This document shows, piece after piece, positions 1 to 64,000 of a DNA stretch of 64,000 bases. A model generated the notes under the pieces. That model did no database searches. It saw nothing but the letters and a program-made list of their open reading frames with translations, and was not told the origin of the DNA. The stretch's first letter is position 1. Each line of letters opens with the position of its first letter. A program made the position numbers and the translations under genes. Source of the DNA: Sphingomonas flavescens (GTDB lineage: Bacteria > Pseudomonadota > Alphaproteobacteria > Sphingomonadales > Sphingomonadaceae); contig NZ_CP133016.1 in assembly GCF_030866745.1 (NCBI RefSeq), positions 1,302,001-1,366,000 of the forward strand. The letters run 5' to 3'.

Positions 1-88
1 GACATAGGGCGGCAAGCGCCGAATCCGGTAAAAATCGCTGTCCATTACCCGCCTGTGCAGCCGATGCTGCACTGCATCAACCCAAGCG

Positions 89-451
89 CTAGCCGTGGAA
101 TTGTTTCTCGGCGTCCTTGAACCAGCCCGGGGCAGCGACTCCACGCTCAGATTGCGCGGCGGCAGCGTGCGGCTGCCGCGAGGGCTGGTTGCCAGGATAA
201 GCAATGATCATGATCGACACGGCCAGGATCGCGAGCACGGCGAACACCGCAACGAACGGCAAGGTCGACAACATCAGTCGCGGGCGCTCGGGCTGCGTCC
301 GGGGACGAGCGCTGTGGACACGGCGAAAGCGCCGCTTGCGCGCCATCGCTTCGACATAGGTATCCGGCTTGGTCCAAAGTTGCTTCGGCTTGACGCCGAA
401 CAGACGTTGCAGGTCACCCATGCGGCGCAGGTGCGCCTTGCCCGCGATCAT
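89..451 (-). CDS. small single-pass membrane protein, unknown function
   Basis: The 120-residue product has a basic, soluble N-terminal third (KRRFRRVH around residues 39-46), then one strong hydrophobic segment at about residues 59-84 and a short polar tail. This suggests a single-span inner-membrane protein with a cytoplasmic positively charged head. I recognise no family. A shorter start at Met11 (position 421) is equally possible because no clear ribosome-binding site separates the two. The next gene on the same strand, a lipoprotein, ends 50 bases upstream, so co-transcription is possible. Confidence 0.55.
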   Translation of the reverse strand: MIAGKAHLRRMGDLQRLFGVKPKQLWTKPDTYVEAMARKRRFRRVHSARPRTQPERPRLMLSTLPFVAVFAVLAILAVSIMIIAYPGNQPSRQPHAAAAQSERGVAAPGWFKDAEKQFHG

Positions 452-501
452 TGCAACCAGACACTTGGCCTATTCGGCGAAGTGCCGCGCGATTGCGCTG
501 A

Positions 502-933
502 TCAGCCTTTCGTCGCGACCTTTATGTCGGCGACCGTCTCGGCGCCACAAGTTACGCGGACGGTGTCGATGGCGGCGCTGTTCGGGATGGTGGCGCTGAC
601 GTCCCACCAGTCTTCCGGCGCGCCATAGGCGGCGGAATTTTGTTGGAGGGTTGGCGACAGCTCGGCGGTCGTGCCGTCGATGACCGGTTCCCCGAACACG
701 ACCTTGTAGCGCGAGTCGGAGCGGTAGACCTTTCCTTTGGCGGTGATGTTGCCATCCTTGCCGCGGCTGGCTGACCAGCCCTTCATCTCCGCAGCCTTGA
801 AGAAGCAATGGGCCGGCATCTTCTTGGGCTGCGCGGCGTTGGCGGCCGCTTCGTTCGTCGTGTTGGTTTCGGCGGATTGCCCGCAGGCGGCGAGCGCGCC
901 CGCGATAACGATCAGTGACCAGGTTTTTCGCAT
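502..933 (-). CDS. putative lipoprotein, unknown function
   Basis: The 143-residue product has a classical lipoprotein signal: basic Met-Arg-Lys start, hydrophobic stretch and lipobox ALAAC-G with the acylated Cys at residue 17. A low-complexity Asn/Ala/Thr linker follows. The mature part keeps two cysteines (around residues 43 and 130) that could form a disulfide. No known domain was recognised, so envelope location is inferred from the signal only. The downstream neighbour on the same strand is the small membrane protein ending at 89. Confidence 0.75.
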   Translation of the reverse strand: MRKTWSLIVIAGALAACGQSAETNTTNEAAANAAQPKKMPAHCFFKAAEMKGWSASRGKDGNITAKGKVYRSDSRYKVVFGEPVIDGTTAELSPTLQQNSAAYGAPEDWWDVSATIPNSAAIDTVRVTCGAETVADIKVATKG

Positions 934-996
934 GTCTTCGTCCCCTTTGACTCCATTGGAGGCAAAGGCGGACGAAGGATCAAGTGACTTCGAGCG

Positions 997-1257
997 TCAG
1001 CCGATCGGCTGGCCGCCCTCTTCCTGCTCGAACAAATTCGCGGCGACGTCAGCATTCGACGACAGGCGGACCTTGTCGCCCTCGACGTCGGCGACCAGGC
1101 CGCGCGGAATATAATGGTGGTGTTCTTCATGGCCCATGCCGCTGTCGGCACGGGTCATCTTTATGCGGTCGCCTTCGACGCGATCGACCGTGCCGAGATG
1201 CACGCCGTCGGCGCCGATGATTTCCATATGCTCTTTTACGTCTTCAAAGCCGCTCAT
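997..1257 (-). CDS. DUF2171 family protein
   Basis: The 86-residue cytoplasmic protein resembles DUF2171 proteins: 'VKEHMEIIGADGVHLGTVD' near the N-terminus, a His-rich stretch (HEEHHHYIP, residues 43-51) and 'VRLSSNADVAANLF' near the end. The family is common in alphaproteobacteria and often stress-associated, but its biochemistry is unknown. The ATG at 1257 was chosen because an exact AGGAGG lies at 1263-1268, five bases upstream; the open frame extends further but has no such signal. A candidate EcfG-type promoter lies at 1289-1314. Confidence 0.85.
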   Translation of the reverse strand: MSGFEDVKEHMEIIGADGVHLGTVDRVEGDRIKMTRADSGMGHEEHHHYIPRGLVADVEGDKVRLSSNADVAANLFEQEEGGQPIG

Positions 1258-1288
1258 GCGGGCCTCCTGCCGTTGTTCTCGTCGACCT

Positions 1289-1314
1289 AACGCACATGCC
1301 GCGCGATAGGCTCC
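1289..1314 (-). promoter_or_regulatory. candidate EcfG-type general stress promoter
   Basis: On the minus strand the sequence reads GGAGC, 17 bases, then CGTT. The alphaproteobacterial EcfG consensus is GGAAC-N16/17-CGTT, so there is one mismatch. It sits about 20 bases upstream of the AGGAGG and ATG of the DUF2171 gene, a workable spacing for a short 5' leader. A short motif like this can occur by chance. Confidence 0.35.
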
Positions 1315-1359
1315 GGCGCGCCGCTTGTGAGGGACGCGGGGGCCGCCTACGTGCTGGGC

Positions 1360-3993
1360 ATGGCCGATATTCGTACGACAACCGACGGCGCGCAAGCCGC
1401 CGAAGCCCCGCCCTCCCCGACTCACGTCGCGATCCGCCGCGAGGATTATCGACCGCCGGAATGGCTGGTGCCCCAAATCGAATTGAAGTTCACGCTCGGA
1501 CTTGAGGAGACCAGGGTTCAGTCGAAGCTGCGGGTCGAGCGCAATCCCGCCGGATCGGGACAGTCACGGCTGACCCTCAATGGAGACGGCATCGCGCCCG
1601 TCGGGGTCTGGGTCGACGGCGCGGCAACGAGCGCATGGAAGATGCAGGGCGACGACCTCGTCATCGACCTGCCTGGCGACCGCCACGAGATCGGTATCGA
1701 AAATCTCGTCCATCCCGCCGCGAACACGAAGCTGATGGGACTGTACGCGTCGAACGGCATGCTGTGCACGCAGTGCGAGGCGGAAGGCTTCCGTCGGATC
1801 ACCTTCTTCCCCGACCGCCCGGATGTGCTGAGCAAGTATCGCGTGCGGATGGAGGGCGACGCCACACAATTTCCCGTGCTGCTGTCAAACGGCAATCGGG
1901 TCGGCGCTGGCGAGAGCGAGGGCAGCCGTCACTGGGCTGAGTGGGAGGATCCATTCCCCAAGCCCTGTTACCTGTTCGCGCTGGTCGCCGGTGACCTGAA
2001 GGCCAACCGCGACAGCTTCACGACGATGAGCGGGCGCAAGGTCGACCTGGCCATCTGGGTGCGCGAGGCGGACCTGCCCAAGACCGGGCACGCGATGGAA
2101 AGCCTGAAGCAGTCGATGGCGTGGGACGAGCGCGTCTACGGGCGCGAATATGACCTCGATCTGTTCAACATCGTCGCGGTCAGCGACTTCAACATGGGGG
2201 CGATGGAGAACAAGAGCCTCAACATCTTCAACACCGCCTACGTGCTGGCCGACAAGGAGACCGCGACCGACGGCGACTTCGACAATATCGCGCGGGTCGT
2301 GGCGCATGAATATTTCCACAACTGGTCGGGCGACCGCGTCACCTGCCGCGACTGGTTCCAGCTGAGCCTCAAGGAGGGGTTCACCGTCTTCCGCGATCAG
2401 GGGTTCTCGGCCGACGTCGGCAGCCCGGCGGTCAAGCGGATCGAGGATGTGCGCGTGCTTCGCGCGGCGCAGTTCCCGGAGGACCAGGGGCCGCTGGCGC
2501 ACGCGGTGCGGCCCGACAGCTACATCGAGATTTCGAACTTCTACACGGCCACCGTTTACAACAAGGGCGCCGAGCTGATCCGTATGTTCCACACGGTGCT
2601 GGGACCAGAGAAGTTCCGCGCGGGGACCGACCTATATTTCGAGCGGCACGATGGGGAAGCCGCAACCTGCGACGATTTCGTCGCGGCGCTGGAGGATGGC
2701 AGCGGCGTCGACCTCAGCGCGTTCAAGATCTGGTACAGCCAGGCGGGCACGCCGCGCGTGCGCGCGCGGCTCGACCACGACGCCGCCACGCGGACGGCGA
2801 CGCTGCATCTGGAGCAGCAGGAAGATCCCACGCCGGGCCAGCCGTTCAAGGAGCCGATGCCTTTGCCATTACGTACAGCGCTGTTCGGCGAGGAAAGCGG
2901 CGCGCAGTTGGGCGAGGAGCAACTGATTATCCTCGACCGCGCCAAGCAGACTTTCACGTTCGAGAACATCGGCGAGACGCCGCTGCTGTCGATCAACCGC
3001 GGCTTCTCGGCACCGGTGGTGCTGACGGCCGAGCGGCGGCCTGGCGAGCTCGAGAAGCTGGCGCAGGCCGACACCGACCCGTTCGCGCGCTACGAGGCGA
3101 TGCAGGAGCTGATGATGTCGGCGCTGACCGCTGCCGCTCGTGGCGAGAAGCTCGACGCGGAGCCCGTCATCCGCGCGATCGGCGCGACGCTGCGGTCGAA
3201 CGCGCTCGACCCCGCGTTCAAGGCGGAAGCGATTTTGCTGCCCAGCGACACGTTGCTCGCCGATCGAATGCAAGTCGTCGACCCGGACGCCATTCATGCC
3301 GCGCGCGACGCGCTGCGCGAGGCGATCGGAACGGCGCTCAAGGACGACATGCTCGCGGCTCATCGGACCGACGGTGCTTCCGGAGACGATTTGTCCCCGG
3401 CGGCCAAGGGCATCCGGCGGCTGCGCACCGTGGCGCTCGGTTACGTCGCCGCGGCCGACGAAGCGCAGGCGGCGGGCCTGGCCAAGGCGCAGTTCGATGC
3501 CGCGGACAACATGACGGACCGCCAGGGCGCGCTCGGCGTGCTGGTTTCGCTCAACCAGCCTGAACGCGAGGAAGCGCTGCAAGCCTTCTATGACCGGTTC
3601 CGCGACGATGCGCTGGTGATCGACAAATGGTTCGCGTTGCAAGCAGCAGCGCAGCGCCCGGACACGATCGACCAGGTCCTGCGGCTGGTCAGCCACCCCG
3701 ATTTCACCATGGGCAATCCCAATCGCCTGCGCGCGCTGGTCGGGATGTTCGGGGGCAACCATTGGGCGTTTCACAACGCGGATGGGCGTGGCTACGACTT
3801 CCTCGCGGACATGATCATCGCGGCGGACAAGCTGAACCCGCAGATCGCGGCGCGGCTGGTGCCGGCGTTCGGTCGGTGGAAACGGTTCGAGCCGAAGCGC
3901 AGCGCGATGATGAAAGCGGCGCTGGAGCGGATCGTGGCATCGCCCGGCTTATCGAAGGACGTCTACGAGCAGGTGTCGAAAAGCCTCGCCTGA
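1360..3993 (+). CDS. pepN: aminopeptidase N (M1 family)
   Basis: The 877-residue zinc metallopeptidase removes N-terminal residues from peptides in the cytoplasm. The M1 exopeptidase motif GAMEN is at residues 280-284, and the zinc site HEYFH at 316-320 is followed after 18 residues by the third ligand Glu339 (LKEG). The long C-terminal half is the ERAP/PepN-type helical domain, and the length matches the bacterial PepN class (about 870). The ATG at 1360 is preferred over a GTG at 1327, whose extra residues do not look PepN-like. The gene stands alone, divergent from the DUF2171 gene. Confidence 0.97.
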   Translation: MADIRTTTDGAQAAEAPPSPTHVAIRREDYRPPEWLVPQIELKFTLGLEETRVQSKLRVERNPAGSGQSRLTLNGDGIAPVGVWVDGAATSAWKMQGDDLVIDLPGDRHEIGIENLVHPAANTKLMGLYASNGMLCTQCEAEGFRRITFFPDRPDVLSKYRVRMEGDATQFPVLLSNGNRVGAGESEGSRHWAEWEDPFPKPCYLFALVAGDLKANRDSFTTMSGRKVDLAIWVREADLPKTGHAMESLKQSMAWDERVYGREYDLDLFNIVAVSDFNMGAMENKSLNIFNTAYVLADKETATDGDFDNIARVVAHEYFHNWSGDRVTCRDWFQLSLKEGFTVFRDQGFSADVGSPAVKRIEDVRVLRAAQFPEDQGPLAHAVRPDSYIEISNFYTATVYNKGAELIRMFHTVLGPEKFRAGTDLYFERHDGEAATCDDFVAALEDGSGVDLSAFKIWYSQAGTPRVRARLDHDAATRTATLHLEQQEDPTPGQPFKEPMPLPLRTALFGEESGAQLGEEQLIILDRAKQTFTFENIGETPLLSINRGFSAPVVLTAERRPGELEKLAQADTDPFARYEAMQELMMSALTAAARGEKLDAEPVIRAIGATLRSNALDPAFKAEAILLPSDTLLADRMQVVDPDAIHAARDALREAIGTALKDDMLAAHRTDGASGDDLSPAAKGIRRLRTVALGYVAAADEAQAAGLAKAQFDAADNMTDRQGALGVLVSLNQPEREEALQAFYDRFRDDALVIDKWFALQAAAQRPDTIDQVLRLVSHPDFTMGNPNRLRALVGMFGGNHWAFHNADGRGYDFLADMIIAADKLNPQIAARLVPAFGRWKRFEPKRSAMMKAALERIVASPGLSKDVYEQVSKSLA

Positions 3994-4045
3994 CGCGCGT
4001 TAACCATGCGCGCTGACGCCAGCTTAGGGGTTGGCGGGCCATGCC

Positions 4046-4600
4046 ATGCGCATGGTTCGATCGCTCGCCTTTGCTACCTTCTTCGCGCTGGCCGTTCCCG
4101 CGGCGGCGCAGCCCGTACTGCAAGGCGCGACGGGGGCGACGGCCGAGCGGCTGCTCGCCGCGCATAACCGCGAGCGCGCGGCCGTCGGCGCGCCGCCGCT
4201 GCAGTGGGATGCGACGCTGGCAGCGCACGCGGCATCCTACGGTCCGGTGTTGGCGAGCCTCGGTGCGCTGGTCCATTCACCTCGCGAGGGGCGGCCTGGT
4301 GAACGCGAGAACCTGGCGAAGGCATGGTACGGGACGATGTCGCCCGAGGCGCTGGTCGATATGTGGAGCCGCGAGCGGCAGCTGATGGTGCCGGGCAGCT
4401 ATTTGTTCCCCGCGACCAGCCGCACCGGCCGCTGGGAAGATATCGCGCACTACACACAGATGGTCTGGCCGACGACGACGCATGTCGGCTGCGCGATTTA
4501 TTCGGCCGACTGGGACTATCTGATTTGCCGCTACTCGCCGCCCGGGAACAAGGACGGCAAGCCGATCTTCACGAGCGCCGCGTTGCCGGTAAACCCCTGA
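4046..4600 (+). CDS. CAP (SCP/PR1) domain secreted protein
   Basis: The 184-residue product has a signal peptide ending near AAAQP. A bacterial CAP domain follows: 'LLAAHNRERAAVG' at the start, then 'GERENLA', then 'DIAHYTQMVWPTTTHVGCA' and 'LICRYSPPGN'. The conserved His and Glu residues of the CAP cavity and the HYTQMVW signature are intact. It is probably periplasmic or secreted. CAP proteins have varied and often unknown functions. The ATG at 4046 gives a standard signal peptide; a TTG at 4031 would only add residues ahead of it. It converges with the Mla operon, whose last stop is at 4604, 3 bases away. Confidence 0.9.
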   Translation: MRMVRSLAFATFFALAVPAAAQPVLQGATGATAERLLAAHNRERAAVGAPPLQWDATLAAHAASYGPVLASLGALVHSPREGRPGERENLAKAWYGTMSPEALVDMWSRERQLMVPGSYLFPATSRTGRWEDIAHYTQMVWPTTTHVGCAIYSADWDYLICRYSPPGNKDGKPIFTSAALPVNP

Positions 4601-4603
4601 GGG

Positions 4604-5206
4604 CTAACGCCCCGAACTGCCCACCCATTGGGCGACCTCGCGCGCGACCTGGTTCGCGGCGATGTTGAGCGCTGGACCAACGGTGGTCGACGTGCCGTCA
4701 GCCGGCGAGCTGGCGGTGAAGCGCCGCGTTTCGACGCGGTTACCACCCTGGGTCGACAGCGCGCCGTCGTACGTCACTACGACCTGCCCGGTAGCGGCGT
4801 CGTAGCCGAAGCGCTGCAGCGTGCCGTTGACGACGAGGCCGGGGTCCAAGGTTGCCTGGCCGGGATCGAGCACGACGCGGTTTGTCGTCCGCCGCACCGT
4901 CTCAGCGAGCAGGTTGGTGAACAGGTTGGCCGGTGTGTCCACCAGCTGCATCTTGCCGACATATTCGACGTTGGTCGGCGAAACCTGCACGGGCACGCGG
5001 ACGGTACCGAGCTCGCGCGCGACTGCTGGCGTGCCGATGGTCACGGCCTGGCCCGGTGCCGAGCTGCGCGCGATCGATGCCGGCTCCGCCGCGTCGGGGG
5101 TGATCGAGAACAGGGTCGCCGGCGGCTTCCCTCCGCCGAGCAGACCGCCGCAGCCGGCAAGTTCCAGAGCCAGGGCCAGTGCGGCCGTCGTCTTAAGCAG
5201 CCTCAT
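4604..5206 (-). CDS. ABC-type transport auxiliary lipoprotein (PqiC/LptE-like family)
   Basis: The 200-residue lipoprotein has lipobox LAGC near residue 19. It belongs to the auxiliary lipoprotein family that accompanies MCE/Mla-type transporters: 'FSITPDAAEP' early, 'VRVPVQVSP', 'LFTNLLAETVRRTTNRVVLDP', and a late segment in which an ABC-transport lipoprotein is expected to contact the outer membrane. It is the last gene of the four-gene lipid transport operon, and its ATG overlaps the mlaD-like stop by 4 bases. Its likely role is as the outer-membrane-side partner of the MlaD-like protein. Confidence 0.88.
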   Translation of the reverse strand: MRLLKTTAALALALELAGCGGLLGGGKPPATLFSITPDAAEPASIARSSAPGQAVTIGTPAVARELGTVRVPVQVSPTNVEYVGKMQLVDTPANLFTNLLAETVRRTTNRVVLDPGQATLDPGLVVNGTLQRFGYDAATGQVVVTYDGALSTQGGNRVETRRFTASSPADGTSTTVGPALNIAANQVAREVAQWVGSSGR

Positions 5207-6156
5207 TTGGATTTCCCTGGCTTGTAGTCGGGCAGTTTTTCGGGGCCGAGCGTGCCGCCGATCCCTTGTTGATTGACGCGGTTCGACACGGCCTTCAGCG
5301 ACTGCGTAAGATCGCGCATGTCGTGAACCAGGCGGTTCGCTTCCGGCAGCGTCGATTTGCTAAAGTTCTGGATGCCCGGCTTCGCGTCGGTGATCACAGA
5401 ATCCAAGTTGTCAGCCGCTTTCTGCACCGAGGCGATCGCGCGGCGCAGGTCCTCAGCGGCGGGTTGCCCCTGTTCCACAACCAGCTTGTTGGTGCTGTCG
5501 GTGAGGGTCGTCACGTGCTGGGCGGCGATGCCAGCCTGGCGGACGGCTTCGCGCGCATCCTGCATCGCGTCCGCGAGATCGGGCGCGCGCTCGGCCAGCA
5601 CCTTGCTGGTCTTGTCGATGTTTTCGAGGATGTCGGCGATCGAATTCTGGTTCTTGTCGCTCAGCAATTCGGTCAGCCGCTCGGTCAGCCGCTGGATGCG
5701 ATCGATCAGTTCCGGCGCACTGTTCAGAAGGGCACTGATGCCGCCCGAAGTCGCCGGAATGACCGGGCAACCCTGCGGCCCGATCTGTTCGATCGGCGGA
5801 CGGCCGCGCTCTGCGCCCGCGAGTTGGATCTCGCTAACACCGGTGAACCCGACGCCGTGGATTTGCGCGCTCGTGCCCTGAAGCACTGGAGTCTGTTCAT
5901 CGACGTTGATGCGGACCCAGACGAATTCCGGACGATTGGGCAGCAGCGAAATCTTCTTCACCTGGCCGACGGGCACGCCGGAGAAGCTGACGTTTGAACC
6001 GGTGTTAAGGCCGCCCACGCCTTGCGCGAAGTAGATGTCGTAGCACTTCTCAGCCTTGTTCGAGAGGCCGGCGAGCCAGACGATGAACAGGAGCACGCCG
6101 GCCAGCAGCGCCAGTGTCACCGCACCGACCATCACGTAGTTCGACCGGGTCTCCAC
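5203..6156 (-). CDS. MlaD/MCE domain substrate-binding protein
   Basis: The 317-residue protein has one N-terminal transmembrane anchor (about residues 8-28) followed by an MCE domain: 'YDIYFAQGVGGLNTGSNVSFSGVPVGQVKKI' spans its start, with the typical 'TPVLQGTSAQIHGVGFTGVSEIQL'. A long helical tail follows, as expected for a periplasmic MCE protein that forms a hexameric ring with a lipid channel. The start is GTG at 6156, which shares one base with the TAG stop of the ATPase gene. It should link the inner-membrane ABC complex to the outer membrane. Confidence 0.92.
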   Translation of the reverse strand: METRSNYVMVGAVTLALLAGVLLFIVWLAGLSNKAEKCYDIYFAQGVGGLNTGSNVSFSGVPVGQVKKISLLPNRPEFVWVRINVDEQTPVLQGTSAQIHGVGFTGVSEIQLAGAERGRPPIEQIGPQGCPVIPATSGGISALLNSAPELIDRIQRLTERLTELLSDKNQNSIADILENIDKTSKVLAERAPDLADAMQDAREAVRQAGIAAQHVTTLTDSTNKLVVEQGQPAAEDLRRAIASVQKAADNLDSVITDAKPGIQNFSKSTLPEANRLVHDMRDLTQSLKAVSNRVNQQGIGGTLGPEKLPDYKPGKSK

Positions 6157-6956
6157 TACGCCGTCGCCCCCTTCTCATAACTCGCTTCGGCAGCACGACC
6201 GCGCGGCCCGTTGAAATATTCTTGTATCCAAGGATGATCCAAAGCCAATAGCTCCGGGATCGTTCCAACCCCGATCACCTTGCGATCGGCGATCACCGCG
6301 ATGCGATCGCAGATTGCGTGAAGCGTATCGAGATCGTGGGTGATGAGGAAGACGGTCAGACCAAGGCGCTCCTGTAGCGACTTGATCAGCTGGTCGAACG
6401 CCGCAGCGGCAATCGGGTCGAGACCGGCGGTCGGCTCGTCGAGGAACAGCAGTTCGGGGTCGAGCGCGAGCGCGCGTGCAAGGCCGGCACGCTTGATCAT
6501 TCCGCCCGACAGTTCCGAAGGAAACTTGGGTCCGACGTCAGCCGAAAGCCCGCCCATCGCGATCTTGTAGCCCGCGATCTCGTCCAGCAGCGGCGGCTTG
6601 ATGAACGGGAAATACTCGCGGATCGGGACCTCAACATTCTCCGCCACGGTGAGCGTCGAGAACAGGGCGCCATTCTGAAACAGGATGCCCCAGCGGCGGC
6701 GAATGTTCTTCGCTTCATCCTCGGTCCGGCCCACCATGTTCTCGCCGAGAACCTCAATCTCGCCGGCTTCGGGAGTCTGCAGTCCGATGATCGAGCGGAG
6801 CAGCACCGATTTGCCGGTGCCGGACCCGCCGACCACGCCTAGGATCTCGCCACGGCAAACCTCAAGATCGAGGCCGTCGTGGACGACCTGATCCCCAAAC
6901 GCGTTGCGCAGGCCGCGAACGGTGATGATCGGCTGGCAATCGTGCGGACGGCTCAT
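6156..6956 (-). CDS. MlaF-like ABC transporter ATP-binding protein
   Basis: The 266-residue ATPase has Walker A GGSGTGKS (residues 43-50), signature LSGGM (149-153) and Walker B LLFLDEP (169-175), with a switch His in 'FLITHDL'. The 'SGGMIKRAGLARAL' form is typical of the MlaF/Mkl branch, which powers phospholipid exchange between inner and outer membranes. The ATG at 6956 overlaps the stop of the permease gene by 4 bases, and the 3' end overlaps the MlaD-like start, so the operon is translationally coupled. Confidence 0.95.
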   Translation of the reverse strand: MSRPHDCQPIITVRGLRNAFGDQVVHDGLDLEVCRGEILGVVGGSGTGKSVLLRSIIGLQTPEAGEIEVLGENMVGRTEDEAKNIRRRWGILFQNGALFSTLTVAENVEVPIREYFPFIKPPLLDEIAGYKIAMGGLSADVGPKFPSELSGGMIKRAGLARALALDPELLFLDEPTAGLDPIAAAAFDQLIKSLQERLGLTVFLITHDLDTLHAICDRIAVIADRKVIGVGTIPELLALDHPWIQEYFNGPRGRAAEASYEKGATA

Positions 6957-8056
6957 ACCCAGCCGACCGAACTGAAGAAGACGGCGAAGATCGCGTCGAG
7001 CACGATCACGAGGAAGATCGACTGCACCACCGCAGTGGTCGTTCGCGATCCGACTTCCTCGCTGTTACCCTCGACAAGCATGCCCTGGAAGCACCCGGCG
7101 AGGGCGATGATGAACCCGAATACGGGAGCCTTGATGAGCGCGATCCACAGGTCGGTCATCGGAATGACCTCTTGCAGGCGCTGGATGTAGGTCGCAGGCG
7201 GAATCTGCAGGTCGAGCCACACGAAGAGCCCGCCGCCGAACAAAGCTGTCAGGATCGCCCAAAATCCCAGCAGCGGCATCATCAGCACTGCCGCCATTAG
7301 CCGCGGCAGCACCAGTGCCTCGATCGGCGACACGCCAATCGTCCGCATGGCATCGATTTCCTCGGTGATCTTCATCGTGCCGAGCTGGGCCGCGAAAGCG
7401 GAACCGGAACGGCCGGCGACCATGATCGCCGTCATCAGCACGCCGAGTTCGCGGACCGTGATCCGCCCGATGAGGTTGATGGTGTACACCTCGGCGCCGA
7501 ACTGAGCGAGCTGCACCGCGCCCTGCTGCGCAATAACAATGCCGATCAGGAAACTCATCAAGCCGATGATGCCCAGCGCACGGACGCCGACGACGTCGAA
7601 GCGCTGAACGACGGCGTTGAAGCGGAACCGCTTGGGCCGCTTGATGATGTTGCCGAAGCCGATCAGCGCCGCGCCGAGGAATCCGAGAAGGCCGACAAAG
7701 GTCCGCCCGCTTTCGACCACCCAACCGCCGAGTTCCTGCAGCACGGTGAAGAAGTTGTGCTTCTGGAGCGGTGCGACGCGCACGGGGTGGTCGAATTCCC
7801 CAACCTGCTCGACCAGGCTGGTTTCGTCCCGGCTGGCGCCGACGACCTTCGCGTTGCGGTCGCGAACCGCGCGGTAGACCAGCCAGGCACCGACCGTATC
7901 CATGCGATCGATGTCGCTGAGATCGATCGTCAACGGATCTGGCAACGCATCGATTTCACGCTGGGTCGTGGCGGCCCGGGTAATCGTCAGCGCACCAGCG
8001 ACCCGGTAGACCGAGCCCTTGCCGTCGTGCGCGTCCTGCTCGGGTTCTTCCGCCAT
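6953..8056 (-). CDS. STAS-MlaE fusion ABC permease
   Basis: The 367-residue protein joins an N-terminal STAS-like domain (about residues 15-100, 'IDLSDIDRMDTVGAWLVYRAV') to an MlaE permease with several membrane spans: 'GIIGLMSFLIGIVIAQQGAVQLAQFG', 'RELGVLMTAIMVAGRSGSAFAAQLGTMKITEEIDAMRTIG' and 'VLPRLMAAVLMMPLL' are family hallmarks. In E. coli the STAS protein MlaB is separate; here it is fused, which is common in alphaproteobacteria. The ATG at 8056 was chosen because the longer frame would run into the divergent gene at 8154. It is the first gene of the operon. Confidence 0.93.
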   Translation of the reverse strand: MAEEPEQDAHDGKGSVYRVAGALTITRAATTQREIDALPDPLTIDLSDIDRMDTVGAWLVYRAVRDRNAKVVGASRDETSLVEQVGEFDHPVRVAPLQKHNFFTVLQELGGWVVESGRTFVGLLGFLGAALIGFGNIIKRPKRFRFNAVVQRFDVVGVRALGIIGLMSFLIGIVIAQQGAVQLAQFGAEVYTINLIGRITVRELGVLMTAIMVAGRSGSAFAAQLGTMKITEEIDAMRTIGVSPIEALVLPRLMAAVLMMPLLGFWAILTALFGGGLFVWLDLQIPPATYIQRLQEVIPMTDLWIALIKAPVFGFIIALAGCFQGMLVEGNSEEVGSRTTTAVVQSIFLVIVLDAIFAVFFSSVGWV

Positions 8057-8153
8057 GCCGGGCGGTTGATGCGCGAAATGGCCGCCCTCGGCAAGCGAGA
8101 GGTGACCGCCTGCCTCTTCCCTGCCGAGTCCTGCGCCATTATGCGCGGCCGTA

Positions 8154-9275
8154 ATGAGTGCCGACACGCCCATGCTCTTCGTGCCGATCGGCGAGAATGC
8201 CGCACGGCCGTTCGGCATGGCTGCGCGCGACCGCGCCTGCCGGCTGGCGACGAATGCCGGGTTCGAATGCGCCGACGAAGCAATTGATGGGCGCCCGGTC
8301 CTGTTGGCAAGCATGGCCTATGGCTGGGACCCAGCGTGGATCCGCGAAATGCGCAGCCGGCCGGGTTCGGTGCTGACGCTCGGCGCCAAGCCGGTATTGG
8401 CGCACGTCGCCGCTGGCGGAGATGCCGCGGCCGTTCGCAGCGCGATGGCTGCGGGAACGCCGGTAGCCGGCTTCGAGCCTGTCGCTGCAGAGCATGCCGA
8501 ACTGACCAACACCGCCCTTCGCAAACGGGAACGGCCGTTCGTGCTGCCGCTCAACCCTGCCGACCCCGACCCGGTCGAGCGCGCCGCGTACGACGCCGCC
8601 TACAAAGGCGTCACGGATGCACTGACGCTCTACCTGTGGCGCAAGCCCGCATTCTATCTGACCCGTTGGGCGGCGCGCGCGGGCCTGAAGCCGAATTTCA
8701 TCACGACGATCGGCGCAGTGGGTTGTGTGCTGGCATTCTGGCTATTCTGGATCGGGCAATACTGGCTCGGTATTGCGGCGGGCTTCACCTTCATGGTGCT
8801 CGATACCGTCGACGGGAAGCTCGCGCGGTGCACGGGCGCCTCGTCGAAATGGGGCAACGTGTTCGACCACGGCATCGACCTAGTTCACCCTCCCTTCTGG
8901 TGGTGGGCCTGGGCGCACGGCCTCGCGGCCTATGGCCGGCCGCTGACGCATTTCTATGAGATCATGGTGCTGTCGGTGATCGTCGGCGGGTACGTCGCGC
9001 AGCGGCTGATCGAAGGTCTGTCGATCAAGCGCTTCGAGGGCATGGAGATCCACGTCTGGCAGAAGCTCGACAGCCAGTTTCGATTGATCACCGCGCGGCG
9101 CAATCCGAACATGGTGATCCTGTTCTTCGCGTTGCTGGTGGGCCGGCCGGATGCGGGGCTGGTGCTGGTTGCCTGGTGGACGTTGGTCAGCCTCATCTTC
9201 CACGCGGTGCGACTGGCGCAGATGACCGAGCGCAAGCGCCGTGGACGCAAGGTCACGTCCTGGCTGGAGGCGTGA
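8154..9275 (+). CDS. CDP-alcohol phosphatidyltransferase family protein with extra N-terminal domain
   Basis: The 373-residue protein has a C-terminal integral-membrane CDP-alcohol phosphotransferase domain. The signature D-G-x2-A-R-x8-G-x3-D-x3-D is complete at residues 220-242 (DG then AR, G, D, D). Such enzymes move a phosphoalcohol from a CDP-linked donor to an acceptor alcohol. The N-terminal ~140 residues are not part of that domain; they look like a degraded sugar-nucleotidyltransferase fold, recalling IPCT-DIPPS fusions that make di-inositol phosphate, but this is only an inference. A nucleotidyltransferase and a HAD phosphatase gene overlap directly downstream. The substrate is unknown. 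Confidence 0.88.
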   Translation: MSADTPMLFVPIGENAARPFGMAARDRACRLATNAGFECADEAIDGRPVLLASMAYGWDPAWIREMRSRPGSVLTLGAKPVLAHVAAGGDAAAVRSAMAAGTPVAGFEPVAAEHAELTNTALRKRERPFVLPLNPADPDPVERAAYDAAYKGVTDALTLYLWRKPAFYLTRWAARAGLKPNFITTIGAVGCVLAFWLFWIGQYWLGIAAGFTFMVLDTVDGKLARCTGASSKWGNVFDHGIDLVHPPFWWWAWAHGLAAYGRPLTHFYEIMVLSVIVGGYVAQRLIEGLSIKRFEGMEIHVWQKLDSQFRLITARRNPNMVILFFALLVGRPDAGLVLVAWWTLVSLIFHAVRLAQMTERKRRGRKVTSWLEA

Positions 9276-10036
9276 AGCACACCGCTATCCTGCTGGCCGG
9301 GTCGCGGCCCGGCCGCGACGATTTTGCAGCGCAGTTCGGCACCGACTTGAAGGCGCTAATCCCCATCCGCGGCGAGCCGATGGTGCGGAGGCCCGCCCGC
9401 GCGCTGCTTGAAAGCAGAACCGTGGGCGACATTCAGATCCTATCCGAAAGTCCCGACCGGCTGGCATCGATCATCCCGAACAACCTGCGCGTTAGCCATG
9501 CCGCGTCCGACGGCACGATCGCCGAGACGATCTTGAGGCTGTGTGATGACCCGGCGACAGTCTGGCCATTGCTGGTAACGACGGCTGACCACGCATTGCT
9601 GACTCCGGCCATGGTCGACGAGTTTTGCGATCGCGCCGGCGACAGCGAAATCGCAATCGGCGTCGTCGAGCGCTCGACATTGTTGCAGCGCTTTCCGAAC
9701 GCTGCGCGTACGTGGATCAAGTTCCGCGGCGGCGCTTACACCGGTGCAAACCTCTTCCATCTCCGCTCGCCGAAAGTTCGACCCGCCATCGAACTGTGGC
9801 GTGCCGTGGAACAAGACCGCAAAAAGGCGATGCGCGTGGTTTCGTTGCTTGGTCCCCTGATATTGCTGCTTGTCGCCCTGCGAATGATCAGTTTGGATGC
9901 GGTGATGCGTAAGCTCGGTGCCCGTCTGGGCCTCAACGCCAGGGCGGTGCCACTTTCCGATCCGCTCGCCGGAGTCGACGTGGACAAGCCCTCCGATCAT
10001 CGTCTGGTCGAGGCCATTCTTGCAGGTGAAGCATGA
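9272..10036 (+). CDS. MobA-like nucleotidyltransferase
   Basis: The 254-residue protein opens with an NTP-transferase nucleotide-binding loop: 'AILLAGSRPGRD' followed by 'KALIPIRGEPMVRR'. It carries 'TTADHALLTPAMVDEF', where the acidic residue should bind the metal, and 'GAYTGANLFHL' later. A hydrophobic patch near residue 195 (LLGPLILLLVALRM) could touch the membrane. The GTG start at 9272 overlaps the stop of the preceding gene by 4 bases (GTGA); extending upstream would give non-homologous sequence. Between a CDP-alcohol transferase and a phosphatase, it probably makes the CDP-activated alcohol. The substrate is not assignable. Confidence 0.85.
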   Translation: MKHTAILLAGSRPGRDDFAAQFGTDLKALIPIRGEPMVRRPARALLESRTVGDIQILSESPDRLASIIPNNLRVSHAASDGTIAETILRLCDDPATVWPLLVTTADHALLTPAMVDEFCDRAGDSEIAIGVVERSTLLQRFPNAARTWIKFRGGAYTGANLFHLRSPKVRPAIELWRAVEQDRKKAMRVVSLLGPLILLLVALRMISLDAVMRKLGARLGLNARAVPLSDPLAGVDVDKPSDHRLVEAILAGEA

Positions 10037-10704
10037 CCGACCTCGCCATCTACGACATGGATCGAACGGTGACGCGGCACGCCACCTATACCCCGTTCCT
10101 GTTGCATTGCGCGGCGCGGCGGGCGCCTTGGCGGCTTATCTTTCTGCCGCTCGTGGTGGGATCGATGCTCGCCTATGTCGCGAAGCTCATCGACCGGGCG
10201 CGTCTCAAGGAAATCAATCATCGGCTATTGCTGGGCGGCAAGATCCACCCTCGCAATTTGGCGCCACTGATCGACAGCTTTGCCGAACGGCAAGTGGCGA
10301 CGAACATTCGTCCCGGCGCACTGCGCGCCATCGCCCGCGACAAGTCGGAAGGCCGCCGGGTGGTGATGGCGACCGCTTCCTACACGCTATATGCCCGCGC
10401 GATCGCGGAGCGCCTCGGCTTCGACGACGTGATTGGGACCGGGTCGATTATTGGCCTGGACGAACGCGTCCATGCAAAAATCGATGGTGAGAATTGCTAC
10501 GGTCCCGCCAAGCGACGGATGATCGCGGACTGGGTCGAACGTTCGGGGCTGACCGGGACGCATGGGCATGTGCGATTCTATTCTGATCATGTCTCGGACG
10601 CGCCAGTGTTCGAATGGTCCGACGAACCGGTCGCCGTGAATCCCCACGACAAATTGAAGCGGCTGGCAACGCAGCGGGGCTGGGCGATCGAAGACTGGGG
10701 CTAA
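10033..10704 (+). CDS. HAD-IB family phosphatase
   Basis: The 223-residue protein has the HAD nucleophile motif DMDRT (residues 8-12), motif II in 'VVMATASYT', and a motif III/IV region 'FYSDHVSDAPVFEWSDEPVAVNP', typical of the HAD-IB (SerB-like) group. These enzymes dephosphorylate small phosphoesters. The ATG overlaps the stop of the nucleotidyltransferase gene by 4 bases. As third gene of the trio it may remove the terminal phosphate from the product of the phosphatidyltransferase, as PgpB-like or archaetidyl-inositol-phosphate phosphatases do. That role is inferred from order alone. Confidence 0.87.
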   Translation: MTDLAIYDMDRTVTRHATYTPFLLHCAARRAPWRLIFLPLVVGSMLAYVAKLIDRARLKEINHRLLLGGKIHPRNLAPLIDSFAERQVATNIRPGALRAIARDKSEGRRVVMATASYTLYARAIAERLGFDDVIGTGSIIGLDERVHAKIDGENCYGPAKRRMIADWVERSGLTGTHGHVRFYSDHVSDAPVFEWSDEPVAVNPHDKLKRLATQRGWAIEDWG

Positions 10705-10747
10705 AGCCCTAGTGGCCACCCCCCGCGCGCCCGGGCGTTAGTCGCGA

Positions 10748-12085
10748 ATGACTTCACCAACGCTCGTCTGGCTCCGACAGGACTTGAGGCTCGACGACCA
10801 GCCGGCCATCGCCACTGCAGCGGCGGCTGGACCTTTCGCGGCGCTTTACGTCCTCGACGACGAAATGCCTGGCGACTGGGCCATTGGTGGCGCGCAACGC
10901 TGGTGGCTGCACCACAGTCTCGTCGCCCTTGGTGAATCGCTGGAACGGCGGGGCGGCAAGCTACTTCTTCGACGCGGCTCAGCGAAGAAAATCGTGGCCA
11001 AGGTCGCCGACGAACTCGGTGCCCCGACCGTGCACGCGACAGCGCATTACGAGCCTTGGTGGAGCGAGACCGAAAAAGCGCTTGGCGAGCGACTGACGCT
11101 CCATTCCGGGGACACACTCGTCTCGCTGGATGCCGTGCGAACCGGGTCTGGCCAGCCGTTCAAAATCTATGGGCCGTTCTACCGGGCCTTGTCGGCCCTC
11201 GACGTCGCGGACCCGGTCGGCGCTCCGCAATCGATATCGGCCCCCGATCACTTGCCGGAAAGCGATGACCTAGCCGATTGGCAATTGCTGCCGACCAAGC
11301 CGGATTGGGCGACCGGATTTTCGATCTGGGAACCCGGCGAGGATGGCGCGCACGCGCGGCTCGAACGCTTCGAGGATGCGGTCGGGAATTATGCCGAAGC
11401 GCGCGACCTTCCGTCGGAAGACGGCACGTCGATGCTGTCCCCTCACCTGCACTTCGGCGAGATCAGTCCGAGACGCATTTATCATTCGCTGCGCGACGCA
11501 GGCGGCGAGAAATTCCTGAAGGAGCTGGCGTGGCGCGACTTCGCGCGGAGTGCAGTTCTCGCCGATCCGGACGTCGGGGCGCGCAGTCAGCGGAACACGG
11601 GAATCCGCTGGCGTTCGGGCAAACACGCCGTTGCGGATTTCCTCGCATGGACCCGCGGCATGACCGGCTACCCAATCGTCGACGCAGGAATGCGGCAGCT
11701 TTGGGCGCTCGGATGGATGCACAACCGCGTTCGCATGCTGACCGCAAGCTTTCTGGTGAAACATTTGCTGATCGACTGGCGCCGGGGCGAGCGCTGGTTC
11801 TGGGACACGCTGGTCGACGCAGATTACAGCAACAACAGCCTCAACTGGCAGTGGATCGCGGGCACGGGGATCGACAGCCAGCCGTTCAACCGGATTATGG
11901 CGCCGCTCTCGCAATCGGCGAAGTTCGACGCGGCCAGTTATATCCGCGAATGGGTGCCCGAGCTTGCGCACTTGTCGGACGAGGACATCCACGACCCGCA
12001 GGAGCGAGGCTCCTATCCTGCCCCGTTGATCGGTCACAAGGAAGCGAGAGAGCGCGCTCTGGCGGCGCGAGGAAGCGCGGGGTGA
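10748..12085 (+). CDS. phrB: deoxyribodipyrimidine photolyase
   Basis: The 445-residue class I photolyase has an N-terminal antenna-binding Rossmann domain ('[16 protein letters not shown]') and a C-terminal FAD domain: '[16 protein letters not shown]', '[25 protein letters not shown]', '[18 protein letters not shown]' and '[15 protein letters not shown]'. It repairs UV-induced cyclobutane pyrimidine dimers using blue light. The length is normal for the family. The ATG at 10748 lies 43 bases after the HAD gene, so it could be co-transcribed with the trio. Confidence 0.96.
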
Positions 12086-12266
12086 AAACTTTGCAATCGG
12101 ATTTCGCAGGACGAGTCGACTGCTGTTTCGATCAGTAGCGCGATGCTACGGACACCCCGACTCGACCGTGAGTCCCCGCGTACGATGGTCCAGTAGTTCG
12201 CCACCGATGGGCGCGATCGAAACCGGCGCCGGCCCCGACGGCCGGAACGCTCGCAGGGGCAACGCG

Positions 12267-13151
12267 ATGACGCACGTCAAGACCGCCGATGGCGCACATA
12301 TTTTCTATAAAGATTGGGGACCGAAGGACGCGCAGCCGATCGTCTTCCACCATGGCTGGCCGCTCAGCGCAGACGACTGGGACGCGCAAATGCTGTTCTT
12401 CCTCGGCCAAGGCTATCGAGTGATTGCCCACGACCGGCGCGGGCACGGACGGTCCAGCCAGACGAGCGACGGTAACGAGATGGACACGTACGCGTCCGAC
12501 GTCGACGCGCTCGTGACCGAGCTTGGGCTGACGAATGCAATCCACATCGGCCATTCGACTGGCGGCGGTGAGGTGGCCCGGTACGTGGCACGCCACGGCA
12601 AGGGACGGGTCGCAAAGGCGATCCTGGTCGATGCCGTGCCGCCGGTGATGGTCAAGAAGGAGTCAAACCCGGGCGGCCTCCCGATCGAGGTGTTCGACCA
12701 GTTCCGCGCGGCGCTCGCCGCAAATCGCGCGCAATTCTACCTCGATGTCGCGAGCGGACCTTTCTACAATTTCGACAAGCCGGGCGTGAAAATATCCGAA
12801 GGCCTGATCCGCAACTGGTGGCGGCAGGGCATGATGGGCAGCGCCAAGGCGCACTATGAGTGCATCAAGGCCTTTTCGGAGACGGACTTCACGGAAGACC
12901 TGAAGGCGATCGATGTGCCGGTGCTGGTAATCCACAGCGAGGCCGATCAGATCGTGCCCTACGCGGATTCAGGCCCGCTTGCGGCGAAGCTGCTGCGGAA
13001 CGGGACGCTGAAGACCTACAAGGATCTTCCGCACGGGCTGCTGTCGACGCATCCCGAGATCATCAATCCGGACATGCTGGCGTTCATTCGCGGCGACACG
13101 ACCGCCGCGACGGCCGCCCCCGCAGCCGCCGAGCCGGTTCCGGCTGAATAA
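12267..13151 (+). CDS. alpha/beta hydrolase, non-haem haloperoxidase-like
   Basis: The 294-residue protein has the alpha/beta-hydrolase nucleophile elbow GHSTGG and the oxyanion segment '[13 protein letters not shown]'. The acid residue is probably in '[10 protein letters not shown]' and the catalytic His in '[11 protein letters not shown]'. The '[11 protein letters not shown]' segment places it among the chloroperoxidase/arylesterase-type hydrolases. Substrate unknown. It ends in an Ala/Pro/Glu-rich tail. The ATG at 12267 starts just before '[17 protein letters not shown]', the usual family N-terminus; ATG 12207 is an alternative. A strong hairpin follows the stop. Confidence 0.9.
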
Positions 13152-13161
13152 TGGATCGAGG

Positions 13162-13185
13162 TCGGGGCCGCCAAGGCGGCCCCGA
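13162..13185. terminator. bidirectional hairpin between convergent genes
   Basis: A perfect 11-bp stem (TCGGGGCCGCC paired with GGCGGCCCCGA) with a 2-base loop lies between the hydrolase stop at 13151 and the PLP-enzyme stop at 13186. There is no strong T-run on either side, so it may act as a Rho-assisted or RNA-end-stabilising structure. The position between two convergent stops fits a shared terminator. Confidence 0.65.
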
Positions 13186-14496
13186 TCAGACCGCTTGCAA
13201 CGCGTTGGCGAAGTCAGCGATCAGGTCGTCGGCATTCTCGCAGCCGATCGAAATGCGGACGAGGTTGTCGGTGATGTCGAGTTGCTTCTTGCGCTCGTCG
13301 GGCACGGAGAGGTGAGTCATCGCGGCGGGCGCGCTGGCAAGTGTTTCCGTGCCGCCGAGGCTGACGGCGAGGTTTGCAATCTGTAGCGCGTCCAAGAACG
13401 CGAAAGCCTCCTTTTCTCCCCCCTTCAGATAAAGCGAGAAGGTCGAGCCGGCGCCCGTGCAGTGCCGTTTGTAGATATCGGCCTGACGCGAACCCTCTTC
13501 GAGGAAACCGAGGTAGCCGATCTTTTCGACCTTCGGATGGCTCTTGAGGAAATCGCACACCTTGGCAGCGTTCTCGCCGGCGCGGCTCATGCGCAGTTCG
13601 AGCGTCTCCAAGCTTCGCAGCAGCATCCAGGCGGTGTTCGGGTCGCAAATGGTCCCGATCGTATTCCGGAAGCTACGGATCTGGTTGATCAGGTTTTTCT
13701 CACCGACCAGGCCACCTGCGACGAGGTCGCTGTGCCCGCCGACATATTTGGTGAGGCTGTAGACCGACAGGTCCGCGCCCTGCGCAAGCGGCTTGGCCCA
13801 GAGCGGGCCGAGGAAGGTGTTGTCGATGGCGATCGGCGGCTTCTCGCCATCGCCGAACGCCGCGTCGACCGCCGCGCGGACGGCTTCGACGTCGACCAGC
13901 TGGTTCGTCGGGTTTGCCGGGCTTTCGAGATAGACGAGGCTGACTCGGCCCTTTTCCTTGCCGCGAGCGATTGCGGCGTCGATTTCCTCGCGGGTGGCGC
14001 CCGACGGAAAGTCGATCCAGGAGACGCCGAACTGCCCGAGGATCTTGCCAATTAGCGTTTCCGTCGCAGCGTAAAGAGGGCCAGAGTGAACGACGCAGTC
14101 GCCAGGACGAACGAACGTCAGCAGCAACGTCGCGATCGCCGCCATGCCGCTGGAGAAAGCCAAGGCGTCGTCGGCATCTTCCCAGACCGCCAGGCGATCC
14201 TCGAGGATTTCCTGGTTGGGACCGTTGAAGCGGGAGTAGATGAGGCCCTCCGCCCCGCCGGGTCGCTTGCCGGTAACACCTTCGAAAAAGCGCTTACCTG
14301 CGGCCGCGTTCTCGAAAACGAAGGTCGAGGTGAGGAAGATCGGCGGCTTGAGCGAACCTTCGCTCAGTTCCGGGTCAAAGCCATAGCCAAGCATCAGGGT
14401 CTGCGGGCTGAGCTTGTGGTTGCCGACGGTGGTCGGCGACGGCTTCGGCGAGCGCTGGTGGGAAATGGCGCCGCTCAGTTCGTCTTCGGTGGGCAA
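13186..14496 (-). CDS. cystathionine gamma-synthase family PLP enzyme (MetB/MGL-like)
   Basis: The 436-residue PLP-dependent enzyme belongs to the Cys/Met metabolism family. The PLP lysine is in 'YSLTKYVGGHSDL'; 'FSSGMAAIATLLL', 'YSRFNGPNQEILEDRLA' and 'GGTETLASAPAAMTHLSVP' are characteristic. About 40 extra N-terminal residues separate it from E. coli MetB. These enzymes make or break C-S bonds in homoserine or methionine derivatives; synthase versus lyase cannot be decided here. It follows the pgeF gene after 52 bases on the same strand. Confidence 0.92.
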   Translation of the reverse strand: MPTEDELSGAISHQRSPKPSPTTVGNHKLSPQTLMLGYGFDPELSEGSLKPPIFLTSTFVFENAAAGKRFFEGVTGKRPGGAEGLIYSRFNGPNQEILEDRLAVWEDADDALAFSSGMAAIATLLLTFVRPGDCVVHSGPLYAATETLIGKILGQFGVSWIDFPSGATREEIDAAIARGKEKGRVSLVYLESPANPTNQLVDVEAVRAAVDAAFGDGEKPPIAIDNTFLGPLWAKPLAQGADLSVYSLTKYVGGHSDLVAGGLVGEKNLINQIRSFRNTIGTICDPNTAWMLLRSLETLELRMSRAGENAAKVCDFLKSHPKVEKIGYLGFLEEGSRQADIYKRHCTGAGSTFSLYLKGGEKEAFAFLDALQIANLAVSLGGTETLASAPAAMTHLSVPDERKKQLDITDNLVRISIGCENADDLIADFANALQAV

Positions 14497-14548
14497 GATG
14501 TCTCTCCTTTGCGCCGCGCCTTAGCCCCCGCGGCAGCCTGCGCCAACC

Positions 14549-15316
14549 TCAGCCCGGAATAGCGATCGCGCTCAATTGGCGACCGTAATCGGGCTCGCCT
14601 CGATGGGTGGCGCGGCGGAAGCTGTAGAAGCGGTCATCGTCGGCATAAGTGTCGAGGTTGAGTGCTTCGACTTCGCCAATCCCGGCCGCGATCAGACGGT
14701 GAACGACATAGGCCTCGAGATCGAAGTGCGGCTTCCCGTTGGGGCCGTCGACGAAAAAGCGGGCGTTGTCAGGATCGGGCGCGAGGAAGCGTGCGCGGAA
14801 GTCGTCGTCGACCTCGTAATTGGGCTGAGCGATGCACGGGCCGACCGCCGCGTGGATGTGGTCGCGGCGGGCGCCGAGCAGTTCCATCGCTTCGATCGTC
14901 GCATCGGTCACGCCCGCGAGCGCACCGCGCCACCCGGCATGCGCCGCACCGACGACCACGGCGTCATGGTCGGCGAACAGCACCGGCGCGCAATCGGCGG
15001 TCAGGATGCCGAGCAGCAGGTTGGGCCGGTCGGTCACGAGCGCATCCACACGCGGGCGCTCATCATTGGGCCATGCTTCATAGGCCACAACGGCTTTGGC
15101 GGAATGGACTTGGTGAACCGTCGCCAATTCGGCTTCAGGCAACAGCGCCGACACCGCGAGGCGCCGGTTGCCCGCGATGGTTTCGGGGTCGTCCTTGCTG
15201 CCGAGCCCGACATTAAGCCCGGCGCATTCGCCAACGGAAATTCCACCGCGGCGGCCTAAAAAGCCGTGCGGCAGGCGGCCGAGGCTGATCGCGCGATTGA
15301 CCTCGACGCTGCTCAC
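14549..15316 (-). CDS. pgeF: peptidoglycan editing factor / YfiH laccase-domain protein
   Basis: The 255-residue protein carries the Cu-oxidase_4/YfiH metal-ligand pattern: HQVH at 68-71, TADC at 106-109 and HAGWRG at 126-131. YfiH (PgeF) hydrolyses misincorporated L-Ser-containing muropeptide precursors; related proteins act on purine nucleosides. The ATG at 15316 overlaps the GNAT stop by 4 bases. It belongs to the lgt-methyltransferase-GNAT-pgeF operon, a recurring alphaproteobacterial arrangement around the envelope. Confidence 0.93.
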   Translation of the reverse strand: MSSVEVNRAISLGRLPHGFLGRRGGISVGECAGLNVGLGSKDDPETIAGNRRLAVSALLPEAELATVHQVHSAKAVVAYEAWPNDERPRVDALVTDRPNLLLGILTADCAPVLFADHDAVVVGAAHAGWRGALAGVTDATIEAMELLGARRDHIHAAVGPCIAQPNYEVDDDFRARFLAPDPDNARFFVDGPNGKPHFDLEAYVVHRLIAAGIGEVEALNLDTYADDDRFYSFRRATHRGEPDYGRQLSAIAIPG

Positions 15317-15813
15317 AGCCGCTTCCGCATGATGATGTCTTCGTCGGCCTGATTGCCGACCATGAAGTCGTAGCGGCCGACCTCCTCAAAGCCGTAGCGC
15401 TCGTAGAAGCGCTTCGCCCGGTGGTTGTCGGTGTAGACGGTCAGGTAGAGTTCTTCGTTGCCCTGCCGCCTCGCTTCCGCGATGCCCCAGTCGGTCAGGG
15501 TGGCGGCAAGGCCGGTGCCATGGTGGGGTTTCAGCACATAAAGCTGACGCAGCTCGATGGCTTGCGCCGTGGTCTCGTAAGGAAGGGCCGACGGACCGAG
15601 CTTCAGGTAGCCAACGACCTCCCCGTCCACTTCGGCAACGCGAAACCGGTACCGCGGGTCATGATATTCTGCCGCCCAAGCTTCGGGCGTGAACTTTCCG
15701 AGAAACGCGTCGAGATCTGCAGGCGCATATAGATGCGCGAAGGTATCACAGAAGCTCTGGCGAAATACGCGGTCGATTGCCGGCAGGTCGTCCTCGGTCG
15801 CATCGCGATCCAT
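15313..15813 (-). CDS. GNAT family N-acetyltransferase
   Basis: The 166-residue protein has a single GNAT domain: 'YRFRVAEVDGEVVGYLKL', the acetyl-CoA-binding turn around 'LYVLKPHHGTGLAATL' and 'LYLTVYTDNHRAKRFYERYGFEEVGRYDF'. It should transfer an acetyl group from acetyl-CoA to a small amine or protein N-terminus; substrate unknown. The ATG at 15813 shares one base with the stop of the upstream methyltransferase gene (TGATG), which strongly favours it over the longer upstream frame. Confidence 0.92.
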   Translation of the reverse strand: MDRDATEDDLPAIDRVFRQSFCDTFAHLYAPADLDAFLGKFTPEAWAAEYHDPRYRFRVAEVDGEVVGYLKLGPSALPYETTAQAIELRQLYVLKPHHGTGLAATLTDWGIAEARRQGNEELYLTVYTDNHRAKRFYERYGFEEVGRYDFMVGNQADEDIIMRKRL

Positions 15814-16790
15814 CAGGCGAGCCCGGCCGGCGCCGGCCATTCGGGCGCGTGAATCGCCATGACTTTGAATAGCTCCCCCATGTGCGCACGACTGGTAAGC
15901 CGATCGAGCGCGTTCGCAATCTCTTCGACGCGTTCCGGGTTCGCCCGCGACAGCGCTTGCGCGCGCGCCTCGATGCCCAGCCGGAGCAGCCAATCGCCCT
16001 GTGGAACCACCGGCTTTGCGGACGCGCGGGCATCGGCGGCGACGCGGCCGATGGCCTCGAAATCGACATGGCTGGTCAGATCCTGCTCGCCCGGATCGGC
16101 CAGCACCGGCGCGTAGCCATGGCCGCGTACGGCCTGCAGCGTGTCACCCGGCGCGGATTTCGCATGGCCGTAGTCGATGAACAGCGCGACGCCTCCATGC
16201 CGCGCGAGGCAGAGCGCGATGCTGCCGGCGGCCTGCTCGCGCGCCGGCGACGTTTCCACGATTTCACCATCGCGGTCGAAGGCCAGTCCGCCTGCAGCAA
16301 CCGTCACGCGCCGCTCGACGGCGCCCACGTGCTGGCGGATCGGCAGCGCGTCGAGGAATTCATTGGCGACCAGCAGCAGCGGCCGCGCGGGCAAATCCTC
16401 GACCCGTTCGTGCCACGCGGCCTGTCCAACCGCTTGTTTCTGCGCCTCGCGCAGCACTGGGCTGGTTTCGACCAGATGGACTTCGCCGGCGAAGCCACTG
16501 GCGCGCAGCATGCGCAGCGCATCCGCAGCTAGCGTCCCGCGCCCCGGGCCAAGTTCGGCATAAATCGCGTCGGCCGGCGCACCGGCGCGTTTCCAGCAAT
16601 CCGCGAGCGCAGCGCCGACCAGTTCGCCGAACATCTGGCTGATTTCCGGCGCGGTCGTGAAGTCGCCGCGCGCGCCGAGCGGATCACGCGTCGCGTAATA
16701 ATAAGCGTTGCACGCTTCCATATACGTCTCGACGCTGATCGGGCCCTCGGCGGCAATTCGCTCACGAAGGGCCCGCTCAAGCGGCGTCAC
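15813..16790 (-). CDS. SAM-dependent methyltransferase, MidA/NDUFAF7-like (DUF185)
   Basis: The 325-residue protein has the DUF185/MidA pattern: '[40 protein letters not shown]', then the SAM-binding '[11 protein letters not shown]', '[11 protein letters not shown]' and 'FIDYGH'. Its mitochondrial relative NDUFAF7 dimethylates an arginine of a complex I subunit; whether bacterial copies do the same is an inference. The GTG start at 16790 overlaps the lgt stop by 4 bases and begins with '[11 protein letters not shown]', as expected for the family. The longer frame is inside lgt. Confidence 0.92.
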
Positions 16791-17683
16791 GCGACGCTTT
16801 CGGTTCCCAGCGTGGGTTCGACGCGTGTGCGGCGTCGGGGCGCGGTCAGCATCAGGTACAAGCCGCCCAGGATCATAGGCAATGACAGCCACTGACCCAT
16901 GTGCAGGCCGGCGTTCTGGAACATCGTGCCCGCAAATTGCGCATCGGGTTCGCGGATGAATTCGACGCCGAAGCGGAACAGGCCGTAGAAGAAGATGAAG
17001 GCACCGACGAGCTTGCCCGGCTCGTATCGCGCCTTGGTCCGCCAAAACAGGAAGGCGAGGATGGCGAAGAGCAAAAGGCCTTCGAGGACGGCTTCATAAA
17101 GCTGACTGGGGTGCCGGGGCGGGCCGAGCATCGGTCCCAGCGGCGTCGGCTCGACGAAGCGAACTGCCCAGGGAACGGTCGTTGGCGCGCCCCACAATTC
17201 CTGGTTCACGAGATTGGCGAGGCGGCCGAAGCCGAGCCCGAACGGCACGCAGCAGGCAACGTAATCGTGCAGGCGTAGCCAGTTCAGCTTTTGCTTCCAT
17301 GCGTAATAGATGATGCCGAGCGACGTGCCGATGACGCCGCCGTGGAACGACATTCCGCCGTCCCATAATTTCAGAATCTCCAGTGGATGCCGGAGGTATT
17401 CGCCGAAATTGTAGAACAGTACGTAGCCGAGACGGCCACCAAAGATGATGCCGAGCGCAGCGTAAAAAACGAGGTCGTCGGCATGTCGGCGATCCATCGG
17501 CGCACCAGGCTGCTTGAGGATTTTTAGCAGGTACCAATAACCGATGAAAATGCCGGCAAGGTAAGCCAGACTGTACCAGCGCAGGTCGAACGGACCGATG
17601 TGGAGCGCAACCGGGGACAACCCCAGATCGGGGAAAGCAACGAACCGGCTATTGTCGACAGCTTGCAAGGGCTTCCCCATCAA
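16787..17683 (-). CDS. lgt: prolipoprotein diacylglyceryl transferase
   Basis: The 298-residue inner-membrane enzyme attaches diacylglycerol to the lipobox cysteine, the first step of lipoprotein maturation. Family marks include '[18 protein letters not shown]', '[11 protein letters not shown]', the arginine segment '[18 protein letters not shown]' and '[13 protein letters not shown]' near the C-terminal half. About seven membrane spans are visible. It is the first gene of the four-gene operon and diverges from the acyl-CoA synthetase gene. The many lipoproteins in the window depend on it. Confidence 0.96.
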
Positions 17684-17737
17684 AGTTCAGCGCCTCATAA
17701 GGCGGCTCTGAGCAAAGGCAAAGGAAGCTCACCCACG

Positions 17738-19402
17738 ATGCCCAACGAACTGGATCGGCGCTTCGACGAGATACTGGCCGCGGTCTACGGGCCAGGCGGG
17801 CGGTTGACGACGGGCCATGATGAATTGGGCCGAACCATCGTCACCAACTTCCCGGCGACGTTACCGAGCTTTTTCAAAGCCTTTTCCGAACTGAACGGTG
17901 CCAACGAGGCAGTGGTCGCCGGTGACGAGCGGCTCAACTTCGCGGATCTCGATCGCATTTCGGAGCGCTTGGCGCACGCGCTGGTCGCGCGCGGAATTGC
18001 AAAAGGTGACCGCGTGGGAATCGCGATGCGCAACTGTCCGGCGTGGATCGTCGGCTACATGGCCATCCTGAAGGCCGGCGGCATCGCGACCTTGCTGAAC
18101 GGCTGGTGGGAACCGCTGGAGATGGAGCATGCAATTGCGCTGACCGAGCCCAAGCTGATCATCGCCGACGCGCCGCGTGCACGACGCCTCGCCGAACGCT
18201 GCGGCAGGATTGAAACGATTTCGCTACCCATCGAGCAGCCGGTCGAACAAGCGATCGCGCCGCTGCTCGACGCAGCCGATCTCGACAACAGCTTGCCAGA
18301 GATTCTGCCCGACGATGATGCGACGATCTTGTTTACCTCCGGCTCGACGGGGGAATCCAAAGGGGCGCTGTCGACGCATCGCGCAGTGACGACCGGGGTC
18401 TACGCCTACTCGACCGGGTTGATCGTCTTGAAAGGGCTGCTGGAGCAGGACGGCAATCCGCCTCCCACGCCGCGAACCCTCCTTAGTGTGCCGCTGTTTC
18501 ACGTCACCGGCGAAGTGCCCGTGATGCTCAACAGTTTCGTCGTCGGCCGCTGCATGGTGATCATGCCCAAATGGGACGCGACCGAGGCGTTGCGGCTGAT
18601 TGAAAAGGAAGGCGTCACCTATTTCGTCGGGGTGCCGACGATGAGCCTCGAGCTGATGAACCACCCCGACAGGCACAAATATGACCTGTCGTCACTCAAG
18701 GACATTACGGCTGGCGGTGCGCCGCGTCCGGTCAGCCACGTCGAGCGACTGAAGGGCGAATTCCCGAACGCGCAGCCGGCGTTGGGATATGGCTTGACCG
18801 AAACAAACGCCACCGGCTGCGCGAACTTCTGGAGCAGCTACGCCGCCAAACCCGCATCGACCGGACGCGCGCAAAAGCCGCTGGTCGAGGTCAAGATCCT
18901 GGGCGCCAACGACGCTGCGCTGCCGGCCGGCGAAGTGGGCGAGATCGGCATCCGGACCGCGGCCAACATCAAGGGCTATTATCGCAATCCCGAGGCGACG
19001 CGCGCGACGATCGCCGACGACGGCACGGTGCGCACGGGCGACATCGGTTATCTCGACGAGGACGGCTACCTCTTCATCGTCGACCGCAAGAAAGAAATCA
19101 TCATCCGCGGCGGCGAGAACATCTCGATGGCCGAGGTGGAGGCCGAATGTTACGCTTGCCCGGCCGTCGCCGAAGTGTCGGTGATCGCAGCGCCCGATGA
19201 GCGGCTCGGCGAGGTTCCGGTCGCCATTGTTTACGTGAAGGACGGCCAGACGCTGAATGAGGATGAGCTTCGCGCATTTCTCGACGGGCGGCTTGCGAAG
19301 TTCAAGATTCCCGAGCGCTTCATCTTCGCGACCGAATCGCTTCCCCGCTTGGGTACGGGCAAGATCGACCGCCGCGCGCTGAAGGCCCAGTACGCGCATT
19401 GA
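17738..19402 (+). CDS. class I adenylate-forming acyl-CoA synthetase
   Basis: The 554-residue ANL-superfamily enzyme activates a carboxylate as acyl-AMP and then CoA thioester. The P-loop is 'ILFTSGSTGESKGAL'; 'GYGLTETNATG', 'VRTGDIGYLDEDGYLFIVDRKKEIIIRGGENIS' and the C-terminal Lys in 'LPRLGTGKIDRRALK' are all present. The substrate (medium-chain, aromatic or other acid) cannot be assigned. The ATG at 17738 matches the family N-terminus; the frame continues upstream into the lgt region without resemblance. Its stop overlaps the TTG start of the Mo-enzyme gene. Confidence 0.93.
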   Translation: MPNELDRRFDEILAAVYGPGGRLTTGHDELGRTIVTNFPATLPSFFKAFSELNGANEAVVAGDERLNFADLDRISERLAHALVARGIAKGDRVGIAMRNCPAWIVGYMAILKAGGIATLLNGWWEPLEMEHAIALTEPKLIIADAPRARRLAERCGRIETISLPIEQPVEQAIAPLLDAADLDNSLPEILPDDDATILFTSGSTGESKGALSTHRAVTTGVYAYSTGLIVLKGLLEQDGNPPPTPRTLLSVPLFHVTGEVPVMLNSFVVGRCMVIMPKWDATEALRLIEKEGVTYFVGVPTMSLELMNHPDRHKYDLSSLKDITAGGAPRPVSHVERLKGEFPNAQPALGYGLTETNATGCANFWSSYAAKPASTGRAQKPLVEVKILGANDAALPAGEVGEIGIRTAANIKGYYRNPEATRATIADDGTVRTGDIGYLDEDGYLFIVDRKKEIIIRGGENISMAEVEAECYACPAVAEVSVIAAPDERLGEVPVAIVYVKDGQTLNEDELRAFLDGRLAKFKIPERFIFATESLPRLGTGKIDRRALKAQYAH

Positions 19403-21501
19403 ACCTCGATCGCCGCACGGTCCTGATCGGCGGCGGCGCGGGCATCGGCCTGATCGTCGCTTATTCGCTGTGGCCGAGACATCTGCACAGCGAACTCAGC
19501 GCTGGCCGCGGCGAGGAGACGTTCGGCAACTACATCAAGATCGCGCGCGATGGGCGCATCACGGTGGCCGTGCCGCAGGTAGAAACGGGACAGGGCATCT
19601 GGACGGGACTGCCGCAGATTGTTGCTGACGAATTGGGTGCGGCGTGGGAATCGATCGCGGTCGAGCCGGCGCCGCTGAACAAGGCTTACGCCAATCCGCT
19701 GGCCAAGACGGAGGGCTGGCCCGAGGACATCCGCATCACGGCAGGGTCCACGTCCATCCGCGCGTTCGAACGGCCGGTGCGCGAAGCGGCAGCGGTGGCA
19801 CGGACAATGCTGGTCGGAGCGGCGGCGGACCGCTGGAACGTCGATCCCGCGCAGTGCGAAACGGCGGATGGCTTCGTGCTCAACGGTGGGCGAACCGTGA
19901 CCTTTGGCGAATTGGCTGAGGAAGCTGCTAGCCGCAATCCGCCGCGGGACGCGCCATTGCGCCAGACACACAAGGCGCGACTGTTGGGCCAGCCGCTGCC
20001 GCGGCTCGACGGTCCTGCGAAGGCGGAAGGAACCTGGCGGTTCGCTGGCGACGTCCGGCATCCAAACATGCTGTACGCGTCGGCACGGCTGGCACCGCCG
20101 GGCGGCAAGATTACCGGATTCGAGCGCGCCGCGATCGAGGGGCGGCCGGGCATCCGCCACCTGAGCGCCAGCGAACAATGGGTCGCGGTCGTGGCCGACA
20201 GCTGGTGGCAGGCAGAACAGGCACTGCGTTCGGCGAACGTGCGATTTTCGGCACCGCGTTCAGAAGCGATCGTAAGGCCGCTGTTCGACAAGGCGCTAGC
20301 GGAAGCGCGCGCAGACGAATGGTTCGCGCAGGGCGACTATGATGGTGCGGTAAGCGGGTCGCGGCCGCTTACAGCGACATATTATGCGGCGCCGTCGATG
20401 CATCTCGGAGTGGAATCAGTTTCCGCGACCGCGCGGGTCATCAATGGCGCCGTCGAGCTGTGGGCGCCGATGCTCGCGCCTGGCTTGGGTATCCCAGAGG
20501 CAACGCTTTATCCCATGCCTCCTGGCGCGCCGTCGGGCCGAGCAATGGAGGCCGACGCGTCGGCTATTGCCATGGCGCTGGCGAAGACGGTCGGGCGGCC
20601 AGTGCAGGTCATCTTGTCGCAATCGGCCAGCCAGAATGCTGACGCCCTCTCGCCCGGCGCGCTGGCACGACTGACAGCCTTGCCGGGGCCCGGCGGCATT
20701 ACGAACGCCTGGGCGGTCAAAGTCGCCACAGCGGATGGCTTGGGATCGACACTGGCACGGCTTGAGGGAGGAAACACTTCCGCCAATTTAGGCCGGACGG
20801 CGTTGGACGGATCGGTTCCGCCCTATTCCATTGCAAATGTCCGCGTGGAGTCCGTCCCTGTCCCCCTCCCTATGCGCGCGGGGTACATGCGCGGTTCGCC
20901 GCAGCGCGAGTTCGCCTTCTTCACGGAAAGCTTCGTCGACGAACTTGCACGCGCGGCCGGCCTTGAGCCGCTGTCGTTCCGCATGGCCATGCTAGGCGGC
21001 AATGGACGGCTGGCGCGCTGCCTGCAGTCCGCCGCCACCCTGGCGCAGTGGGACGGCGGCGGGGCGGGCAGCAGCATGGGGCTGGCCGGTGCGTCGGCGT
21101 TCGGATCGCACATCGGGCTCGTCGCCGTCGCGAGCGTTGGCCCGGACCAGAAGATCAAGGTGCACAAACTCTTTGCCGCCGTCGATTGCGGCCGGGTCGT
21201 CAACAGCGGACTCGTCACCCAGCAGATCGAGGCCGGTTTGGTCTGGGCGATCGCGCAGGCGACGTCGCCTGCCCCCGAGTTCGTTGCCGGCGCGCCGCGC
21301 GCACGGCCTTTGGGCGCGCTTGACCTGCCGCGTCTCGGCGACGCACCGGAAATCGTGGTCTCGATTCTTCCCAGCGCCGAAGCACCGGGCGGCATCAGCG
21401 GGCTCGGCACGCTCCCGCTCGCGCCTGCCGTCGCCAACGCAATCCACGCGGGTACCGGTCGTCGCCTGCGCTCCCTGCCGTTCGACCTCGCCGCAGCATG
21501 A
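19399..21501 (+). CDS. molybdopterin-binding oxidoreductase large subunit (IorB-like), Tat-exported
   Basis: The 700-residue protein resembles the beta subunit of isoquinoline 1-oxidoreductase and related xanthine-oxidase-family large subunits: 'VAVPQVETGQGIWTGLPQIVADELG' starts the Mo-cofactor domain. The N-terminus 'LDRRTVLIGGGAGIGLIVAY' looks like a twin-arginine signal, so it is probably periplasmic. The start is TTG at 19399, overlapping the preceding stop by 4 bases; no ATG fits the signal. Such enzymes need a 2Fe-2S partner, and none is encoded next to it. The reaction is probably hydroxylation of a heterocycle or aldehyde. Confidence 0.85.
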   Translation: MNLDRRTVLIGGGAGIGLIVAYSLWPRHLHSELSAGRGEETFGNYIKIARDGRITVAVPQVETGQGIWTGLPQIVADELGAAWESIAVEPAPLNKAYANPLAKTEGWPEDIRITAGSTSIRAFERPVREAAAVARTMLVGAAADRWNVDPAQCETADGFVLNGGRTVTFGELAEEAASRNPPRDAPLRQTHKARLLGQPLPRLDGPAKAEGTWRFAGDVRHPNMLYASARLAPPGGKITGFERAAIEGRPGIRHLSASEQWVAVVADSWWQAEQALRSANVRFSAPRSEAIVRPLFDKALAEARADEWFAQGDYDGAVSGSRPLTATYYAAPSMHLGVESVSATARVINGAVELWAPMLAPGLGIPEATLYPMPPGAPSGRAMEADASAIAMALAKTVGRPVQVILSQSASQNADALSPGALARLTALPGPGGITNAWAVKVATADGLGSTLARLEGGNTSANLGRTALDGSVPPYSIANVRVESVPVPLPMRAGYMRGSPQREFAFFTESFVDELARAAGLEPLSFRMAMLGGNGRLARCLQSAATLAQWDGGGAGSSMGLAGASAFGSHIGLVAVASVGPDQKIKVHKLFAAVDCGRVVNSGLVTQQIEAGLVWAIAQATSPAPEFVAGAPRARPLGALDLPRLGDAPEIVVSILPSAEAPGGISGLGTLPLAPAVANAIHAGTGRRLRSLPFDLAAA

Positions 21502-22502
21502 TCAGGCCGGCTGACCATCCGGCGATTCCGGCTGAGAAAATTGGCGTGCTGCTGATCAATCTCGGCACGCCGGACGCGCCGCATGCGCGGGCGGTGCGCA
21601 AGTATCTGGCGGAATTCCTCAGCGACCCGCGTGTCATCGAGATTCCGCGGCTGGCGTGGAAGCCGATCCTGCACGGCATCATCCTGCGCACCCGCCCGCA
21701 GAAATCGGCTGAGGCGTACAATCAGATCTGGACCAACGAAGGATCACCGCTGCGCGTGATCGCCCAGCGCCAGGCCGAAAAGCTGCGCGCGGCAATGCCC
21801 GATGTCAGCGTCCACTACGCGATGCGCTACGGCAGCCCCGGCATTGCGGCGGCAATCCACAACATGTTTCGCGAGGGCTGCACGCGCATCCTGACCGCGC
21901 CACTCTATCCGCAATATTGCGCGGCGACGACAGCAACGGCGAACGACGCGGTGTTCGCGGCGCTCGCCGCGATGCGTTGGCAGCCAGCGCTGCGCACCCT
22001 CCCGCCTTATTACGACGATCCGCTATATATCGATGCACTGTCCGCGAGTCTGACACGCCAACTCAAGGCGCTCGATTTCGAGCCGGACCGGCTCGTCCTA
22101 AGCTTCCACGGAATGCCTGCGCGCACGCTGGAGCTTGGCGATCCCTATCATTGCCACTGCCATAAGACGGCGCGGCTCGTCGGCGAGAAAATGGGCCGCG
22201 AGGTAGACATTACGTTCCAGTCGAAGTTCGGCCGCGCCAAGTGGCTCGAGCCGGCGACCGACGCGACGTTGGCTGCCTATCCTGGCCGAGGCATCAAGCG
22301 CGTCGCAATCGCCGCACCGGGCTTCTCGGCGGATTGCATCGAGACCCTGGAAGAACTCGGCATCCGCGGCCGCGAAACATTCGAACATGCGGGTGGCGAG
22401 CGCTTCGCCCTGCTCGACTGTCTGAATGATTCACCCGAAGGCATGGACATGCTGACCCGGCTAATCAGCCGTGAACTTGCAGGCTGGCAGCCGCGCTCAT
22501 AA
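21498..22502 (+). CDS. hemH: ferrochelatase
   Basis: The 334-residue enzyme inserts Fe(II) into protoporphyrin IX, the last step of haem synthesis. Family features: 'GVLLINLGTPDAP' at the N-terminus, 'AMRYGSPGI', 'PLYPQYCAATTATANDAV', 'LSFHGMPARTLELGDPYHCHCHKTARLV' with the catalytic His, 'FQSKFGRAKWLEPATD' and 'PGFSADCIETLEE'. The ATG overlaps the stop of the Mo-enzyme gene by 4 bases, so it is translationally coupled to it. Haem demand of the neighbouring redox genes is only a guess for why. Confidence 0.97.
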   Translation: MIRPADHPAIPAEKIGVLLINLGTPDAPHARAVRKYLAEFLSDPRVIEIPRLAWKPILHGIILRTRPQKSAEAYNQIWTNEGSPLRVIAQRQAEKLRAAMPDVSVHYAMRYGSPGIAAAIHNMFREGCTRILTAPLYPQYCAATTATANDAVFAALAAMRWQPALRTLPPYYDDPLYIDALSASLTRQLKALDFEPDRLVLSFHGMPARTLELGDPYHCHCHKTARLVGEKMGREVDITFQSKFGRAKWLEPATDATLAAYPGRGIKRVAIAAPGFSADCIETLEELGIRGRETFEHAGGERFALLDCLNDSPEGMDMLTRLISRELAGWQPRS

Positions 22503-22533
22503 GCCTGTTCCCGAGAGAGACAGGAGAGAGTCC

Positions 22534-23256
22534 ATGGCACGAGTGGCAGTCGTTACCGGAGGGACCCGCGGCATTGGCGAGGCGATCAGCGTCGCGCTCA
22601 AGAACATGGGCATGCAAGTCGCGGCAAACTACGCCGGAAACGAGGAGCGCGCTCGCGCCTTCACGGACCGCACCGGGATACCCGCCTATAAATGGGACGT
22701 GTCCGACTTCGACGCCTGCCAAGCCGGTGTGAAGCAGATCGAAGCCGACCTCGGCCCCGTCGACGTGCTGGTAAACAATGCCGGCATAACCCGCGACACG
22801 ACGATGAAGCGGATGGACCACCAGAAGTGGCAGGACGTCATCGACACCAACCTCGGCGGTTGCTTCAACATGGCCAAGGCGGTGTTCGAGGGCATGCAGA
22901 GCCGCGGCTATGGGCGTATCGTCAACATCGGCTCGATCAACGGCCAGGCGGGGCAATACGGCCAGGTCAATTACGCCGCCGCGAAGTCGGGCATCCACGG
23001 CTTCACCAAGGCCCTGGCGCAGGAAGGCGCGCGCAACGGTGTGACCGTCAACGCCATCGCGCCGGGCTATATCGACACCGACATGGTCGCCGCGGTGCCG
23101 GAGGAAGTGCTCGGCAAGATCATCGCCAAGATCCCGGTCGGCCGCCTCGGCAAGGCCGAGGAGATTGCCCGCGCCGTCGGCTTCCTAGTCGACGAAAATG
23201 CCGGGTTCATCACCGGCTCGACGCTGAGCATCAACGGCGGGCAGCACATGTACTGA
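22534..23256 (+). CDS. phbB: acetoacetyl-CoA reductase
   Basis: The 240-residue short-chain dehydrogenase has the Rossmann TGGTRGIG motif, the NNAG motif and the catalytic Ser-Tyr-Lys ('NIGSINGQAGQYGQVNYAAAKSG'). The sequence is that of PhbB, which reduces acetoacetyl-CoA to (R)-3-hydroxybutyryl-CoA with NADPH for polyhydroxybutyrate synthesis. CAGGAGAGAG just upstream of 22534 supports this start over the longer frame. The complementary enzyme, 3-hydroxybutyrate dehydrogenase, is at 42676. Confidence 0.95.
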   Translation: MARVAVVTGGTRGIGEAISVALKNMGMQVAANYAGNEERARAFTDRTGIPAYKWDVSDFDACQAGVKQIEADLGPVDVLVNNAGITRDTTMKRMDHQKWQDVIDTNLGGCFNMAKAVFEGMQSRGYGRIVNIGSINGQAGQYGQVNYAAAKSGIHGFTKALAQEGARNGVTVNAIAPGYIDTDMVAAVPEEVLGKIIAKIPVGRLGKAEEIARAVGFLVDENAGFITGSTLSINGGQHMY

Positions 23257-23495
23257 TGCCGGACTACGCACCGCCGAAGAAGCGGTCGGTGCTGATTGCC
23301 GGCCATCAGACGTCGATCAGCCTGGAACCCATGTTCTGGGCAGCCTTGGAGCAGGCGGCGCGGGATCGCGGGTGTCCGCTCAACGCACTGGTGGCGGAGA
23401 TAGACGTAGCGCGGCTGGATGCAGACCAGCCGCCGAATTTGACGTCAGCGATCAGGCAGTGGCTGTTCGAGCGGACCGCAGAACGGCCTTCGTGA
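23256..23495 (+). CDS. ribbon-helix-helix domain protein
   Basis: The 79-residue protein resembles the RHH_4-type arylsulfate-sulfotransferase-like/DNA-binding family: 'KRSVLIAGHQTSISLEPMFWAALEQAARDRG' contains the beta-strand plus first helix, then 'LNALVAEIDVARLD' and 'LTSAIRQWLFE'. RHH proteins usually bind DNA as dimers; the target is unknown. The ATG at 23256 shares one base with the phbB stop (TGATG), so it is translationally coupled to phbB and could regulate it or the operon. Its 3' end overlaps the convergent ATP-grasp gene by 44 bases. Confidence 0.85.
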   Translation: MPDYAPPKKRSVLIAGHQTSISLEPMFWAALEQAARDRGCPLNALVAEIDVARLDADQPPNLTSAIRQWLFERTAERPS

Positions 23496-24312
23496 ATGCG
23501 GCGCCGCCGCCCGGCGCGTCATCCAGAAACAGCGAAGGTTCGATCAGTTCGAGCTCCATCAGGAGCAGGCTCCCGTCATCATCGGGCACCATGTCCACCC
23601 TGGCGTAGGTCGCAGGTGCGGGCGCGCAAGCCAGCGCTGACTGAGCCAACTCAACGCCGCCGGGTGGCGGCGCGGTTGGCCGGGTGACGCCGCCAAGGTG
23701 CGGCTGAACGCGGAAGTCGCCGCGCTTCGGGCGCTTGACCACGGCGTGGCTGTATTCGCCGTCGAACAACATCAGGGAGAACTCGCCGGTCCGCGAGATT
23801 TCCTCAATAAGCGGTTGGACGATCATCGGCTGTCCGCGACTCTCCCCCGGCAAGTCGTCGAAAGGACCCAGACGGTAGGTACCTGTCGCACTGGCAGAAA
23901 CAGGCGGCTTGATGACGAGCCATTCGCTCTGGAAGCGGCGGCGAGCCTCTTCCAGGTCCGCGTCCCCGCACGCTTCGACGGCCAGCGTCGGCACTGTCGC
24001 AACACCGCGATCCGCAAGCTCGGCGAGGTAGGCCTTGTCGCTGTTCCAACGCAGCAACGCGGGCGGGTTGAGCATCGGCCAATGCTCATTCTCGGCGCGA
24101 TCCAGCAAGGCGAGCCAGCGCGGATAGTCGAGGTGATAGCCCCAGGCCACCAGCGGCATGACCAGGTCGAAGCCATTCGTGCTCCGAAATTCAGTCCATG
24201 GGATCGGCACGACCGCACACCCGCCTTGCTCGAGCGCATTCGCCTCGATGTCGTAGGCCCACGCCCACGGCTCCTCATAACCCGGGTCGGGCACGAGGAC
24301 GGCGATACGCAC
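23452..24312 (-). CDS. ATP-grasp superfamily protein
   Basis: The 286-residue protein looks like a RimK/GshB-type ATP-grasp enzyme: 'LNPPALLRWNSDKAYLAELADRGVATVPTL' (phosphate-binding region), 'WLVIKPPVSASATGTYRL', 'MIVQPLIEEISRTGEFSLMLFDGEYSHAVVKRPKRGDFRVQPHLGG' and 'YARVDMVPDDDGSLLLMELELIEPSLF' with the metal-binding Glu/Asp. It should ligate a carboxylate to an amine using ATP. The product is unknown. The GTG start at 24312 leaves one base to the NAD-GDH stop, so it is probably in one operon with it; the upstream frame is inside gdh. Confidence 0.85.
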   Translation of the reverse strand: MRIAVLVPDPGYEEPWAWAYDIEANALEQGGCAVVPIPWTEFRSTNGFDLVMPLVAWGYHLDYPRWLALLDRAENEHWPMLNPPALLRWNSDKAYLAELADRGVATVPTLAVEACGDADLEEARRRFQSEWLVIKPPVSASATGTYRLGPFDDLPGESRGQPMIVQPLIEEISRTGEFSLMLFDGEYSHAVVKRPKRGDFRVQPHLGGVTRPTAPPPGGVELAQSALACAPAPATYARVDMVPDDDGSLLLMELELIEPSLFLDDAPGGGAAFTKAVLRSARTATA

Positions 24313-24313
24313 G

Positions 24314-27300
24314 TCAGCGGCCGAGCAGGATTCGCGCCTGTCCGGCGATTTGCGCCAGCATCGGCGCGCTGACATTGCCTTCGCTGCGCGCGCGGTCGAT
24401 CAGCTTGCGGAACTGTTCGATGCGCGGCTGCTGCTCGGTCACCCACTCCTCGACGCCGGTGTCGATCTTCTTGCCCCGGCAACGCTGCAGGAATTCGATG
24501 CGCAATTGCTCGAAATCGCGGGCAAGGCCGGCCGTGAGCAAGCGTTCCCACTGGTCGGCCGGCACAAAGCGCGCGACCTGCTGCTGCGCCCAGTCGAGAC
24601 CAAGTGCTTCGCCCAATCGGGTGTAGGCAGCGGTGACTTCCAGCTCGTCGAGTTGGTGCTCGCTCGACAGCGCCGCGATCCCGAAGACGCCATCGAGTTC
24701 GTACAGCCGAACCAGCAGCCGAACGATGTCGTCGCTGGCGCCGAGCGCAATGAGCCGGTCGCGGCGCGCAGCCGCTTCGTTGCGGACCTCGGCGCGGATC
24801 AGCTTGGTAGCCGCAGCCGAAATCTTGCGGACCCCCGGTTCGAGCATCGCGCACATCTTGGCGACGCTGGTCTCGCCATTGGCGGCGCGGATCGCGTCGG
24901 CGATATGCGAGCGAATGCTTGCGGCGGCGATCGCGAACAATTCGATGCGCACAGTTTCCGGCAGCGCATCTTCCTCGATCTTCCGCCACAGCTTGTCGAG
25001 GTCGAGAAGCAGTTCGGTGACGAGGAACGCCGCCACGACTTGTTGCAACGACGCGCCTTCTTCCTCGATCAGGTCATAGGCAACGCCGGGTCCGAGGCGA
25101 TTGACCAGTCGATTGGCGACCTTCGTTCCCAGGATGTCGTGGCGCAACCGGTGCGCGCGAATGGCGTCGGCATGCGTCTTGCGCATGGCCTTGGGGAAGG
25201 CGTCGAACAACTGTGGGCCGACCAACGGATCGTCAGCGAGGTGCAGTTGCTCGGCGGCATCCTGAAGCACGAGCTTCGAGACCGACAGCACGACGGCGAG
25301 TTCCGGCCTCGTCAGGCCGCGATTGTCCTGGCCGCGACGCAGCAATTCGTCGCTGTTGCCGAGCCCTTCGACCTTGCGGTCGAGACGGCCGGTAGCTTCC
25401 AGCATCTCGATCGTGCGAACCTGCCCCGGTAGCGCCTGCGCACCACCCGCTTCGGCAATCGACAGCGCCAGGCTCTGAAGCCGGTTGTCCTCGAGCACGA
25501 TGTCGGCAACGTCCTCGGTCATCTTGACCAGCAGGCTGTTGCGCTTGTCGAGGCTTAGCCTGCCCTCGCTCATCTCCCGGTTGAGCGGGATCTTGATGTT
25601 CACCTCATTGTCGGAACAGTCGACGCCGGCACTATTGTCGATGAAGTCCGTGTTAATGCGTCCGCCCAGCTGCGCAAATTCGATGCGCGCGGCCTGCGTG
25701 ATGCCAAGGTTGGCGCCCTCGCCAATGACCTTGGCGCGCAGCTCGTCTGCGCTCGCGCGAAGCGCATCATTGGACGGGTCACCGACGTCCGCATTGCCCT
25801 GCGCCGACGACTTCACATACGTCCCGATGCCGCCGAACCAGAGCAGGTCCACCGGCGCCTTGAGGATGGCGTTGATCAGGCTGACCGGGTCGATCGTCTT
25901 GTCCTCGATGCCCAGCACCGCGCGTGCTTCGGCGCTCAGCGTGATCGACTTTTCGGTGCGCGCGAAGACGCCGCCGCCCTTGCTGATGAGCTTCTTGTCG
26001 TAATCGTCCCAGCTCGACCGCGGCAGGTTGAACATCCGCTCGCGCTCGGCCCAGCTTTTCGCGGGATCGGGATTGGGATCGATGAAGATGTGGCGATGGT
26101 CGAACGCTGCCACCAGCTTGATCGACTTGGACAGCAGCATGCCGTTGCCGAACACGTCTCCCGACATATCGCCGCAGCCGGCCACCGTCACTTCATCCGA
26201 CTGAACGTCGATGCCCATTTCAAGGAAGTGGCGCTGGACGGAAATCCACGCGCCCTTGGCGGTGATGCCCATCGCCTTGTGGTCGTAGCCGTATGATCCA
26301 CCGCTAGCGAAGGCGTCCCCAAGCCAGAAATCGCGAGATTGCGCGATGCTGTTGGCGACGTCCGAGAAGGTCGCCGTGCCTTTGTCGGCGGCGACGACGA
26401 AATAGGGATCGTCGCCGTCACGAATGACGACACTATCCGGGTGCACAACCTTGTCGTTCACGAGGTTGTCGGTGATCGACAGGAGCGAGCGGATGAAAAT
26501 GCGATAGCTCTCCGTGCCTTCCGCGAGCCATGCGTCGCGATTGGTCATCGGCGGCAGCTGCTTGGGATAGAAGCCGCCTTTCGCGCCCGTCGGCACGATC
26601 ACTGCGTTCTTCACGACTTGCGCCTTCAGCAGGCCGAGGATTTCGGTCCGGAAGTCGTCGCGCCGATCGGACCAGCGAAGTCCGCCGCGCGCAACCGGGC
26701 CACCGCGCAAGTGAACACCCTCGACGCGGGGCGAATAGACCCAGATCTCACGCCACGGCACCGGACGCGGCAGGCCCGGCACCAGTGAGCTGTTGATCTT
26801 GAATGCCAAGGCTTCCGCAGCCGCAGGAGCGAAGGCATTGGTGCGCAGGATAGCTTCGACGACGGAGCGCAGGCGGCGCAGGATGCGGTCGTCATCGATC
26901 GAGCGGACAAGCGACAATGCTCGGTCCATCTGTTCGGCAAAACCGGTTACCTGCTCGTCTCGCTTCTGCGCGGAAGGGTCATGCGCGGCGGCGAACGAAC
27001 CGATCAGTGCCTGCGTCGCCTTGGGCGCGCGGCGAAGGGCATCGACGACCGTTACGAGACCAAAGCTGCTGCCGGTCTGACGCAGGTAGCGGAACCAGGC
27101 GCGCAGCCAAACGACCGGCTGCGTGTCGAGCCCGGCGTAGAGAACGAGTTGGTTGAATTCGTCATTTTCCGCGGCGCCGCACAGAACGTTGGCAATCGCG
27201 CGCTCGATCTCGTCAATCCGCGACATAATGCCTTGGAGATCGGCTTCCGGGCCAACCTCCACGCGGAAATCGTGGATATAGCCGTTGCCGTTGGCGAGCG

Positions 27301-28954
27301 CGGTCGGGAACTCTTCCAAGACGCGAAATCCGAAATTCTCGAGGACCGGCACGACTTCGGACAAGGGGATCAGCTCACCCTTGCGATAGGTCTTCAGGCG
27401 CAGGTGTCCCGGCTCGTCATGCTCGAACCGGTAGATGCGGACGCCGCGGTCGGCATCGTCGGAAAGCTGGCAAAGTCGCAGGATGTCGGCGGCGCCTTCT
27501 TCCGGCGCGGTGCGGGCGCGATAGCCATCGGGGAACGTGTTGATGTACGTCAGTGCGAGGCGCGTAGCGCGCGGCGCACCCGCCGCGCTGATCAGCTCGG
27601 CCTCGACCGCCGGCGACCAGCCGCGAACCATTTCGACGACCGCTGCATCGAGCTCGGTCACGTCAGGCGCGGCTGCCTTCGCGTCGATATATTGCGTGTA
27701 CCGGATGAGCGCGAGGTCGGCATCGCCGAGCTCGACCGACCAACTGGTGATTTCGCGGCCAATCTCGTTTTCCAGCAACGTCGCGATCGCGACGCGGCGC
27801 GCAGTGCTGAGTTCTTCGCGCGGTAGCCAGACGAAGGTGAACAACTGGCCCTTCAGGATCGAGCGAACCTGCATCAGCGCCGGCCGCGGACGATCCGCCA
27901 GCGACATCGCCATCAGCACGAGTTCACGCAGCTCATCATAATCGATGGCGATGACAAGATCGCGCGGCAGCGAGGCGACCGCGTGTCGGAGCGCCTTCCC
28001 GCTGTGACCCTTGGGATCGAAGCCGAAGTCCTTGTCGAGCTGCTTCAGGCGTGCGCGCAGGACCGGCACTTCTTCGGGCGGGACGCGCAGCGCTTCGCTG
28101 GTCCACAGGCCGGCATGGACACCGATACCGGTGACATTGTCGCCGGCGCGGATCGGGACCACAACGAGGTCGAGCGGCACGCGGCGATGGACCGTCGACT
28201 TGCGCTCGGCCTTGGCCATCAGCGGCACTTCGCCGCCTTTCTCGAGGTAGCGCATCGCGCCTAGCGCGCCGCCTTCGTCGGTGGGCGCACCTGGAACGCT
28301 AAAAATGCCGAGCGCATTGGTAGGCGCTTCGTACGGCTTTTCCACTTGGTATCCGAGGAGCGTCATCGCGCCGTCGGCGAACCAGTTGAGCAGGGCCGCG
28401 CCCTCCTCGTCATCGATGGATGCTGCGTCCTCGCGCATCTGGCGCTGCAGCGATTCCCAGTCCCGGACCGCAAGGCGAACGTCGTCGAGAACCCGGCGCA
28501 GATCGCTTTCGAGCTCACGCCGGCCGCGGGCGTCGGCACGATCGAGCTCGATATACATCAGGGATTCGCGGCGGTTCTTGTCGCTGCACAGCTTCTCGAC
28601 ATCCTGCAGCGCGCCCTTGGCATCGCGCGTTACGCAGACGACCGGGTGAAGCAGCCGATGGATGGTCAGCTGGCGCTGCGCAATCGCATTGGCGACGGAG
28701 TCGACCAGGAAGGGCATATCGTCATTGACAACCCCAATGCGCATGCGGCGATTGCCGGCCTCGCCACCGATGGATTCGATTTTCAAGGAAAGCTGGCCGC
28801 GCGTCCGATTGGTCGCGACCTGAGCAAGGAATTCGGCTGCCTCGCGCTCGGCGTCGCCGCTCAGGCCCTTCGTTTCGCCGGGTAGCGCGTTGCCGGTCAG
28901 CGCCTTTCTGATTGACTCGACCAAAGGCGGGTCCAGGCGCGTGTGAGCCGTCAT
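24314..28954 (-). CDS. gdhB: NAD-specific glutamate dehydrogenase, large type
   Basis: The 1546-residue enzyme is the very large NAD-GDH class (about 1550-1600 residues) found in alphaproteobacteria. It oxidises glutamate to 2-oxoglutarate and ammonia. Its long N-terminal half carries regulatory domains; the dehydrogenase core lies around residues 720-1150, marked by 'VRGGPVARGGLRWSDRRDDFRTEILGL', 'GAKGGFYPKQLP' and 'VTVAGCGDMSGDVFGNGML'. The ATG at 28954 lies in a normal place, with the PAS-like gene ending 98 bases upstream. The symbol is tentative, since naming differs between species. Confidence 0.95.
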   Translation of the reverse strand: MTAHTRLDPPLVESIRKALTGNALPGETKGLSGDAEREAAEFLAQVATNRTRGQLSLKIESIGGEAGNRRMRIGVVNDDMPFLVDSVANAIAQRQLTIHRLLHPVVCVTRDAKGALQDVEKLCSDKNRRESLMYIELDRADARGRRELESDLRRVLDDVRLAVRDWESLQRQMREDAASIDDEEGAALLNWFADGAMTLLGYQVEKPYEAPTNALGIFSVPGAPTDEGGALGAMRYLEKGGEVPLMAKAERKSTVHRRVPLDLVVVPIRAGDNVTGIGVHAGLWTSEALRVPPEEVPVLRARLKQLDKDFGFDPKGHSGKALRHAVASLPRDLVIAIDYDELRELVLMAMSLADRPRPALMQVRSILKGQLFTFVWLPREELSTARRVAIATLLENEIGREITSWSVELGDADLALIRYTQYIDAKAAAPDVTELDAAVVEMVRGWSPAVEAELISAAGAPRATRLALTYINTFPDGYRARTAPEEGAADILRLCQLSDDADRGVRIYRFEHDEPGHLRLKTYRKGELIPLSEVVPVLENFGFRVLEEFPTALANGNGYIHDFRVEVGPEADLQGIMSRIDEIERAIANVLCGAAENDEFNQLVLYAGLDTQPVVWLRAWFRYLRQTGSSFGLVTVVDALRRAPKATQALIGSFAAAHDPSAQKRDEQVTGFAEQMDRALSLVRSIDDDRILRRLRSVVEAILRTNAFAPAAAEALAFKINSSLVPGLPRPVPWREIWVYSPRVEGVHLRGGPVARGGLRWSDRRDDFRTEILGLLKAQVVKNAVIVPTGAKGGFYPKQLPPMTNRDAWLAEGTESYRIFIRSLLSITDNLVNDKVVHPDSVVIRDGDDPYFVVAADKGTATFSDVANSIAQSRDFWLGDAFASGGSYGYDHKAMGITAKGAWISVQRHFLEMGIDVQSDEVTVAGCGDMSGDVFGNGMLLSKSIKLVAAFDHRHIFIDPNPDPAKSWAERERMFNLPRSSWDDYDKKLISKGGGVFARTEKSITLSAEARAVLGIEDKTIDPVSLINAILKAPVDLLWFGGIGTYVKSSAQGNADVGDPSNDALRASADELRAKVIGEGANLGITQAARIEFAQLGGRINTDFIDNSAGVDCSDNEVNIKIPLNREMSEGRLSLDKRNSLLVKMTEDVADIVLEDNRLQSLALSIAEAGGAQALPGQVRTIEMLEATGRLDRKVEGLGNSDELLRRGQDNRGLTRPELAVVLSVSKLVLQDAAEQLHLADDPLVGPQLFDAFPKAMRKTHADAIRAHRLRHDILGTKVANRLVNRLGPGVAYDLIEEEGASLQQVVAAFLVTELLLDLDKLWRKIEEDALPETVRIELFAIAAASIRSHIADAIRAANGETSVAKMCAMLEPGVRKISAAATKLIRAEVRNEAAARRDRLIALGASDDIVRLLVRLYELDGVFGIAALSSEHQLDELEVTAAYTRLGEALGLDWAQQQVARFVPADQWERLLTAGLARDFEQLRIEFLQRCRGKKIDTGVEEWVTEQQPRIEQFRKLIDRARSEGNVSAPMLAQIAGQARILLGR

Positions 28955-29051
28955 GGAAATGTTCTGCTCCGAGGGATCAAAAGGGGGCGCGGGGGCCTAT
29001 AGACCCGCCCCTCGCAGCCGGACAACCCTGCGCCCGGATTAGCCTCGGCGA

Positions 29052-30374
29052 TTACGCCGCGCGGCGGATCGCACGCTCGACCAGGGCTTGGTCCTCGACC
29101 AACGCGACCGGCTCGTGCGTTCCATCGGCGCTGCGACGCGTAATCACCACCGCGAATTCGTCGGCATTGGGAAGGTCGGCGAGCGAAATCGGCGCGGCTT
29201 TACGCAATGCAGCGCGGGCCACGTCGGTCTTGGTATCCGGCTTCGTCGCGGTCCGGCGCGCCTCGCGCTCCGCGGCGACCAATGCCTTGAGACCGCCCGA
29301 CTGCCTTTCGATGAAGTCCTGGAATTCGCCCGAGACCAAACCTTGCCGCTGGCCGTAGGATAGCGCGGCGGCGAACTCGGTCAGGCGCGCCTTGTCGTAG
29401 TCGATCCCGAAGACGAGCTTCACGATCGGCGTCATGGGTGCGCGGGCCTGCGCCTTCACACCCGATTCTTCGAGCAGCTCGGCATAGTCCTGCGGACATT
29501 CCTGCGCAGCGAGGGCGAAATCATAGGCCAGCGACAGTGCCTTGTAGAGGGCACTGCGGGTACGGCCCTCGCCCGCTTTCACCGACTCAGCTGTCTCGCG
29601 GGCTGCCCACAGGCGATCGGCCAGGCCAGCGTCCGCATCGAGTGCGATCTCCGGCAGCGCCAGTTCATCCGACTCATCGTGAAGCGGGCCATCCTGCCAG
29701 GCGAAATGCACCGGCGGTTCGGCAGATTCCGGCACCGTCGAAGATGGCACGGGAACGAGCAACTCGGTCAACTCAAGCGATTCGCTACCCGCGCTCTCGG
29801 GCGTCTCATCGACGACCGGTGCTAGGATGTCTGCTGGAGCAACCAGTTCGTTGCCCGATTTCCAGTTGATAACGCCATAGATGAAGTCGATCTGCTCGCC
29901 GTCGGACGAGAATGGCATCAGGATGCCGCGATAGCATAGCGTTTCGCCGCGCGGATTTTCGAATTCCGCCTCGAAGCCGACCGGCGCGCGATTGGCGATG
30001 ATCTGCATGTAATGATCGGTCAGGCGCGACAGCAACGAGCGGCTTGGCACGTCGGCGATCGTCCGCATGTCGTCGCTGAGCTCGCACTCGTCGCGGATTG
30101 CCGCGCCGACATACGGCAGCGCTGGATTGTCACGGCCGCAGGTGAAATCAAGCAGGACGCTATTGGCCGCGAAGTCCTCGACCTCGCCCGGCTCCAGATC
30201 CTCGATCGAAGGAAAGTCCCGGTTGCCCAGCAGCGAAGCCCAGTAATTGTAGGCGCGCACGTGCATGCGCCGCTCGTCCGTGCCGATGACGGTGGTGGCG
30301 TCGGTCCCCGACGAACTGGCTTCGACGGACGTCCCCGTGTCGAAATCGTCCGGATGCTCGCGGTAACTATCCAT
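29052..30374 (-). CDS. PAS-like domain protein, possible cytoplasmic signalling regulator
   Basis: The 440-residue protein has a PAS_5-like N-terminal half: 'RAYNYWASLLGNRDFPSIEDLEPGEVEDFAANSVLLD', then 'FEAEFENPRGETLCYRGILMPFSSDGEQIDFIYGVINWK'. This family in alphaproteobacteria combines a PAS-like fold with a variable C-terminal region. The C-terminal part has no recognisable enzyme domain. The ATG at 30374 is preferred over a GTG at 30389. It lies upstream of NAD-GDH on the same strand and may be its operon partner; a ligand is unknown. Confidence 0.75.
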   Translation of the reverse strand: MDSYREHPDDFDTGTSVEASSSGTDATTVIGTDERRMHVRAYNYWASLLGNRDFPSIEDLEPGEVEDFAANSVLLDFTCGRDNPALPYVGAAIRDECELSDDMRTIADVPSRSLLSRLTDHYMQIIANRAPVGFEAEFENPRGETLCYRGILMPFSSDGEQIDFIYGVINWKSGNELVAPADILAPVVDETPESAGSESLELTELLVPVPSSTVPESAEPPVHFAWQDGPLHDESDELALPEIALDADAGLADRLWAARETAESVKAGEGRTRSALYKALSLAYDFALAAQECPQDYAELLEESGVKAQARAPMTPIVKLVFGIDYDKARLTEFAAALSYGQRQGLVSGEFQDFIERQSGGLKALVAAEREARRTATKPDTKTDVARAALRKAAPISLADLPNADEFAVVITRRSADGTHEPVALVEDQALVERAIRRAA

Positions 30375-30512
30375 GCACGCTCGTCCCACTTCCCCTGTTC
30401 CGATGGAAAATGGCTGAGGCGCCTTACCAAAGCGTTAAGCATAAACGGTAAGCGCGAACGGCTTGCAGCATGGGCGAGGCGCTGATAGGGGGCGCCGTCT
30501 TCCGACAGGCAA

Positions 30513-30588
30513 GCCGCTTTAGCTCAGCCGGTAGAGCACATCATTCGTAATGATGGGGTCGCGTGTTCGAGTCACGCAAGCGGCACCA
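30513..30588 (+). tRNA. tRNA-Thr (anticodon CGT)
   Basis: The 76-nt cloverleaf is complete with encoded CCA. Acceptor arms GCCGCTT and AAGCGGC pair perfectly; D stem GCTC/GAGC, anticodon stem CATCA/TGATG with loop TTCGTAA (anticodon CGT), T stem GCGTG/CACGC with loop TTCGAGT. The gene is on the plus strand. A serine recombinase operon lies 200 bases beyond its 3' end, so the tRNA is a likely attachment site for island 1. Confidence 0.97.
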
Positions 30589-30788
30589 CCCTCTTCTGAA
30601 GATTCCAGCTTGGCACCATTCGAGCCGCCTATCTCTCGAAATTGCCGCGTAATCTCCGCGACTTGTTGAGCCGCCGCTTGCCCATCCTTCGAACAGAGAC
30701 GAATTTGGCACCGGGTATATCGGCGGAGAGAGGGCCCGGTCTCTGGTGCCCACTTTTGCAGCCACCAGATGCAGATGCTGTTCTGATG

Positions 30789-32363
30789 TTAGTTGAAGCC
30801 GAGAACCCGGCGTTGACCTGCCCAGTCGAGCGGCAGGTCAGTCACCCGTAGCAGCCGCCGACCGGTGAGCGAGGGTGGCTGTTCCCCGTCCATGATTGCA
30901 CTGATGATGTCTGGAGCCAGGAAGCTGATCCGAAGGAGCTGCCACAAGTGCCGCTTGCTGTAGTGGGAGGTAAGGGGGTCGACCTCTCGGGAGCCTAGTG
31001 ACTTTCGCGCGCTCATCGCTAGCGCCAGTAGCTTGACCAGCACCGGATCGGGCGCGGCCTTCGACGTTCCATTTTCCAGGACAAGCTTCAACTCGTTCCC
31101 GCGGTGGACCATGCGCAGAGGCAAACTCACCGAAGCTTGAGCATTGTCCCCAATCGTGATCCGCAGGTTCGTCGCTTCGAGCTGCGCGCTTACTCGAAGC
31201 TCGAGGAGCACCTTCCGCTGCTCAGGCACCGAGAACCTGGGCAGCTCATCGGCGAGCTCGCGATCGGACACCAGCTGACCAGGCTCACAGGCCCGTTCGT
31301 GCGACCTGAGCCAGTCGCCAATGGACTTGAGTACAGCCCGATCGATCTCGCCGGCTGCCACTCGCCACGCGGGCGTCTTGGTCTCACCGGGCGCGAGCCG
31401 CGTAACATAGTAACGATGTCGCCTGCTGCCCTGATGCGTCGACACAGGCGTCATTGGTCGTCCGTCAGGGTCGATGATCATACCTGTGAGAAGGCTTGGG
31501 TACCTGGATTGCTTGCCAAGCTTCCGGTCATGACGGTTCTCGGCCAGGATCTGCTGAACTTCGTACCATTCCTCTGCACTGATGATTGCCTCGTGCTCAC
31601 CGTCGTGGAGGGTGCCACGGTAGCTCACGCGACCGGAGTAGATTGGGTTCTGCAGAAGCTGGGACAGGGAGCCCCGGCCGAAGTGCACGCCACCCACGGT
31701 GCGGCCATTGCCGTACTGTCGCACTTTGGTCCTGACGTTCTGCTTGGCGAGCTCATCGACCAGCTTGGTCACTGAGCGCAGCTCTCGATAGCGCTGGAAG
31801 ATCGACCGGATGCTCTCGGCTTCATTGTCATCGATGAGCAGCTTGCGGTCGCCAAGCTTATATCCGAGCGGCACCGGGCCTCCCATCCACATGCCCTTCT
31901 TCTTGGATGCCGCCACCTTGTCGCGGATCCGCTCGCTTGTGACCTCCCGTTCGAACTGAGCGAAAGACAGCAGCACGTTGAGCGTGAGCCGCCCCATGCT
32001 GTTCGTGGTGTTGAACGCTTGCGTCACGCTGACGAATGAGGCTCCAGCCTTGTCGAGCGTGTCTACTATCCGCGCGAAGTCCGCGAGGCTGCGGGTCAGC
32101 CGGTCGACCTTATAAACTACAATGACATCGACCTTGCCGGCGGCGATGTCTGATAGGAGCTGCTTGAGGGCGGGACGATCCATGTTGCCGCCCGACCAGC
32201 CGCCGTCGTCATAGTGCTCCTTGACCTGCTCCCAGCCTTCGTGAGCCTGGCTGAGGATATAAGCAGCGCATGCCTCGCGCTGTGCATCAAGGCTGTTGAA
32301 TGCTTGCTCGAGCCCCTCCTCGGTCGACTTGCGCGTGTAGATGGCGCAGCGCTTCAGCGTCAT
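30789..32363 (-). CDS. large serine recombinase
   Basis: The 524-residue site-specific recombinase has the resolvase catalytic domain at the N-terminus: 'RCAIYTRKSTEEGLEQ' carries the nucleophilic Ser, then 'SLDAQREAC', 'VDVIVVYKVDRLTRSLADFARIV' and 'LTLNVLLSFAQFEREVTSERIRDK'. A recombinase (zinc-ribbon/coiled-coil) C-terminal region follows. It is of the phage- or island-type large serine recombinases. The ATG at 32363 overlaps the DUF2924 stop by 4 bases. Adjacent to a tRNA-Thr, it may integrate or excise island 1, or act on the palindromes; neither is shown. Confidence 0.92.
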   Translation of the reverse strand: MTLKRCAIYTRKSTEEGLEQAFNSLDAQREACAAYILSQAHEGWEQVKEHYDDGGWSGGNMDRPALKQLLSDIAAGKVDVIVVYKVDRLTRSLADFARIVDTLDKAGASFVSVTQAFNTTNSMGRLTLNVLLSFAQFEREVTSERIRDKVAASKKKGMWMGGPVPLGYKLGDRKLLIDDNEAESIRSIFQRYRELRSVTKLVDELAKQNVRTKVRQYGNGRTVGGVHFGRGSLSQLLQNPIYSGRVSYRGTLHDGEHEAIISAEEWYEVQQILAENRHDRKLGKQSRYPSLLTGMIIDPDGRPMTPVSTHQGSRRHRYYVTRLAPGETKTPAWRVAAGEIDRAVLKSIGDWLRSHERACEPGQLVSDRELADELPRFSVPEQRKVLLELRVSAQLEATNLRITIGDNAQASVSLPLRMVHRGNELKLVLENGTSKAAPDPVLVKLLALAMSARKSLGSREVDPLTSHYSKRHLWQLLRISFLAPDIISAIMDGEQPPSLTGRRLLRVTDLPLDWAGQRRVLGFN

Positions 32364-32803
32364 GGCCGCAGCGCCGCCTTTCGGCTTTTCAGATCGAAGA
32401 AGCGTGGTCCTGACCAATGCACGCCAGTGATTGTAGAAGCGACTTGCGTAAGGCTGGCATACTGCCTGCCCTCGTGCTCGTAGCCGCTCTCCAGCACCAC
32501 GACCTGGTGCAGGGTCCCTCGCCACTCACGAACGAGGCGCGTGCCGGGCTTGAGTGAAATGCGATCGTCGGCGACGGCAGCTTTGCCCTCGCTTAATCGT
32601 TTCAGCACCGCGTCGAGTTCGCGCCGGACATGTAACGGGAGATCTCCATGCACGCGCGATTGTCGCTTCCATGCGATACCTCGCCGCAGCAGGTCGGGCC
32701 CGATCTCTGGCGCCGGTCTTCGCCAGCATGTTCGCCACTCGGCTCGCAGCTGAGCTGGCGTCATGCCCCCTAGGTCCTCCAGCTCGCCCTTGCGCGTGCT
32801 CAA
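32360..32803 (-). CDS. DUF2924 family protein
   Basis: The 147-residue protein matches DUF2924: 'LEDLGGMTPAQLRAEWRTCWRRPAPEIGPDLLRRGIAWK' at the N-terminus, then 'LKPGTRLVREWRGTLHQVVVLESGYEHEGRQYASLTQVASTITGVHWSGPRFF'. DUF2924 proteins are almost always paired with a serine recombinase and are presumed accessory DNA-binding or directionality factors; that role is not proven. A TTG at 32803 overlapping the DUF3489 stop by 4 bases is the best start, with ATG 32764 as alternative. Middle gene of the recombinase operon. Confidence 0.87.
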   Translation of the reverse strand: MSTRKGELEDLGGMTPAQLRAEWRTCWRRPAPEIGPDLLRRGIAWKRQSRVHGDLPLHVRRELDAVLKRLSEGKAAVADDRISLKPGTRLVREWRGTLHQVVVLESGYEHEGRQYASLTQVASTITGVHWSGPRFFDLKSRKAALRP

Positions 32804-33033
32804 GCCTCGCCTCCGGCGATGGGCTCCTGAACCATTCGGTAGCTTGTCGCACCGTCTGCCCGCTCCTCGCGCACAAGCTGCGCCTTTTTGCGTACACCGC
32901 TCAGGAAGGCTCGACAGCTGTGCGGCTTCCAATGCGTTGCCTTGGCGATTTCGCTCAGTGTTGCGCCCTTCTCTCGCGAGAGGAGCCGCGTAACTGTCGC
33001 CGATTTGGTGCGCTGCTTTGGTGAGGTTGCCAT
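32800..33033 (-). CDS. DUF3489 family protein
   Basis: The 77-residue protein matches DUF3489, a winged-helix-like small DNA-binding family: 'SATVTRLLSREKGATLSEIAKATHWKPHSCRAFLSGVRKKAQLV' includes a typical helix-turn-helix. The ATG at 33033 gives the family N-terminus 'MATSPKQRTKSATV'. It leads the DUF3489-DUF2924-recombinase operon and may act as its repressor or as a recombination accessory factor. The upstream 284 bases hold the operon's promoter region plus a 73-bp inverted repeat. Confidence 0.87.
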   Translation of the reverse strand: MATSPKQRTKSATVTRLLSREKGATLSEIAKATHWKPHSCRAFLSGVRKKAQLVREERADGATSYRMVQEPIAGGEA

Positions 33034-33178
33034 TATGGGTCTCCTTGCTTCCCGGCGCGCAAATGCGCCGGCTTGCACTGACCCAAGCCGCTGGACCTGT
33101 AGGTCGAGCGGCATCGCTTCGCGCTATGACCGACAGCAATGCTCTGCTTGCGTCTTAAGTCCAGTCAGAACAGCACGA

Positions 33179-33251
33179 AACCAACGTCCGCTTTGCGCCC
33201 TTCCCGGCCGTTGGCGGGCGGCTCGCGTCCGCCCGGAACCTGACGTTGGTT
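33179..33251. repeat. 73-bp inverted repeat upstream of the recombinase operon
   Basis: The outer 10-bp arms AACCAACGTC and GACGTTGGTT match perfectly, and the GC-rich interior can also pair. It sits between the DUF3489 promoter region and palindrome copy 1. It is different in sequence from the 13-copy palindrome family. It could be an operator or a recombinase-binding site, or another dispersed repeat; no second copy was found in the window. Confidence 0.6.
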
Positions 33252-33262
33252 CAGTCAGTCGC

Positions 33263-33294
33263 TTATGTCCGCTTTCGACCCATTGCGGACATTA
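33263..33294. repeat. palindrome copy 1 (forward)
   Basis: The unit is a ~31-bp palindrome: left arm AATGTCCGC, a 12-base asymmetric loop (TTTCGACCCATT or TTTCCACCCATT) and right arm GCGGACATT, flanked by T/A so that the outermost bases give TAA on each strand. 'Forward' means the pyrimidine-rich loop is on the plus strand. Here the left end reads TTATGTCCGC. It lies ahead of the gene at 33318. Confidence 0.9.
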
Positions 33295-33317
33295 GCGCTC
33301 ACTCTAAACTGGCCTTG

Positions 33318-33734
33318 ATGAGGACGATGCCGGTGCGTGTATGGCTGTTACTTGTGTTCTGGTCGGGCGCTGCCTTTGCTTCGCCTCAACACGTGCAGCA
33401 AAGCTGGCACTTACGCCCGACTGCGAAATCTCCGTATCGAGCCACGCTCACCGAGGACACTTACAACTTCGGAGAGAGCAACCGGTTCAGCCTGCGCATT
33501 GATGCATCACCTTCGAATGGAGATAACGGCTGGTTCTATGAGGGACCGCTTGAAGCTGGTGGTGCTGTGCATGCGCCCAAACCGGAGCTTGTCTGGACCT
33601 CCTCAACCGACCTCCTGGTGACGGTTCACACCGCCGAACTCGAAGGGAAAACGGTCAGACGATTTGGGGGTAATGGGCGTCCCAGAGGATCAGTCACAAT
33701 CCGCTACATCCCGCACGGTCCGTCCATTTATTGA
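33318..33734 (+). CDS. small secreted protein, unknown function
   Basis: The 138-residue product has a signal peptide (basic start, hydrophobic 'WLLLVFWSGAAFA', cleavage near residue 20) and a mature region with no known domain. It is predicted to be periplasmic. The base composition is visibly less GC-rich than in flanking chromosomal genes. The stop TGA at 33732-33734 shares its last base with the ATG of the next gene, so the two are coupled. Confidence 0.65.
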   Translation: MRTMPVRVWLLLVFWSGAAFASPQHVQQSWHLRPTAKSPYRATLTEDTYNFGESNRFSLRIDASPSNGDNGWFYEGPLEAGGAVHAPKPELVWTSSTDLLVTVHTAELEGKTVRRFGGNGRPRGSVTIRYIPHGPSIY

Positions 33735-34069
33735 TGTCCGCTTTGGAATTAGGCTTGCTTGGACTAGGTCTCTTGGCGGCAACGGTCATTCTCATGTCGA
33801 TATTCGTGGGTTTTGCGACGGCGGTAATCTGCGCAGTCGTACATTTGACGCGTATTGGTGAAAGCTTGCCGAAAGTGAGGCTTGCGGTGGTGAGCAGCGC
33901 CGTTCCCTCAATCATGATTGCTCGAATTATCTATGTTGGAGATCGGCATCCCGACCCACCAACGGACATGTGGCCAATGCCAGTCTATTGGGCTTTGCTT
34001 GCGTGCCTCATCGCTTGGTTGGTCAGCATCTGGGTAGGTAAGCGGATACTTCTGAAGCCGAACGGATAA
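33734..34069 (+). CDS. small polytopic membrane protein, unknown function
   Basis: The 111-residue product has three or four hydrophobic segments, so it should be an inner-membrane protein. The start ATG lies inside ATGTCCGCTTT, an 11-base remnant of the island palindrome, so the protein begins M-S-A-L because of the repeat. Its stop TAA at 34067-34069 is the left outer end of palindrome copy 2. It is coupled to the upstream secreted protein by TGATG. Confidence 0.6.
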   Translation: MSALELGLLGLGLLAATVILMSIFVGFATAVICAVVHLTRIGESLPKVRLAVVSSAVPSIMIARIIYVGDRHPDPPTDMWPMPVYWALLACLIAWLVSIWVGKRILLKPNG

Positions 34070-34097
34070 CGTCCGCTTTCCACCCATTGCAGACATA
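34066..34097. repeat. palindrome copy 2 (forward)
   Basis: It reads ATAACGTCCGC, loop TTTCCACCCATT, GCAGACATA. The TAA in its left arm (34067-34069) is the stop codon of the gene at 33734. The right end is degenerate (ATA for ATTA). Confidence 0.9.
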
Positions 34098-34121
34098 CCA
34101 CTTTAGTCCCACTGGGCCGGT

Positions 34122-34325
34122 GTGAGCGGATACGAGCCACCTACGTTGCGTGACGCATTCCGCGTCTATGCAAAGTTTTGTCAGATGATCGTGGAGCCGA
34201 CTCTTATCGCCGCGGTGCTCCTTTTTTTCGGAGCCGAATGGTGGTGGTTTGTTGGTCTGCTCGTCCTCTGGCTTCCCTTGGCCCGCGTGAGGCTACAGGA
34301 GCTGCGCGACGAATTAAGCAGGTAA
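34122..34325 (+). CDS. very small membrane protein
   Basis: The 67-residue product has a central hydrophobic run ('IAAVLLFFGAEWWWFVGLLVLWLPL') that could form one or two spans, followed by a basic, amphipathic tail (RVRLQELRDELSR). The start is GTG at 34122. No family recognised. It lies between palindrome copies 2 and 3 and converges with the gene at 34348. Confidence 0.5.
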   Translation: MSGYEPPTLRDAFRVYAKFCQMIVEPTLIAAVLLFFGAEWWWFVGLLVLWLPLARVRLQELRDELSR

Positions 34326-34347
34326 GGGTCGACCCAAAGCTAATTCC

Positions 34348-34851
34348 TCATTTGATGTGTTCGCGACAGTCACTCGCAGCGAGAACATAGTCAGCGAACC
34401 ATACTCGGCTCTTGCCGTTTCCATGCTCCCAATCGCCGGCCTCGCAACGGCTGTAGCCGTGACCGACCATGTATTCGGTGATCAGCGTTTCCCCGTAGGT
34501 CCAATCGAGCGCAAACCCACCGCCTATGATCAAAAGTACGGGCAGCAGTGATTTGGAACGCGACGAAAGGTCAATCCAGACGCCAGTCACGCGCGAGAAA
34601 CCAAAAGCCATGACCCAGATCACAAGTATAAAAGGGAGCGTGAGGCCGTTCTTATCGACATCCACAACTGGCCTCGAACCAGCCGCCAGAAGGGCTGAGA
34701 TTATCGAAAAAATTCCGCCCCGCTCAGTGAACCAGGACAGGAGATCCAAAAGGCAGAACACACCCAGAATGAGGGCGCCAAAAAGCAAGTGTGCGGACCT
34801 CGAACCGCCCAAGTCTTCTGGCTCATCCTGATCCGCACGATACCCTGTCAC
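34348..34851 (-). CDS. multi-span membrane protein, unknown function
   Basis: The 167-residue product has about three or four hydrophobic segments ('LLFGALILGVFCLLDLLSW', 'LPFILVIWVMAFGF', 'LLPVLLIIGGGFAL') and a soluble C-terminal part with two cysteines and 'YMVGHGYSRCEAGDWEHGNGKSRVWFADYVLAAS'. This C-terminal piece looks structured. No family recognised. The likely GTG start at 34851 is 25 bases downstream of palindrome copy 3; the longer frame runs backwards through that copy and gives the repeat-derived 'CNGWKADI' peptide, so it was rejected. Confidence 0.6.
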   Translation of the reverse strand: MTGYRADQDEPEDLGGSRSAHLLFGALILGVFCLLDLLSWFTERGGIFSIISALLAAGSRPVVDVDKNGLTLPFILVIWVMAFGFSRVTGVWIDLSSRSKSLLPVLLIIGGGFALDWTYGETLITEYMVGHGYSRCEAGDWEHGNGKSRVWFADYVLAASDCREHIK

Positions 34852-34875
34852 GACTAGAGGTGACTTACGGCGGGC

Positions 34876-34906
34876 AATGTCTGCTTTCCACCCATTGCAG
34901 ACATTA
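34876..34906. repeat. palindrome copy 3 (forward)
   Basis: It reads AATGTCTGC, loop TTTCCACCCATT, GCAGACATTA. The TTA at 34904-34906 is the complement of TAA, the stop codon of the minus-strand lipoprotein gene that begins at 35401. It is also 25 bases upstream of the minus-strand start at 34851. Confidence 0.93.
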
Positions 34907-35401
34907 AGGTGTTTCAGGGGGCGGCTCCGGCAAAAAGGTTGCACGTTCGACACGAAGGTCGTCGATGCGCTCGACATCGAAGACATAAGGCATGTCGTCC
35001 AGGTTAAGTGCGGCGTCTGGCGGAACGGGGCCTGACTGCACCTGACCAGTTCTCTTGCTGAGCGTCCCCGTGAACCGAGCGCTGAAGTCGGTCGCACGAC
35101 TACCGCCTGCTAAGATGTCCCGGAAACCTTGTGCGTTCCCTTTCTGCTTATCGGCCAACTCCACCTCAAGTGACGGCGTGAAGCGTGGTTCAATCAGCGT
35201 TTGGGGACACTTTCCAGAACCTATTGCCGATCCAGCAAAGCCGATCGCACCGTACCATCCCATTATCGTGACCTGTTTTCCGAGCAGGGCAGGTGCGTCC
35301 CGCAGAGCTTCGCATACGTTCACGTCATGACGTTCGTCGGATCGTGAGCAAGACACCGTCACAAGGAGAAGCAGGGCGGTGAATGATCGTTTGAGGCGCA
35401 T
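34904..35401 (-). CDS. small lipoprotein, unknown function
   Basis: The 165-residue product has a lipobox at VTVSC-S (about residues 15-19) and a mature region with two further cysteines and a central hydrophobic-aromatic part ('VTIMGWYGAIGFAGSAIGSGKCPQTLIEPRF'). The N-terminal mature part recalls OB-like folds but no family is clear. The stop TAA (34906-34904) is the outer end of palindrome copy 3. The ATG at 35401 was chosen because it starts the signal peptide; the longer frame crosses copy 4. Confidence 0.65.
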   Translation of the reverse strand: MRLKRSFTALLLLVTVSCSRSDERHDVNVCEALRDAPALLGKQVTIMGWYGAIGFAGSAIGSGKCPQTLIEPRFTPSLEVELADKQKGNAQGFRDILAGGSRATDFSARFTGTLSKRTGQVQSGPVPPDAALNLDDMPYVFDVERIDDLRVERATFLPEPPPETP

Positions 35402-35433
35402 ACGCGATGATGTGCACGGTTTCGACGTAGCGC

Positions 35434-35464
35434 AATGTCCGCTTTCCACCCATTGCGGACATTA
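35434..35464. repeat. palindrome copy 4 (forward)
   Basis: It reads AATGTCCGC, loop TTTCCACCCATT, GCGGACATTA, the best-preserved form with a perfect 9-bp stem. It lies 32 bases beyond the start codon of the minus-strand lipoprotein gene and 23 bases before the next plus-strand gene. Confidence 0.95.
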
Positions 35465-35487
35465 GCTGCGGCCCGCATCATGCCCAG

Positions 35488-35967
35488 ATGAAGGAACCGC
35501 CAAGTCCCTGTTGCTGCCGATCTCTGCCTGATCTGGCCGCAGTGCCGATGGGCGGCGATGGTCTCGATGAGCGAGTGTTTGGCACCGTTAAGAATGTGAT
35601 CGACCATGGGGGAGATGCTTGGTGGCTGCACTTGTCGCAGTGCCGGACCTGCGGTCAGCATTGGATGATTGCTCAAGAAGAACGCATCTTCGATGAGCAC
35701 TTCCTACGGCGATTGACTGACGATGAAGCTAATCACATCTCCATCAATGCCGAATGGCCGAGCGAGTTTCTCAGCTACGAACGGGTGCTCAAGACTGGAC
35801 ACGCGCTCGGCATTCGTCCTTGCATTTTCTTAGAGCGTCTCTCTCCGTCACTGGTGTGGACTGCGGAAGATCTACGCAAGGAGCGACCCGACATCTCAGT
35901 CGAAGAAGTTGCGCTTCTGCTCGGCGTCACCGTGAAGCAAGCTACCCGCCTTCTCAAAGCTGCGTAG
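35488..35967 (+). CDS. hypothetical protein with CxxC and C-terminal HTH-like segment
   Basis: The 159-residue soluble protein has a CCC cluster near residues 8-10 and a possible zinc site CRTCGQHW (about residues 52-59). The C-terminal segment 'DISVEEVALLLGVTVKQATRLLKAA' resembles a helix-turn-helix. No signal peptide is present, so it differs from its envelope-type neighbours. It could be a small regulator. The TAG stop at 35965-35967 directly abuts palindrome copy 5. Confidence 0.6.
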   Translation: MKEPPSPCCCRSLPDLAAVPMGGDGLDERVFGTVKNVIDHGGDAWWLHLSQCRTCGQHWMIAQEERIFDEHFLRRLTDDEANHISINAEWPSEFLSYERVLKTGHALGIRPCIFLERLSPSLVWTAEDLRKERPDISVEEVALLLGVTVKQATRLLKAA

Positions 35968-35994
35968 GTCTGCTTTCCACCCATTGCAGACACT
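35966..35994. repeat. palindrome copy 5 (forward, worn)
   Basis: It reads GGTCTGC, loop TTTCCACCCATT, GCAGACACT. Both outer ends are degenerate (the left AAT and right ATT are altered) but the stem core GTCTGC/GCAGAC is perfect. It sits between the stop of the plus-strand gene (35967) and the stop of the minus-strand gene (36001). Confidence 0.9.
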
Positions 35995-36000
35995 GAAAAA

Positions 36001-36321
36001 TTACCTCGCGTCCCACGTCACTACGTCCACGATCTTTCCGGCCTGTTGCAGAGTGAGAATAGCAGCGCCGGTGCATTTGTAGGGAGCCGTCTGATCGAAC
36101 ACGACAACAGCTCGTTTGGTCGTCTCACTCCGCGCCACGGCCAATAGCTGTTGCTGATGCACTGTCATGAATTTCGGCGGCTGGACATTAGATGGTCGCG
36201 CAAAGGCCACGCGGCATTCGTCGTCCCGCGCTCTAACACTCACGACTAGCGGTGGCTCGCTATTGTTGAAACTGGCGCAACCGCAGAGTGCGAGAACGGC
36301 GGCGGTTAGCAATGATCTCAT
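36001..36321 (-). CDS. small lipoprotein, unknown function
   Basis: The 106-residue product has a lipobox ALCGC-A (Cys at about residue 15). The mature region contains two more cysteines, one in 'RDDECRVAF' and one in 'YKCTGAAIL', and 'AVVVFDQTAPYKCTGAAILTLQQAG'. No family recognised. The stop is 7 bases from palindrome copy 5. The longer frame starts with the repeat-derived 'MSAMGGKR' peptide in copy 6 and was rejected; the ATG at 36321 starts the signal peptide. Confidence 0.6.
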   Translation of the reverse strand: MRSLLTAAVLALCGCASFNNSEPPLVVSVRARDDECRVAFARPSNVQPPKFMTVHQQQLLAVARSETTKRAVVVFDQTAPYKCTGAAILTLQQAGKIVDVVTWDAR

Positions 36322-36357
36322 TTGCCAACACTGCCGAGAATTGCCCCTCCACACCAG

Positions 36358-36386
36358 TATTCGCTTTCCACCCATTGCAGACATTA
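36358..36386. repeat. palindrome copy 6 (forward, left end worn)
   Basis: It reads ATTCGC, loop TTTCCACCCATT, GCAGACATTA. The left arm has lost GTC, so the stem is partial while the loop and right arm are intact. It lies between a minus-strand start (36321) and a plus-strand start (36411), so here it is in a divergent promoter region rather than at a 3' end. Confidence 0.85.
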
Positions 36387-36410
36387 GCGCCCAGTGTCAG
36401 CTTCCCGCCG

Positions 36411-36815
36411 ATGAGCCGTTTTCTACTTCTGGCAATTGTGGCCTTTGTCGCGGAGGGATTTGGTCCGCCTGCCGCGCCGAAGTGCGACCGAAGTTTTCAG
36501 CAACACAGCGTATTCCTCTTTAGCACTCCCGAACAACGTTACCTCTTCTTCAAAACCGATCCTCGACTTCCGATTGGTTTCGACGTCGAACAAAATCAGG
36601 CGTTCGCCGAGAGGATAGAACGCGTCTTTCGTAGCAAGGTAGGTCGTGACCAAGGTGTGGAAGCCGTCGTCTGCGGGCGACTTGAGCCCGTTGACCTTCC
36701 GCTATCACCCTACGGTCACTATCTCGTCATCCGCCAAGCCTCATTCGTGCGAACGGTCGATATGACCACGATGATTCGAAACTATCGGAGAGCGATTGGT
36801 AGTTCCGAGCGGTAG
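36411..36815 (+). CDS. small secreted protein, unknown function
   Basis: The 134-residue product has an N-terminal signal-like stretch 'FLLLAIVAFVAEGFG' and a mature region with cysteines at about residues 25 and 88, which could pair. No known domain. The ATG at 36411 is the first start after palindrome copy 6; the longer frame passes through the repeat. The stop TAG is 20 bases from copy 7. Confidence 0.6.
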   Translation: MSRFLLLAIVAFVAEGFGPPAAPKCDRSFQQHSVFLFSTPEQRYLFFKTDPRLPIGFDVEQNQAFAERIERVFRSKVGRDQGVEAVVCGRLEPVDLPLSPYGHYLVIRQASFVRTVDMTTMIRNYRRAIGSSER

Positions 36816-36835
36816 AGCATGCCGCCTATGTCCAA

Positions 36836-36866
36836 ATGTCCGCTTTCCACCCAAACGCGACATTAG
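36836..36866. repeat. palindrome copy 7 (forward, mutated loop)
   Basis: It reads AATGTCCGC, TTTCCACCCAAA, CGCGACATTA. The loop end and one right-arm base differ. A further half-copy AAGACATTAGCCG lies at about 36888-36899. The two mark the right-hand end of island 1, just before the chromosomal bufferin operon. Confidence 0.88.
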
Positions 36867-36936
36867 CGCCCACCGGCTTCTGACCAACTAAGACATTAGC
36901 CGCTGCTCGCGAGCGACGAAGGCGCTTGCGACGGCT

Positions 36937-37395
36937 TTATGGAATGCGCAGCATTCGGTCGAGCGCCAGCCGGCCCCCGCCAAGAGCAATGAGCGGGAGC
37001 AATAGACCGGCCCAGCTCAGGTGCGTCGGCCACGCATCGGGGTAGACGAAGATTTCGATGACCGACGTCATCACCAGCAGCGCCGCCGCCGAGATGCGAG
37101 TGAACAGCCCGAGCACGAGCAGAATCGGGAACAGGTGCTCGCTGTACGTCGCCGCGTAAGCGGCAGTCACCGGATCGACGAAAGGAAGCGCATAGTCGGT
37201 CCTGAACAGCTCGAACGCACTGTCGTTGATAGTGAGGATCCCGTCGACCTTGGTCCGGCCGGACATGAAAAACACGGCGGCGATGCCGAGACGCTGCACG
37301 AGCAGTAGGAGCGACGGCGGAAGCAGCGTCCGCGCCGTCGATTCCATGAGGTCGAACGGAGCGCGCCACGCCGGGCGCATCACTTCGGTGTTCAT
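36937..37395 (-). CDS. DoxX family protein of the bufferin/gig operon
   Basis: The 152-residue membrane protein has four hydrophobic segments and the DoxX pattern '[19 protein letters not shown]', '[31 protein letters not shown]' and '[18 protein letters not shown]'. DoxX proteins often accompany redox or RiPP pathways, here the fourth gene (gigT-like) of the DUF2282-DUF692-DUF2063-DoxX cluster. The ATG overlaps the stop of the DUF2063 gene by 4 bases, so it is co-translated. It may supply redox equivalents or help membrane association of the pathway. Confidence 0.9.
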
Positions 37396-38120
37396 AGCGG
37401 GTTCCTTTCAGGCGAACGGGGGATGAAGGCCCCGAGGTTGACGAGAGCGCCAAAGAGCGCGTCGGCATGATCTTGCGGGTAGAGGCGGGCTGCGGCGGCG
37501 ATCGCCTGGCCAACCGTTTCGCCGAGGCGGATTCCCGAAAGCAGGCGATGCGCGGAACGGCTCATCCGCGGCGTGTGCATGATTTCGTGCCGCGGGCGTG
37601 CGAAGAGCGCGCCTTCGTGCTTCCATTCCGGCGCGAGCTCCGACGGAACCGTGCCCTGATGGGCGAGCCAGATCGTCATTGCCGGCGTCGATAGCCATGC
37701 GAAGCTAAGCGCCGGATGAAGCGCCAGGCGGAGATCCGAAGGATCGTCACCGAGCTCGCTGGCAGTGACCGCCTGCGCATCCGCGGCCATCAGGCTTTCG
37801 ACGTACAGCCGCTCCACTCGCGCAACGTCAGGCACGTATGGCACATCGTCGATCCAGGGCTGATGCTGGAGCCATTCGGCGAAGCGAGCGCCGTACAGCG
37901 CGAGGACGGGTTGCCGCGGCGGGCATTCAGAGGCGTGATCGACCGCCGCGGCCTCGAACATCTCGTCGCCGAGGATCTGCGCGACGATCGGAAAATTGGC
38001 GCGCAGGGCTTCGACGGCGCCTTGAAGCACCGTGTTGCGGTAGACCGCCATGGGTCCGGTCGCCGGCGCGTCCAGCGCAGCCGCGAAGTCACGCTGAAAA
38101 GCGATGAGGTCAGGCTGCAA
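37392..38120 (-). CDS. bufC: BufC/HvfC-type DUF2063 protein
   Basis: The 242-residue protein matches the DUF2063 (HvfC/BufC) family, the RiPP-precursor-recognition partner of MNIO enzymes: '[15 protein letters not shown]' at the N-terminus, '[33 protein letters not shown]', '[11 protein letters not shown]' and '[23 protein letters not shown]'. The probable start is a TTG at 38120, overlapping the bufB 3' end by 11 bases; no ATG is available upstream. It presumably binds the BufA1 leader and presents it to BufB. Confidence 0.9.
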
Positions 38121-38937
38121 GGGCGAAATCTCCCATCAGCAGTGCCTGGGCGCGTTCGCGCTCGGCAAGCAGGTCGGCGAAGGGCGGAATGTTGCCGTCG
38201 CGCTCGATCAGCGTCGGCCGCGCGCCGATCCGCTCGATGAAGCGCGCATAGAGGTCCCACACCGCTTCGCTGACCGGCTGATCGTGGCTGTCGATCAGCA
38301 GCGTGCCTTCATCGTCGAGCGTGTGCCCGGCAAGGTGAATTTCCCCAACATAGTCGCCGGGAATCGCCTCGAGCCAAACGGCGGCGTCGAAGCCGAGGTT
38401 GTGAGCGCCGACGACGATGTTGTTGACGTCGATCAGCAGCCCGCAGCCGGTGCGCCGCGCAAGCTCGCAAAGGAAACTCGTCTCGCTCCAGCTATGGTCC
38501 TGGAGCGACAGATAATGCGTAGGGTTTTCAATCAGGATCGGGCGTCCGAGCGCGTCCTGGACACGGCCGATGTTCGCGGCGAGGCGCGTCAGTACGGCGT
38601 TGGTACGGGGTACCGGCAGAAGGTCGGGAAAGCAGCGTCCGTCGAGCCTCGACCAGGCTAGATGCTCGGAGACGAGCTGCGGGTCGAACCGGTCGACCAG
38701 CCGCTTCAACGCGGCGAGATGGTCCGCATCAGGTTCCGCCGGTCCGGCAAGCGACATGCCGACGCCGTGAAGCGACAGCGGGCGTTCGCAGCGGACCGTC
38801 TCGAGCATCGCGAGCCGCGGACCGCCGGCGACCATGTAATTTTCAGCGTGGACTTCGAACCACAGACCCGCCGCCGGCGCGGCGAGCGCGTCCGAAAGAT
38901 GCTCGGCCTTGAAGCCGACACCGGCAGCGGGAAGCAT
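38110..38937 (-). CDS. bufB: MNIO (DUF692) RiPP-modifying enzyme BufB
   Basis: The 275-residue protein belongs to the multinuclear non-haem iron-dependent oxidase family: 'AGVGFKAEHLSDAL', 'WFEVHAENYMVAGGP', 'LSLHGVGMSL', 'VSEHLAWS', 'LIENPTHYLSL', 'GLLIDVNNIVVGAHNLGFD' and 'IHLAGHT' carry the His, Asp, Glu and Asn iron ligands. In characterised bufferin systems this enzyme converts cysteines of the precursor to thiooxazoles. The ATG at 38937 is 3 bases from the precursor stop. Operon with the precursor and BufC. Confidence 0.94.
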   Translation of the reverse strand: MLPAAGVGFKAEHLSDALAAPAAGLWFEVHAENYMVAGGPRLAMLETVRCERPLSLHGVGMSLAGPAEPDADHLAALKRLVDRFDPQLVSEHLAWSRLDGRCFPDLLPVPRTNAVLTRLAANIGRVQDALGRPILIENPTHYLSLQDHSWSETSFLCELARRTGCGLLIDVNNIVVGAHNLGFDAAVWLEAIPGDYVGEIHLAGHTLDDEGTLLIDSHDQPVSEAVWDLYARFIERIGARPTLIERDGNIPPFADLLAERERAQALLMGDFALAA

Positions 38938-38940
38938 GGC

Positions 38941-39219
38941 TCAGCGCCCGTTGATCGGGGTGAGGGAGCCGGCGCCCTTGGGCGTCTTGATCGACGTGCA
39001 GGTGCCCTTGGCGACGTACTTCCAGGCGTTGCCTGCATAATCCTTGCGCGACGTTCCCGCGCAGGTCGTGCCGGCGCCAGCGGCGCAGTCGTTCTTGCCG
39101 GCGAGGGCGACGCCGAAGCACTTGTCCTTTTCGGGCTGCGGCTTGACCGGGCCTGCCGATGCGGCTGTCGAAGCCAGGGCGGCGACCGCACCAGCCATGA
39201 CGATGTTGCTGATCTTCAT
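38941..39219 (-). CDS. bufA1: BufA1-type RiPP precursor peptide (DUF2282), bufferin
   Basis: The 92-residue product has an N-terminal signal peptide ([20 protein letters not shown], cleaved near SAG) and a mature part with exactly four cysteines at residues 34, 45, 53 and 74, in 'DKCFG', 'NDCAAG', 'TTCAGT' and 'GTCTS'. This is the DUF2282/BufA1 pattern; such peptides are exported and bind copper after cysteine modification. The ATG at 39219 is supported by AAGGAG eight bases upstream; a GTG at 39228 is inside the ribosome-binding site. First gene of the operon, divergent from the LysR gene. Confidence 0.92.
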
Positions 39220-39411
39220 CTGGAACACTCCTTGAATGCGTGTGCGCGCGGCGTCCTTCGGCCGCGCGGGGAATTATCCCGCAGACGCAGCACGGGGTCA
39301 CAGTCCGAGACAGCATGGGTTCGATGCGCAGGACGCATTGTGCGACCGCTGGCGAGTCCTATTCCGAAGGTGTAATGATGAGCTTTGCACCAGCTGGTGG
39401 GGGGAACCGCC

Positions 39412-40356
39412 ATGGAGATGCAGCAAGTCCGTTATTTCGTTGCGCTGGCGAGAACGCTCAACTTCACGCGCGCGGCGGAGCAGTGCAATGTCAGCCAGCC
39501 GGCGCTGACACGCGCGATCCAGCAGCTCGAGCACGAGCTTGGCGGCCCGCTGTTCCACCGCGAACGCGGCAACACGCACCTTTCCGAGCTCGGGCGTATG
39601 ATGCTGCCCTATCTTCAAACGGTCGAGGAAAGCTGTCGCGCCGCGCGTGACCGTGCGCGCGCGGTCAAGAAGCTCGAGCGCGCGACGCTGACCATCGGCA
39701 CAATGTGCACGATCGGGCCGCAGCTGATCTCCGACCTGCTGATCCGCTTTCAGGCGCAACACCCGCACGTGGAAGTGCAGGTCGTCGACGCAGGCGCGCC
39801 GAACATGGTCGAGAAGCTTGAGAAGGGAGATCTCGAGGTTGCGGTCGTCGGCGTGCCCGGCGAGCTTCCCGACACTCTCCACCAGTTGCCGATTTTCGAA
39901 GAGCGCTTCGTGATCGTGCTGCCGCCCAACCACCGGTTGGTCGCGCACAACCCGGTTTGTGCGAAGGAACTCGACAAAGAGCCCTACGTCAGCCGATCGA
40001 ACTGCGAAGTGTTCGAGCCGGTGCGCGCCGAGCTGCATGGCCGCGGCATCGTCATGCGCCAGGTGTTCAGCTCACCGCGTGACGATTGGGTTCAGGGCAT
40101 GATCAGAGCCGGGCTCGGCCTCGGCTTCTTTCCCGAATTTAGCGTTTCGGATCCCGAGCTGGTCGTTCGACCGCTCATTGAGCCGAGCTTCACGCGGACC
40201 ATCTATCTGGCGACCGTCCGCGGCCGGCCGCATTCACCGGCGGTCGGCGCATTCGTCCAAGAGGCGCGCCGCTATCCGTGGCCGCATTCGCGGCTATCCG
40301 CTGCAGCTCCCGCCGACGCAATCAACGTCGGTGAGAAGATCGTGGCAGTCGGCTAA
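39412..40356 (+). CDS. LysR family transcriptional regulator
   Basis: The 314-residue regulator has an N-terminal winged HTH ('VRYFVALARTLNFTRAAEQCNVSQPALTRAIQQLEHELGGPLFHRER') and a periplasmic-binding-protein-like effector domain from about residue 90. The HTH contains a Cys (EQCNVSQ) and the effector domain has a lone Cys in 'VSRSNCEVFEP'; the latter could sense an oxidant or electrophile, but no OxyR Cys pair was recognised. The start is 39412 (or 39418) after a GGTGGGGGGAA leader. It diverges from bufA1 and converges with the decarboxylase-family gene, overlapping it by 63 bases. Confidence 0.93.
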   Translation: MEMQQVRYFVALARTLNFTRAAEQCNVSQPALTRAIQQLEHELGGPLFHRERGNTHLSELGRMMLPYLQTVEESCRAARDRARAVKKLERATLTIGTMCTIGPQLISDLLIRFQAQHPHVEVQVVDAGAPNMVEKLEKGDLEVAVVGVPGELPDTLHQLPIFEERFVIVLPPNHRLVAHNPVCAKELDKEPYVSRSNCEVFEPVRAELHGRGIVMRQVFSSPRDDWVQGMIRAGLGLGFFPEFSVSDPELVVRPLIEPSFTRTIYLATVRGRPHSPAVGAFVQEARRYPWPHSRLSAAAPADAINVGEKIVAVG

Positions 40357-40689
40357 GGCGTTCAGCGCTTGCGGGAAGCCCGCGTACACCGCGGACTGCA
40401 TCAAGATTTCGACAACCGCACGGCGTGACAGCCCGAGCTGCAGCCCGGCCGCGATATGCGTCCGCAGCTGCTCGATATGGCCGAGCGTCGCAAGCGCCGA
40501 GATCGCGACCACCTCGCGTGTGACGAGGTCGATCTCCTCACGTGCGTAGAGGTCGCCGAACGGGAACTCGATCGCCATCCGAGCGAAGTCGGGCGCAAGC
40601 TCGGCGACGCGGCCAGCGCAGAATTTCTCGAGGGTACCCGGCGCGAGACGCTGGACGATCTCAACCCCGCGGCGGTAGCGATCGGTCAT
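40294..40689 (-). CDS. carboxymuconolactone decarboxylase family protein
   Basis: The 131-residue protein matches the CMD/AhpD-like family: 'MAIEFPFGDLYAREEIDLVTREVVAISALATLGHIEQLRTHIAAGLQLGLSRRAVVEILMQSAVYAGFPQALNAL'. The usual CxxC of AhpD is replaced (the TLGHIEQL segment has no cysteines), so it is more like the gamma-carboxymuconolactone decarboxylase side. Three cysteines lie near the C-terminus. The ATG overlaps the stop of the MFS gene by 4 bases. It is probably part of a detoxification or aromatic-degradation operon. Confidence 0.85.
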   Translation of the reverse strand: MTDRYRRGVEIVQRLAPGTLEKFCAGRVAELAPDFARMAIEFPFGDLYAREEIDLVTREVVAISALATLGHIEQLRTHIAAGLQLGLSRRAVVEILMQSAVYAGFPQALNALADCHDLLTDVDCVGGSCSG

Positions 40690-41882
40690 CGCGCGGCTTC
40701 GGGGCTGCCGAGTTTCAACGACAGCAGGGCCGCGGCAGCAAGAGCGGCGAAAACGCCGCCGACTGCCGCGGTCCACCCGCTGGCGTCGAACAAGGCGCCG
40801 ACTGCCGCGGCTCCGGCGAGGCCGCCGCAGTAATAAGCCGAGAGGTAGAGGCCCGACGCCGCCGCCTTGTCGCCCATCGCGACGCGGCCAACATGGCCGG
40901 TGGCCACCGCCTGGGCGAAGAAGGTGCCGATTCCGACGAGCGTCATGCCAAGGATTACGGCGGCGAGGCTCGTAAGGAGCAGCAGGATGAGCCCGAAAAG
41001 CGCCACGGCAAGACTGCGGGCGGCCGTCACCGCTGGACCGACGCGGCGGACCATCGTCCCGGCAAGGGGCGTCGTCACCATCGACGGTGCGAACACCAGG
41101 AAGACGAAGCCGAGCGCGGTCATCGACAGCGAATAGGGCGGTCGCGCAAGGACGAAGCCGACATAAGTAAAGACGCCGATGAAGCCGAACAGGATCAGGA
41201 AGCCAATCGCGAAGGTGCGCCGGAGCTCGCCTTGCGACAGGTGCACCGCCCAAGCCTGCCAAAAACCGCGGGCTTCGCTCATCGGTTCAGGCGCGTTGCG
41301 GTGGAGCGCGATGCTGACCAGGGCGGCGCCGGCGAGATTGAGCAAAGCAAAGAACAGGAAGCTGCGCTCGGCGCCGATTAGGCTCGCGACGACCGCGGCT
41401 GTGAGCCGGCCGATCAAGTTGCTTGCGACCACGCCGGTCACATAAGCGGCAAGCGCATTGGCGGTGCGCACTTCGCAGCGTTCAGCGAGGTGAGTCAGCA
41501 TCAATGTAAAGGCTGCAGCCATGAAAAGGCCCTGGACGATGCGCAGCGCCGCGAAGATCGTTAGGTTCGGCGCATAAGCGAGTAGCGCTGTCGGAACGGC
41601 CAGGAACAGCAGGCTCGCGCAGATTGCGCGCTTGCGTTCGACCGACCGGCTAAAGACGCCGACCAGGAGCCCGGAAATCGCCATGCCGAGCGTGCTCGCA
41701 TTGGCGGCAAGCCCGATCCGCGCGGGCGTGACGGCATAGACTTGCGCGAGGCTCGGCAGGATCGCCTGCGTGGCGAACAGGTCGACGAGGGTAAGGAACC
41801 CGATGACCGCGATCAGCAGCGAGCGCTGCAGCGACAGGCCCGGCATCGGCGCCGGCGTCACTGGACTGGCGATATCAGGCAT
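40686..41882 (-). CDS. MFS transporter
   Basis: The 398-residue protein has twelve hydrophobic segments, with the MFS start 'LLIAVIGFLTLVDLFATQAILPSLAQVYAVTPARIGLAANASTLGMAISGLLVG' and the conserved loop 'SRSVERKRAI'. It resembles exporter-type (drug/metabolite) MFS proteins. The ATG at 41882 is chosen because the longer frame has no hydrophobic character. Its stop overlaps the decarboxylase-family start. A substrate is not assignable; the order MFS, CMD, LysR suggests export or detoxification. Confidence 0.9.
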   Translation of the reverse strand: MPDIASPVTPAPMPGLSLQRSLLIAVIGFLTLVDLFATQAILPSLAQVYAVTPARIGLAANASTLGMAISGLLVGVFSRSVERKRAICASLLFLAVPTALLAYAPNLTIFAALRIVQGLFMAAAFTLMLTHLAERCEVRTANALAAYVTGVVASNLIGRLTAAVVASLIGAERSFLFFALLNLAGAALVSIALHRNAPEPMSEARGFWQAWAVHLSQGELRRTFAIGFLILFGFIGVFTYVGFVLARPPYSLSMTALGFVFLVFAPSMVTTPLAGTMVRRVGPAVTAARSLAVALFGLILLLLTSLAAVILGMTLVGIGTFFAQAVATGHVGRVAMGDKAAASGLYLSAYYCGGLAGAAAVGALFDASGWTAAVGGVFAALAAAALLSLKLGSPEAAR

Positions 41883-41980
41883 GGACGAACTCCGGTGAGC
41901 GAAAGAGGGGCATCCCGCCGGGGGCACGGCGGGATGCCAGGGGTGCCGGCGAATGGGAGGGAGCGCGCCGGCGGGGGAAC

Positions 41981-42427
41981 TTACTGGCCGTGGTGCACGT
42001 CGGAGCTGAGCAGCACCGCCGGGACCTTGCCGTTGTTGATCCAATAGTGGCTGAGCCCATCGGCCTCCCGGCTGATGTCGCCGGCTTTGTGCTGGATCGG
42101 GGTGCTGCAGGTCGTGCTGTATTCGGTGATGGCGCCGCTGACGGTGTAGATCAGCGCGGGGCGATCTTTGTGGCTGTGCAGGGGGACGATGCCGCCCGGC
42201 TGGACGACGAGTCGGCGCGTGCGCAGCTGGCGGTCGGCAACGCCAATTTCACCGCCAAGATCGATCGAGCCGATCACGGTGTCGGTGACGCCCTTGGGCA
42301 TCATCGGCGCATTGGCGAGCGCGTTTGTGCCAGGGGCCGAGCACTGGCCGGCGAGCGCCGGGGTGGAAACGCCACCGATGGCGGCAAATGCAATCGCCGC
42401 GGCGACGAACTTCGTAGAGTTGAACAT
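41981..42427 (-). CDS. periplasmic cupin-domain protein
   Basis: The 148-residue protein has a signal peptide (hydrophobic run ending 'STPALAGQC') and a cupin: 'RRLVVQPGGIVPLHSHKDRPALIYTVSGAITEY', where the two His (LHSHKDRP) are cupin metal ligands, and 'GLSHYWINNG'. It is predicted periplasmic. It may be a sensor or dioxygenase-like enzyme. It lies upstream of the MFS gene on the same strand, about 100 bases away. Confidence 0.87.
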   Translation of the reverse strand: MFNSTKFVAAAIAFAAIGGVSTPALAGQCSAPGTNALANAPMMPKGVTDTVIGSIDLGGEIGVADRQLRTRRLVVQPGGIVPLHSHKDRPALIYTVSGAITEYSTTCSTPIQHKAGDISREADGLSHYWINNGKVPAVLLSSDVHHGQ

Positions 42428-42675
42428 CAGGGTCTCCTTGAGTGAAAAACTTGGCTGTCGCGAAAGCCGGACTGCAGGATGCGAGGGACTTTTCCTTCGA
42501 TCTCCCGTGCGTCATCGGCTGAGGAGCCGGCTCTCGCGACGCCCTTTCAAAATGCCGCCGCCCAACCTCGCGCGGAAATCCCAAGGCCGCATGATGTCCA
42601 TGCACGAAACGCATTTCCACTGAGCGCCCCGGACCCGCATCCTTTGGTTTCATTCTTATTCAGGAGAGCTCGAAC

Positions 42676-43500
42676 ATGGACATGCAGGTCCAATCGAAGA
42701 TGGATTTCGACCGGCCGCTCACCGAGCGCGTCGCGATCGTCACCGGATCCACCAGTGGCATCGGTCTCGGCATCGCGCGCTCGCTTGCGCAGGCCGGCGC
42801 GAGTGTCGTCATCAACGGCCTCGGCGAACAAGGCGAGATCGATTTCGTCTGCGGCGAACTCGACAAGCTTTGTCCGGTCAGCCGCGTCGTCTACAACGGT
42901 GCTAATCTGATGAAGCCCGACGAGGCCACCGGCCTCGTCGAGGAGACCATCAAAGACTTCGGCCGCGTCGACATCCTGGTGAACAATGCCGGGATCCAGC
43001 ACGTCAGCCCGATCGAGAGCTTCCCGCCGGATAAGTACGAGGCGATAATCGCGCTCAATCTGTCCGCCGCCTGGTACACGAGCCGTGCCGCGTTCGGGTT
43101 GATGAAGGCGAACGGCTTCGGTCGGATCATCAATATCGCCTCCGCGCACGGGCTCGTCGCTTCGCCGTTCAAGAGCGCGTACGTGGCCGCAAAGCACGGG
43201 ATCGTCGGTCTTACCAAGACTGTCGCGCTCGAAGGCGCGGAGCACAACGTCACGTGCAACGCCATCTGTCCCGGCTACGTCTGGACGCCGCTAGTCGAGA
43301 ACCAGATCGACGACACGGCGAAAGCGCGCGGCATTACCCGCGAGCAAGTTATTCGCGACGTGCTTCTCGCCGCCCAGCCGAACAAGCGCTTCGCCGAAGT
43401 CGAGGAGCTTGGCGCGCTCGCCGTGTTGCTGAGCGGCCCCGGCGGGCAGTCGATCACCGGCACCGCGATCCCCGTCGACGGCGGCTGGACGGCGCACTGA
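42676..43500 (+). CDS. bdhA: 3-hydroxybutyrate dehydrogenase
   Basis: The 274-residue SDR enzyme has 'VTGSTSGIGLGIARSLAQAGASVVINGLG', the NNAG motif, the catalytic segment 'INIASAHGLVASPFKSAYVAAKHG' and the C-terminal 'AQPNKRFAEVEELGALAVLLSGPGGQSITGTAIPVDGGW', characteristic of D-3-hydroxybutyrate dehydrogenase. It oxidises 3-hydroxybutyrate, the PHB breakdown product, to acetoacetate. The ATG at 42676 has AGGAG nine bases upstream. It starts the bdhA-ndh-patatin-DUF302 operon and diverges from the cupin gene. Confidence 0.94.
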   Translation: MDMQVQSKMDFDRPLTERVAIVTGSTSGIGLGIARSLAQAGASVVINGLGEQGEIDFVCGELDKLCPVSRVVYNGANLMKPDEATGLVEETIKDFGRVDILVNNAGIQHVSPIESFPPDKYEAIIALNLSAAWYTSRAAFGLMKANGFGRIINIASAHGLVASPFKSAYVAAKHGIVGLTKTVALEGAEHNVTCNAICPGYVWTPLVENQIDDTAKARGITREQVIRDVLLAAQPNKRFAEVEELGALAVLLSGPGGQSITGTAIPVDGGWTAH

Positions 43501-43508
43501 TTCTTCTC

Positions 43509-44807
43509 ATGCAAAGTCTCAGCTATAGGCCGCGGGTGGTGATCGTAGGCGCGGGCTTCGGCGGTCTCGCGGCCGCCAAGCGGCTCGCCGGTAAGCGATT
43601 CGACGTGACGATTGTCGATCGCCGCAATCACCACGTCTTCCAGCCGCTCCTTTACCAGGTTGCGACCGCGGCGGTGTCGCCTGCGGACATCGCCGGACCG
43701 ATCCGCGCGATCTTCGCCGGCGTGCCGAACGTGCGCGTGCTGCTGGACGAGGTCAGCGCGGTCGAGCCATCGAACGGATGGGTGCGCTGCGCCAGCGGCC
43801 GCGTAATCGGCTACGACCATCTAATCCTCGCCACCGGCGCGCGGCATTCCTACTTCGGCCACGACAAGTGGGCCAGGCACGCGCGCGGATTGAAGTCGAT
43901 CGATGACGCGTTGGCGATCCGGCGCCAGATCCTGCTCGCGCTCGAGCAGGCTGAAACCGAGTTCAACGCCGAGCTCCGCCGCGCACTGCTAACCTTTGTG
44001 GTCATCGGCGCAGGACCGACCGGCGTCGAAATGGCGGGCGCAATCGCCGAGCTCGCCCGGCGCTCGGTGTCGCGCGACTTCCGCAGCATCACGCCGAGCT
44101 GCTCGCGCGTGATCCTGATCGAAGGGGGCGAGCGCGTGCTTCCGACCTTCCCGGCCAGCCTGTCGCAAAAGGCGAAGCGTTCGCTCGAGGAGCTCGGCGT
44201 CGAGGTCCGCCTCGGCACAAAGGTGGCGGATGTCTGCGAAAGCTACGTCGACTGCAGCACCGAGCTGATCCGCGCGAGCACGATCATCTGGGCGGCCGGC
44301 GTCCGCGCGTCCAACGCCGCCGAATGGCTTGGAGCACCGCAGGATCGCGGCGGCCGTCTGTTCGTAAATGACGACCTGCGCGTGCCCGGGCACGACAATA
44401 TTTTCGCGATCGGCGACACCGCCAGCGTTTCCGCGCTAGGGGGGCAGCCGCTACCGGCGATCGCCCCCGTCGCAAAGCAGCAAGGCCGCTACGCCGCTGA
44501 CGTGATCCTCGGCCGCGCCAGGCGGCCGTTCGCGTACCGCGACTATGGCAATCTCGCGACTATCGGCCGCAGCCGCGCGGTCGCGGCTTTCGGCGAACTG
44601 CACATCGCTGGCCTTATAGCCTGGCTGATCTGGTGCTTCGCTCACGTGTGGTTCCTGATCGGCTTCCGCAGCCGCCTGTCCGTCATGATCAGCTGGCTGT
44701 GGAACTACGCCACGTTCGACCGGAGCGCTCGGCTCATCACCGGCGAGGAGATCCTTCGCGTGCCGATGCCGCCGCGGGCGCGACCCATTGAAAGGAAATG
44801 TGCATGA
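43509..44807 (+). CDS. type II NADH:quinone oxidoreductase-like FAD protein
   Basis: The 432-residue flavoprotein has two Rossmann folds: 'VVIVGAGFGGLAAAKRLAGKRFDVTIVDRRNHHVFQPLLYQVATAAVSP' (FAD) and 'TFVVIGAGPTGVEMAGAIAEL' (NADH), and the FAD loop 'NIFAIGDTAS'. A C-terminal hydrophobic-amphipathic segment ('LIAWLIWCFAHVWFLIGF') anchors it to the membrane. It probably reoxidises NADH made by bdhA. It lies 9 bases after bdhA. Confidence 0.93.
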   Translation: MQSLSYRPRVVIVGAGFGGLAAAKRLAGKRFDVTIVDRRNHHVFQPLLYQVATAAVSPADIAGPIRAIFAGVPNVRVLLDEVSAVEPSNGWVRCASGRVIGYDHLILATGARHSYFGHDKWARHARGLKSIDDALAIRRQILLALEQAETEFNAELRRALLTFVVIGAGPTGVEMAGAIAELARRSVSRDFRSITPSCSRVILIEGGERVLPTFPASLSQKAKRSLEELGVEVRLGTKVADVCESYVDCSTELIRASTIIWAAGVRASNAAEWLGAPQDRGGRLFVNDDLRVPGHDNIFAIGDTASVSALGGQPLPAIAPVAKQQGRYAADVILGRARRPFAYRDYGNLATIGRSRAVAAFGELHIAGLIAWLIWCFAHVWFLIGFRSRLSVMISWLWNYATFDRSARLITGEEILRVPMPPRARPIERKCA

Positions 44808-45943
44808 AATCGCTTGCGAAGGAAGTCGCCGCCCTCGGCCAGACCGTGCTCGTTCTTCAGGGTGGCGGCGCGCTCGGCGCCTACCAGGTCGGCGTCTACG
44901 AAGCGCTTCACGATGCTGGCATCGCGCCCGAATGGGTGATCGGAACCTCGATTGGCGCAATCAACGCGTCGCTTATCGCCGGCAGCAAGCCGGAAGACCG
45001 GATCGCAAAGATGTGCGAGTTTTGGCGGCGCGTCGAGAATGATCATTTCGTCCCCGGCGGCCTTCCCGTCTGGCTCGCTACAGCAACGCGCAACAGCCTT
45101 GCAGTGAGTAGCGGCGTCCCCTCGTTCTTTAGCCCAAACCCGTTCGCGTTCATGAGCCCGCACCACCGGCTCGGCGCGGAAGCAGCCGGCTATTACACGG
45201 TCGAGCCGCTTCGCCGCACGCTCGAGGAGCTGGTCGACTTTAAATACCTCAACAGCGGCGGAACCCGCATTACCGTGGGCGCCTCCTCCGTGCGGACTGC
45301 CGAGATGCGCTACTTCGATTCCCGCGACGAGCGGATCGGCGTTGAACACATCCTCGCGTCCGGCGCGCTGCCTCCCGGCTTCCCGCCCGTCCGCATCGAC
45401 GGCGAGCTCTACTGGGACGGCGGCATCCTTTCGAACACGCCGGTCGAGGTGGTGTTCGACGATAATCCGCGGCGAAACAGCGTCGTCTTCGCGGTGCACA
45501 TCTGGAACCCGCACGGGCCGGAGCCCGAAACCATTTGGGAAGTGATGAACCGCCAGAAGGACGTTCAATATTCAAGCCGTGCGGCGGCGCATATCAAACG
45601 TCAGCGGCAGCTTCACAAGCTGCGGCATATCGTTGCCGAGCTCAGCAAGCTCATCCCGGAAGAAAAGCGCCGCGACAACCGCATCTCCGACATGGCTGCT
45701 TACGGCTGCCTGACGCGCATGCACGTGGTTCGGCTCCTCGCCCCGGCACTCGACTACGAGGACCACAGTAAGGATATCGATTTCAGCGCACAGGGGATCC
45801 GCCGTCGCAGAGAAGCGGGTTACCGCGACACAATCGAGACCCTGGAAAAAGCGCCCTGGCGCGAACCGGCCGATGAGATCGAAGGCTTCATCCTGCACGA
45901 GGCGAGTGGCGGCCGCATGGTGGAGACGGCTGCGGCACATTGA
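44804..45943 (+). CDS. patatin-like phospholipase (DUF3734)
   Basis: The 379-residue protein has the patatin Ser-Asp dyad: oxyanion motif GGGALGAYQ, nucleophile GTSIG and acid in 'YWDGGILSNTP'. The C-terminal portion matches the DUF3734 extension of bacterial patatins ('RDNRISDMAAYGCLTRMHVVRLLAP'). It should hydrolyse acyl esters. The start is taken at 44804, eight bases after AAGGA, rather than the in-frame ATG at 44798. It is coupled to the ndh gene end. Next to bdhA, a role at PHB granules or in lipid turnover is plausible but unproven. Confidence 0.93.
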   Translation: MKSLAKEVAALGQTVLVLQGGGALGAYQVGVYEALHDAGIAPEWVIGTSIGAINASLIAGSKPEDRIAKMCEFWRRVENDHFVPGGLPVWLATATRNSLAVSSGVPSFFSPNPFAFMSPHHRLGAEAAGYYTVEPLRRTLEELVDFKYLNSGGTRITVGASSVRTAEMRYFDSRDERIGVEHILASGALPPGFPPVRIDGELYWDGGILSNTPVEVVFDDNPRRNSVVFAVHIWNPHGPEPETIWEVMNRQKDVQYSSRAAAHIKRQRQLHKLRHIVAELSKLIPEEKRRDNRISDMAAYGCLTRMHVVRLLAPALDYEDHSKDIDFSAQGIRRRREAGYRDTIETLEKAPWREPADEIEGFILHEASGGRMVETAAAH

Positions 45944-46050
45944 CCCGCGGCAGCATACGCCGGGCGCATGACGATCATGCCGAAACGCGATTTCCGCAGA
46001 CGAGCGCCAGGAGCCAAGATCGGCGTCTGGTTGCAAGAAGGAGAATGGCC

Positions 46051-46572
46051 ATGGGCCACAAACTCAAGAAGCTCGATTCCAAGTTACTGGCAGTGCTGCT
46101 GCTCGCCGGCCCGGCAGACGTCGTGTCGCCGCTCGTTGCGCCTGCCAATGCGGCGCAGCCGGTTGCCACCGCACCCGCCGACGGCGTCATCAAGCAGCGC
46201 AGCGATTATCCGTTCGACGAGACGATTGCGCGCGTGAAGGCGGATATCGCCAACAAGGGCATCCGCTTCTTCGACGAGATCGACCAGATGAAACTCGGCG
46301 ACGGCGCTAAGCTCCCGATCAACCGTTCGACGCTGCTCTTGTTCGGCAATCCGCCGCTCGGCGTGCAGTTCCTACAGTCCAATCCGGTCGCGGGACTCGA
46401 TTGGCCGGTGCGCATGCTTGTCACCGAGGACACGGACGGCACAGTCTGGGTGAGCTGGACCGACTTCGGGTTTGTCGCGAAGCGGTACCAGCTCACCGAC
46501 CGGGACGCACAGATCAAAATGGCGAGCGAAGTTGCCGCCTCGATCGCGTCGGCGGCGAGGAAACAGCAATGA
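46051..46572 (+). CDS. DUF302 family protein
   Basis: The 173-residue protein has a signal-like N-terminus (residues 12-30) and a DUF302 domain: 'YPFDETIARVKADIANKGIRFFDEIDQMKLG', 'PINRSTLLLFGNPPLGVQFLQSNPVAGLDWPVRMLVTEDTDGTVWVSWTDFGFVAKRYQL'. DUF302 folds are of unknown activity. The ATG at 46051 has AAGAAGGAG about seven bases upstream. The stop overlaps the next small gene (ATGA). Confidence 0.9.
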   Translation: MGHKLKKLDSKLLAVLLLAGPADVVSPLVAPANAAQPVATAPADGVIKQRSDYPFDETIARVKADIANKGIRFFDEIDQMKLGDGAKLPINRSTLLLFGNPPLGVQFLQSNPVAGLDWPVRMLVTEDTDGTVWVSWTDFGFVAKRYQLTDRDAQIKMASEVAASIASAARKQQ

Positions 46573-46742
46573 AACCCGCCGCGCAGTCCACCCGCGGGTC
46601 TTTCGAAGGCGCGCTCCGCCCGGACCTGATCGCAATCTTTGCCTATGCGAGTCCGTGCGGCCGCACCAGCAAGTCGGTGGACGGCACGACCGGCCCTGAA
46701 GTCCACCTCAGCCGACTGGCCGCAGCCGCCCGGATGCAATGA
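46569..46742 (+). CDS. small protein of 57 residues, translationally coupled
   Basis: The product has no recognisable domain (a Cys in 'SPCGRTSK', basic-neutral). It is called because its ATG overlaps the DUF302 stop (ATGA at 46569-46572) and its own stop overlaps the next ATG (ATGA at 46739-46742), so the frame is pinned on both sides. A spurious frame remains possible, as such overlaps can arise by chance. Confidence 0.45.
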   Translation: MKPAAQSTRGSFEGALRPDLIAIFAYASPCGRTSKSVDGTTGPEVHLSRLAAAARMQ

Positions 46743-48169
46743 TCGTCACTACCCCGGGAGCCCAGGCCCCCCTTCCCCAACTCGGCGACAGGGGCGCTTG
46801 GGCGGTTCGGCTGTTGTGGGCCTCTTTTGCGCTGGTGGCCGGCTGGCTGCTCGCCGACTTGGCGATCTGGCGAACGGAACCGCTGCCGATCATCGTCCTG
46901 CAGTTTGCCAAAAGCGCGGTGCTGATCGCCGTAAGCTTCATTCTAATCAAGCGGCGCCCCCGTGACTCGGTCGCCGCGCTGCTCGCGATGACCTTCCTGG
47001 TGTGGACGATCAGCAGCAGTTTCGGCTTCCGTTCTACGGACCTGCTGCCGGTCGTGATCGACCGCATCCGCTTCGTGCTGTTCACCTTTTCGCTGCTGCT
47101 TTTCCCTGACGGCGAATGGGGCCCAGACCGGACCCGCTTCATCGCCGTCGCGACGGCAGCCACGTTCATGCTCGGCATCATCGAAGCCACGGGACTGGTG
47201 CAGACACAGGCATTCCTGCCCATGGCCGTTGCCTGCGTCCTTGCGGCGATCGGCGGCCTCATCGCCCGCTTCCGGACCGCGGAATCCGACGCGGTCCGCC
47301 AGCAGCTGAAGTGGATTGCGCTTGGACTGGTTTTGGGCGTCGGCCTGATCCTGATCGGCCGCGCGAGTGCGGCACTAACCGCTCCCGCAGGTTTACCGGT
47401 GCTTTCGGAAGCCTTGTTCCAGCTCGGCATCATTTTCGTTGCGCTCGGATTCGTCGTGTCGTTGCTACGGTACCGGCTCTATGATGCTGAGACGGCGATC
47501 AGCCGCTCGGCTGCGCTCTTCGTCCTTACGGTCGCCGTCGTCAGCACGTTCGCAGGGACCGAGGCGGCCGTCGAATGGATGGGCCAGCAATATTTCGGGA
47601 TGGGCATTGGCAGCAACATTTCGGGGGGGATTGCCGCCGGGGTGGCCGCGGTGCTTCTCAATCCATTGCATCAACGGATCAGCGAAGCGGCGGAGCACCG
47701 TTTCCAGCCTGACCTCGCCTACCTGAAGAACCACGTGCCGGAATTCCTTGAAGAGCTGTGTCTGAGCGAAGCGCCGCGCGAGGTCGCGCGCTTCTTCCTC
47801 CTCAGCGTCAACGAAGCACTCCATGCAAACTGTTCGGCGTTGCTGGGGTTCGACGAAGACGTAATCGCCGCCGTCGGCATTGCTCCGGAGCCGCTACTGC
47901 TCCAGAGTGCCGGCGAGCTGTTCCCGGTGTGGATCGAGGTGGCTTCCGTCTGCTCCGGCCGGAAGCGGCTGCTGCTCCTCGGAGGGCGCCCGGACGGCTC
48001 CTCGTTTGGGCGGGACGAGCTGGGTGCCATTAAATCCCTGCTTCCGCGGCTCCGTCGCGCGCTCGACATAAGCGATGCGGCAGAGGCTTTAAGGCGCCAA
48101 TGCCGCGCGCAGAGGCAGCTCGGACCTGATGTGCTGCAAAGCGACCCTTCAGGTAGGCTAGAAGAATAG
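46739..48169 (+). CDS. polytopic membrane protein with GAF-like C-terminal domain
   Basis: The 476-residue protein has about ten hydrophobic segments in its first ~310 residues, then a cytoplasmic region 'LHQRISEAAEHRFQPDLAYLKNHVPEFLEELCLSEAPREVARFFLLSVNEALHANCSALLGFDED' that recalls the GAF-containing N-terminal half of sensor kinases, but no kinase domain follows. The last ~20 residues ('AQRQLGPDVLQSDPSGRLEE') are unlike the rest, and the stop lies 14 bases from palindrome copy 8, so the 3' end may have been replaced. It might be a truncated sensor. Confidence 0.75.
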   Translation: MIVTTPGAQAPLPQLGDRGAWAVRLLWASFALVAGWLLADLAIWRTEPLPIIVLQFAKSAVLIAVSFILIKRRPRDSVAALLAMTFLVWTISSSFGFRSTDLLPVVIDRIRFVLFTFSLLLFPDGEWGPDRTRFIAVATAATFMLGIIEATGLVQTQAFLPMAVACVLAAIGGLIARFRTAESDAVRQQLKWIALGLVLGVGLILIGRASAALTAPAGLPVLSEALFQLGIIFVALGFVVSLLRYRLYDAETAISRSAALFVLTVAVVSTFAGTEAAVEWMGQQYFGMGIGSNISGGIAAGVAAVLLNPLHQRISEAAEHRFQPDLAYLKNHVPEFLEELCLSEAPREVARFFLLSVNEALHANCSALLGFDEDVIAAVGIAPEPLLLQSAGELFPVWIEVASVCSGRKRLLLLGGRPDGSSFGRDELGAIKSLLPRLRRALDISDAAEALRRQCRAQRQLGPDVLQSDPSGRLEE

Positions 48170-48182
48170 TCATCAGCCAACC

Positions 48183-48213
48183 AATGTCCGCTTTCCACCC
48201 ATTGCAGACATTA
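48183..48213. repeat. palindrome copy 8 (forward)
   Basis: It reads AATGTCCGC, loop TTTCCACCCATT, GCAGACATTA. It marks the left end of island 2, 14 bases after the stop of the polytopic sensor-like gene. Confidence 0.93.
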
Positions 48214-48254
48214 AGCTGGGTTGCCACGATGCCGGGCTCCTGGAGGGATGAAGT

Positions 48255-48569
48255 ATGAGCGACGAAGAGCTGCCGCCAGGATCTCCGACGCCTCATCCTG
48301 CGCAATCGACATCGGCGCGACCGAACGGCTGGCCGGTTGGCGTTCGTCCAATCTCTCTTGATGGGCTCGCACACCTAGGAGTTGCGAATGATGGATCGCT
48401 CTTTTGGGATGGCAAGCCCATTCAAGTCGCGCGGCGGTTTGATCTAAGCTTATGGCAAAAGGTTGGAGCAGTGCTGACGGTTTTGGCCGCTATAATCGGT
48501 GCGGGTGCGAGCGCAGCTTCGGCTGTTTCTGACTGGCGTGGCCCAGTCTGCACGCGCGCAAGTTCCTAA
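48255..48569 (+). CDS. small single-span membrane protein
   Basis: The 104-residue product has a Pro/Ser-rich N-terminal half with 'VANDGSLFWDGKPIQVARRFDLSLW', one membrane segment ('VGAVLTVLAAIIGAGASAASAV') and a short tail. No family recognised. The stop TAA (48567-48569) is the left outer end of palindrome copy 9. Composition is less GC-rich than the flanking chromosome. Confidence 0.55.
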   Translation: MSDEELPPGSPTPHPAQSTSARPNGWPVGVRPISLDGLAHLGVANDGSLFWDGKPIQVARRFDLSLWQKVGAVLTVLAAIIGAGASAASAVSDWRGPVCTRASS

Positions 48570-48598
48570 TGTCTGCAATGGGTGGAAAGCGGACATTA
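48567..48598. repeat. palindrome copy 9 (reverse), ends two genes
   Basis: It reads TAATGTCTGC, loop AATGGGTGGAAA, GCGGACATTA, the reverse orientation of copies 1-8. TAA at its left end stops the plus-strand gene (48569), and TAA read from the right end stops the minus-strand gene (48596). One palindrome thus supplies both convergent stop codons. Confidence 0.95.
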
Positions 48599-49006
48599 CA
48601 TGGAAAGCGTGGCCTCAGGCTCTTGATCGCACATGACGTGAACTGCTCTGTCGAATGTCTTAATCACGTAATGCCGAAAAGGCCGGTCGCTGATGGCTCC
48701 GTTCCGCGAGGTCACACGAGAGAGCCACGATGATCGCTCAACCTCTTGAAAGGGCCAAGGGTAGTTCCAACCCGCTTCCCCCATCCTCTTGATCTCAAAC
48801 GAACCGTTTTCCGCAACGTCGGAGCACTCCTCGTAGACCTTGAAAGCCTCTGGCTCATTGAACTTTAGGAGAATGTCAGGACTTTGGTTGCGAACGACTG
48901 ATAACGTCAACACTCCCCTCGCGAAACGGACTTCGACCTCCACTAATACGTCATCTGAAAGGTCGGGTAGTGGGTCCCATCGACGCCAGCATTCCTGTTC
49001 ACTCAT
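48596..49006 (-). CDS. hypothetical soluble protein
   Basis: The 136-residue protein has no signal peptide and no recognised domain: 'WDPLPDLSDDVLVEVEVRFARGVLTLSVV', 'NYPWPFQEVERSSWLSRVTS'. The stop TAA (48598-48596) is the outer end of palindrome copy 9. The ATG at 49006 was chosen because the longer frame crosses copy 10 and gives repeat-derived sequence. It may be a small immunity-like or cytoplasmic protein, but nothing supports a specific role. Confidence 0.55.
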   Translation of the reverse strand: MSEQECWRRWDPLPDLSDDVLVEVEVRFARGVLTLSVVRNQSPDILLKFNEPEAFKVYEECSDVAENGSFEIKRMGEAGWNYPWPFQEVERSSWLSRVTSRNGAISDRPFRHYVIKTFDRAVHVMCDQEPEATLSM

Positions 49007-49045
49007 CACCCGAAGGAGAGCATCAGACGTCGGCGTTGGCAACTG

Positions 49046-49076
49046 AGTGTCCGCAACGGGTGGGAAGCAGACACTA
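49046..49076. repeat. palindrome copy 10 (reverse, worn)
   Basis: It reads AGTGTCCGC, loop AACGGGTGGGAA, GCAGACACTA. Its outer ends carry C-for-T changes (ACTA), so the minus-strand stop it provides is TAG (49076-49074) rather than TAA. Confidence 0.88.
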
Positions 49077-49400
49077 GCCACTAGTGCGTTCAACGATGGT
49101 CTGGTTGTATTTCGCCGCGTAGGCTCGGGCGACGGAACGCTGTCGGCTGCATGCCTCCGTCGTTGTGTCGGACGTGCCTTCAACCATTCGCGTTTGGTAA
49201 GCATCTGCCTCGGAGACGCCCGGAACCTCGCCTGCAAATCCGCCAAGCATGAGCAAGTGTTGGTCGCCTTTCGCCAATGCCTGGCGAGCATCCGCACCAG
49301 CATCCCGATGCGCCAGCATATTGATGGTGGGGCAGCCAACCTCCCGCTGTTGGATGCAGCCAGCGAGGACTATCAATAGTACTGCGTTTGCTGCCTTCAT
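49074..49400 (-). CDS. small lipoprotein, unknown function
   Basis: The 108-residue product has lipobox VLAGC-I (Cys at residue 15), then 'VGCPTINMLAHRDAGADARQALAKGDQHLLMLGGFAGEVPGV' and 'SVARAYAAKYNQTIV'. Three cysteines are present after the lipobox. No family is recognised. The stop is the outer end of palindrome copy 10. The ATG at 49400 starts the signal peptide, 24 bases from copy 11. Confidence 0.6.
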   Translation of the reverse strand: MKAANAVLLIVLAGCIQQREVGCPTINMLAHRDAGADARQALAKGDQHLLMLGGFAGEVPGVSEADAYQTRMVEGTSDTTTEACSRQRSVARAYAAKYNQTIVERTSG

Positions 49401-49423
49401 CCGGCTACCTAATCAGCAGGGGC

Positions 49424-49454
49424 CAATGTCCGCAGTGGGTGGAAAGCGGAAGTT
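49424..49454. repeat. palindrome copy 11 (reverse)
   Basis: It reads AATGTCCGC, loop AGTGGGTGGAAA, GCGGAAGTTA. The right arm has ACATT changed to AAGTT. The TTA at 49453-49455, at and one base beyond its right edge, gives the TAA stop of the minus-strand lipoprotein gene. Confidence 0.9.
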
Positions 49455-49860
49455 AGCGAGTGGCCGCGTTGACCCGCTCCGCCACGCTCGGGTCTTCGAC
49501 GATTTTATCGATTGACGTTAGTAATAGTGTGTATCGGCTAGGACCATCAGTAACGATGTAGCCTTCGCCTCTGGCGTTGAAGCCGACCACATCCTCGCGC
49601 TCCGCCGCAAGACGCTCCAACCGCTTATATACCTTTGGAGCATCGCCTACGAAGGCGAAGGGAAGTCGCAAGCTGGGGCAAACTGCCACTTCGGCCTTCG
49701 CGCCGACTTCTCCGAAGATGATGCCTCGCAAATGCTCCTCACGGATGCGTTGGCCGACCAGCGAGCAAGCGGGCTTAGCAGCGCCCTTGTCCTCGCGGTC
49801 CTCGGAAGCCGAACACCCTAGAAGCAGGATGGCAGATGTAGCGTACAAAATGGCTCTCAT
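49453..49860 (-). CDS. small lipoprotein, unknown function
   Basis: The 135-residue product has lipobox LLGC-S (Cys at residue 16). The mature region has two further cysteines ('KPACSLVGQ', 'AVCPSLRLPF') and resembles small periplasmic lipoproteins of no known family. The stop TAA (49455-49453) coincides with the end of palindrome copy 11. The ATG at 49860 starts the signal peptide, 24 bases from copy 12. Confidence 0.62.
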   Translation of the reverse strand: MRAILYATSAILLLGCSASEDREDKGAAKPACSLVGQRIREEHLRGIIFGEVGAKAEVAVCPSLRLPFAFVGDAPKVYKRLERLAAEREDVVGFNARGEGYIVTDGPSRYTLLLTSIDKIVEDPSVAERVNAATR

Positions 49861-49883
49861 ACCGCAGGCGTCCCATATGACCC

Positions 49884-49914
49884 TAATGTCTGCAATGGGT
49901 CGAAAGTAGACATA
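49884..49914. repeat. palindrome copy 12 (reverse)
   Basis: It reads TAATGTCTGC, loop AATGGGTCGAAA, GTAGACATAA. Right arm has GTAGAC for GCAGAC. The ~180 bases beyond it (to 50095) have no supported gene but include AAAAGCGGAC, a possible degenerate repeat remnant. Confidence 0.88.
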
Positions 49915-50095
49915 AGCGGACGGTCAGTTAACGGCCAAAAGCGGACCTCGCCCATTCCGCTCGACTTAAACGAGCCCTCCTGGCCGATCAGTGACATTCC
50001 GCCTAGGCATGCGGCAGGACAGATTCGGGTCATCGAGGCTGTCGTCATTGCCTCGCGAAAGCGAGTAGCGAAGTTAGTTGTATAGGCTTGTCCCA

Positions 50096-50497
50096 TCAGC
50101 GCCCGATGGCGTGGAACTTCGTTCCGCTGATTGGCACCGCGAAGCACCCGTTTGCGGCGAGCGTGTGCTGAGCGCGGATTTGCGGCCATAAGGTGAGGAG
50201 CCGAGCCGCTTGCTTGTGGAGCGCCGACTTTTGCAAAGACGGCGCGAAGAAGAAGCCAACCAGACCGTTTCGCACGAAGAGATCGCGCGACGGCTTCCGT
50301 TTGGCGATGCGCTGGTCGGCGGAGATTACCGCCCACCCGCCTTCCGCGCCAAGCGCCGGAATCCACTCCTCATCCTTAAGATCGTGTCGACCGAACTTTT
50401 CCCGAAGGGAAACGATTTCGTCGCCATCCTCTTCAAAGATCGTGTGGAGCACGACCGCGAGCCGTGGCGGGAGGTCATTGTCGACCATCACCCTCAC
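50096..50497 (-). CDS. PIN-like toxin (DUF5615-type) of a toxin-antitoxin pair
   Basis: The 133-residue protein begins 'RVMVDNDLPPRLAVVLHTIF', as DUF5615-like PIN proteins do, with the first acidic residue of the PIN-type active site, and continues 'LKDEEWIPALGAEGGWAVISADQRIAKRK' with another Asp. PIN toxins are RNases. The ATG overlaps the stop of the upstream antitoxin gene by 4 bases (50494-50497), as in toxin-antitoxin operons. It lies inside island 2. Confidence 0.82.
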   Translation of the reverse strand: MRVMVDNDLPPRLAVVLHTIFEEDGDEIVSLREKFGRHDLKDEEWIPALGAEGGWAVISADQRIAKRKPSRDLFVRNGLVGFFFAPSLQKSALHKQAARLLTLWPQIRAQHTLAANGCFAVPISGTKFHAIGR

Positions 50498-51192
50498 GCG
50501 GTCGCCAGCCCTCCAATTTGTCGTTCGAAGGCGAGGGCATCCTTGACCGCGATTTTTCCGATTTCGAACAGCCTGGCGACACGGTCGACCGACCGGCCTT
50601 CCGCCACAAAAACTTGAGCGATGCGCCGCGTCGGAACGCCGCCGTTCTCAACGATGGGCTGGCCGAAAGAGCGTTCCGGATCGGCGACGACCTCACGGCT
50701 CTTCGCTAATGGGAACCAGCGCGTCGCTTTCTCGTCGTCGAACTCAAGGTCAAGGAACGACGCCTCAATCACTTTGGGAAACGCATGCTGTAGTGTTTTG
50801 AGGTCGATGACATCTCGATTCCCCGTTTCGCCCATGCGCTCAAGGAAGAGCCGCTTGCCGTCCGTCCGGAAGTGAGCGCTAGAAAACGGATGAGGGTCTT
50901 CGGCGATCTGCGCGGCCGTCATGAGGCAAAGCCGGATCGTCGGCATTCCGATTCCGAATTCGCGAAGCCGAGCCACGAACCGGGCTTCGATGAGGTCACG
51001 GAAACCGAGAAGCGGTTCGTCCTGGTCGATGCCGTATTGCGGTTGCCAGAGCGGCGCCTGAGCGGTCTTTGGCCCGTGATGGGCATAGCTGTAGCCGAAG
51101 AGCCAACGGCGGATATTGGTGGCCGACGTACCGACCAGCTTTCCAGCTTCTGAAGGGGTATAGGCCCCGATGCCGAACTCCGCATAATGCAT
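50494..51192 (-). CDS. DUF433-type antitoxin
   Basis: The 232-residue protein has an HTH-like N-terminal part ('YTPSEAGKLVGTSATNIRRWLFG', MerR-like) and a DUF433 C-terminal domain ('GGVPTRRIAQVFVAEGRSVDRVARLFEIGKIAVKDALAFE'), the usual antitoxin partner of PIN/DUF5615 toxins. The longer N-terminal region suggests a two-domain DNA-binding antitoxin that may autorepress the operon. The ATG at 51192 follows a longer non-homologous frame. First gene of the pair. Confidence 0.84.
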   Translation of the reverse strand: MHYAEFGIGAYTPSEAGKLVGTSATNIRRWLFGYSYAHHGPKTAQAPLWQPQYGIDQDEPLLGFRDLIEARFVARLREFGIGMPTIRLCLMTAAQIAEDPHPFSSAHFRTDGKRLFLERMGETGNRDVIDLKTLQHAFPKVIEASFLDLEFDDEKATRWFPLAKSREVVADPERSFGQPIVENGGVPTRRIAQVFVAEGRSVDRVARLFEIGKIAVKDALAFERQIGGLATA

Positions 51193-51541
51193 GCCGGCTC
51201 CCCTAGCACACGCGGGTTGAACAAAAACCCACGCGCGCTGGCGGCGCAACGCTTTTCTCCTGATTTCGCTTAGTGAGCCTTGTGAGGCGCAACGAAGGTC
51301 CGCTTTCTGGTTCTTCCGTTTCGGGCATGAGCGCCCAGGATTTGGCGGTAAGCGGTCATCCGCGCTTGACTCAGCCCCTCGCGTTTACACCGAGATGCTC
51401 TGCCGGATTTTACATAAAATCCCTTGTCATACTTCGCTCGCTTAGTCTGCTTTCGACCCATTGCGGACATTATCACTTTCATGTTCCGCTAACCGTCTTC
51501 GTTAAACTGACTTACTCGAGCTGGCGACTATTCGCCGCATC
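51193..51541. other. 349-bp region without a supported gene, contains palindrome copy 13
   Basis: The region between the antitoxin start and the HD-GYP start holds palindrome copy 13 (51443-51473) and, at about 51294-51330, a degenerate fragment GGTCCGCTTTC that resembles the left half of the repeat. The 70-residue minus-strand frame here begins with the repeat-derived 'MSAMGRKQT' peptide and is rejected. The antitoxin and HD-GYP promoters must lie here; I cannot place them. Confidence 0.6.
51443..51473. repeat. palindrome copy 13 (forward)
   Basis: It reads TTAGTCTGC, loop TTTCGACCCATT, GCGGACATTA. It marks the right-hand end of island 2, about 70 bases before the HD-GYP gene. Confidence 0.9.
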
Positions 51542-52897
51542 ATGAAGTTTGAAAGATTCAAATTCGATAGGAGCGCGCAGAGCTTCGATCTTGGTGGTCT
51601 AGTGCGTGCCTTCAGCTACGCGCTCGACCTTACTGAAGGTCAGCCCGCCGGGCATTCTGTTCGCAGTTGCTGGATTGGCATGCACGTCGGCGAGGCACTG
51701 GGCCTTAGCCAAACGGAGTTAGTCGACCTTCAATACACGCTGCTGCTCAAGGATTTGGGCTGCTCAAGCAATGCAGCGCGCATTTGCGAACTCTACGACG
51801 CAGACGATCGCGCGTTCAAGAATGGCTTCAAGACCGCTGGAACGAGCCTCGCCGCGACCCTGTTGTTCGTGACCCGCGCATCGGCGCCCGGTCAGCACTT
51901 CCGTCGCCGTGCAGCGACGATCGGCAATATCCTGCGCAACGGCGTTGCGATCGCCGACGAGATGATCCTGTCGCGCTGCACCCGTGGCGCTGACATCGCC
52001 CGAACGCTGAGGTTTTCAGACACGGTACAGTGCGGCATCTATCATCTCGACGAGCATTGGGATGGTTCCGGGCGGCCGGGGCATCTGAAGGGGCAAGCTA
52101 TTCCGCTGTTCGCGCGGATCGCGCTGCTCGCGCAGATCGCGGACGTCTTCCACACGCATGCCGGCCGAGAAGCTGCGATCGCCGAGGTGCGTCGGCGCTC
52201 CGGAACGTGGCTTGATCCCATGCTCGTCGACGCTTTTCTCTCGGCCACCAGGCGCGATGCGTTTTGGAGAGGTCTCACTTGTCCGATGATCGAGTCTCGG
52301 TTGGGAGCAATGGTGCAGACTGGCGAAATTCTGTCTGTCGATGACGATTATCTCGACGACATCGCTGCTGCGTTCGGACAGGTGATCGACGCGAAAAGCC
52401 CGTACACCGCAAATCACTCATCGCGTGTCGGGAGCCTGGCGGTGCGCCTGGCCGAAGCGATGGACATGCCGGCATCTCGCCGTCGCGGCTTGTTTCGTGC
52501 AGCAGTCTTGCACGATGTCGGCAAGCTCGGCGTCAGCAATTCCGTCCTAGACAAGCCAGGTCCGCTCAATGATCGAGAGTGGAAAGAAATGCGAGGCCAT
52601 GCCTCACACACGTTGGAGATCCTCGATCGCATCGGCCCATTACACGAAATGGCGACAATCGCGGCGGCTCACCATGAACGCCTGGACGGACGCGGCTATC
52701 CGTTCGGCCTAACGCAAGATTCCATCCGGCGCGAAACCCGGATCATCACCGTCTGCGACTTCTTCGACGCGCTCACTTCCGACCGACCCTACCGTGCAGC
52801 GCTACCTCCCAAGGAAGCTCTCAATATCATGCGTGAATCCGTCGGGAGCGCCATTGATGGCGACTGCTTCGACGCCTTGGCGCATTTCGCAGGCTGA
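51542..52897 (+). CDS. tandem HD-GYP protein with degenerate first module
   Basis: The 451-residue protein has two HD-GYP-like modules. The second (from about residue 270) is intact: HDVGK at 324-328 and HHERLDGRGYP at 377-387, as in cyclic-di-GMP phosphodiesterases. The first keeps 'HLDEHWDGSGRPGHLKGQAIPLFARIALLAQIADVF' but has Lys-Asp in place of His-Asp at residues 70-71 and Cys for the Lys of GK, so it is probably catalytically dead. No receiver or membrane domain is present. It likely hydrolyses c-di-GMP, with the first module regulatory. Confidence 0.9.
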   Translation: MKFERFKFDRSAQSFDLGGLVRAFSYALDLTEGQPAGHSVRSCWIGMHVGEALGLSQTELVDLQYTLLLKDLGCSSNAARICELYDADDRAFKNGFKTAGTSLAATLLFVTRASAPGQHFRRRAATIGNILRNGVAIADEMILSRCTRGADIARTLRFSDTVQCGIYHLDEHWDGSGRPGHLKGQAIPLFARIALLAQIADVFHTHAGREAAIAEVRRRSGTWLDPMLVDAFLSATRRDAFWRGLTCPMIESRLGAMVQTGEILSVDDDYLDDIAAAFGQVIDAKSPYTANHSSRVGSLAVRLAEAMDMPASRRRGLFRAAVLHDVGKLGVSNSVLDKPGPLNDREWKEMRGHASHTLEILDRIGPLHEMATIAAAHHERLDGRGYPFGLTQDSIRRETRIITVCDFFDALTSDRPYRAALPPKEALNIMRESVGSAIDGDCFDALAHFAG

Positions 52898-53003
52898 ACA
52901 GGCGAAATCACAGTCTGCATTCGATCAGAGCTGACATCACGCACTCGGGGACAAACTAATGTATAGTCAATTGCTGTGACGCGCGGCGCGCGTGTTTGCG
53001 CCT

Positions 53004-53033
53004 AGGGGTGAGCACAGGGCCGCACTCGCCCCT
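53004..53033 (-). terminator. imperfect hairpin after the DUF5985 genes
   Basis: Arms AGGGGTGAG (53004-53012) and CTCGCCCCT (53025-53033) pair with one G-T position, and a 12-base loop separates them. It lies 4 bases from the stop (53037) of the minus-strand gene, a suitable place for the terminator of the three-gene minus operon. There is no obvious T-run. Confidence 0.45.
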
Positions 53034-53036
53034 GAC

Positions 53037-53297
53037 TCAATCAACGGCGCGGTTCTTTCGGTAGATGGAAGCGAGGATCAGCAGGAAGGCGGTCAGGCGG
53101 AATAAATAGAGCGCTCCAAGTTCCTCGTCCGCGATATTCGCCAGCGTCAAAACTGCCTGGCCAGTTCCAAGGAGCGCGAAGGCCAGCCCAAACATCAAGA
53201 ACAATTGGTCTCGCGAGCGATGCCAATAGCGAAAGAAGAAGAGCGCGCAGACGAAGAAGCCGAGCGCGACCGCCCCGGCGAGGAAAGCGCCAAGCAT
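53037..53297 (-). CDS. DUF5985 membrane protein
   Basis: The 86-residue product has three membrane segments ('LGAFLAGAVALGFFVCALFFFRYWHRSRDQLFLMFGLAFALLG', 'LYLFRLTAFLLILASIY'), characteristic of DUF5985. Function unknown. The ATG at 53297 shares a base with the stop of the upstream paralog (TGATG). It is the last gene of the minus operon near the large poly-HAMP kinase. Confidence 0.85.
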   Translation of the reverse strand: MLGAFLAGAVALGFFVCALFFFRYWHRSRDQLFLMFGLAFALLGTGQAVLTLANIADEELGALYLFRLTAFLLILASIYRKNRAVD

Positions 53298-53578
53298 CAC
53301 CGCTCCATCTCCTGGCTGTCCCAGATGAATCCCCATAGGAGGGAAACGACCGCGAAAAGAGAGAGTATGACCCGCGACAGGCGAAGGTCTCCGTCGGGCC
53401 AAAGGACGAGGTCGACCACCAGCGCAAGATTATTGATGGCAAGAAATACGAAGCAGACGCCGCTCCAGAAAAGCAGACGGACGCCTGTACGGTGATAGCT
53501 GCGCCCAAGCAGGAGCGCGCACGCCGCGCTCGTCAGGAAGCATAGTACATAGACGATGGTTGGAAAGGTCTCGCCCAT
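53297..53578 (-). CDS. DUF5985-like membrane protein
   Basis: The 93-residue product has three membrane segments ('TIVYVLCFLTSAACALLLG', 'LLFWSGVCFVFLAINNLALVVDLVLW', 'VILSLFAVVSLLWGFIW'). It is a paralog-like neighbour of the 86-residue protein and has the same DUF5985 style. Function unknown. The ATG at 53578 lies two bases from the stop of the upstream gene. The two probably form a complex or a signalling pair with the kinase cluster. Confidence 0.82.
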   Translation of the reverse strand: MGETFPTIVYVLCFLTSAACALLLGRSYHRTGVRLLFWSGVCFVFLAINNLALVVDLVLWPDGDLRLSRVILSLFAVVSLLWGFIWDSQEMER

Positions 53579-53580
53579 CG

Positions 53581-53946
53581 TCAATCCTTTCGGAGCCGGA
53601 ATGCATCGGCAAAGGCTGTGGCGCCACGTGCGGTGGCGGATACGATAATTCTTCGTACGGTGTCCGGACGCGTTGCATACAGTACTTCCAGCTGCTCGAC
53701 GCAGGCAGTAACGTGATCGTTGATCGGCATGTACGCGGCCCCCTCGGGTTCGTCGATTGCCAGACCCGCCGACACAAGGCCATCCAGCGCCTTGCTCACG
53801 ACGAGGTCGCTGGCGCGCATAGTGCTGACCAGCTCGGCATGTGGCCATGGCCGCAGCTCCCGCTTCAGGATCAGCATGAGCTCGAGGGCCCAGACCGACC
53901 GGAAACTCGATCCGATGAACCGCGACAGGTCGTCGTTTGGTGTCAC
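53581..53946 (-). CDS. winged-helix-like hypothetical protein
   Basis: The 121-residue soluble product has a segment 'ALELMLILKRELRPWPHAELVSTMRASDLVVSKALDGLVSAGLAIDE' that looks like a winged-helix DNA-binding fold, followed by a helical dimerisation-like tail. The start is GTG at 53946. First gene of the three-gene minus operon that diverges from the giant kinase gene; it may regulate one or both. No specific family name assigned. Confidence 0.65.
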   Translation of the reverse strand: MTPNDDLSRFIGSSFRSVWALELMLILKRELRPWPHAELVSTMRASDLVVSKALDGLVSAGLAIDEPEGAAYMPINDHVTACVEQLEVLYATRPDTVRRIIVSATARGATAFADAFRLRKD

Positions 53947-54116
53947 GGGGGGCGGCCTAGAGGCGTTCCGGTTTGCTTGGCAACAACCTTCACAAAAGTT
54001 ACTGCAAGCGTCGACTTTTTTAGTGAATATGAAACCGCTTTATGCGCTAGAACGGAAGCGCAGCCGGGGGGCTGCGGACGACCATCGGGTGGGGGAGTAG
54101 CGACACGGAGAGTTGA

Positions 54117-57100
54117 GTGAACATCCAGGCCCCGCGCGACTTCATTGATCGCCGCCAGCTCGTAACCGCGCTCCGCGCGCTGCGTCGCGGAGACTTTAGC
54201 GTCCGTCTTTCGGAGGAAGTGGACGGAGTCGATGGCGAGATCGCCACCCTGTTCAACGAAGTCGTGTCGATGAATCAATCGATCACCCGCGAGTTCGAGC
54301 GCCTCTCAAAAGTCGTCGGCAAGGAAGGCAAGATCACGCAGCGCGCCCGGGTTCGCGGTGCGAGCGGCGGCTGGGACACCAAGCTTCGGGCCGTCAATGA
54401 ACTGATCGACGACATGGTCCAGCCGACCGCCGAAGTGTCGAGGGTTATTGGCGCCGTCGCCAAGGGCGACCTCTCCCAAAGCATGGCAACGGAAATCGAC
54501 GGCCGTCAGCTGCGCGGTGAGTTCCTGCGCATCGGCAAGGTCGTGAACACGATGGTCGATCAGCTCAACGGCTTCGCCTCGGAAGTGACCCGCGTGGCCC
54601 GCGAAGTGGGCACGGAAGGAAAGCTCGGCGGCCAGGCGCGCGTGAAAGGCGTCGCCGGCACGTGGAAGGATCTTACCGACAATGTGAACTTGATGGCCGA
54701 CAACCTCACCGGCCAGGTCCGCAACATCGCCGAAGTGACGACCGCGGTGGCGCGTGGCGACTTGTCCAAGAAAATCACGGTCGACGTGAAGGGCGAGATC
54801 CTCGAGCTCAAGAACACCATCAATACGATGGTCGACCAGCTCAACGGCTTCGCGTCGGAAGTCACCCGTGTGGCCCGCGAGGTGGGCACCGAAGGCAAGC
54901 TCGGCGGCCAGGCGCAGGTGCCGGGTGTCGCCGGAACCTGGGCCGACCTTACCGACAATGTGAACCTCATGGCCGCGAACCTCACCGGCCAAGTCCGCAA
55001 CATCGCTGAGGTGACCACGGCCGTGGCGCGCGGCGACCTTTCCAAGAAAATTACCGTCGATGTGAAGGGCGAAATTCTTGAGCTGAAGGACACCATCAAC
55101 ACGATGGTCGATCAGCTCAACGGCTTCGCCTCGGAAGTGACCCGCGTGGCCCGCGAAGTGGGCACGGAAGGAAAGCTCGGCGGCCAGGCGCAGGTGCCGG
55201 GTGTCGCCGGAACCTGGGCCGACCTTACCGACAACGTGAACCTCATGGCGGCGAACCTTACCGGCCAGGTCCGCAACATCGCCGAAGTGACGACTGCCGT
55301 GGCGCGCGGCGACTTGTCGAAGAAGATCACCGTCGACGTGAAGGGTGAAATCCTCGAGCTCAAGGACACCATCAACACCATGGTGGACCAGCTCAACTCG
55401 TTCGCATCGGAAGTGACGCGTGTGGCCCGTGAAGTGGGCTCGGAAGGTAAGCTCGGCGGCCAGGCGCAGGTCGAAGGCGTCGCCGGCACCTGGGCCGATC
55501 TCACCGACAACGTGAACCTCATGGCCGGCAACCTCACCGGCCAGGTCCGCAACATCGCCGAAGTGACCACGGCCGTGGCGCGCGGCGACTTGTCAAAGAA
55601 GATCACCGTCGACGTCCGCGGCGAAATCCTCGAACTCAAGAACACCATCAACGTGATGGTCGATCAGCTCAACTCATTCGCCTCCGAAGTGACCCGCGTG
55701 GCTCGCGAGGTGGGCACCGAAGGAAAGCTTGGCGGTCAGGCGCAGGTCGAAGGCGTCGCTGGCACCTGGGCCGATTTGACCGAGAACGTGAACTCCATGG
55801 CCGCGAACCTCACTGGGCAGGTGCGCAACATCGCCGAAGTGACGACCGCGGTGGCGTCGGGCGACTTGTCCAAAAAAATCACGGTCGACGTGAAGGGCGA
55901 GATCCTCGAGCTCAAGAACACCATCAACGTCATGGTCGACCAGCTAAATGGCTTCGCGTCCGAAGTGACCCGCGTGGCCCGCGAAGTGGGCACGGAAGGA
56001 AAGCTCGGCGGTCAGGCGGCCGTGCCGGGCGTCGGCGGTACGTGGAAGGATCTCACGGACAACGTGAACGCCATGGCCGCGAACCTCACCGGCCAGGTCC
56101 GCAACATTGCCGAAGTGACGACCGCTGTGGCCTTGGGCGATCTGTCCAAGAAGATCACCGTCGACGTGAAGGGCGAGATCCTCGAGCTCAAGAACACCAT
56201 CAATACGATGGTCGATCAACTCAACTCCTTCGCATCGGAAGTGACCCGCGTGGCGCGCGAAGTGGGTACCGAAGGGAAGCTCGGCGGTCAGGCCCAGGTC
56301 CGCGGCGTCGCCGGGACATGGAAGGACCTCACCGACAACGTGAACCTGATGGCCGACAATCTGACCGGCCAGGTCCGCAACATCGCCGACGTGACTACTG
56401 CAGTGGCGCTCGGAGATCTGTCGAAGAAGATCACCGTCGACGTGAAGGGCGAGATCCTCGAACTCAAAAACACGATCAACGTCATGGTCGATCAGCTGAA
56501 CTCGTTCGCCTCGGAAGTGACGCGTGTGGCGCGCGAAGTGGGAACCGAGGGCAAGCTCGGCGGTCAGGCCAACGTGCCGGGCGTTGGCGGTACCTGGAAG
56601 GACCTCACCGACAACGTCAACCTGATGGCCAACAATCTGACCAATCAGGTACGCGGTATCGCCGACGTCGTGACCGCGGTTGCGCAAGGGAATCTCAAAA
56701 GGAAGCTGACACTCGACGCAAAGGGCGAAATCGCCGCCCTCGCCGAGACGATCAACTTCATGATCGAGACGCTGTCGACCTTCGGCGACCAGGTCACGAG
56801 CATGGCGCGCGAGGTCGGCATCGAAGGCCGTCTCGGTGGCCAGGCGCGCGTGCCGGGCGCCGCGGGCTTGTGGCGCGATCTTACCGACAACGTGAACCAG
56901 CTGGCGGCGAACCTTACAAACCAGGTGCGCTCGATCGCCGACGTGGCGACCGCCGTCACCAAGGGCGACCTTACCCGTTCCATCGCCGTCGAGGCGTCGG
57001 GCGAAATGGCGTCGCTCAAGGACAACATCAACGAGATGATCCGCAACCTCAAAGAGCAGACGCTCAAGAATGCGGAACAGGATTGGCTGAAAACCAACCT

Positions 57101-59492
57101 CGCGCGGTTCAGCCGTATGCTTCAGGGCGAACGCGATCTGACAACCGTGTCGAACCTGATCATGAGCGAGCTCGCGCCGCTGGTGAACGCGCAATATGGC
57201 GTGTTCTACGTTACCCAGCGCGACGAAAATGAGACGGTGCTGGAGCTTGCCGCGTCCTACGGCGCGGAGAGCAAGGCGGAGCTGAAGAGCAAGTTCGGGC
57301 TACGCGAAGGCCTCATCGGCCAGGCTGCGGCGGACAAGCGGCCGATCGTCCTCAAGGACGTGCCGCCGGAGTTCGTCCGGATCGGCTCGGGCCTCGGCCA
57401 TGCCACTCCCGCGAACGTTGCCGTCCTACCTGCTCTCTTCGAAGACGATGTGAAGGCGGTCATCGAGCTCGCCTCGTTCGGTGAGTTCAACGAAACCCAC
57501 CAGACCTTCCTCGACCAACTGATGGAATCGGTTGGCATCGTGCTCAACACCATCGCCGCGACGATGCGCACCGAAGGCCTGCTCAAGCAATCACAGCTGC
57601 TGACGCAGGAGCTTCAGGCGCGGCAGACCGAGCTGACGACCAAGCAGGAAGAGCTGCACAACACCAACGAGGAGCTGCAGGAAAAAGCGCAGCTTCTCGA
57701 AAACGAGAAGAAGCAGGTCGAAGCGAAAAATATCGAGATCGAGATGGCGCGGCGGGCCGTCGAGGAAAAGGCCGAGCAACTCGCGCTCACGTCGAAGTAC
57801 AAGTCCGAGTTCCTCGCCAATATGTCCCATGAGCTGCGGACGCCGCTCAACTCGCTGCTGATCCTGTCGAAGCTTCTTGCCGACAACCCGCAGGGCAACC
57901 TCAACGATAAGCAGACGGAATTCGCCCGGACGATCAACTCGGCCGGCTCAGACCTCCTCAGCCTCATCAACGACATCCTCGATCTGTCGAAGATCGAATC
58001 CGGCACCGTATCGATCGAGATCGGCGACATGCCGATGTCGACGCTCAAGCAGCATATGGAGCGCACCTTCCGTCAGCTGGCTGCCGACAAGGGCCTCGAT
58101 TTCAAGGTGCAGTTCGACAGCAAGTTGCCAGAGGCCATCCGGACGGACGAGAAGCGGCTGCAACAGGTTGTCCTTAACCTGCTTTCGAACGCCTTCAAGT
58201 TCACTGCGAAGGGAAGCGTTACGCTCGACGTCGGCTGCGTTACCAAGGGCTGGAGTTCCAACCACCCTGTGTTGCAGACGGCCGACCGCGCTATCGCCAT
58301 CGCGGTCACCGATACCGGCATCGGCATTCCGGACGACAAGCAGAAGCTGATCTTTGAGGCGTTTCAGCAGGCCGATGGTACGACCAGCCGCAAATATGGC
58401 GGTACCGGCCTTGGTCTTTCGATCAGCCGCGAGATCGCGCGGCTTCTCGGCGGCGAGCTGCAAGTCCGGTCCAAGCCCGGAGAAGGCTCGACTTTCACCC
58501 TCTTCATCCCGGTCGAAGCCGCGCCGGTGGCGTCGGCAAACGCGGGCGAAACCCAGGCGAGCTACGACAATTCGGGCGCGGTGGTGACGAGCGCGCTATC
58601 TACCGGCTTCGAGGTCAACGACGATCGCGACGAGCTGGGAGACGATCCGTTCGTGCTCATTGTCGAGGACGACCCGACCTTCGCGGCCATCCTGCTCGAT
58701 CTTGCGCGCTCGTCAGGCCTGAAGGGCGTGGTCTCGACGGCCGGTGCCGGCACACTGGCCATGGCGCGCAAGCTTCAGCCGAGTGCGATCACCCTCGATC
58801 TTGGCCTCAGCGATATCGACGGGTTCGTGCTGCTCGATCTCCTGAAGCACGATCCGGAGACAAGCCACGTCCCAATTCACGTTATCTCGGGGGCCGACAA
58901 GATTGCGTCAGTACTCGGCATGGGCGCGTTCGGCGTGACCGAGAAGCCGGCCGACCAGGCCAAGCTGGCCAAGGTATTTAAGACCCTCCTCGCCCTGACG
59001 AAAAAGACCAAGCGCCGGAAGACGCCGACTGCGCGCGAATTCTTACCGGCCACCCAGGAGGTTCCCGAGCTCGCCGGTGCGCGCGTGCTCATCGTCGACG
59101 ACGACATCCGCAACATCTTCTCGCTGACGAGCGTGCTGGAAAGCTACGACGTTGAGGTCCATCACGCCGAGCGCGGCAAGGACGGCATTCAAATCCTCGA
59201 GGAGCACCCCGGGATCGACATAGCGCTGATCGACATCATGATGCCGGAGATGGACGGCTATGAGACGATGCAGCAGATCCGCCAGCGCCCAGCCATCGCC
59301 GACGTCCCGCTGATCGCGGTAACGGCCAAAGCCATGAAGGGCGACCGTCAAAAGTGCCTCGATGCCGGGGCGTCCGACTACATCGCCAAGCCCGTTGATA
59401 TCGAGCTGCTGTTGGCGCTGATGCGTGTCTGGGTCGGCCGGTCGCGCGAAACGACGCTCGCATCGCCTTCTATCGTTCAGGCGGCGGAATAA
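54117..59492 (+). CDS. giant soluble poly-HAMP hybrid histidine kinase (Nik1/group III-like)
   Basis: The 1791-residue protein has no membrane segment. After a divergent HAMP-like start come eight near-identical 92-residue units (residues about 156-891; DNA period 276 bp from 54581), each a HAMP di-domain like '[13 protein letters not shown]...LGGQA...GTW.DLTDNVN'; a ninth divergent unit follows. A GAF domain lies at about 1020-1160, a coiled coil, then HisKA with phospho-His1238 ('MSHELRTP'), HATPase ('NAFKF', 'DTGIGIPDD') and two receivers with Asp1561 and Asp1706. This layout matches fungal group III (Nik1/Os-1) osmosensing kinases. The start is GTG at 54117. Confidence 0.95.
54581..56788. 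repeat. eight 276-bp tandem repeats inside the kinase gene
   Basis: The unit recurs at 54581, 54857, 55133, 55409, 55685, 55961, 56237 and 56513, each 276 bp (92 codons), in phase. The nucleotide sequences are nearly identical in long runs, e.g. GGAAGTGACCCGCGTGGCCC in several. Such arrays are prone to copy-number change by recombination or slippage. Confidence 0.95.
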
Positions 59493-59514
59493 GCATTTGA
59501 ACGTGACTGGCGAC

Positions 59515-61563
59515 ATGACAGCGACCGGAGTTGTGTCGAGGCGCGAGACAGAACGCCCGCAGGATCTGGGCGGCGATGGTGCGCGCGTGCTCGTTGTCGA
59601 CGACGACGAGCGCAACCTTCTCGCGATCCAGACGGTCCTCGAGGACATTGGTGAGATCGTCGTCGCGCGCTCCGGCGAGGAGGCCCTACGGCATCTGCTC
59701 AAGGGCGAGTTCGCCGTCATCCTGCTCGACGTCTACATGCCCGGCCTCGATGGTTACGAAACCGCGCAGATGATCCGCAGCCGCGAGCAATCCAAGCGCA
59801 TACCGATCGTCTTCCTGTCGGCGGTGAACAAGGAGACCGAGCACCTCATCCGCGGCTACGCGATGGGCGCCGTCGACTATGTGTTCAAGCCGGTCGATCC
59901 CATCGTGCTCCGCTCCAAGGTCGCCGTGTTCGTCGACCTCTTCGCCAAGACAAAGGAGATCGAGCGCAAGGCGCAGCAGGAGCAAGCGCTCCTCGACGCG
60001 AATCTCAGGGCCAACGCGGAACTGCTGAGAGCGGAGCAGGATCTGCGCCGCGCCGAACAGCGCCAGGCGGCGATAATCGAGTCCCTGCCGATCATCCTCT
60101 ACCTGGAACCGCTCGAGTACGAGCCGCGCTGTCCGAATTTCGTCAGTGGCGACCTGCAGTCCATGACGGGTTTCACCTTCGACGACGTGCGCGTGAATCC
60201 GAAGCTGTGGGCCGATCGCCTCCACGAGGACGATCGCGGTCGGGTCATAGCGGCGCTTGCCGAGCGAAATCGGACCGGCCGCTTCGCCGTCGAATATCGC
60301 TGGCGCTGCGCCAATGGAAGCTACCGCCATTTCCACGATCAGGCAGTCCTGCTCTCGGACGCGCATGGCCGGCCCACCGAGTTCGCGGGGACCTTGACCG
60401 ACGTCACCGAGCAGCGGACGCTCGAAAGCCAGCTGGTCCAAGCGCAGAAGATGGATGCGATCGGCAAATTGACCGGGGGCATCGCGCACGATTTCAACAA
60501 TCTGCTTGCTGCGGTGCTCGGAGGCTTGGGGCTGCTCGAGCGTCGAGCAGGCCTTGCGGAAGAGCACCTCAAGATCCTCGCCATGACGAAGCGAACCGCC
60601 GATCAGGGCGCGGACCTCGTCAAGCGGCTCCTGTCGTTCGCGCGACGCCAACAACTTGAGCCGAGGCCAATCGATGCAAAGACGTTGGTCGAGGGCGTTG
60701 ATGACCTTCTCAGCCACACGCTTGGCGGCCGGGTGCAGCTGCACTGGAACTTAAGTGATGACGCTTGGTGCGCCTTTGCCGACAAGACACAGCTCGAGCT
60801 GGCATTGATGAACCTCATCATTAATGCCCGCGATGCCATGCCTGAAGGCGGCATCATCACCATTTCACTTGAGCATCGCCAGTCGGGCGGCGACGACGCG
60901 CTCAACCTTTCGCCCGGCAATTATGTAGTCTTCGCAGTCGAAGACACCGGCATTGGGATCGAGCCCGAACTGCTGGAGCAGGTGATGGAGCCGTTCTTCA
61001 CTACGAAGGATATCGGCAAGGGAACGGGCCTTGGCCTCAGCATGGTCTACGGCTTCGCCAAGCAGTCGAGCGGCGCCATCCATCTGACGAGCGAACCCGG
61101 CGAAGGCACGCGGGCCGAGTTATGGATCCCGCGCGCTAATGCCGCGCCGACCCCGGCCGCGGAAGGTGGCGCAGTAAAGCCCTTGCCCGAGGCGCTTAGC
61201 GTGCTGCTGGTCGACGATCATGCGGAAGTCCGGCTGACGACAGCCGCTATGCTCGAGGACCTTGGGCACAAGGTCATCGAGTGCGGGAGCGGTCACGAGG
61301 CGCGGAAGCTCCTCGATAACGGCACGATCGACTTGTTGGTCAGCGACTACGCCATGCCGCAAATGTCGGGTATTTCCCTCATCGGTGACGCCCGGAGGAA
61401 GGATCCGACGCTCAAGGCGCTCATCATCACCGGCTATGCGGAACTCGACGACATCCACGACCTTCCAGCCGACGTCGCGGTGCTGTCGAAGCCGTTCAAC
61501 CTTGCAGCTTTGTCTGAGGCCATTGCGCAGGCTACGAAAAGTCGCCCCTACTCGACAGATTGA
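59515..61563 (+). CDS. REC-PAS-histidine kinase-REC hybrid kinase
   Basis: The 682-residue soluble kinase has a receiver (phospho-Asp72 in 'LLDVYMPGLDGY'), a coiled coil, a PAS domain (about residues 190-300; 'GFTFDDVRVNPKLWADRLHEDDR'), a HisKA with His325 in 'GGIAHDFNNLLAAV', an HATPase ('NLIINARDAMP', 'DTGIGIEPELLEQVMEPFFTTK') and a C-terminal receiver with Asp611. It follows the giant kinase gene by 22 bases, so the two may be co-transcribed and act in one phosphorelay. The ATG at 59515 was chosen; TTG 59497 and GTG 59503 are alternatives. Confidence 0.93.
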   Translation: MTATGVVSRRETERPQDLGGDGARVLVVDDDERNLLAIQTVLEDIGEIVVARSGEEALRHLLKGEFAVILLDVYMPGLDGYETAQMIRSREQSKRIPIVFLSAVNKETEHLIRGYAMGAVDYVFKPVDPIVLRSKVAVFVDLFAKTKEIERKAQQEQALLDANLRANAELLRAEQDLRRAEQRQAAIIESLPIILYLEPLEYEPRCPNFVSGDLQSMTGFTFDDVRVNPKLWADRLHEDDRGRVIAALAERNRTGRFAVEYRWRCANGSYRHFHDQAVLLSDAHGRPTEFAGTLTDVTEQRTLESQLVQAQKMDAIGKLTGGIAHDFNNLLAAVLGGLGLLERRAGLAEEHLKILAMTKRTADQGADLVKRLLSFARRQQLEPRPIDAKTLVEGVDDLLSHTLGGRVQLHWNLSDDAWCAFADKTQLELALMNLIINARDAMPEGGIITISLEHRQSGGDDALNLSPGNYVVFAVEDTGIGIEPELLEQVMEPFFTTKDIGKGTGLGLSMVYGFAKQSSGAIHLTSEPGEGTRAELWIPRANAAPTPAAEGGAVKPLPEALSVLLVDDHAEVRLTTAAMLEDLGHKVIECGSGHEARKLLDNGTIDLLVSDYAMPQMSGISLIGDARRKDPTLKALIITGYAELDDIHDLPADVAVLSKPFNLAALSEAIAQATKSRPYSTD

Positions 61564-61609
61564 GGCACCCAGCCCAAGCTTCGTCGTTTCAAGATGGCGG
61601 AACCAAGAG

Positions 61610-61795
61610 GTGCGGCTGATCGTGGGAGAGGCAGAAGGATTTGAATTACCGGCTGAGCTCGCAACCGAGACGTTGGAAGAAGGTCTCGAAACCTGTCATA
61701 AAATCGTCGCCGATTATCGATCGGCCCTGCTCGGTGTGCAGGACCGCGCCTTAGAGCCGCAAGATTCCGAGCATCCACAACCTACTCCGGCATGA
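61610..61795 (+). CDS. small acidic protein of 61 residues
   Basis: The product 'RLIVGEAEGFELPAELATETLEEGLETCHKIVADYRSALLGVQDRALEPQD' looks helical. A GTG at 61610 (or 61622) would start it, with AAGAGG just ahead. It follows the hybrid kinase and precedes the response regulators on the same strand. No family recognised; it might be a small phosphorelay-associated protein, an inference from place only. Confidence 0.4.
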   Translation: MRLIVGEAEGFELPAELATETLEEGLETCHKIVADYRSALLGVQDRALEPQDSEHPQPTPA

Positions 61796-61856
61796 AAATA
61801 TTGAGCGGTGACGGCGCTTGGTTAGACCGCTAGCTGAGGTCTGAAAGGGGTGGCTG

Positions 61857-62285
61857 GTGACAAATGGCGAAGTGATTTCGGGACCTGGTGAAGATCATGC
61901 GCCCGTAATCCTGTTGGTCGAGGACGAGGTCCTCGTCCGTTTCGCAACTGCCGAGGTGCTTCGCGACCAAGGCTATGTCGTGCTTGAGGCTGTGAACGCA
62001 TCCGAAGCGCTCGCCCTGATTGCGACTGGCCACCCGCTGGATCTGGTGTTGAGTGACATTCGGATGCCGGGCCTGATGGACGGTGTGGACCTGACGTTTG
62101 CGGTCAAGCAGGTGAGACAGAACCTTCCGGTCGCACTTGTCTCCTCGCATCTTGATCCCGACCGGGAACATGCGGCAGAGGCGTTCCTTGCGAAGCCGTA
62201 TCGACCTGAGCAGTTGGTCTCTCTGGTCGCGCAACTGGTGGGGGCCGAATGGCAGACGAGGTGCATAAGTCCGACTGCGTCCTGA
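61857..62285 (+). CDS. single-domain response regulator (receiver)
   Basis: The 142-residue protein is a stand-alone receiver: acid residues Glu22 and Asp23 ('LLVEDEVLVR'), phosphoacceptor Asp67 ('VLSDIRMPG'), Ser96 in 'ALVSSH' and Lys113 in 'FLAKPYRPEQL'. It should be phosphorylated by one of the nearby kinases. The start is GTG at 61857 with AAAGGGG upstream. Its 3' end overlaps the next gene by 37 bases. Confidence 0.92.
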   Translation: MTNGEVISGPGEDHAPVILLVEDEVLVRFATAEVLRDQGYVVLEAVNASEALALIATGHPLDLVLSDIRMPGLMDGVDLTFAVKQVRQNLPVALVSSHLDPDREHAAEAFLAKPYRPEQLVSLVAQLVGAEWQTRCISPTAS

Positions 62286-62665
62286 TTGTGGACGGGGACG
62301 TACTGGCCCGCCATGCCATTGCCGACTATCTACGCGACTGCGGCTACATCGTTGTGGAAGCAGCATCGACGGATGAAGCAAGGGTGGCCCTTCTCGAACC
62401 TGCCTTAAAGGTCGATACGGTGATCTGCGCCGCGGACGCTCCAGGGTCCGCCAATGCCTTCCAATTTCGCGCGTGGGCGAGTCAGCTTGCTCCAAGCGTC
62501 GACGTGGCTCTCGCTGGCAACGTCGAACGGGCGGCTGAAAAAGCTGCGGATCTATGCGAGGAAGGACCGAGCCTCGCACGACCTTATGATCCTAAGAGTG
62601 TCGTCGACCATATCCGCCGACTTCAAGGCCGTTTCCGTTCGAAAACCATGGGGGCGGCGAGCTGA
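62249..62665 (+). CDS. pseudo-receiver domain protein
   Basis: The 138-residue protein aligns with the preceding receiver but lacks the key residues: the phospho-Asp position (67 there) is Ala61 in 'VICAADAPG', the Lys is Arg111 ('LARPYDP'), the Ser/Thr is Gly90 ('ALAGN'), and one acid-pocket residue is Gly16. It therefore should not be phosphorylated. The ATG at 62249 lies inside the upstream gene in a different frame (37-base overlap), so the pair is translationally coupled. A decoy or scaffold role is plausible. Confidence 0.8.
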   Translation: MADEVHKSDCVLIVDGDVLARHAIADYLRDCGYIVVEAASTDEARVALLEPALKVDTVICAADAPGSANAFQFRAWASQLAPSVDVALAGNVERAAEKAADLCEEGPSLARPYDPKSVVDHIRRLQGRFRSKTMGAAS

Positions 62666-62794
62666 AGCAGCCGGTGAGTGATGGGAGCCCGCACTCCTGA
62701 ACGGTCAGCTAAGCTAGCGACGCGCATTGTCCGATACTCCAGAACGGAGCAGTCATTAAGGGACCCTTTGTTCCTGAACTGTAACCAACGGCTC

Positions 62795-63174
62795 ATGCAT
62801 CATTCGAGCCTGCGATCATGGAAAAGGGATGTTGGCCGGCGCGAGTTTCCCCGGATCGAAATTGATTGCCGAGCGCGCATCCGGATCGGTAATCGGCAAT
62901 ACGCTGCCTACCTGTACAATATATCTCGCAAGGCGGGGCCAAGCTCCGGACTATCACCCCCATTCATCGCGTCGGCGGGGTCGTTCTGAGACTTCCTGAT
63001 CTTTCCCCGCTGCACTGCGATCTGCGATGGAGGGATTCACACAACGCTGGAGTGATGTTCGGCAGGCAATTGTCGGAGGCTGACCTGCTCCGTTGGGCCG
63101 AGGCTCGTCTGGCGGTGATCGACCTGCCCGGCGCCTCCACGCCAAGCAGGAAAGCTAGTCACCGCGTGAGATGA
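62795..63174 (+). pseudogene. PilZ-domain gene disrupted by a frameshift
   Basis: The first frame (from ATG 62795) reads 'RDVGRREFPRIEIDCRARIRIG...YLYNISRK', a PilZ N-terminal half, then leaves frame at about 62932-62935. The other frame continues 'GAKLRTITPIHRVGGVVLRLPDLSPLHCDLRWRDSHNAGVMFGRQL' to a stop at 63172-63174, which is the matching second half. Joined, it would have a normal PilZ (c-di-GMP-binding) motif RxxxR and N-x-S-x-x-G-A. The shift is two extra bases (or one missing). A sequencing error is the alternative. Confidence 0.7.
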
Positions 63175-63349
63175 GCCGTGCCGCTAACGTAGCTTTTGGG
63201 TCTAAAGCTTACATTAGCTACTGAGCAACGATCCTGTCCGACAGACAGGGCGCTAACAAATGACGGTTGTGCGGCGCATTGAGTCGACGGAAAGTCCATT
63301 CCGGAGTGAAGCTAACGCGGACTTAATGCAGCGCATTTAGTCCTCTCTT

Positions 63350-63502
63350 ATGGCAGAATGCATCGCGGAATATCTCAGGCAGGCCGCATACTACCGATTC
63401 TTAGCTAGCACGACCGGCGATGCGCAAGTGATCGCGGATCTAGAAGATCTGGCAAAAGACTGTGAAACCGAAGCTAACAAACTCCGACAGGCTTTCGGGT
63501 GA
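63350..63502 (+). CDS. small 50-residue protein
   Basis: The product is 'MAECIAEYLRQAAYYRFLAS' and then 'TTGDAQVIADLEDLAKDCET', ending 'EANKLRQAFG'; it resembles the short helical proteins of rhizobia and sphingomonads with the style 'LRQAARYRxLAxxxxDPxxxxxLxxLAxxCE'. Function unknown. It is below common annotation cut-offs. The stop overlaps the GTG of the following frame by 4 bases. Confidence 0.55.
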   Translation: MAECIAEYLRQAAYYRFLASTTGDAQVIADLEDLAKDCETEANKLRQAFG

Positions 63503-63765
63503 CTCCGGCAAGCCCAAAGAAGTCCTTGTGCCCGTCGCGGTTTTGCAACGGCCACAACCCACCTCAAAAGCTAGTAACTGAGCAACAAGGCATGCTCGCA
63601 AACGAAAGGGCAATCATTGGAGCGGTCATCTGCTCCAATTGCGGATCAGTCTGGATACGCGGGCGAGAGGGCCAAAGGCATATCCTGGGTCGGCTTCAAA
63701 CTCGCGGAAACGCCTGCGTGTGGACGAGCGCATATGCTCCTCGAACGGCATCTGACTCGGGCTAA
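63499..63765 (+). CDS. hypothetical protein with a CxxC motif
   Basis: The 88-residue product has 'VICSNCGSVWIRGREGQ', a possible zinc-ribbon, and an N-terminal 'CPSRFCNGHNPPQKLV'. The GTG at 63499 overlaps the preceding stop (GTGA). The C-terminal third looks less protein-like, and no family is recognised. The remaining bases to the window end hold no supported gene. Confidence 0.35.
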   Translation: MTPASPKKSLCPSRFCNGHNPPQKLVTEQQGMLANERAIIGAVICSNCGSVWIRGREGQRHILGRLQTRGNACVWTSAYAPRTASDSG

Positions 63766-64000
63766 CATGCGACATGGGGCAGAAGCAGCCCTGATCCACC
63801 TACCGATCCCACCTTTGCACCTTGCGAGAGGATTGCCAAAGCTCCACCGGCCTTACGAAAATACGATTGATGTCGGTGATAGCTTCGCTGTCTATTGGGC
63901 TGCACGGAAACTCGTGATCAATTCGAAATTGCCCTGCCCATCGTGGTTATGAAACTGGTAGTTCAGCACGCCGCACTCCGAAGGTGCTTGAACGTTGTAG

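Follow-up and report, generated by a model that had tools for sequence, protein, structure and literature searches.

Short near-palindromic repeats are probably the border sites of small mobile gene cassettes in Sphingomonas flavescens

Introduction

In a 64,000-nucleotide stretch of the Sphingomonas flavescens genome (hereafter, the window), two clusters of small genes are punctuated by 13 copies of a short palindrome. What are these repeats, and do they mark the borders of units that move? A reading made from the letters of this DNA (the sequence-only reading) had described them as a REP/MITE-like or cassette-boundary element. We conclude that the repeats are probably the border sites of small mobile gene cassettes, in an integron-like system that is distinct from integrons (we put the chance at about 0.73). 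Integrons are the classic example of gene capture in a single step. If this is a separate system, then it would add a new path for gene exchange that has sites and an enzyme of its own, and much cargo of unknown function.

Results

The repeat and its distribution

The repeat is a 36-bp near-palindrome, GCTAATGTCYGC-TTTCSACCCATT-GCRGACATTAGC, in which 12-bp arms flank a 12-bp asymmetric centre. A weight-matrix scan placed all 13 window copies at most a few bases from where the sequence-only reading had put them and agreed with it on orientation (copies 1-8 and 13 forward, copies 9-12 reverse). That reading was right about the palindrome, but its length of ~31 bp was too short. It had also seen the repeat in the two clusters only; this holds for the 13 copies, but one decayed minus-strand copy lies outside both clusters. 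The 13 copies score 34.6 to 58.8, versus best scores of 5.9, -2.6, -4.8, -7.2, and -7.8 when the mononucleotides of the window were shuffled five times and one strand was scanned. The sites are:

33261..33296, + strand: predicted recombination site 1, 36-bp near-palindrome, score 57.0
34065..34100, + strand: predicted site 2, score 44.8
34873..34908, + strand: predicted site 3, score 55.5
35431..35466, + strand: predicted site 4, score 57.1
35962..35997, + strand: predicted site 5, score 41.8
36353..36388, + strand: predicted site 6, score 47.7
36832..36867, + strand: predicted site 7, score 34.6
48180..48215, + strand: predicted site 8, score 55.5
48565..48600, - strand: predicted site 9, score 58.8
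49043..49078, - strand: predicted site 10, score 41.5
49422..49457, - strand: predicted site 11, score 44.5
49882..49917, - strand: predicted site 12, score 53.1
51439..51474, + strand: predicted site 13, score 40.6
63183..63218, - strand: decayed copy, in neither cluster, score 13.7 (highest score in the five shuffles, 5.9)

A 28-base pattern, with 3 mismatches at most, has 59 copies in the S. flavescens genome, versus 0 for a control pattern. Within the window and 16 other stretches of this genome (picked around pattern matches, plus the third serine recombinase locus), 77 copies score above 18 and form 14 clusters. Of 556 pairs of adjacent repeats, 523 are co-oriented, and 204 of 209 inter-repeat intervals contain an ORF of 50 amino acids or more, so these are, as in integrons, tandem gene-site cassettes in one orientation. 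The repeat-bounded units are mostly single-gene. Arrays like those in the window occur in many bacteria.

The genes within and beside the window's arrays are:

30792..33033, - strand: serine recombinase-DUF2924-DUF3489 operon, a neighbour of the array
33318..33731, + strand: cassette gene (ORF), 138 aa, likely signal peptide (by eye), no Pfam match
34907..35401, - strand: cassette gene (ORF), 165 aa, lipoprotein-like by eye, no Pfam match
35488..35967, + strand: cassette gene (ORF), 159 aa, no Pfam match
36001..36354, - strand: cassette gene (ORF), lipoprotein-like by eye, no Pfam match
36411..36815, + strand: cassette gene (ORF), 134 aa, no Pfam match
48255..48569, + strand: cassette gene (ORF), 104 aa, no Pfam match
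48596..49009, - strand: cassette gene (ORF)
49074..49400, - strand: cassette gene (ORF), 108 aa, lipoprotein-like by eye
49453..49860, - strand: cassette gene (ORF), 135 aa, lipoprotein-like by eye, no Pfam match
50096..50497, - strand: PIN-domain protein (PF18478, PIN_10, E = 1.8e-24)
50494..51192, - strand: HTH/DUF433 protein (weak matches to PF04255 and PF21321, just under their cut-offs)

The PIN-domain and HTH/DUF433 proteins are possibly the toxin and the antitoxin, respectively, of a toxin-antitoxin pair. Overall, the cargo is very diverse: the 103 cassette proteins match 70 Pfam families, and the commonest family is matched by just 3 of them.

Duplicated units end within the repeats

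The suggestion that the repeats are cassette boundaries is strongly supported by duplicated units, which terminate within repeats. Some units have further copies, in this genome or in other species, at up to 99.5% identity, with both ends in repeats. (One pair from two species matches over 1,099 bp at 99.4% identity.) When the genome was compared to itself, both ends were inside repeats for 4 of the 71 matches listed; most of the others are tandem repeats within genes, paralogues, or recombinase operons. The whole set has 687 matches of 120 bp or longer, and 11 of them end in repeats on both sides. In the first set (193 loci), it was 9 of 581, versus about 0.07 expected by rough arithmetic, given that repeats cover ~1.1% of bases. 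Among the loci compared, there was no present/absent pair (A-C versus A-B-C).

Within the site, identity switches at the dyad centre (ACCC). At 19 ends of matches with at least 94% identity, mismatches were 14/305 on the unit's own half of the site and 99/303 on the foreign half. Of the 9 right-half ends, 2 are mismatched at position 13 and none at positions 18-20; of the 10 left-half ends, none is mismatched at position 13 and 7 are at positions 18-20. One of the 19 ends is an exception (L240/L244, with 7 own-side mismatches), and two pairs that are 91% identical (L036/L040 and L072/L088) break the centre rule.

Plasmids from Pantoea show that units move with related sites and a homologous recombinase: many match ends are at repeats, around the recombinase. 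Among 13 ends at junctions that were chosen because the ends looked near repeats, one (the right end of L319) is outside the repeat.

The two halves of the site also assort mostly independently. Left and right half-sites were independent at 15 of the 18 dyad pairs tested (p > 0.05), with p = 0.88 for position 6 versus 23 and p = 0.96 for position 13 versus 18-20. We therefore read the halves as shuffled by site-specific recombination rather than as a conserved hairpin. The other three pairs are weakly linked (4-25 and -1-30, p = 0.002; 10-19, p = 0.02), even without genome G014, where the arms are a variant (ATGACC/GGTCAT), which leaves room for a weak constraint from pairing or symmetry. Positions 19-20, which are adjacent within one half, are strongly linked.

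A small tyrosine recombinase is the likely enzyme

Which enzyme acts on these sites? Its position points to a tyrosine recombinase of ~200 amino acids as the likely candidate. Of all protein families, this one lies beside repeats in the largest number of loci (10 loci, median distance 43 bp). The recombinase carries the PF00589 domain (E = 2.2e-18), and the catalytic residues R54, K82, H151, R154, H177, and Y186 are invariant or nearly so. At 11 near-full-length loci from the genus, with flanking sites accepted at scores down to 16, a + site lies to the left of the recombinase in 11 of 11. Inward-facing repeats (+ on the left, - on the right) are on both sides in 9 of the 11. In integrons, the recombinase gene is next to the insertion end of the array; here, such a position is seen at the type-A loci, and many arrays are without the enzyme.

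S. flavescens itself has two close copies of the recombinase, both outside the window, and both of the arrays that hold them flip orientation at the recombinase. The window's arrays flip as well (between sites 8 and 9 and between sites 12 and 13), but neither flip has a recombinase, and no member of the ~200-aa family is encoded within the window. Similarly, no homologue was detected at E = 1e-25 in two repeat-rich genomes, G014 (with 62 pattern matches) and G020 (with 28), and in a third, G007, the gene is present only as broken pieces. Many arrays are therefore not next to the enzyme. Repeats are present in 9 of the 9 genomes in the genus with the type-A enzyme and in 20 of the 28 others (p = 0.08), which makes their co-occurrence only suggestive.

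The wider recombinase family is very common (at least 8,000 homologues, and present in 66 of 398 sampled genomes from the phylum), and it is not shown that all of its members serve cassettes. Near 29 distant homologues from the phylum sample, the exact arm motif of our repeat was not enriched within 1.5 kb (7 versus 6.25 in shuffles). In Dyella, clear repeats face away from the recombinase gene. As for its relatives, the small recombinase matches XerC and XerA models better than the models for tyrosine-type DNA invertases (NF007370 and NF007371, both weak), yet it falls below the XerC/XerA cut-offs. The integron-integrase model (TIGR02249) was not among the models that match it; TIGR02249 does weakly match a distant type-B homologue in the same genome, under the cut-off.

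Alternative explanations

Might the repeats be passive, with RecA-type homologous recombination between them shuffling the intervening genes? The 36-bp repeats are similar to each other, arrays without a recombinase are common, and conservation is highest in the centre, where exchanges at other points would go unseen. But 36 bp is very short for this kind of recombination, there are many mismatches between repeat copies, and the informative ends put the switch in the 4 central bases instead of along the site. We consider this explanation unlikely. Alternatively, REP/MITE-like insertions could have accumulated in neutral islands without bounding any units. Indeed, the repeats sit between short genes, mostly of no known family; back-to-back pairs 35-37 bp apart are common; and three dyad pairs are weakly linked. 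Nevertheless, near-identical units terminate inside the repeats, adjacent repeats are co-oriented, and the arms barely covary, with most dyad pairs independent. Nor did the REP idea in the sequence-only reading hold up on the enzyme side: RAYT-type (Y1) transposases (PF01797) are absent from all 8 genomes searched, while 5 of 14 control genomes were positive. It seems very improbable that the repeats arose in this way.

The sequence-only reading had also raised the operon beside site 1, whose large serine recombinase could recombine the sites in place of the tyrosine enzyme. Two of the three copies of this operon in S. flavescens are directly beside an array, with a conserved leader, but the third has no repeat in its 20-kb stretch. 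Among 20 loci from relatives, 4 (in G015, G025, G029, and G036) have the nearest upstream repeat within ~4 kb and in the same relative orientation. However, for the two closest homologues, there is no repeat in the 15 kb upstream in G025 (82% identity) or in the mere 142 bp examined upstream in G012 (93%). A 2-bp crossover at the dyad centre suits serine recombinases, which is a point in the operon's favor. On the other hand, PF07508 has no match at E = 1e-5 in the repeat-rich genomes G007, G014, and G020, so this class of recombinase is not required. We do not think that the operon drives the cassettes, and find its acting on the sites improbable.

Discussion

Proposed mechanism

If the repeats are cassette borders, then each would be the junction of two neighbouring cassettes, and each cassette would be flanked by a right half-site on its left and a left half-site on its right. 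An exchange at the dyad centres of two sites, within ACCC, would release the cassette as a circle that holds a single intact site (we infer this circular intermediate), or the same central exchange would insert the cassette at another site. Cassettes could thus travel singly, within and between genomes. The enzyme would be the ~200-aa tyrosine recombinase, whose gene lies between two inward-facing sites where the array flips orientation. For the window's arrays, the two close copies encoded outside the window may supply the enzyme in trans, or these arrays may be relics.

We also lean slightly towards a broader proposal: that this is a second, independent class of gene capture, which acts like integrons but relies on a tyrosine recombinase of minimal size (~200 aa) and on a double-stranded site that has dyad symmetry and a lineage-specific centre. 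This system would move cassettes of one gene each among the Pseudomonadota, and possibly more widely, and would have been overlooked because the sites are annotated as spurious peptides and the enzyme as "integrase."

Comparison to known systems

Integrons, including chromosomal superintegrons, have IntI, attI, and attC. The likenesses are the single-gene cassettes, the single orientation of sites within arrays, the very diverse cargo, the tyrosine recombinase, the arrays that lack an integrase, and the possible toxin-antitoxin pair. But here, the enzyme has ~200 amino acids, the crossover is at the dyad centre, little pairing constraint is seen, and arrays can extend on both sides of the recombinase. 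No integron integrase (TIGR02249 over its cut-off) was found in 8 genomes, and the attC core motif is not evident in the repeat's consensus. The attC sites recombine as folded single strands with a conserved structure; in our repeat, 15 of the 18 dyad pairs are unlinked and three are weakly linked.

The fim invertases are an example of small tyrosine recombinases. They resemble the candidate enzyme in size (~200 aa), in having the gene between inverted sites, and in the weak matches to NF007370 and NF007371. In contrast, XerC/XerA models match the candidate better, and it is associated with cassette arrays instead of one switch.

Dif modules have alternating site orientation and use the host's XerCD. 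Our arrays do not fit this layout: dif-like sites of the XerC/XerD type are 28 bp and alternate, whereas ours are 36 bp (12-12-12) with direct neighbours. Most of our sites are in direct orientation around a 12-bp centre, and a small recombinase of their own is linked to them. The likeness is in the arrangement, with genes set between short sites whose paired arms enclose a spacer, as described for the pdif/XerCD modules of Acinetobacter plasmids, which are described as shuffling between plasmids (PMC13141974, PMC6449649).

The CGTC REPs are also short, multi-copy, intergenic palindromes in alphaproteobacteria; they are described as having 8-9 bp stems, 4-5 bp loops, and mostly head-to-head dimers, with no associated transposase in that account (PMC3733652). 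In our repeat, by comparison, both the arms and the centre measure 12 bp; adjacent copies are in direct orientation, and the genomes searched have no RAYT. Br-REP1 of Bradyrhizobium, as reported, has a different sequence (PMC5082802). Finally, the integron-like elements (ILEs) of Pseudomonas share the integron-like name, tyrosine recombinases, and cargo genes, but they have three recombinases (385, 525, and 535 aa) and are inserted in rulB with a 3-bp repeat, and that account of them describes no comparable cassette sites (PMC4542609).

Peptides that mark the repeat

In the open-licence literature searched, MSAMGGKRT, GWKADI, and four core stretches of the repeat had no match. The sequence-only reading had named the peptides MSAMGGKRT and CNGWKADI, as frequent N-terminal artefacts in sphingomonad annotations, as a marker of a widespread repeat. 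This fits what we found: read in reverse, the site gives ATG TCT GCA ATG GGT GGA AAG CGG ACA; ORFs of this kind are among the window's ORFs; and the repeat is found in many genera.

Units bounded by the repeat

The repeat is a 36-bp near-palindrome with the consensus GCTAATGTCYGC-TTTCSACCCATT-GCRGACATTAGC. The window contains 13 good copies; a sequence-only reading had listed 13 palindromes, and we found every one of them, at the positions and in the orientations that it gave. These copies have weight-matrix scores of 34.6-58.8, versus a best score of 5.9 in five shuffled windows (one strand each). The window also contains a degenerate copy:

63183-63218 (window), decayed repeat copy

Across the S. 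flavescens genome (one contig of 2,656,862 bp), the repeat pattern matches 59 times, versus 0 for a control pattern. In the window and 16 other stretches of this genome, 77 copies score above 18, in 14 clusters. (Outside these stretches, the genome was covered by the pattern search alone.)

The reading of repeat-bounded units as cassettes is well supported. When the genome was compared with itself, four of the 71 matches listed were units with their ends inside repeats (754 bp at 99.5% identity, 368 bp at 98.1%, 290 bp at 97.2%, and 2,356 bp at 91.3%). The other matches were mostly tandem repeats within genes, paralogues, and recombinase operons. Across all loci there are 687 matches of 120 bp or longer; both termini fall within repeats for 11 of these, and one terminus does for 27. 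The recurring units include pairs from different species, one of which is 99.4% identical over 1,099 bp.

At 19 unit ends with at least 94% identity, the unit-side half-site has mismatches at 14/305 positions, versus 99/303 for the far half. The identity switches between positions 13 and 18, which is the ACCC at the dyad centre. There are exceptions: a single end (from the pair of loci L240/L244) holds half of all the unit-side mismatches, and both pairs at 91% identity break the centre rule.

Arrays and their cargo

Where two adjacent repeats in the loci examined lie within 3 kb of each other, they usually point the same way (523 of 556 cases), with a median spacing of about 525 bp. (Some stretches overlap, so both statistics include a few copies twice.) Back-to-back sites in the same orientation are common: 35 pairs are spaced by 35 bp, 10 by 36 bp, and 18 by 37 bp. 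In this genome and stretches of five relatives (G004, G007, G014, G017, and G021), we considered 209 intervals with lengths of 150-2000 bp, and an ORF of 50 or more amino acids is present in 204 of them; 118 of 174 ORFs of at least 80 amino acids are on the repeat's strand.

The cargo is diverse. Among 103 selected cassette proteins from four genomes, 70 Pfam families were matched, and the commonest family was found in just 3 proteins. Of 10 window proteins tested, eight had no match in Pfam; of the remaining two, one has a PIN domain and the other has DUF433/HTH matches that fall just below the cut-offs. Directly after site 13 is an ORF (51542-52897) that looks HD-domain-like by eye. A 68% similar stretch (2307761-2308956 of the same genome) follows a + site of a large array, at 2307584. 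Tandem repeats of about 276 bp, seen as self matches at steps of 276, occupy 54546-57041 and are probably inside a gene.

Pairing between the half-sites

If the site must fold into a hairpin, then linkage is expected at many dyad pairs, and if halves are constantly exchanged, then little linkage is expected. For positions 6 (C/T) and 23 (G/A), which are dyad partners, the four combinations occur 307, 106, 99, and 33 times, as expected without linkage (p = 0.88, and also 0.88 for unique 36-mers). Position 13 is not linked to the triplet at 18-20 (p = 0.96). Overall, 15 of 18 dyad pairs show no linkage at p = 0.05, and the half-sites are nearly independent of each other.

Linkage is weak at the other three pairs (4 with 25 and -1 with 30, p = 0.002; 10 with 19, p = 0.02). 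The surplus of complementary pairs is small, such as 0.848 observed versus 0.810 expected for 4 with 25. Without the relative G014, all three pairs remain linked and -2 with 31 is added (p = 0.03). In G014, both arms are altered (ATGACC/GGTCAT) at the 4-25 pair in 8 of 64 scored sites, which lie in loci L227-L234. This paired change is what we would expect if one enzyme binds both arms. No homologue of the tyrosine recombinase described below was found in G014 at E = 1e-25. Because of the weak linkage at three pairs, we lowered our probability for the cassette explanation slightly, from 0.74 to 0.73.

Candidate recombinases

A tyrosine recombinase of about 200 amino acids is the protein family near repeats in the most loci (10, at a median distance of 43 bp, with some loci chosen for other reasons). 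It is probably the cassette enzyme. The genome has two close copies (type A), inside the duplicated 2.36-kb unit, which has inverted repeats at both sides:

2314742-2315350 (genome), type-A recombinase
1389651-1390259 (genome), type-A recombinase

The array's orientation flips at both copies (+++++++++++ then -----, and + then --------). In the genus, 11 loci have a near-full-length type-A copy. Regardless of the gene's strand, all 11 have a + site on the left, joined in 9 cases by a - site on the right (scores of at least 16); of the two without a right-hand site, one is at a contig end. The window has no type-A copy, despite two orientation flips there. A third homologue in the genome (at 1990393) is 58% identical to the query, and no such repeats were found near it.

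Type A matches PF00589 in Pfam. The XerC, XerA, and XerD models match it well below their cut-offs, and among solved structures, XerD is the closest in sequence (E = 3e-6). In alignments, the catalytic residues (R54, K82, H151, R154, H177, and Y186) show little or no variation. Across the genus, the co-occurrence of enzyme and repeat is no more than suggestive (p = 0.08). In the repeat-rich relative G007, a broken recombinase copy adjoins a repeat (L266 and L273).

A serine recombinase is also found next to the array:

30513-33139 (window), tRNA, then serine recombinase operon beside site 1

A second copy of this operon in the genome also borders an array, and the two share a conserved leader (83% similar across 112 bp that include the array's first site). 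In a third copy, the leader position lacks the matching site. Three repeat-rich relatives (G007, G014, and G020, with 39, 62, and 28 pattern matches) do not have this serine recombinase.

Comparison with known systems

The cassette system works like an integron. The integrase test was negative, with no integron integrase above the cut-off in any of 8 genomes, and the linkage data for dyad pairs, if anything, lean away from the integron's requirement for a folded site. Modules bounded by dif are alike in general; going by part of the published description, the site and its orientation are different here, and the enzyme probably is too. The test for a RAYT transposase was also negative for this system (8 genomes). 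We therefore regard it as a cassette system that is integron-like but distinct from integrons.

Distribution in other bacteria, plasmids, and viruses

The exact repeat pattern matched at least 120 stretches. The matches listed include Sphingomonas, Lysobacter, Dyella, Frateuria, Massilia, Ramlibacter, Brevundimonas, Caulobacter, and Phenylobacterium, as well as MAGs labelled Nitrospinaceae, Nitrospirota, and Acidobacteria (such labels can be wrong). The repeat is also in 11 stretches of viral contigs and, with a permissive E cut-off of 10, in 53 plasmid records, most of them just 80-90% similar.

The recombinase family has at least 8,000 homologues. When 398 genomes from the phylum were sampled, 66 had it (E = 1e-25), and it is also in 429 plasmid records (E = 1e-20). 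Members of the wider family do not, as a rule, adjoin the exact arm motif (29 loci, with 7 matches versus 6.25 in shuffles). The recombinase's two flanks show inverted similarity in 17 of 64 loci and direct similarity in 1. A Dyella array is directed away from its recombinase. At L256 (genome G060), a recombinase from a different family within the order lies between inverted sites whose centre resembles TTWTGGCTAAAA.

In a Pantoea plasmid, the recombinase is surrounded by mostly single-gene units, and the sites keep the arms with different centres. When this array was compared with other plasmids (40 listed of 193 records), many matches, though not all, end at sites. In seven cases selected for ends at sites, 12 of the 13 ends that we read are inside the site; the sole exception is the right end of L319. 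An SDR unit that adjoins the integrase in the first plasmid is between LysR and NTF2 genes in two others (97.6% identity). The Pantoea array (L283) has two types of sites, with centres TCGCTCA and GTGCCAG, which are at times adjacent.
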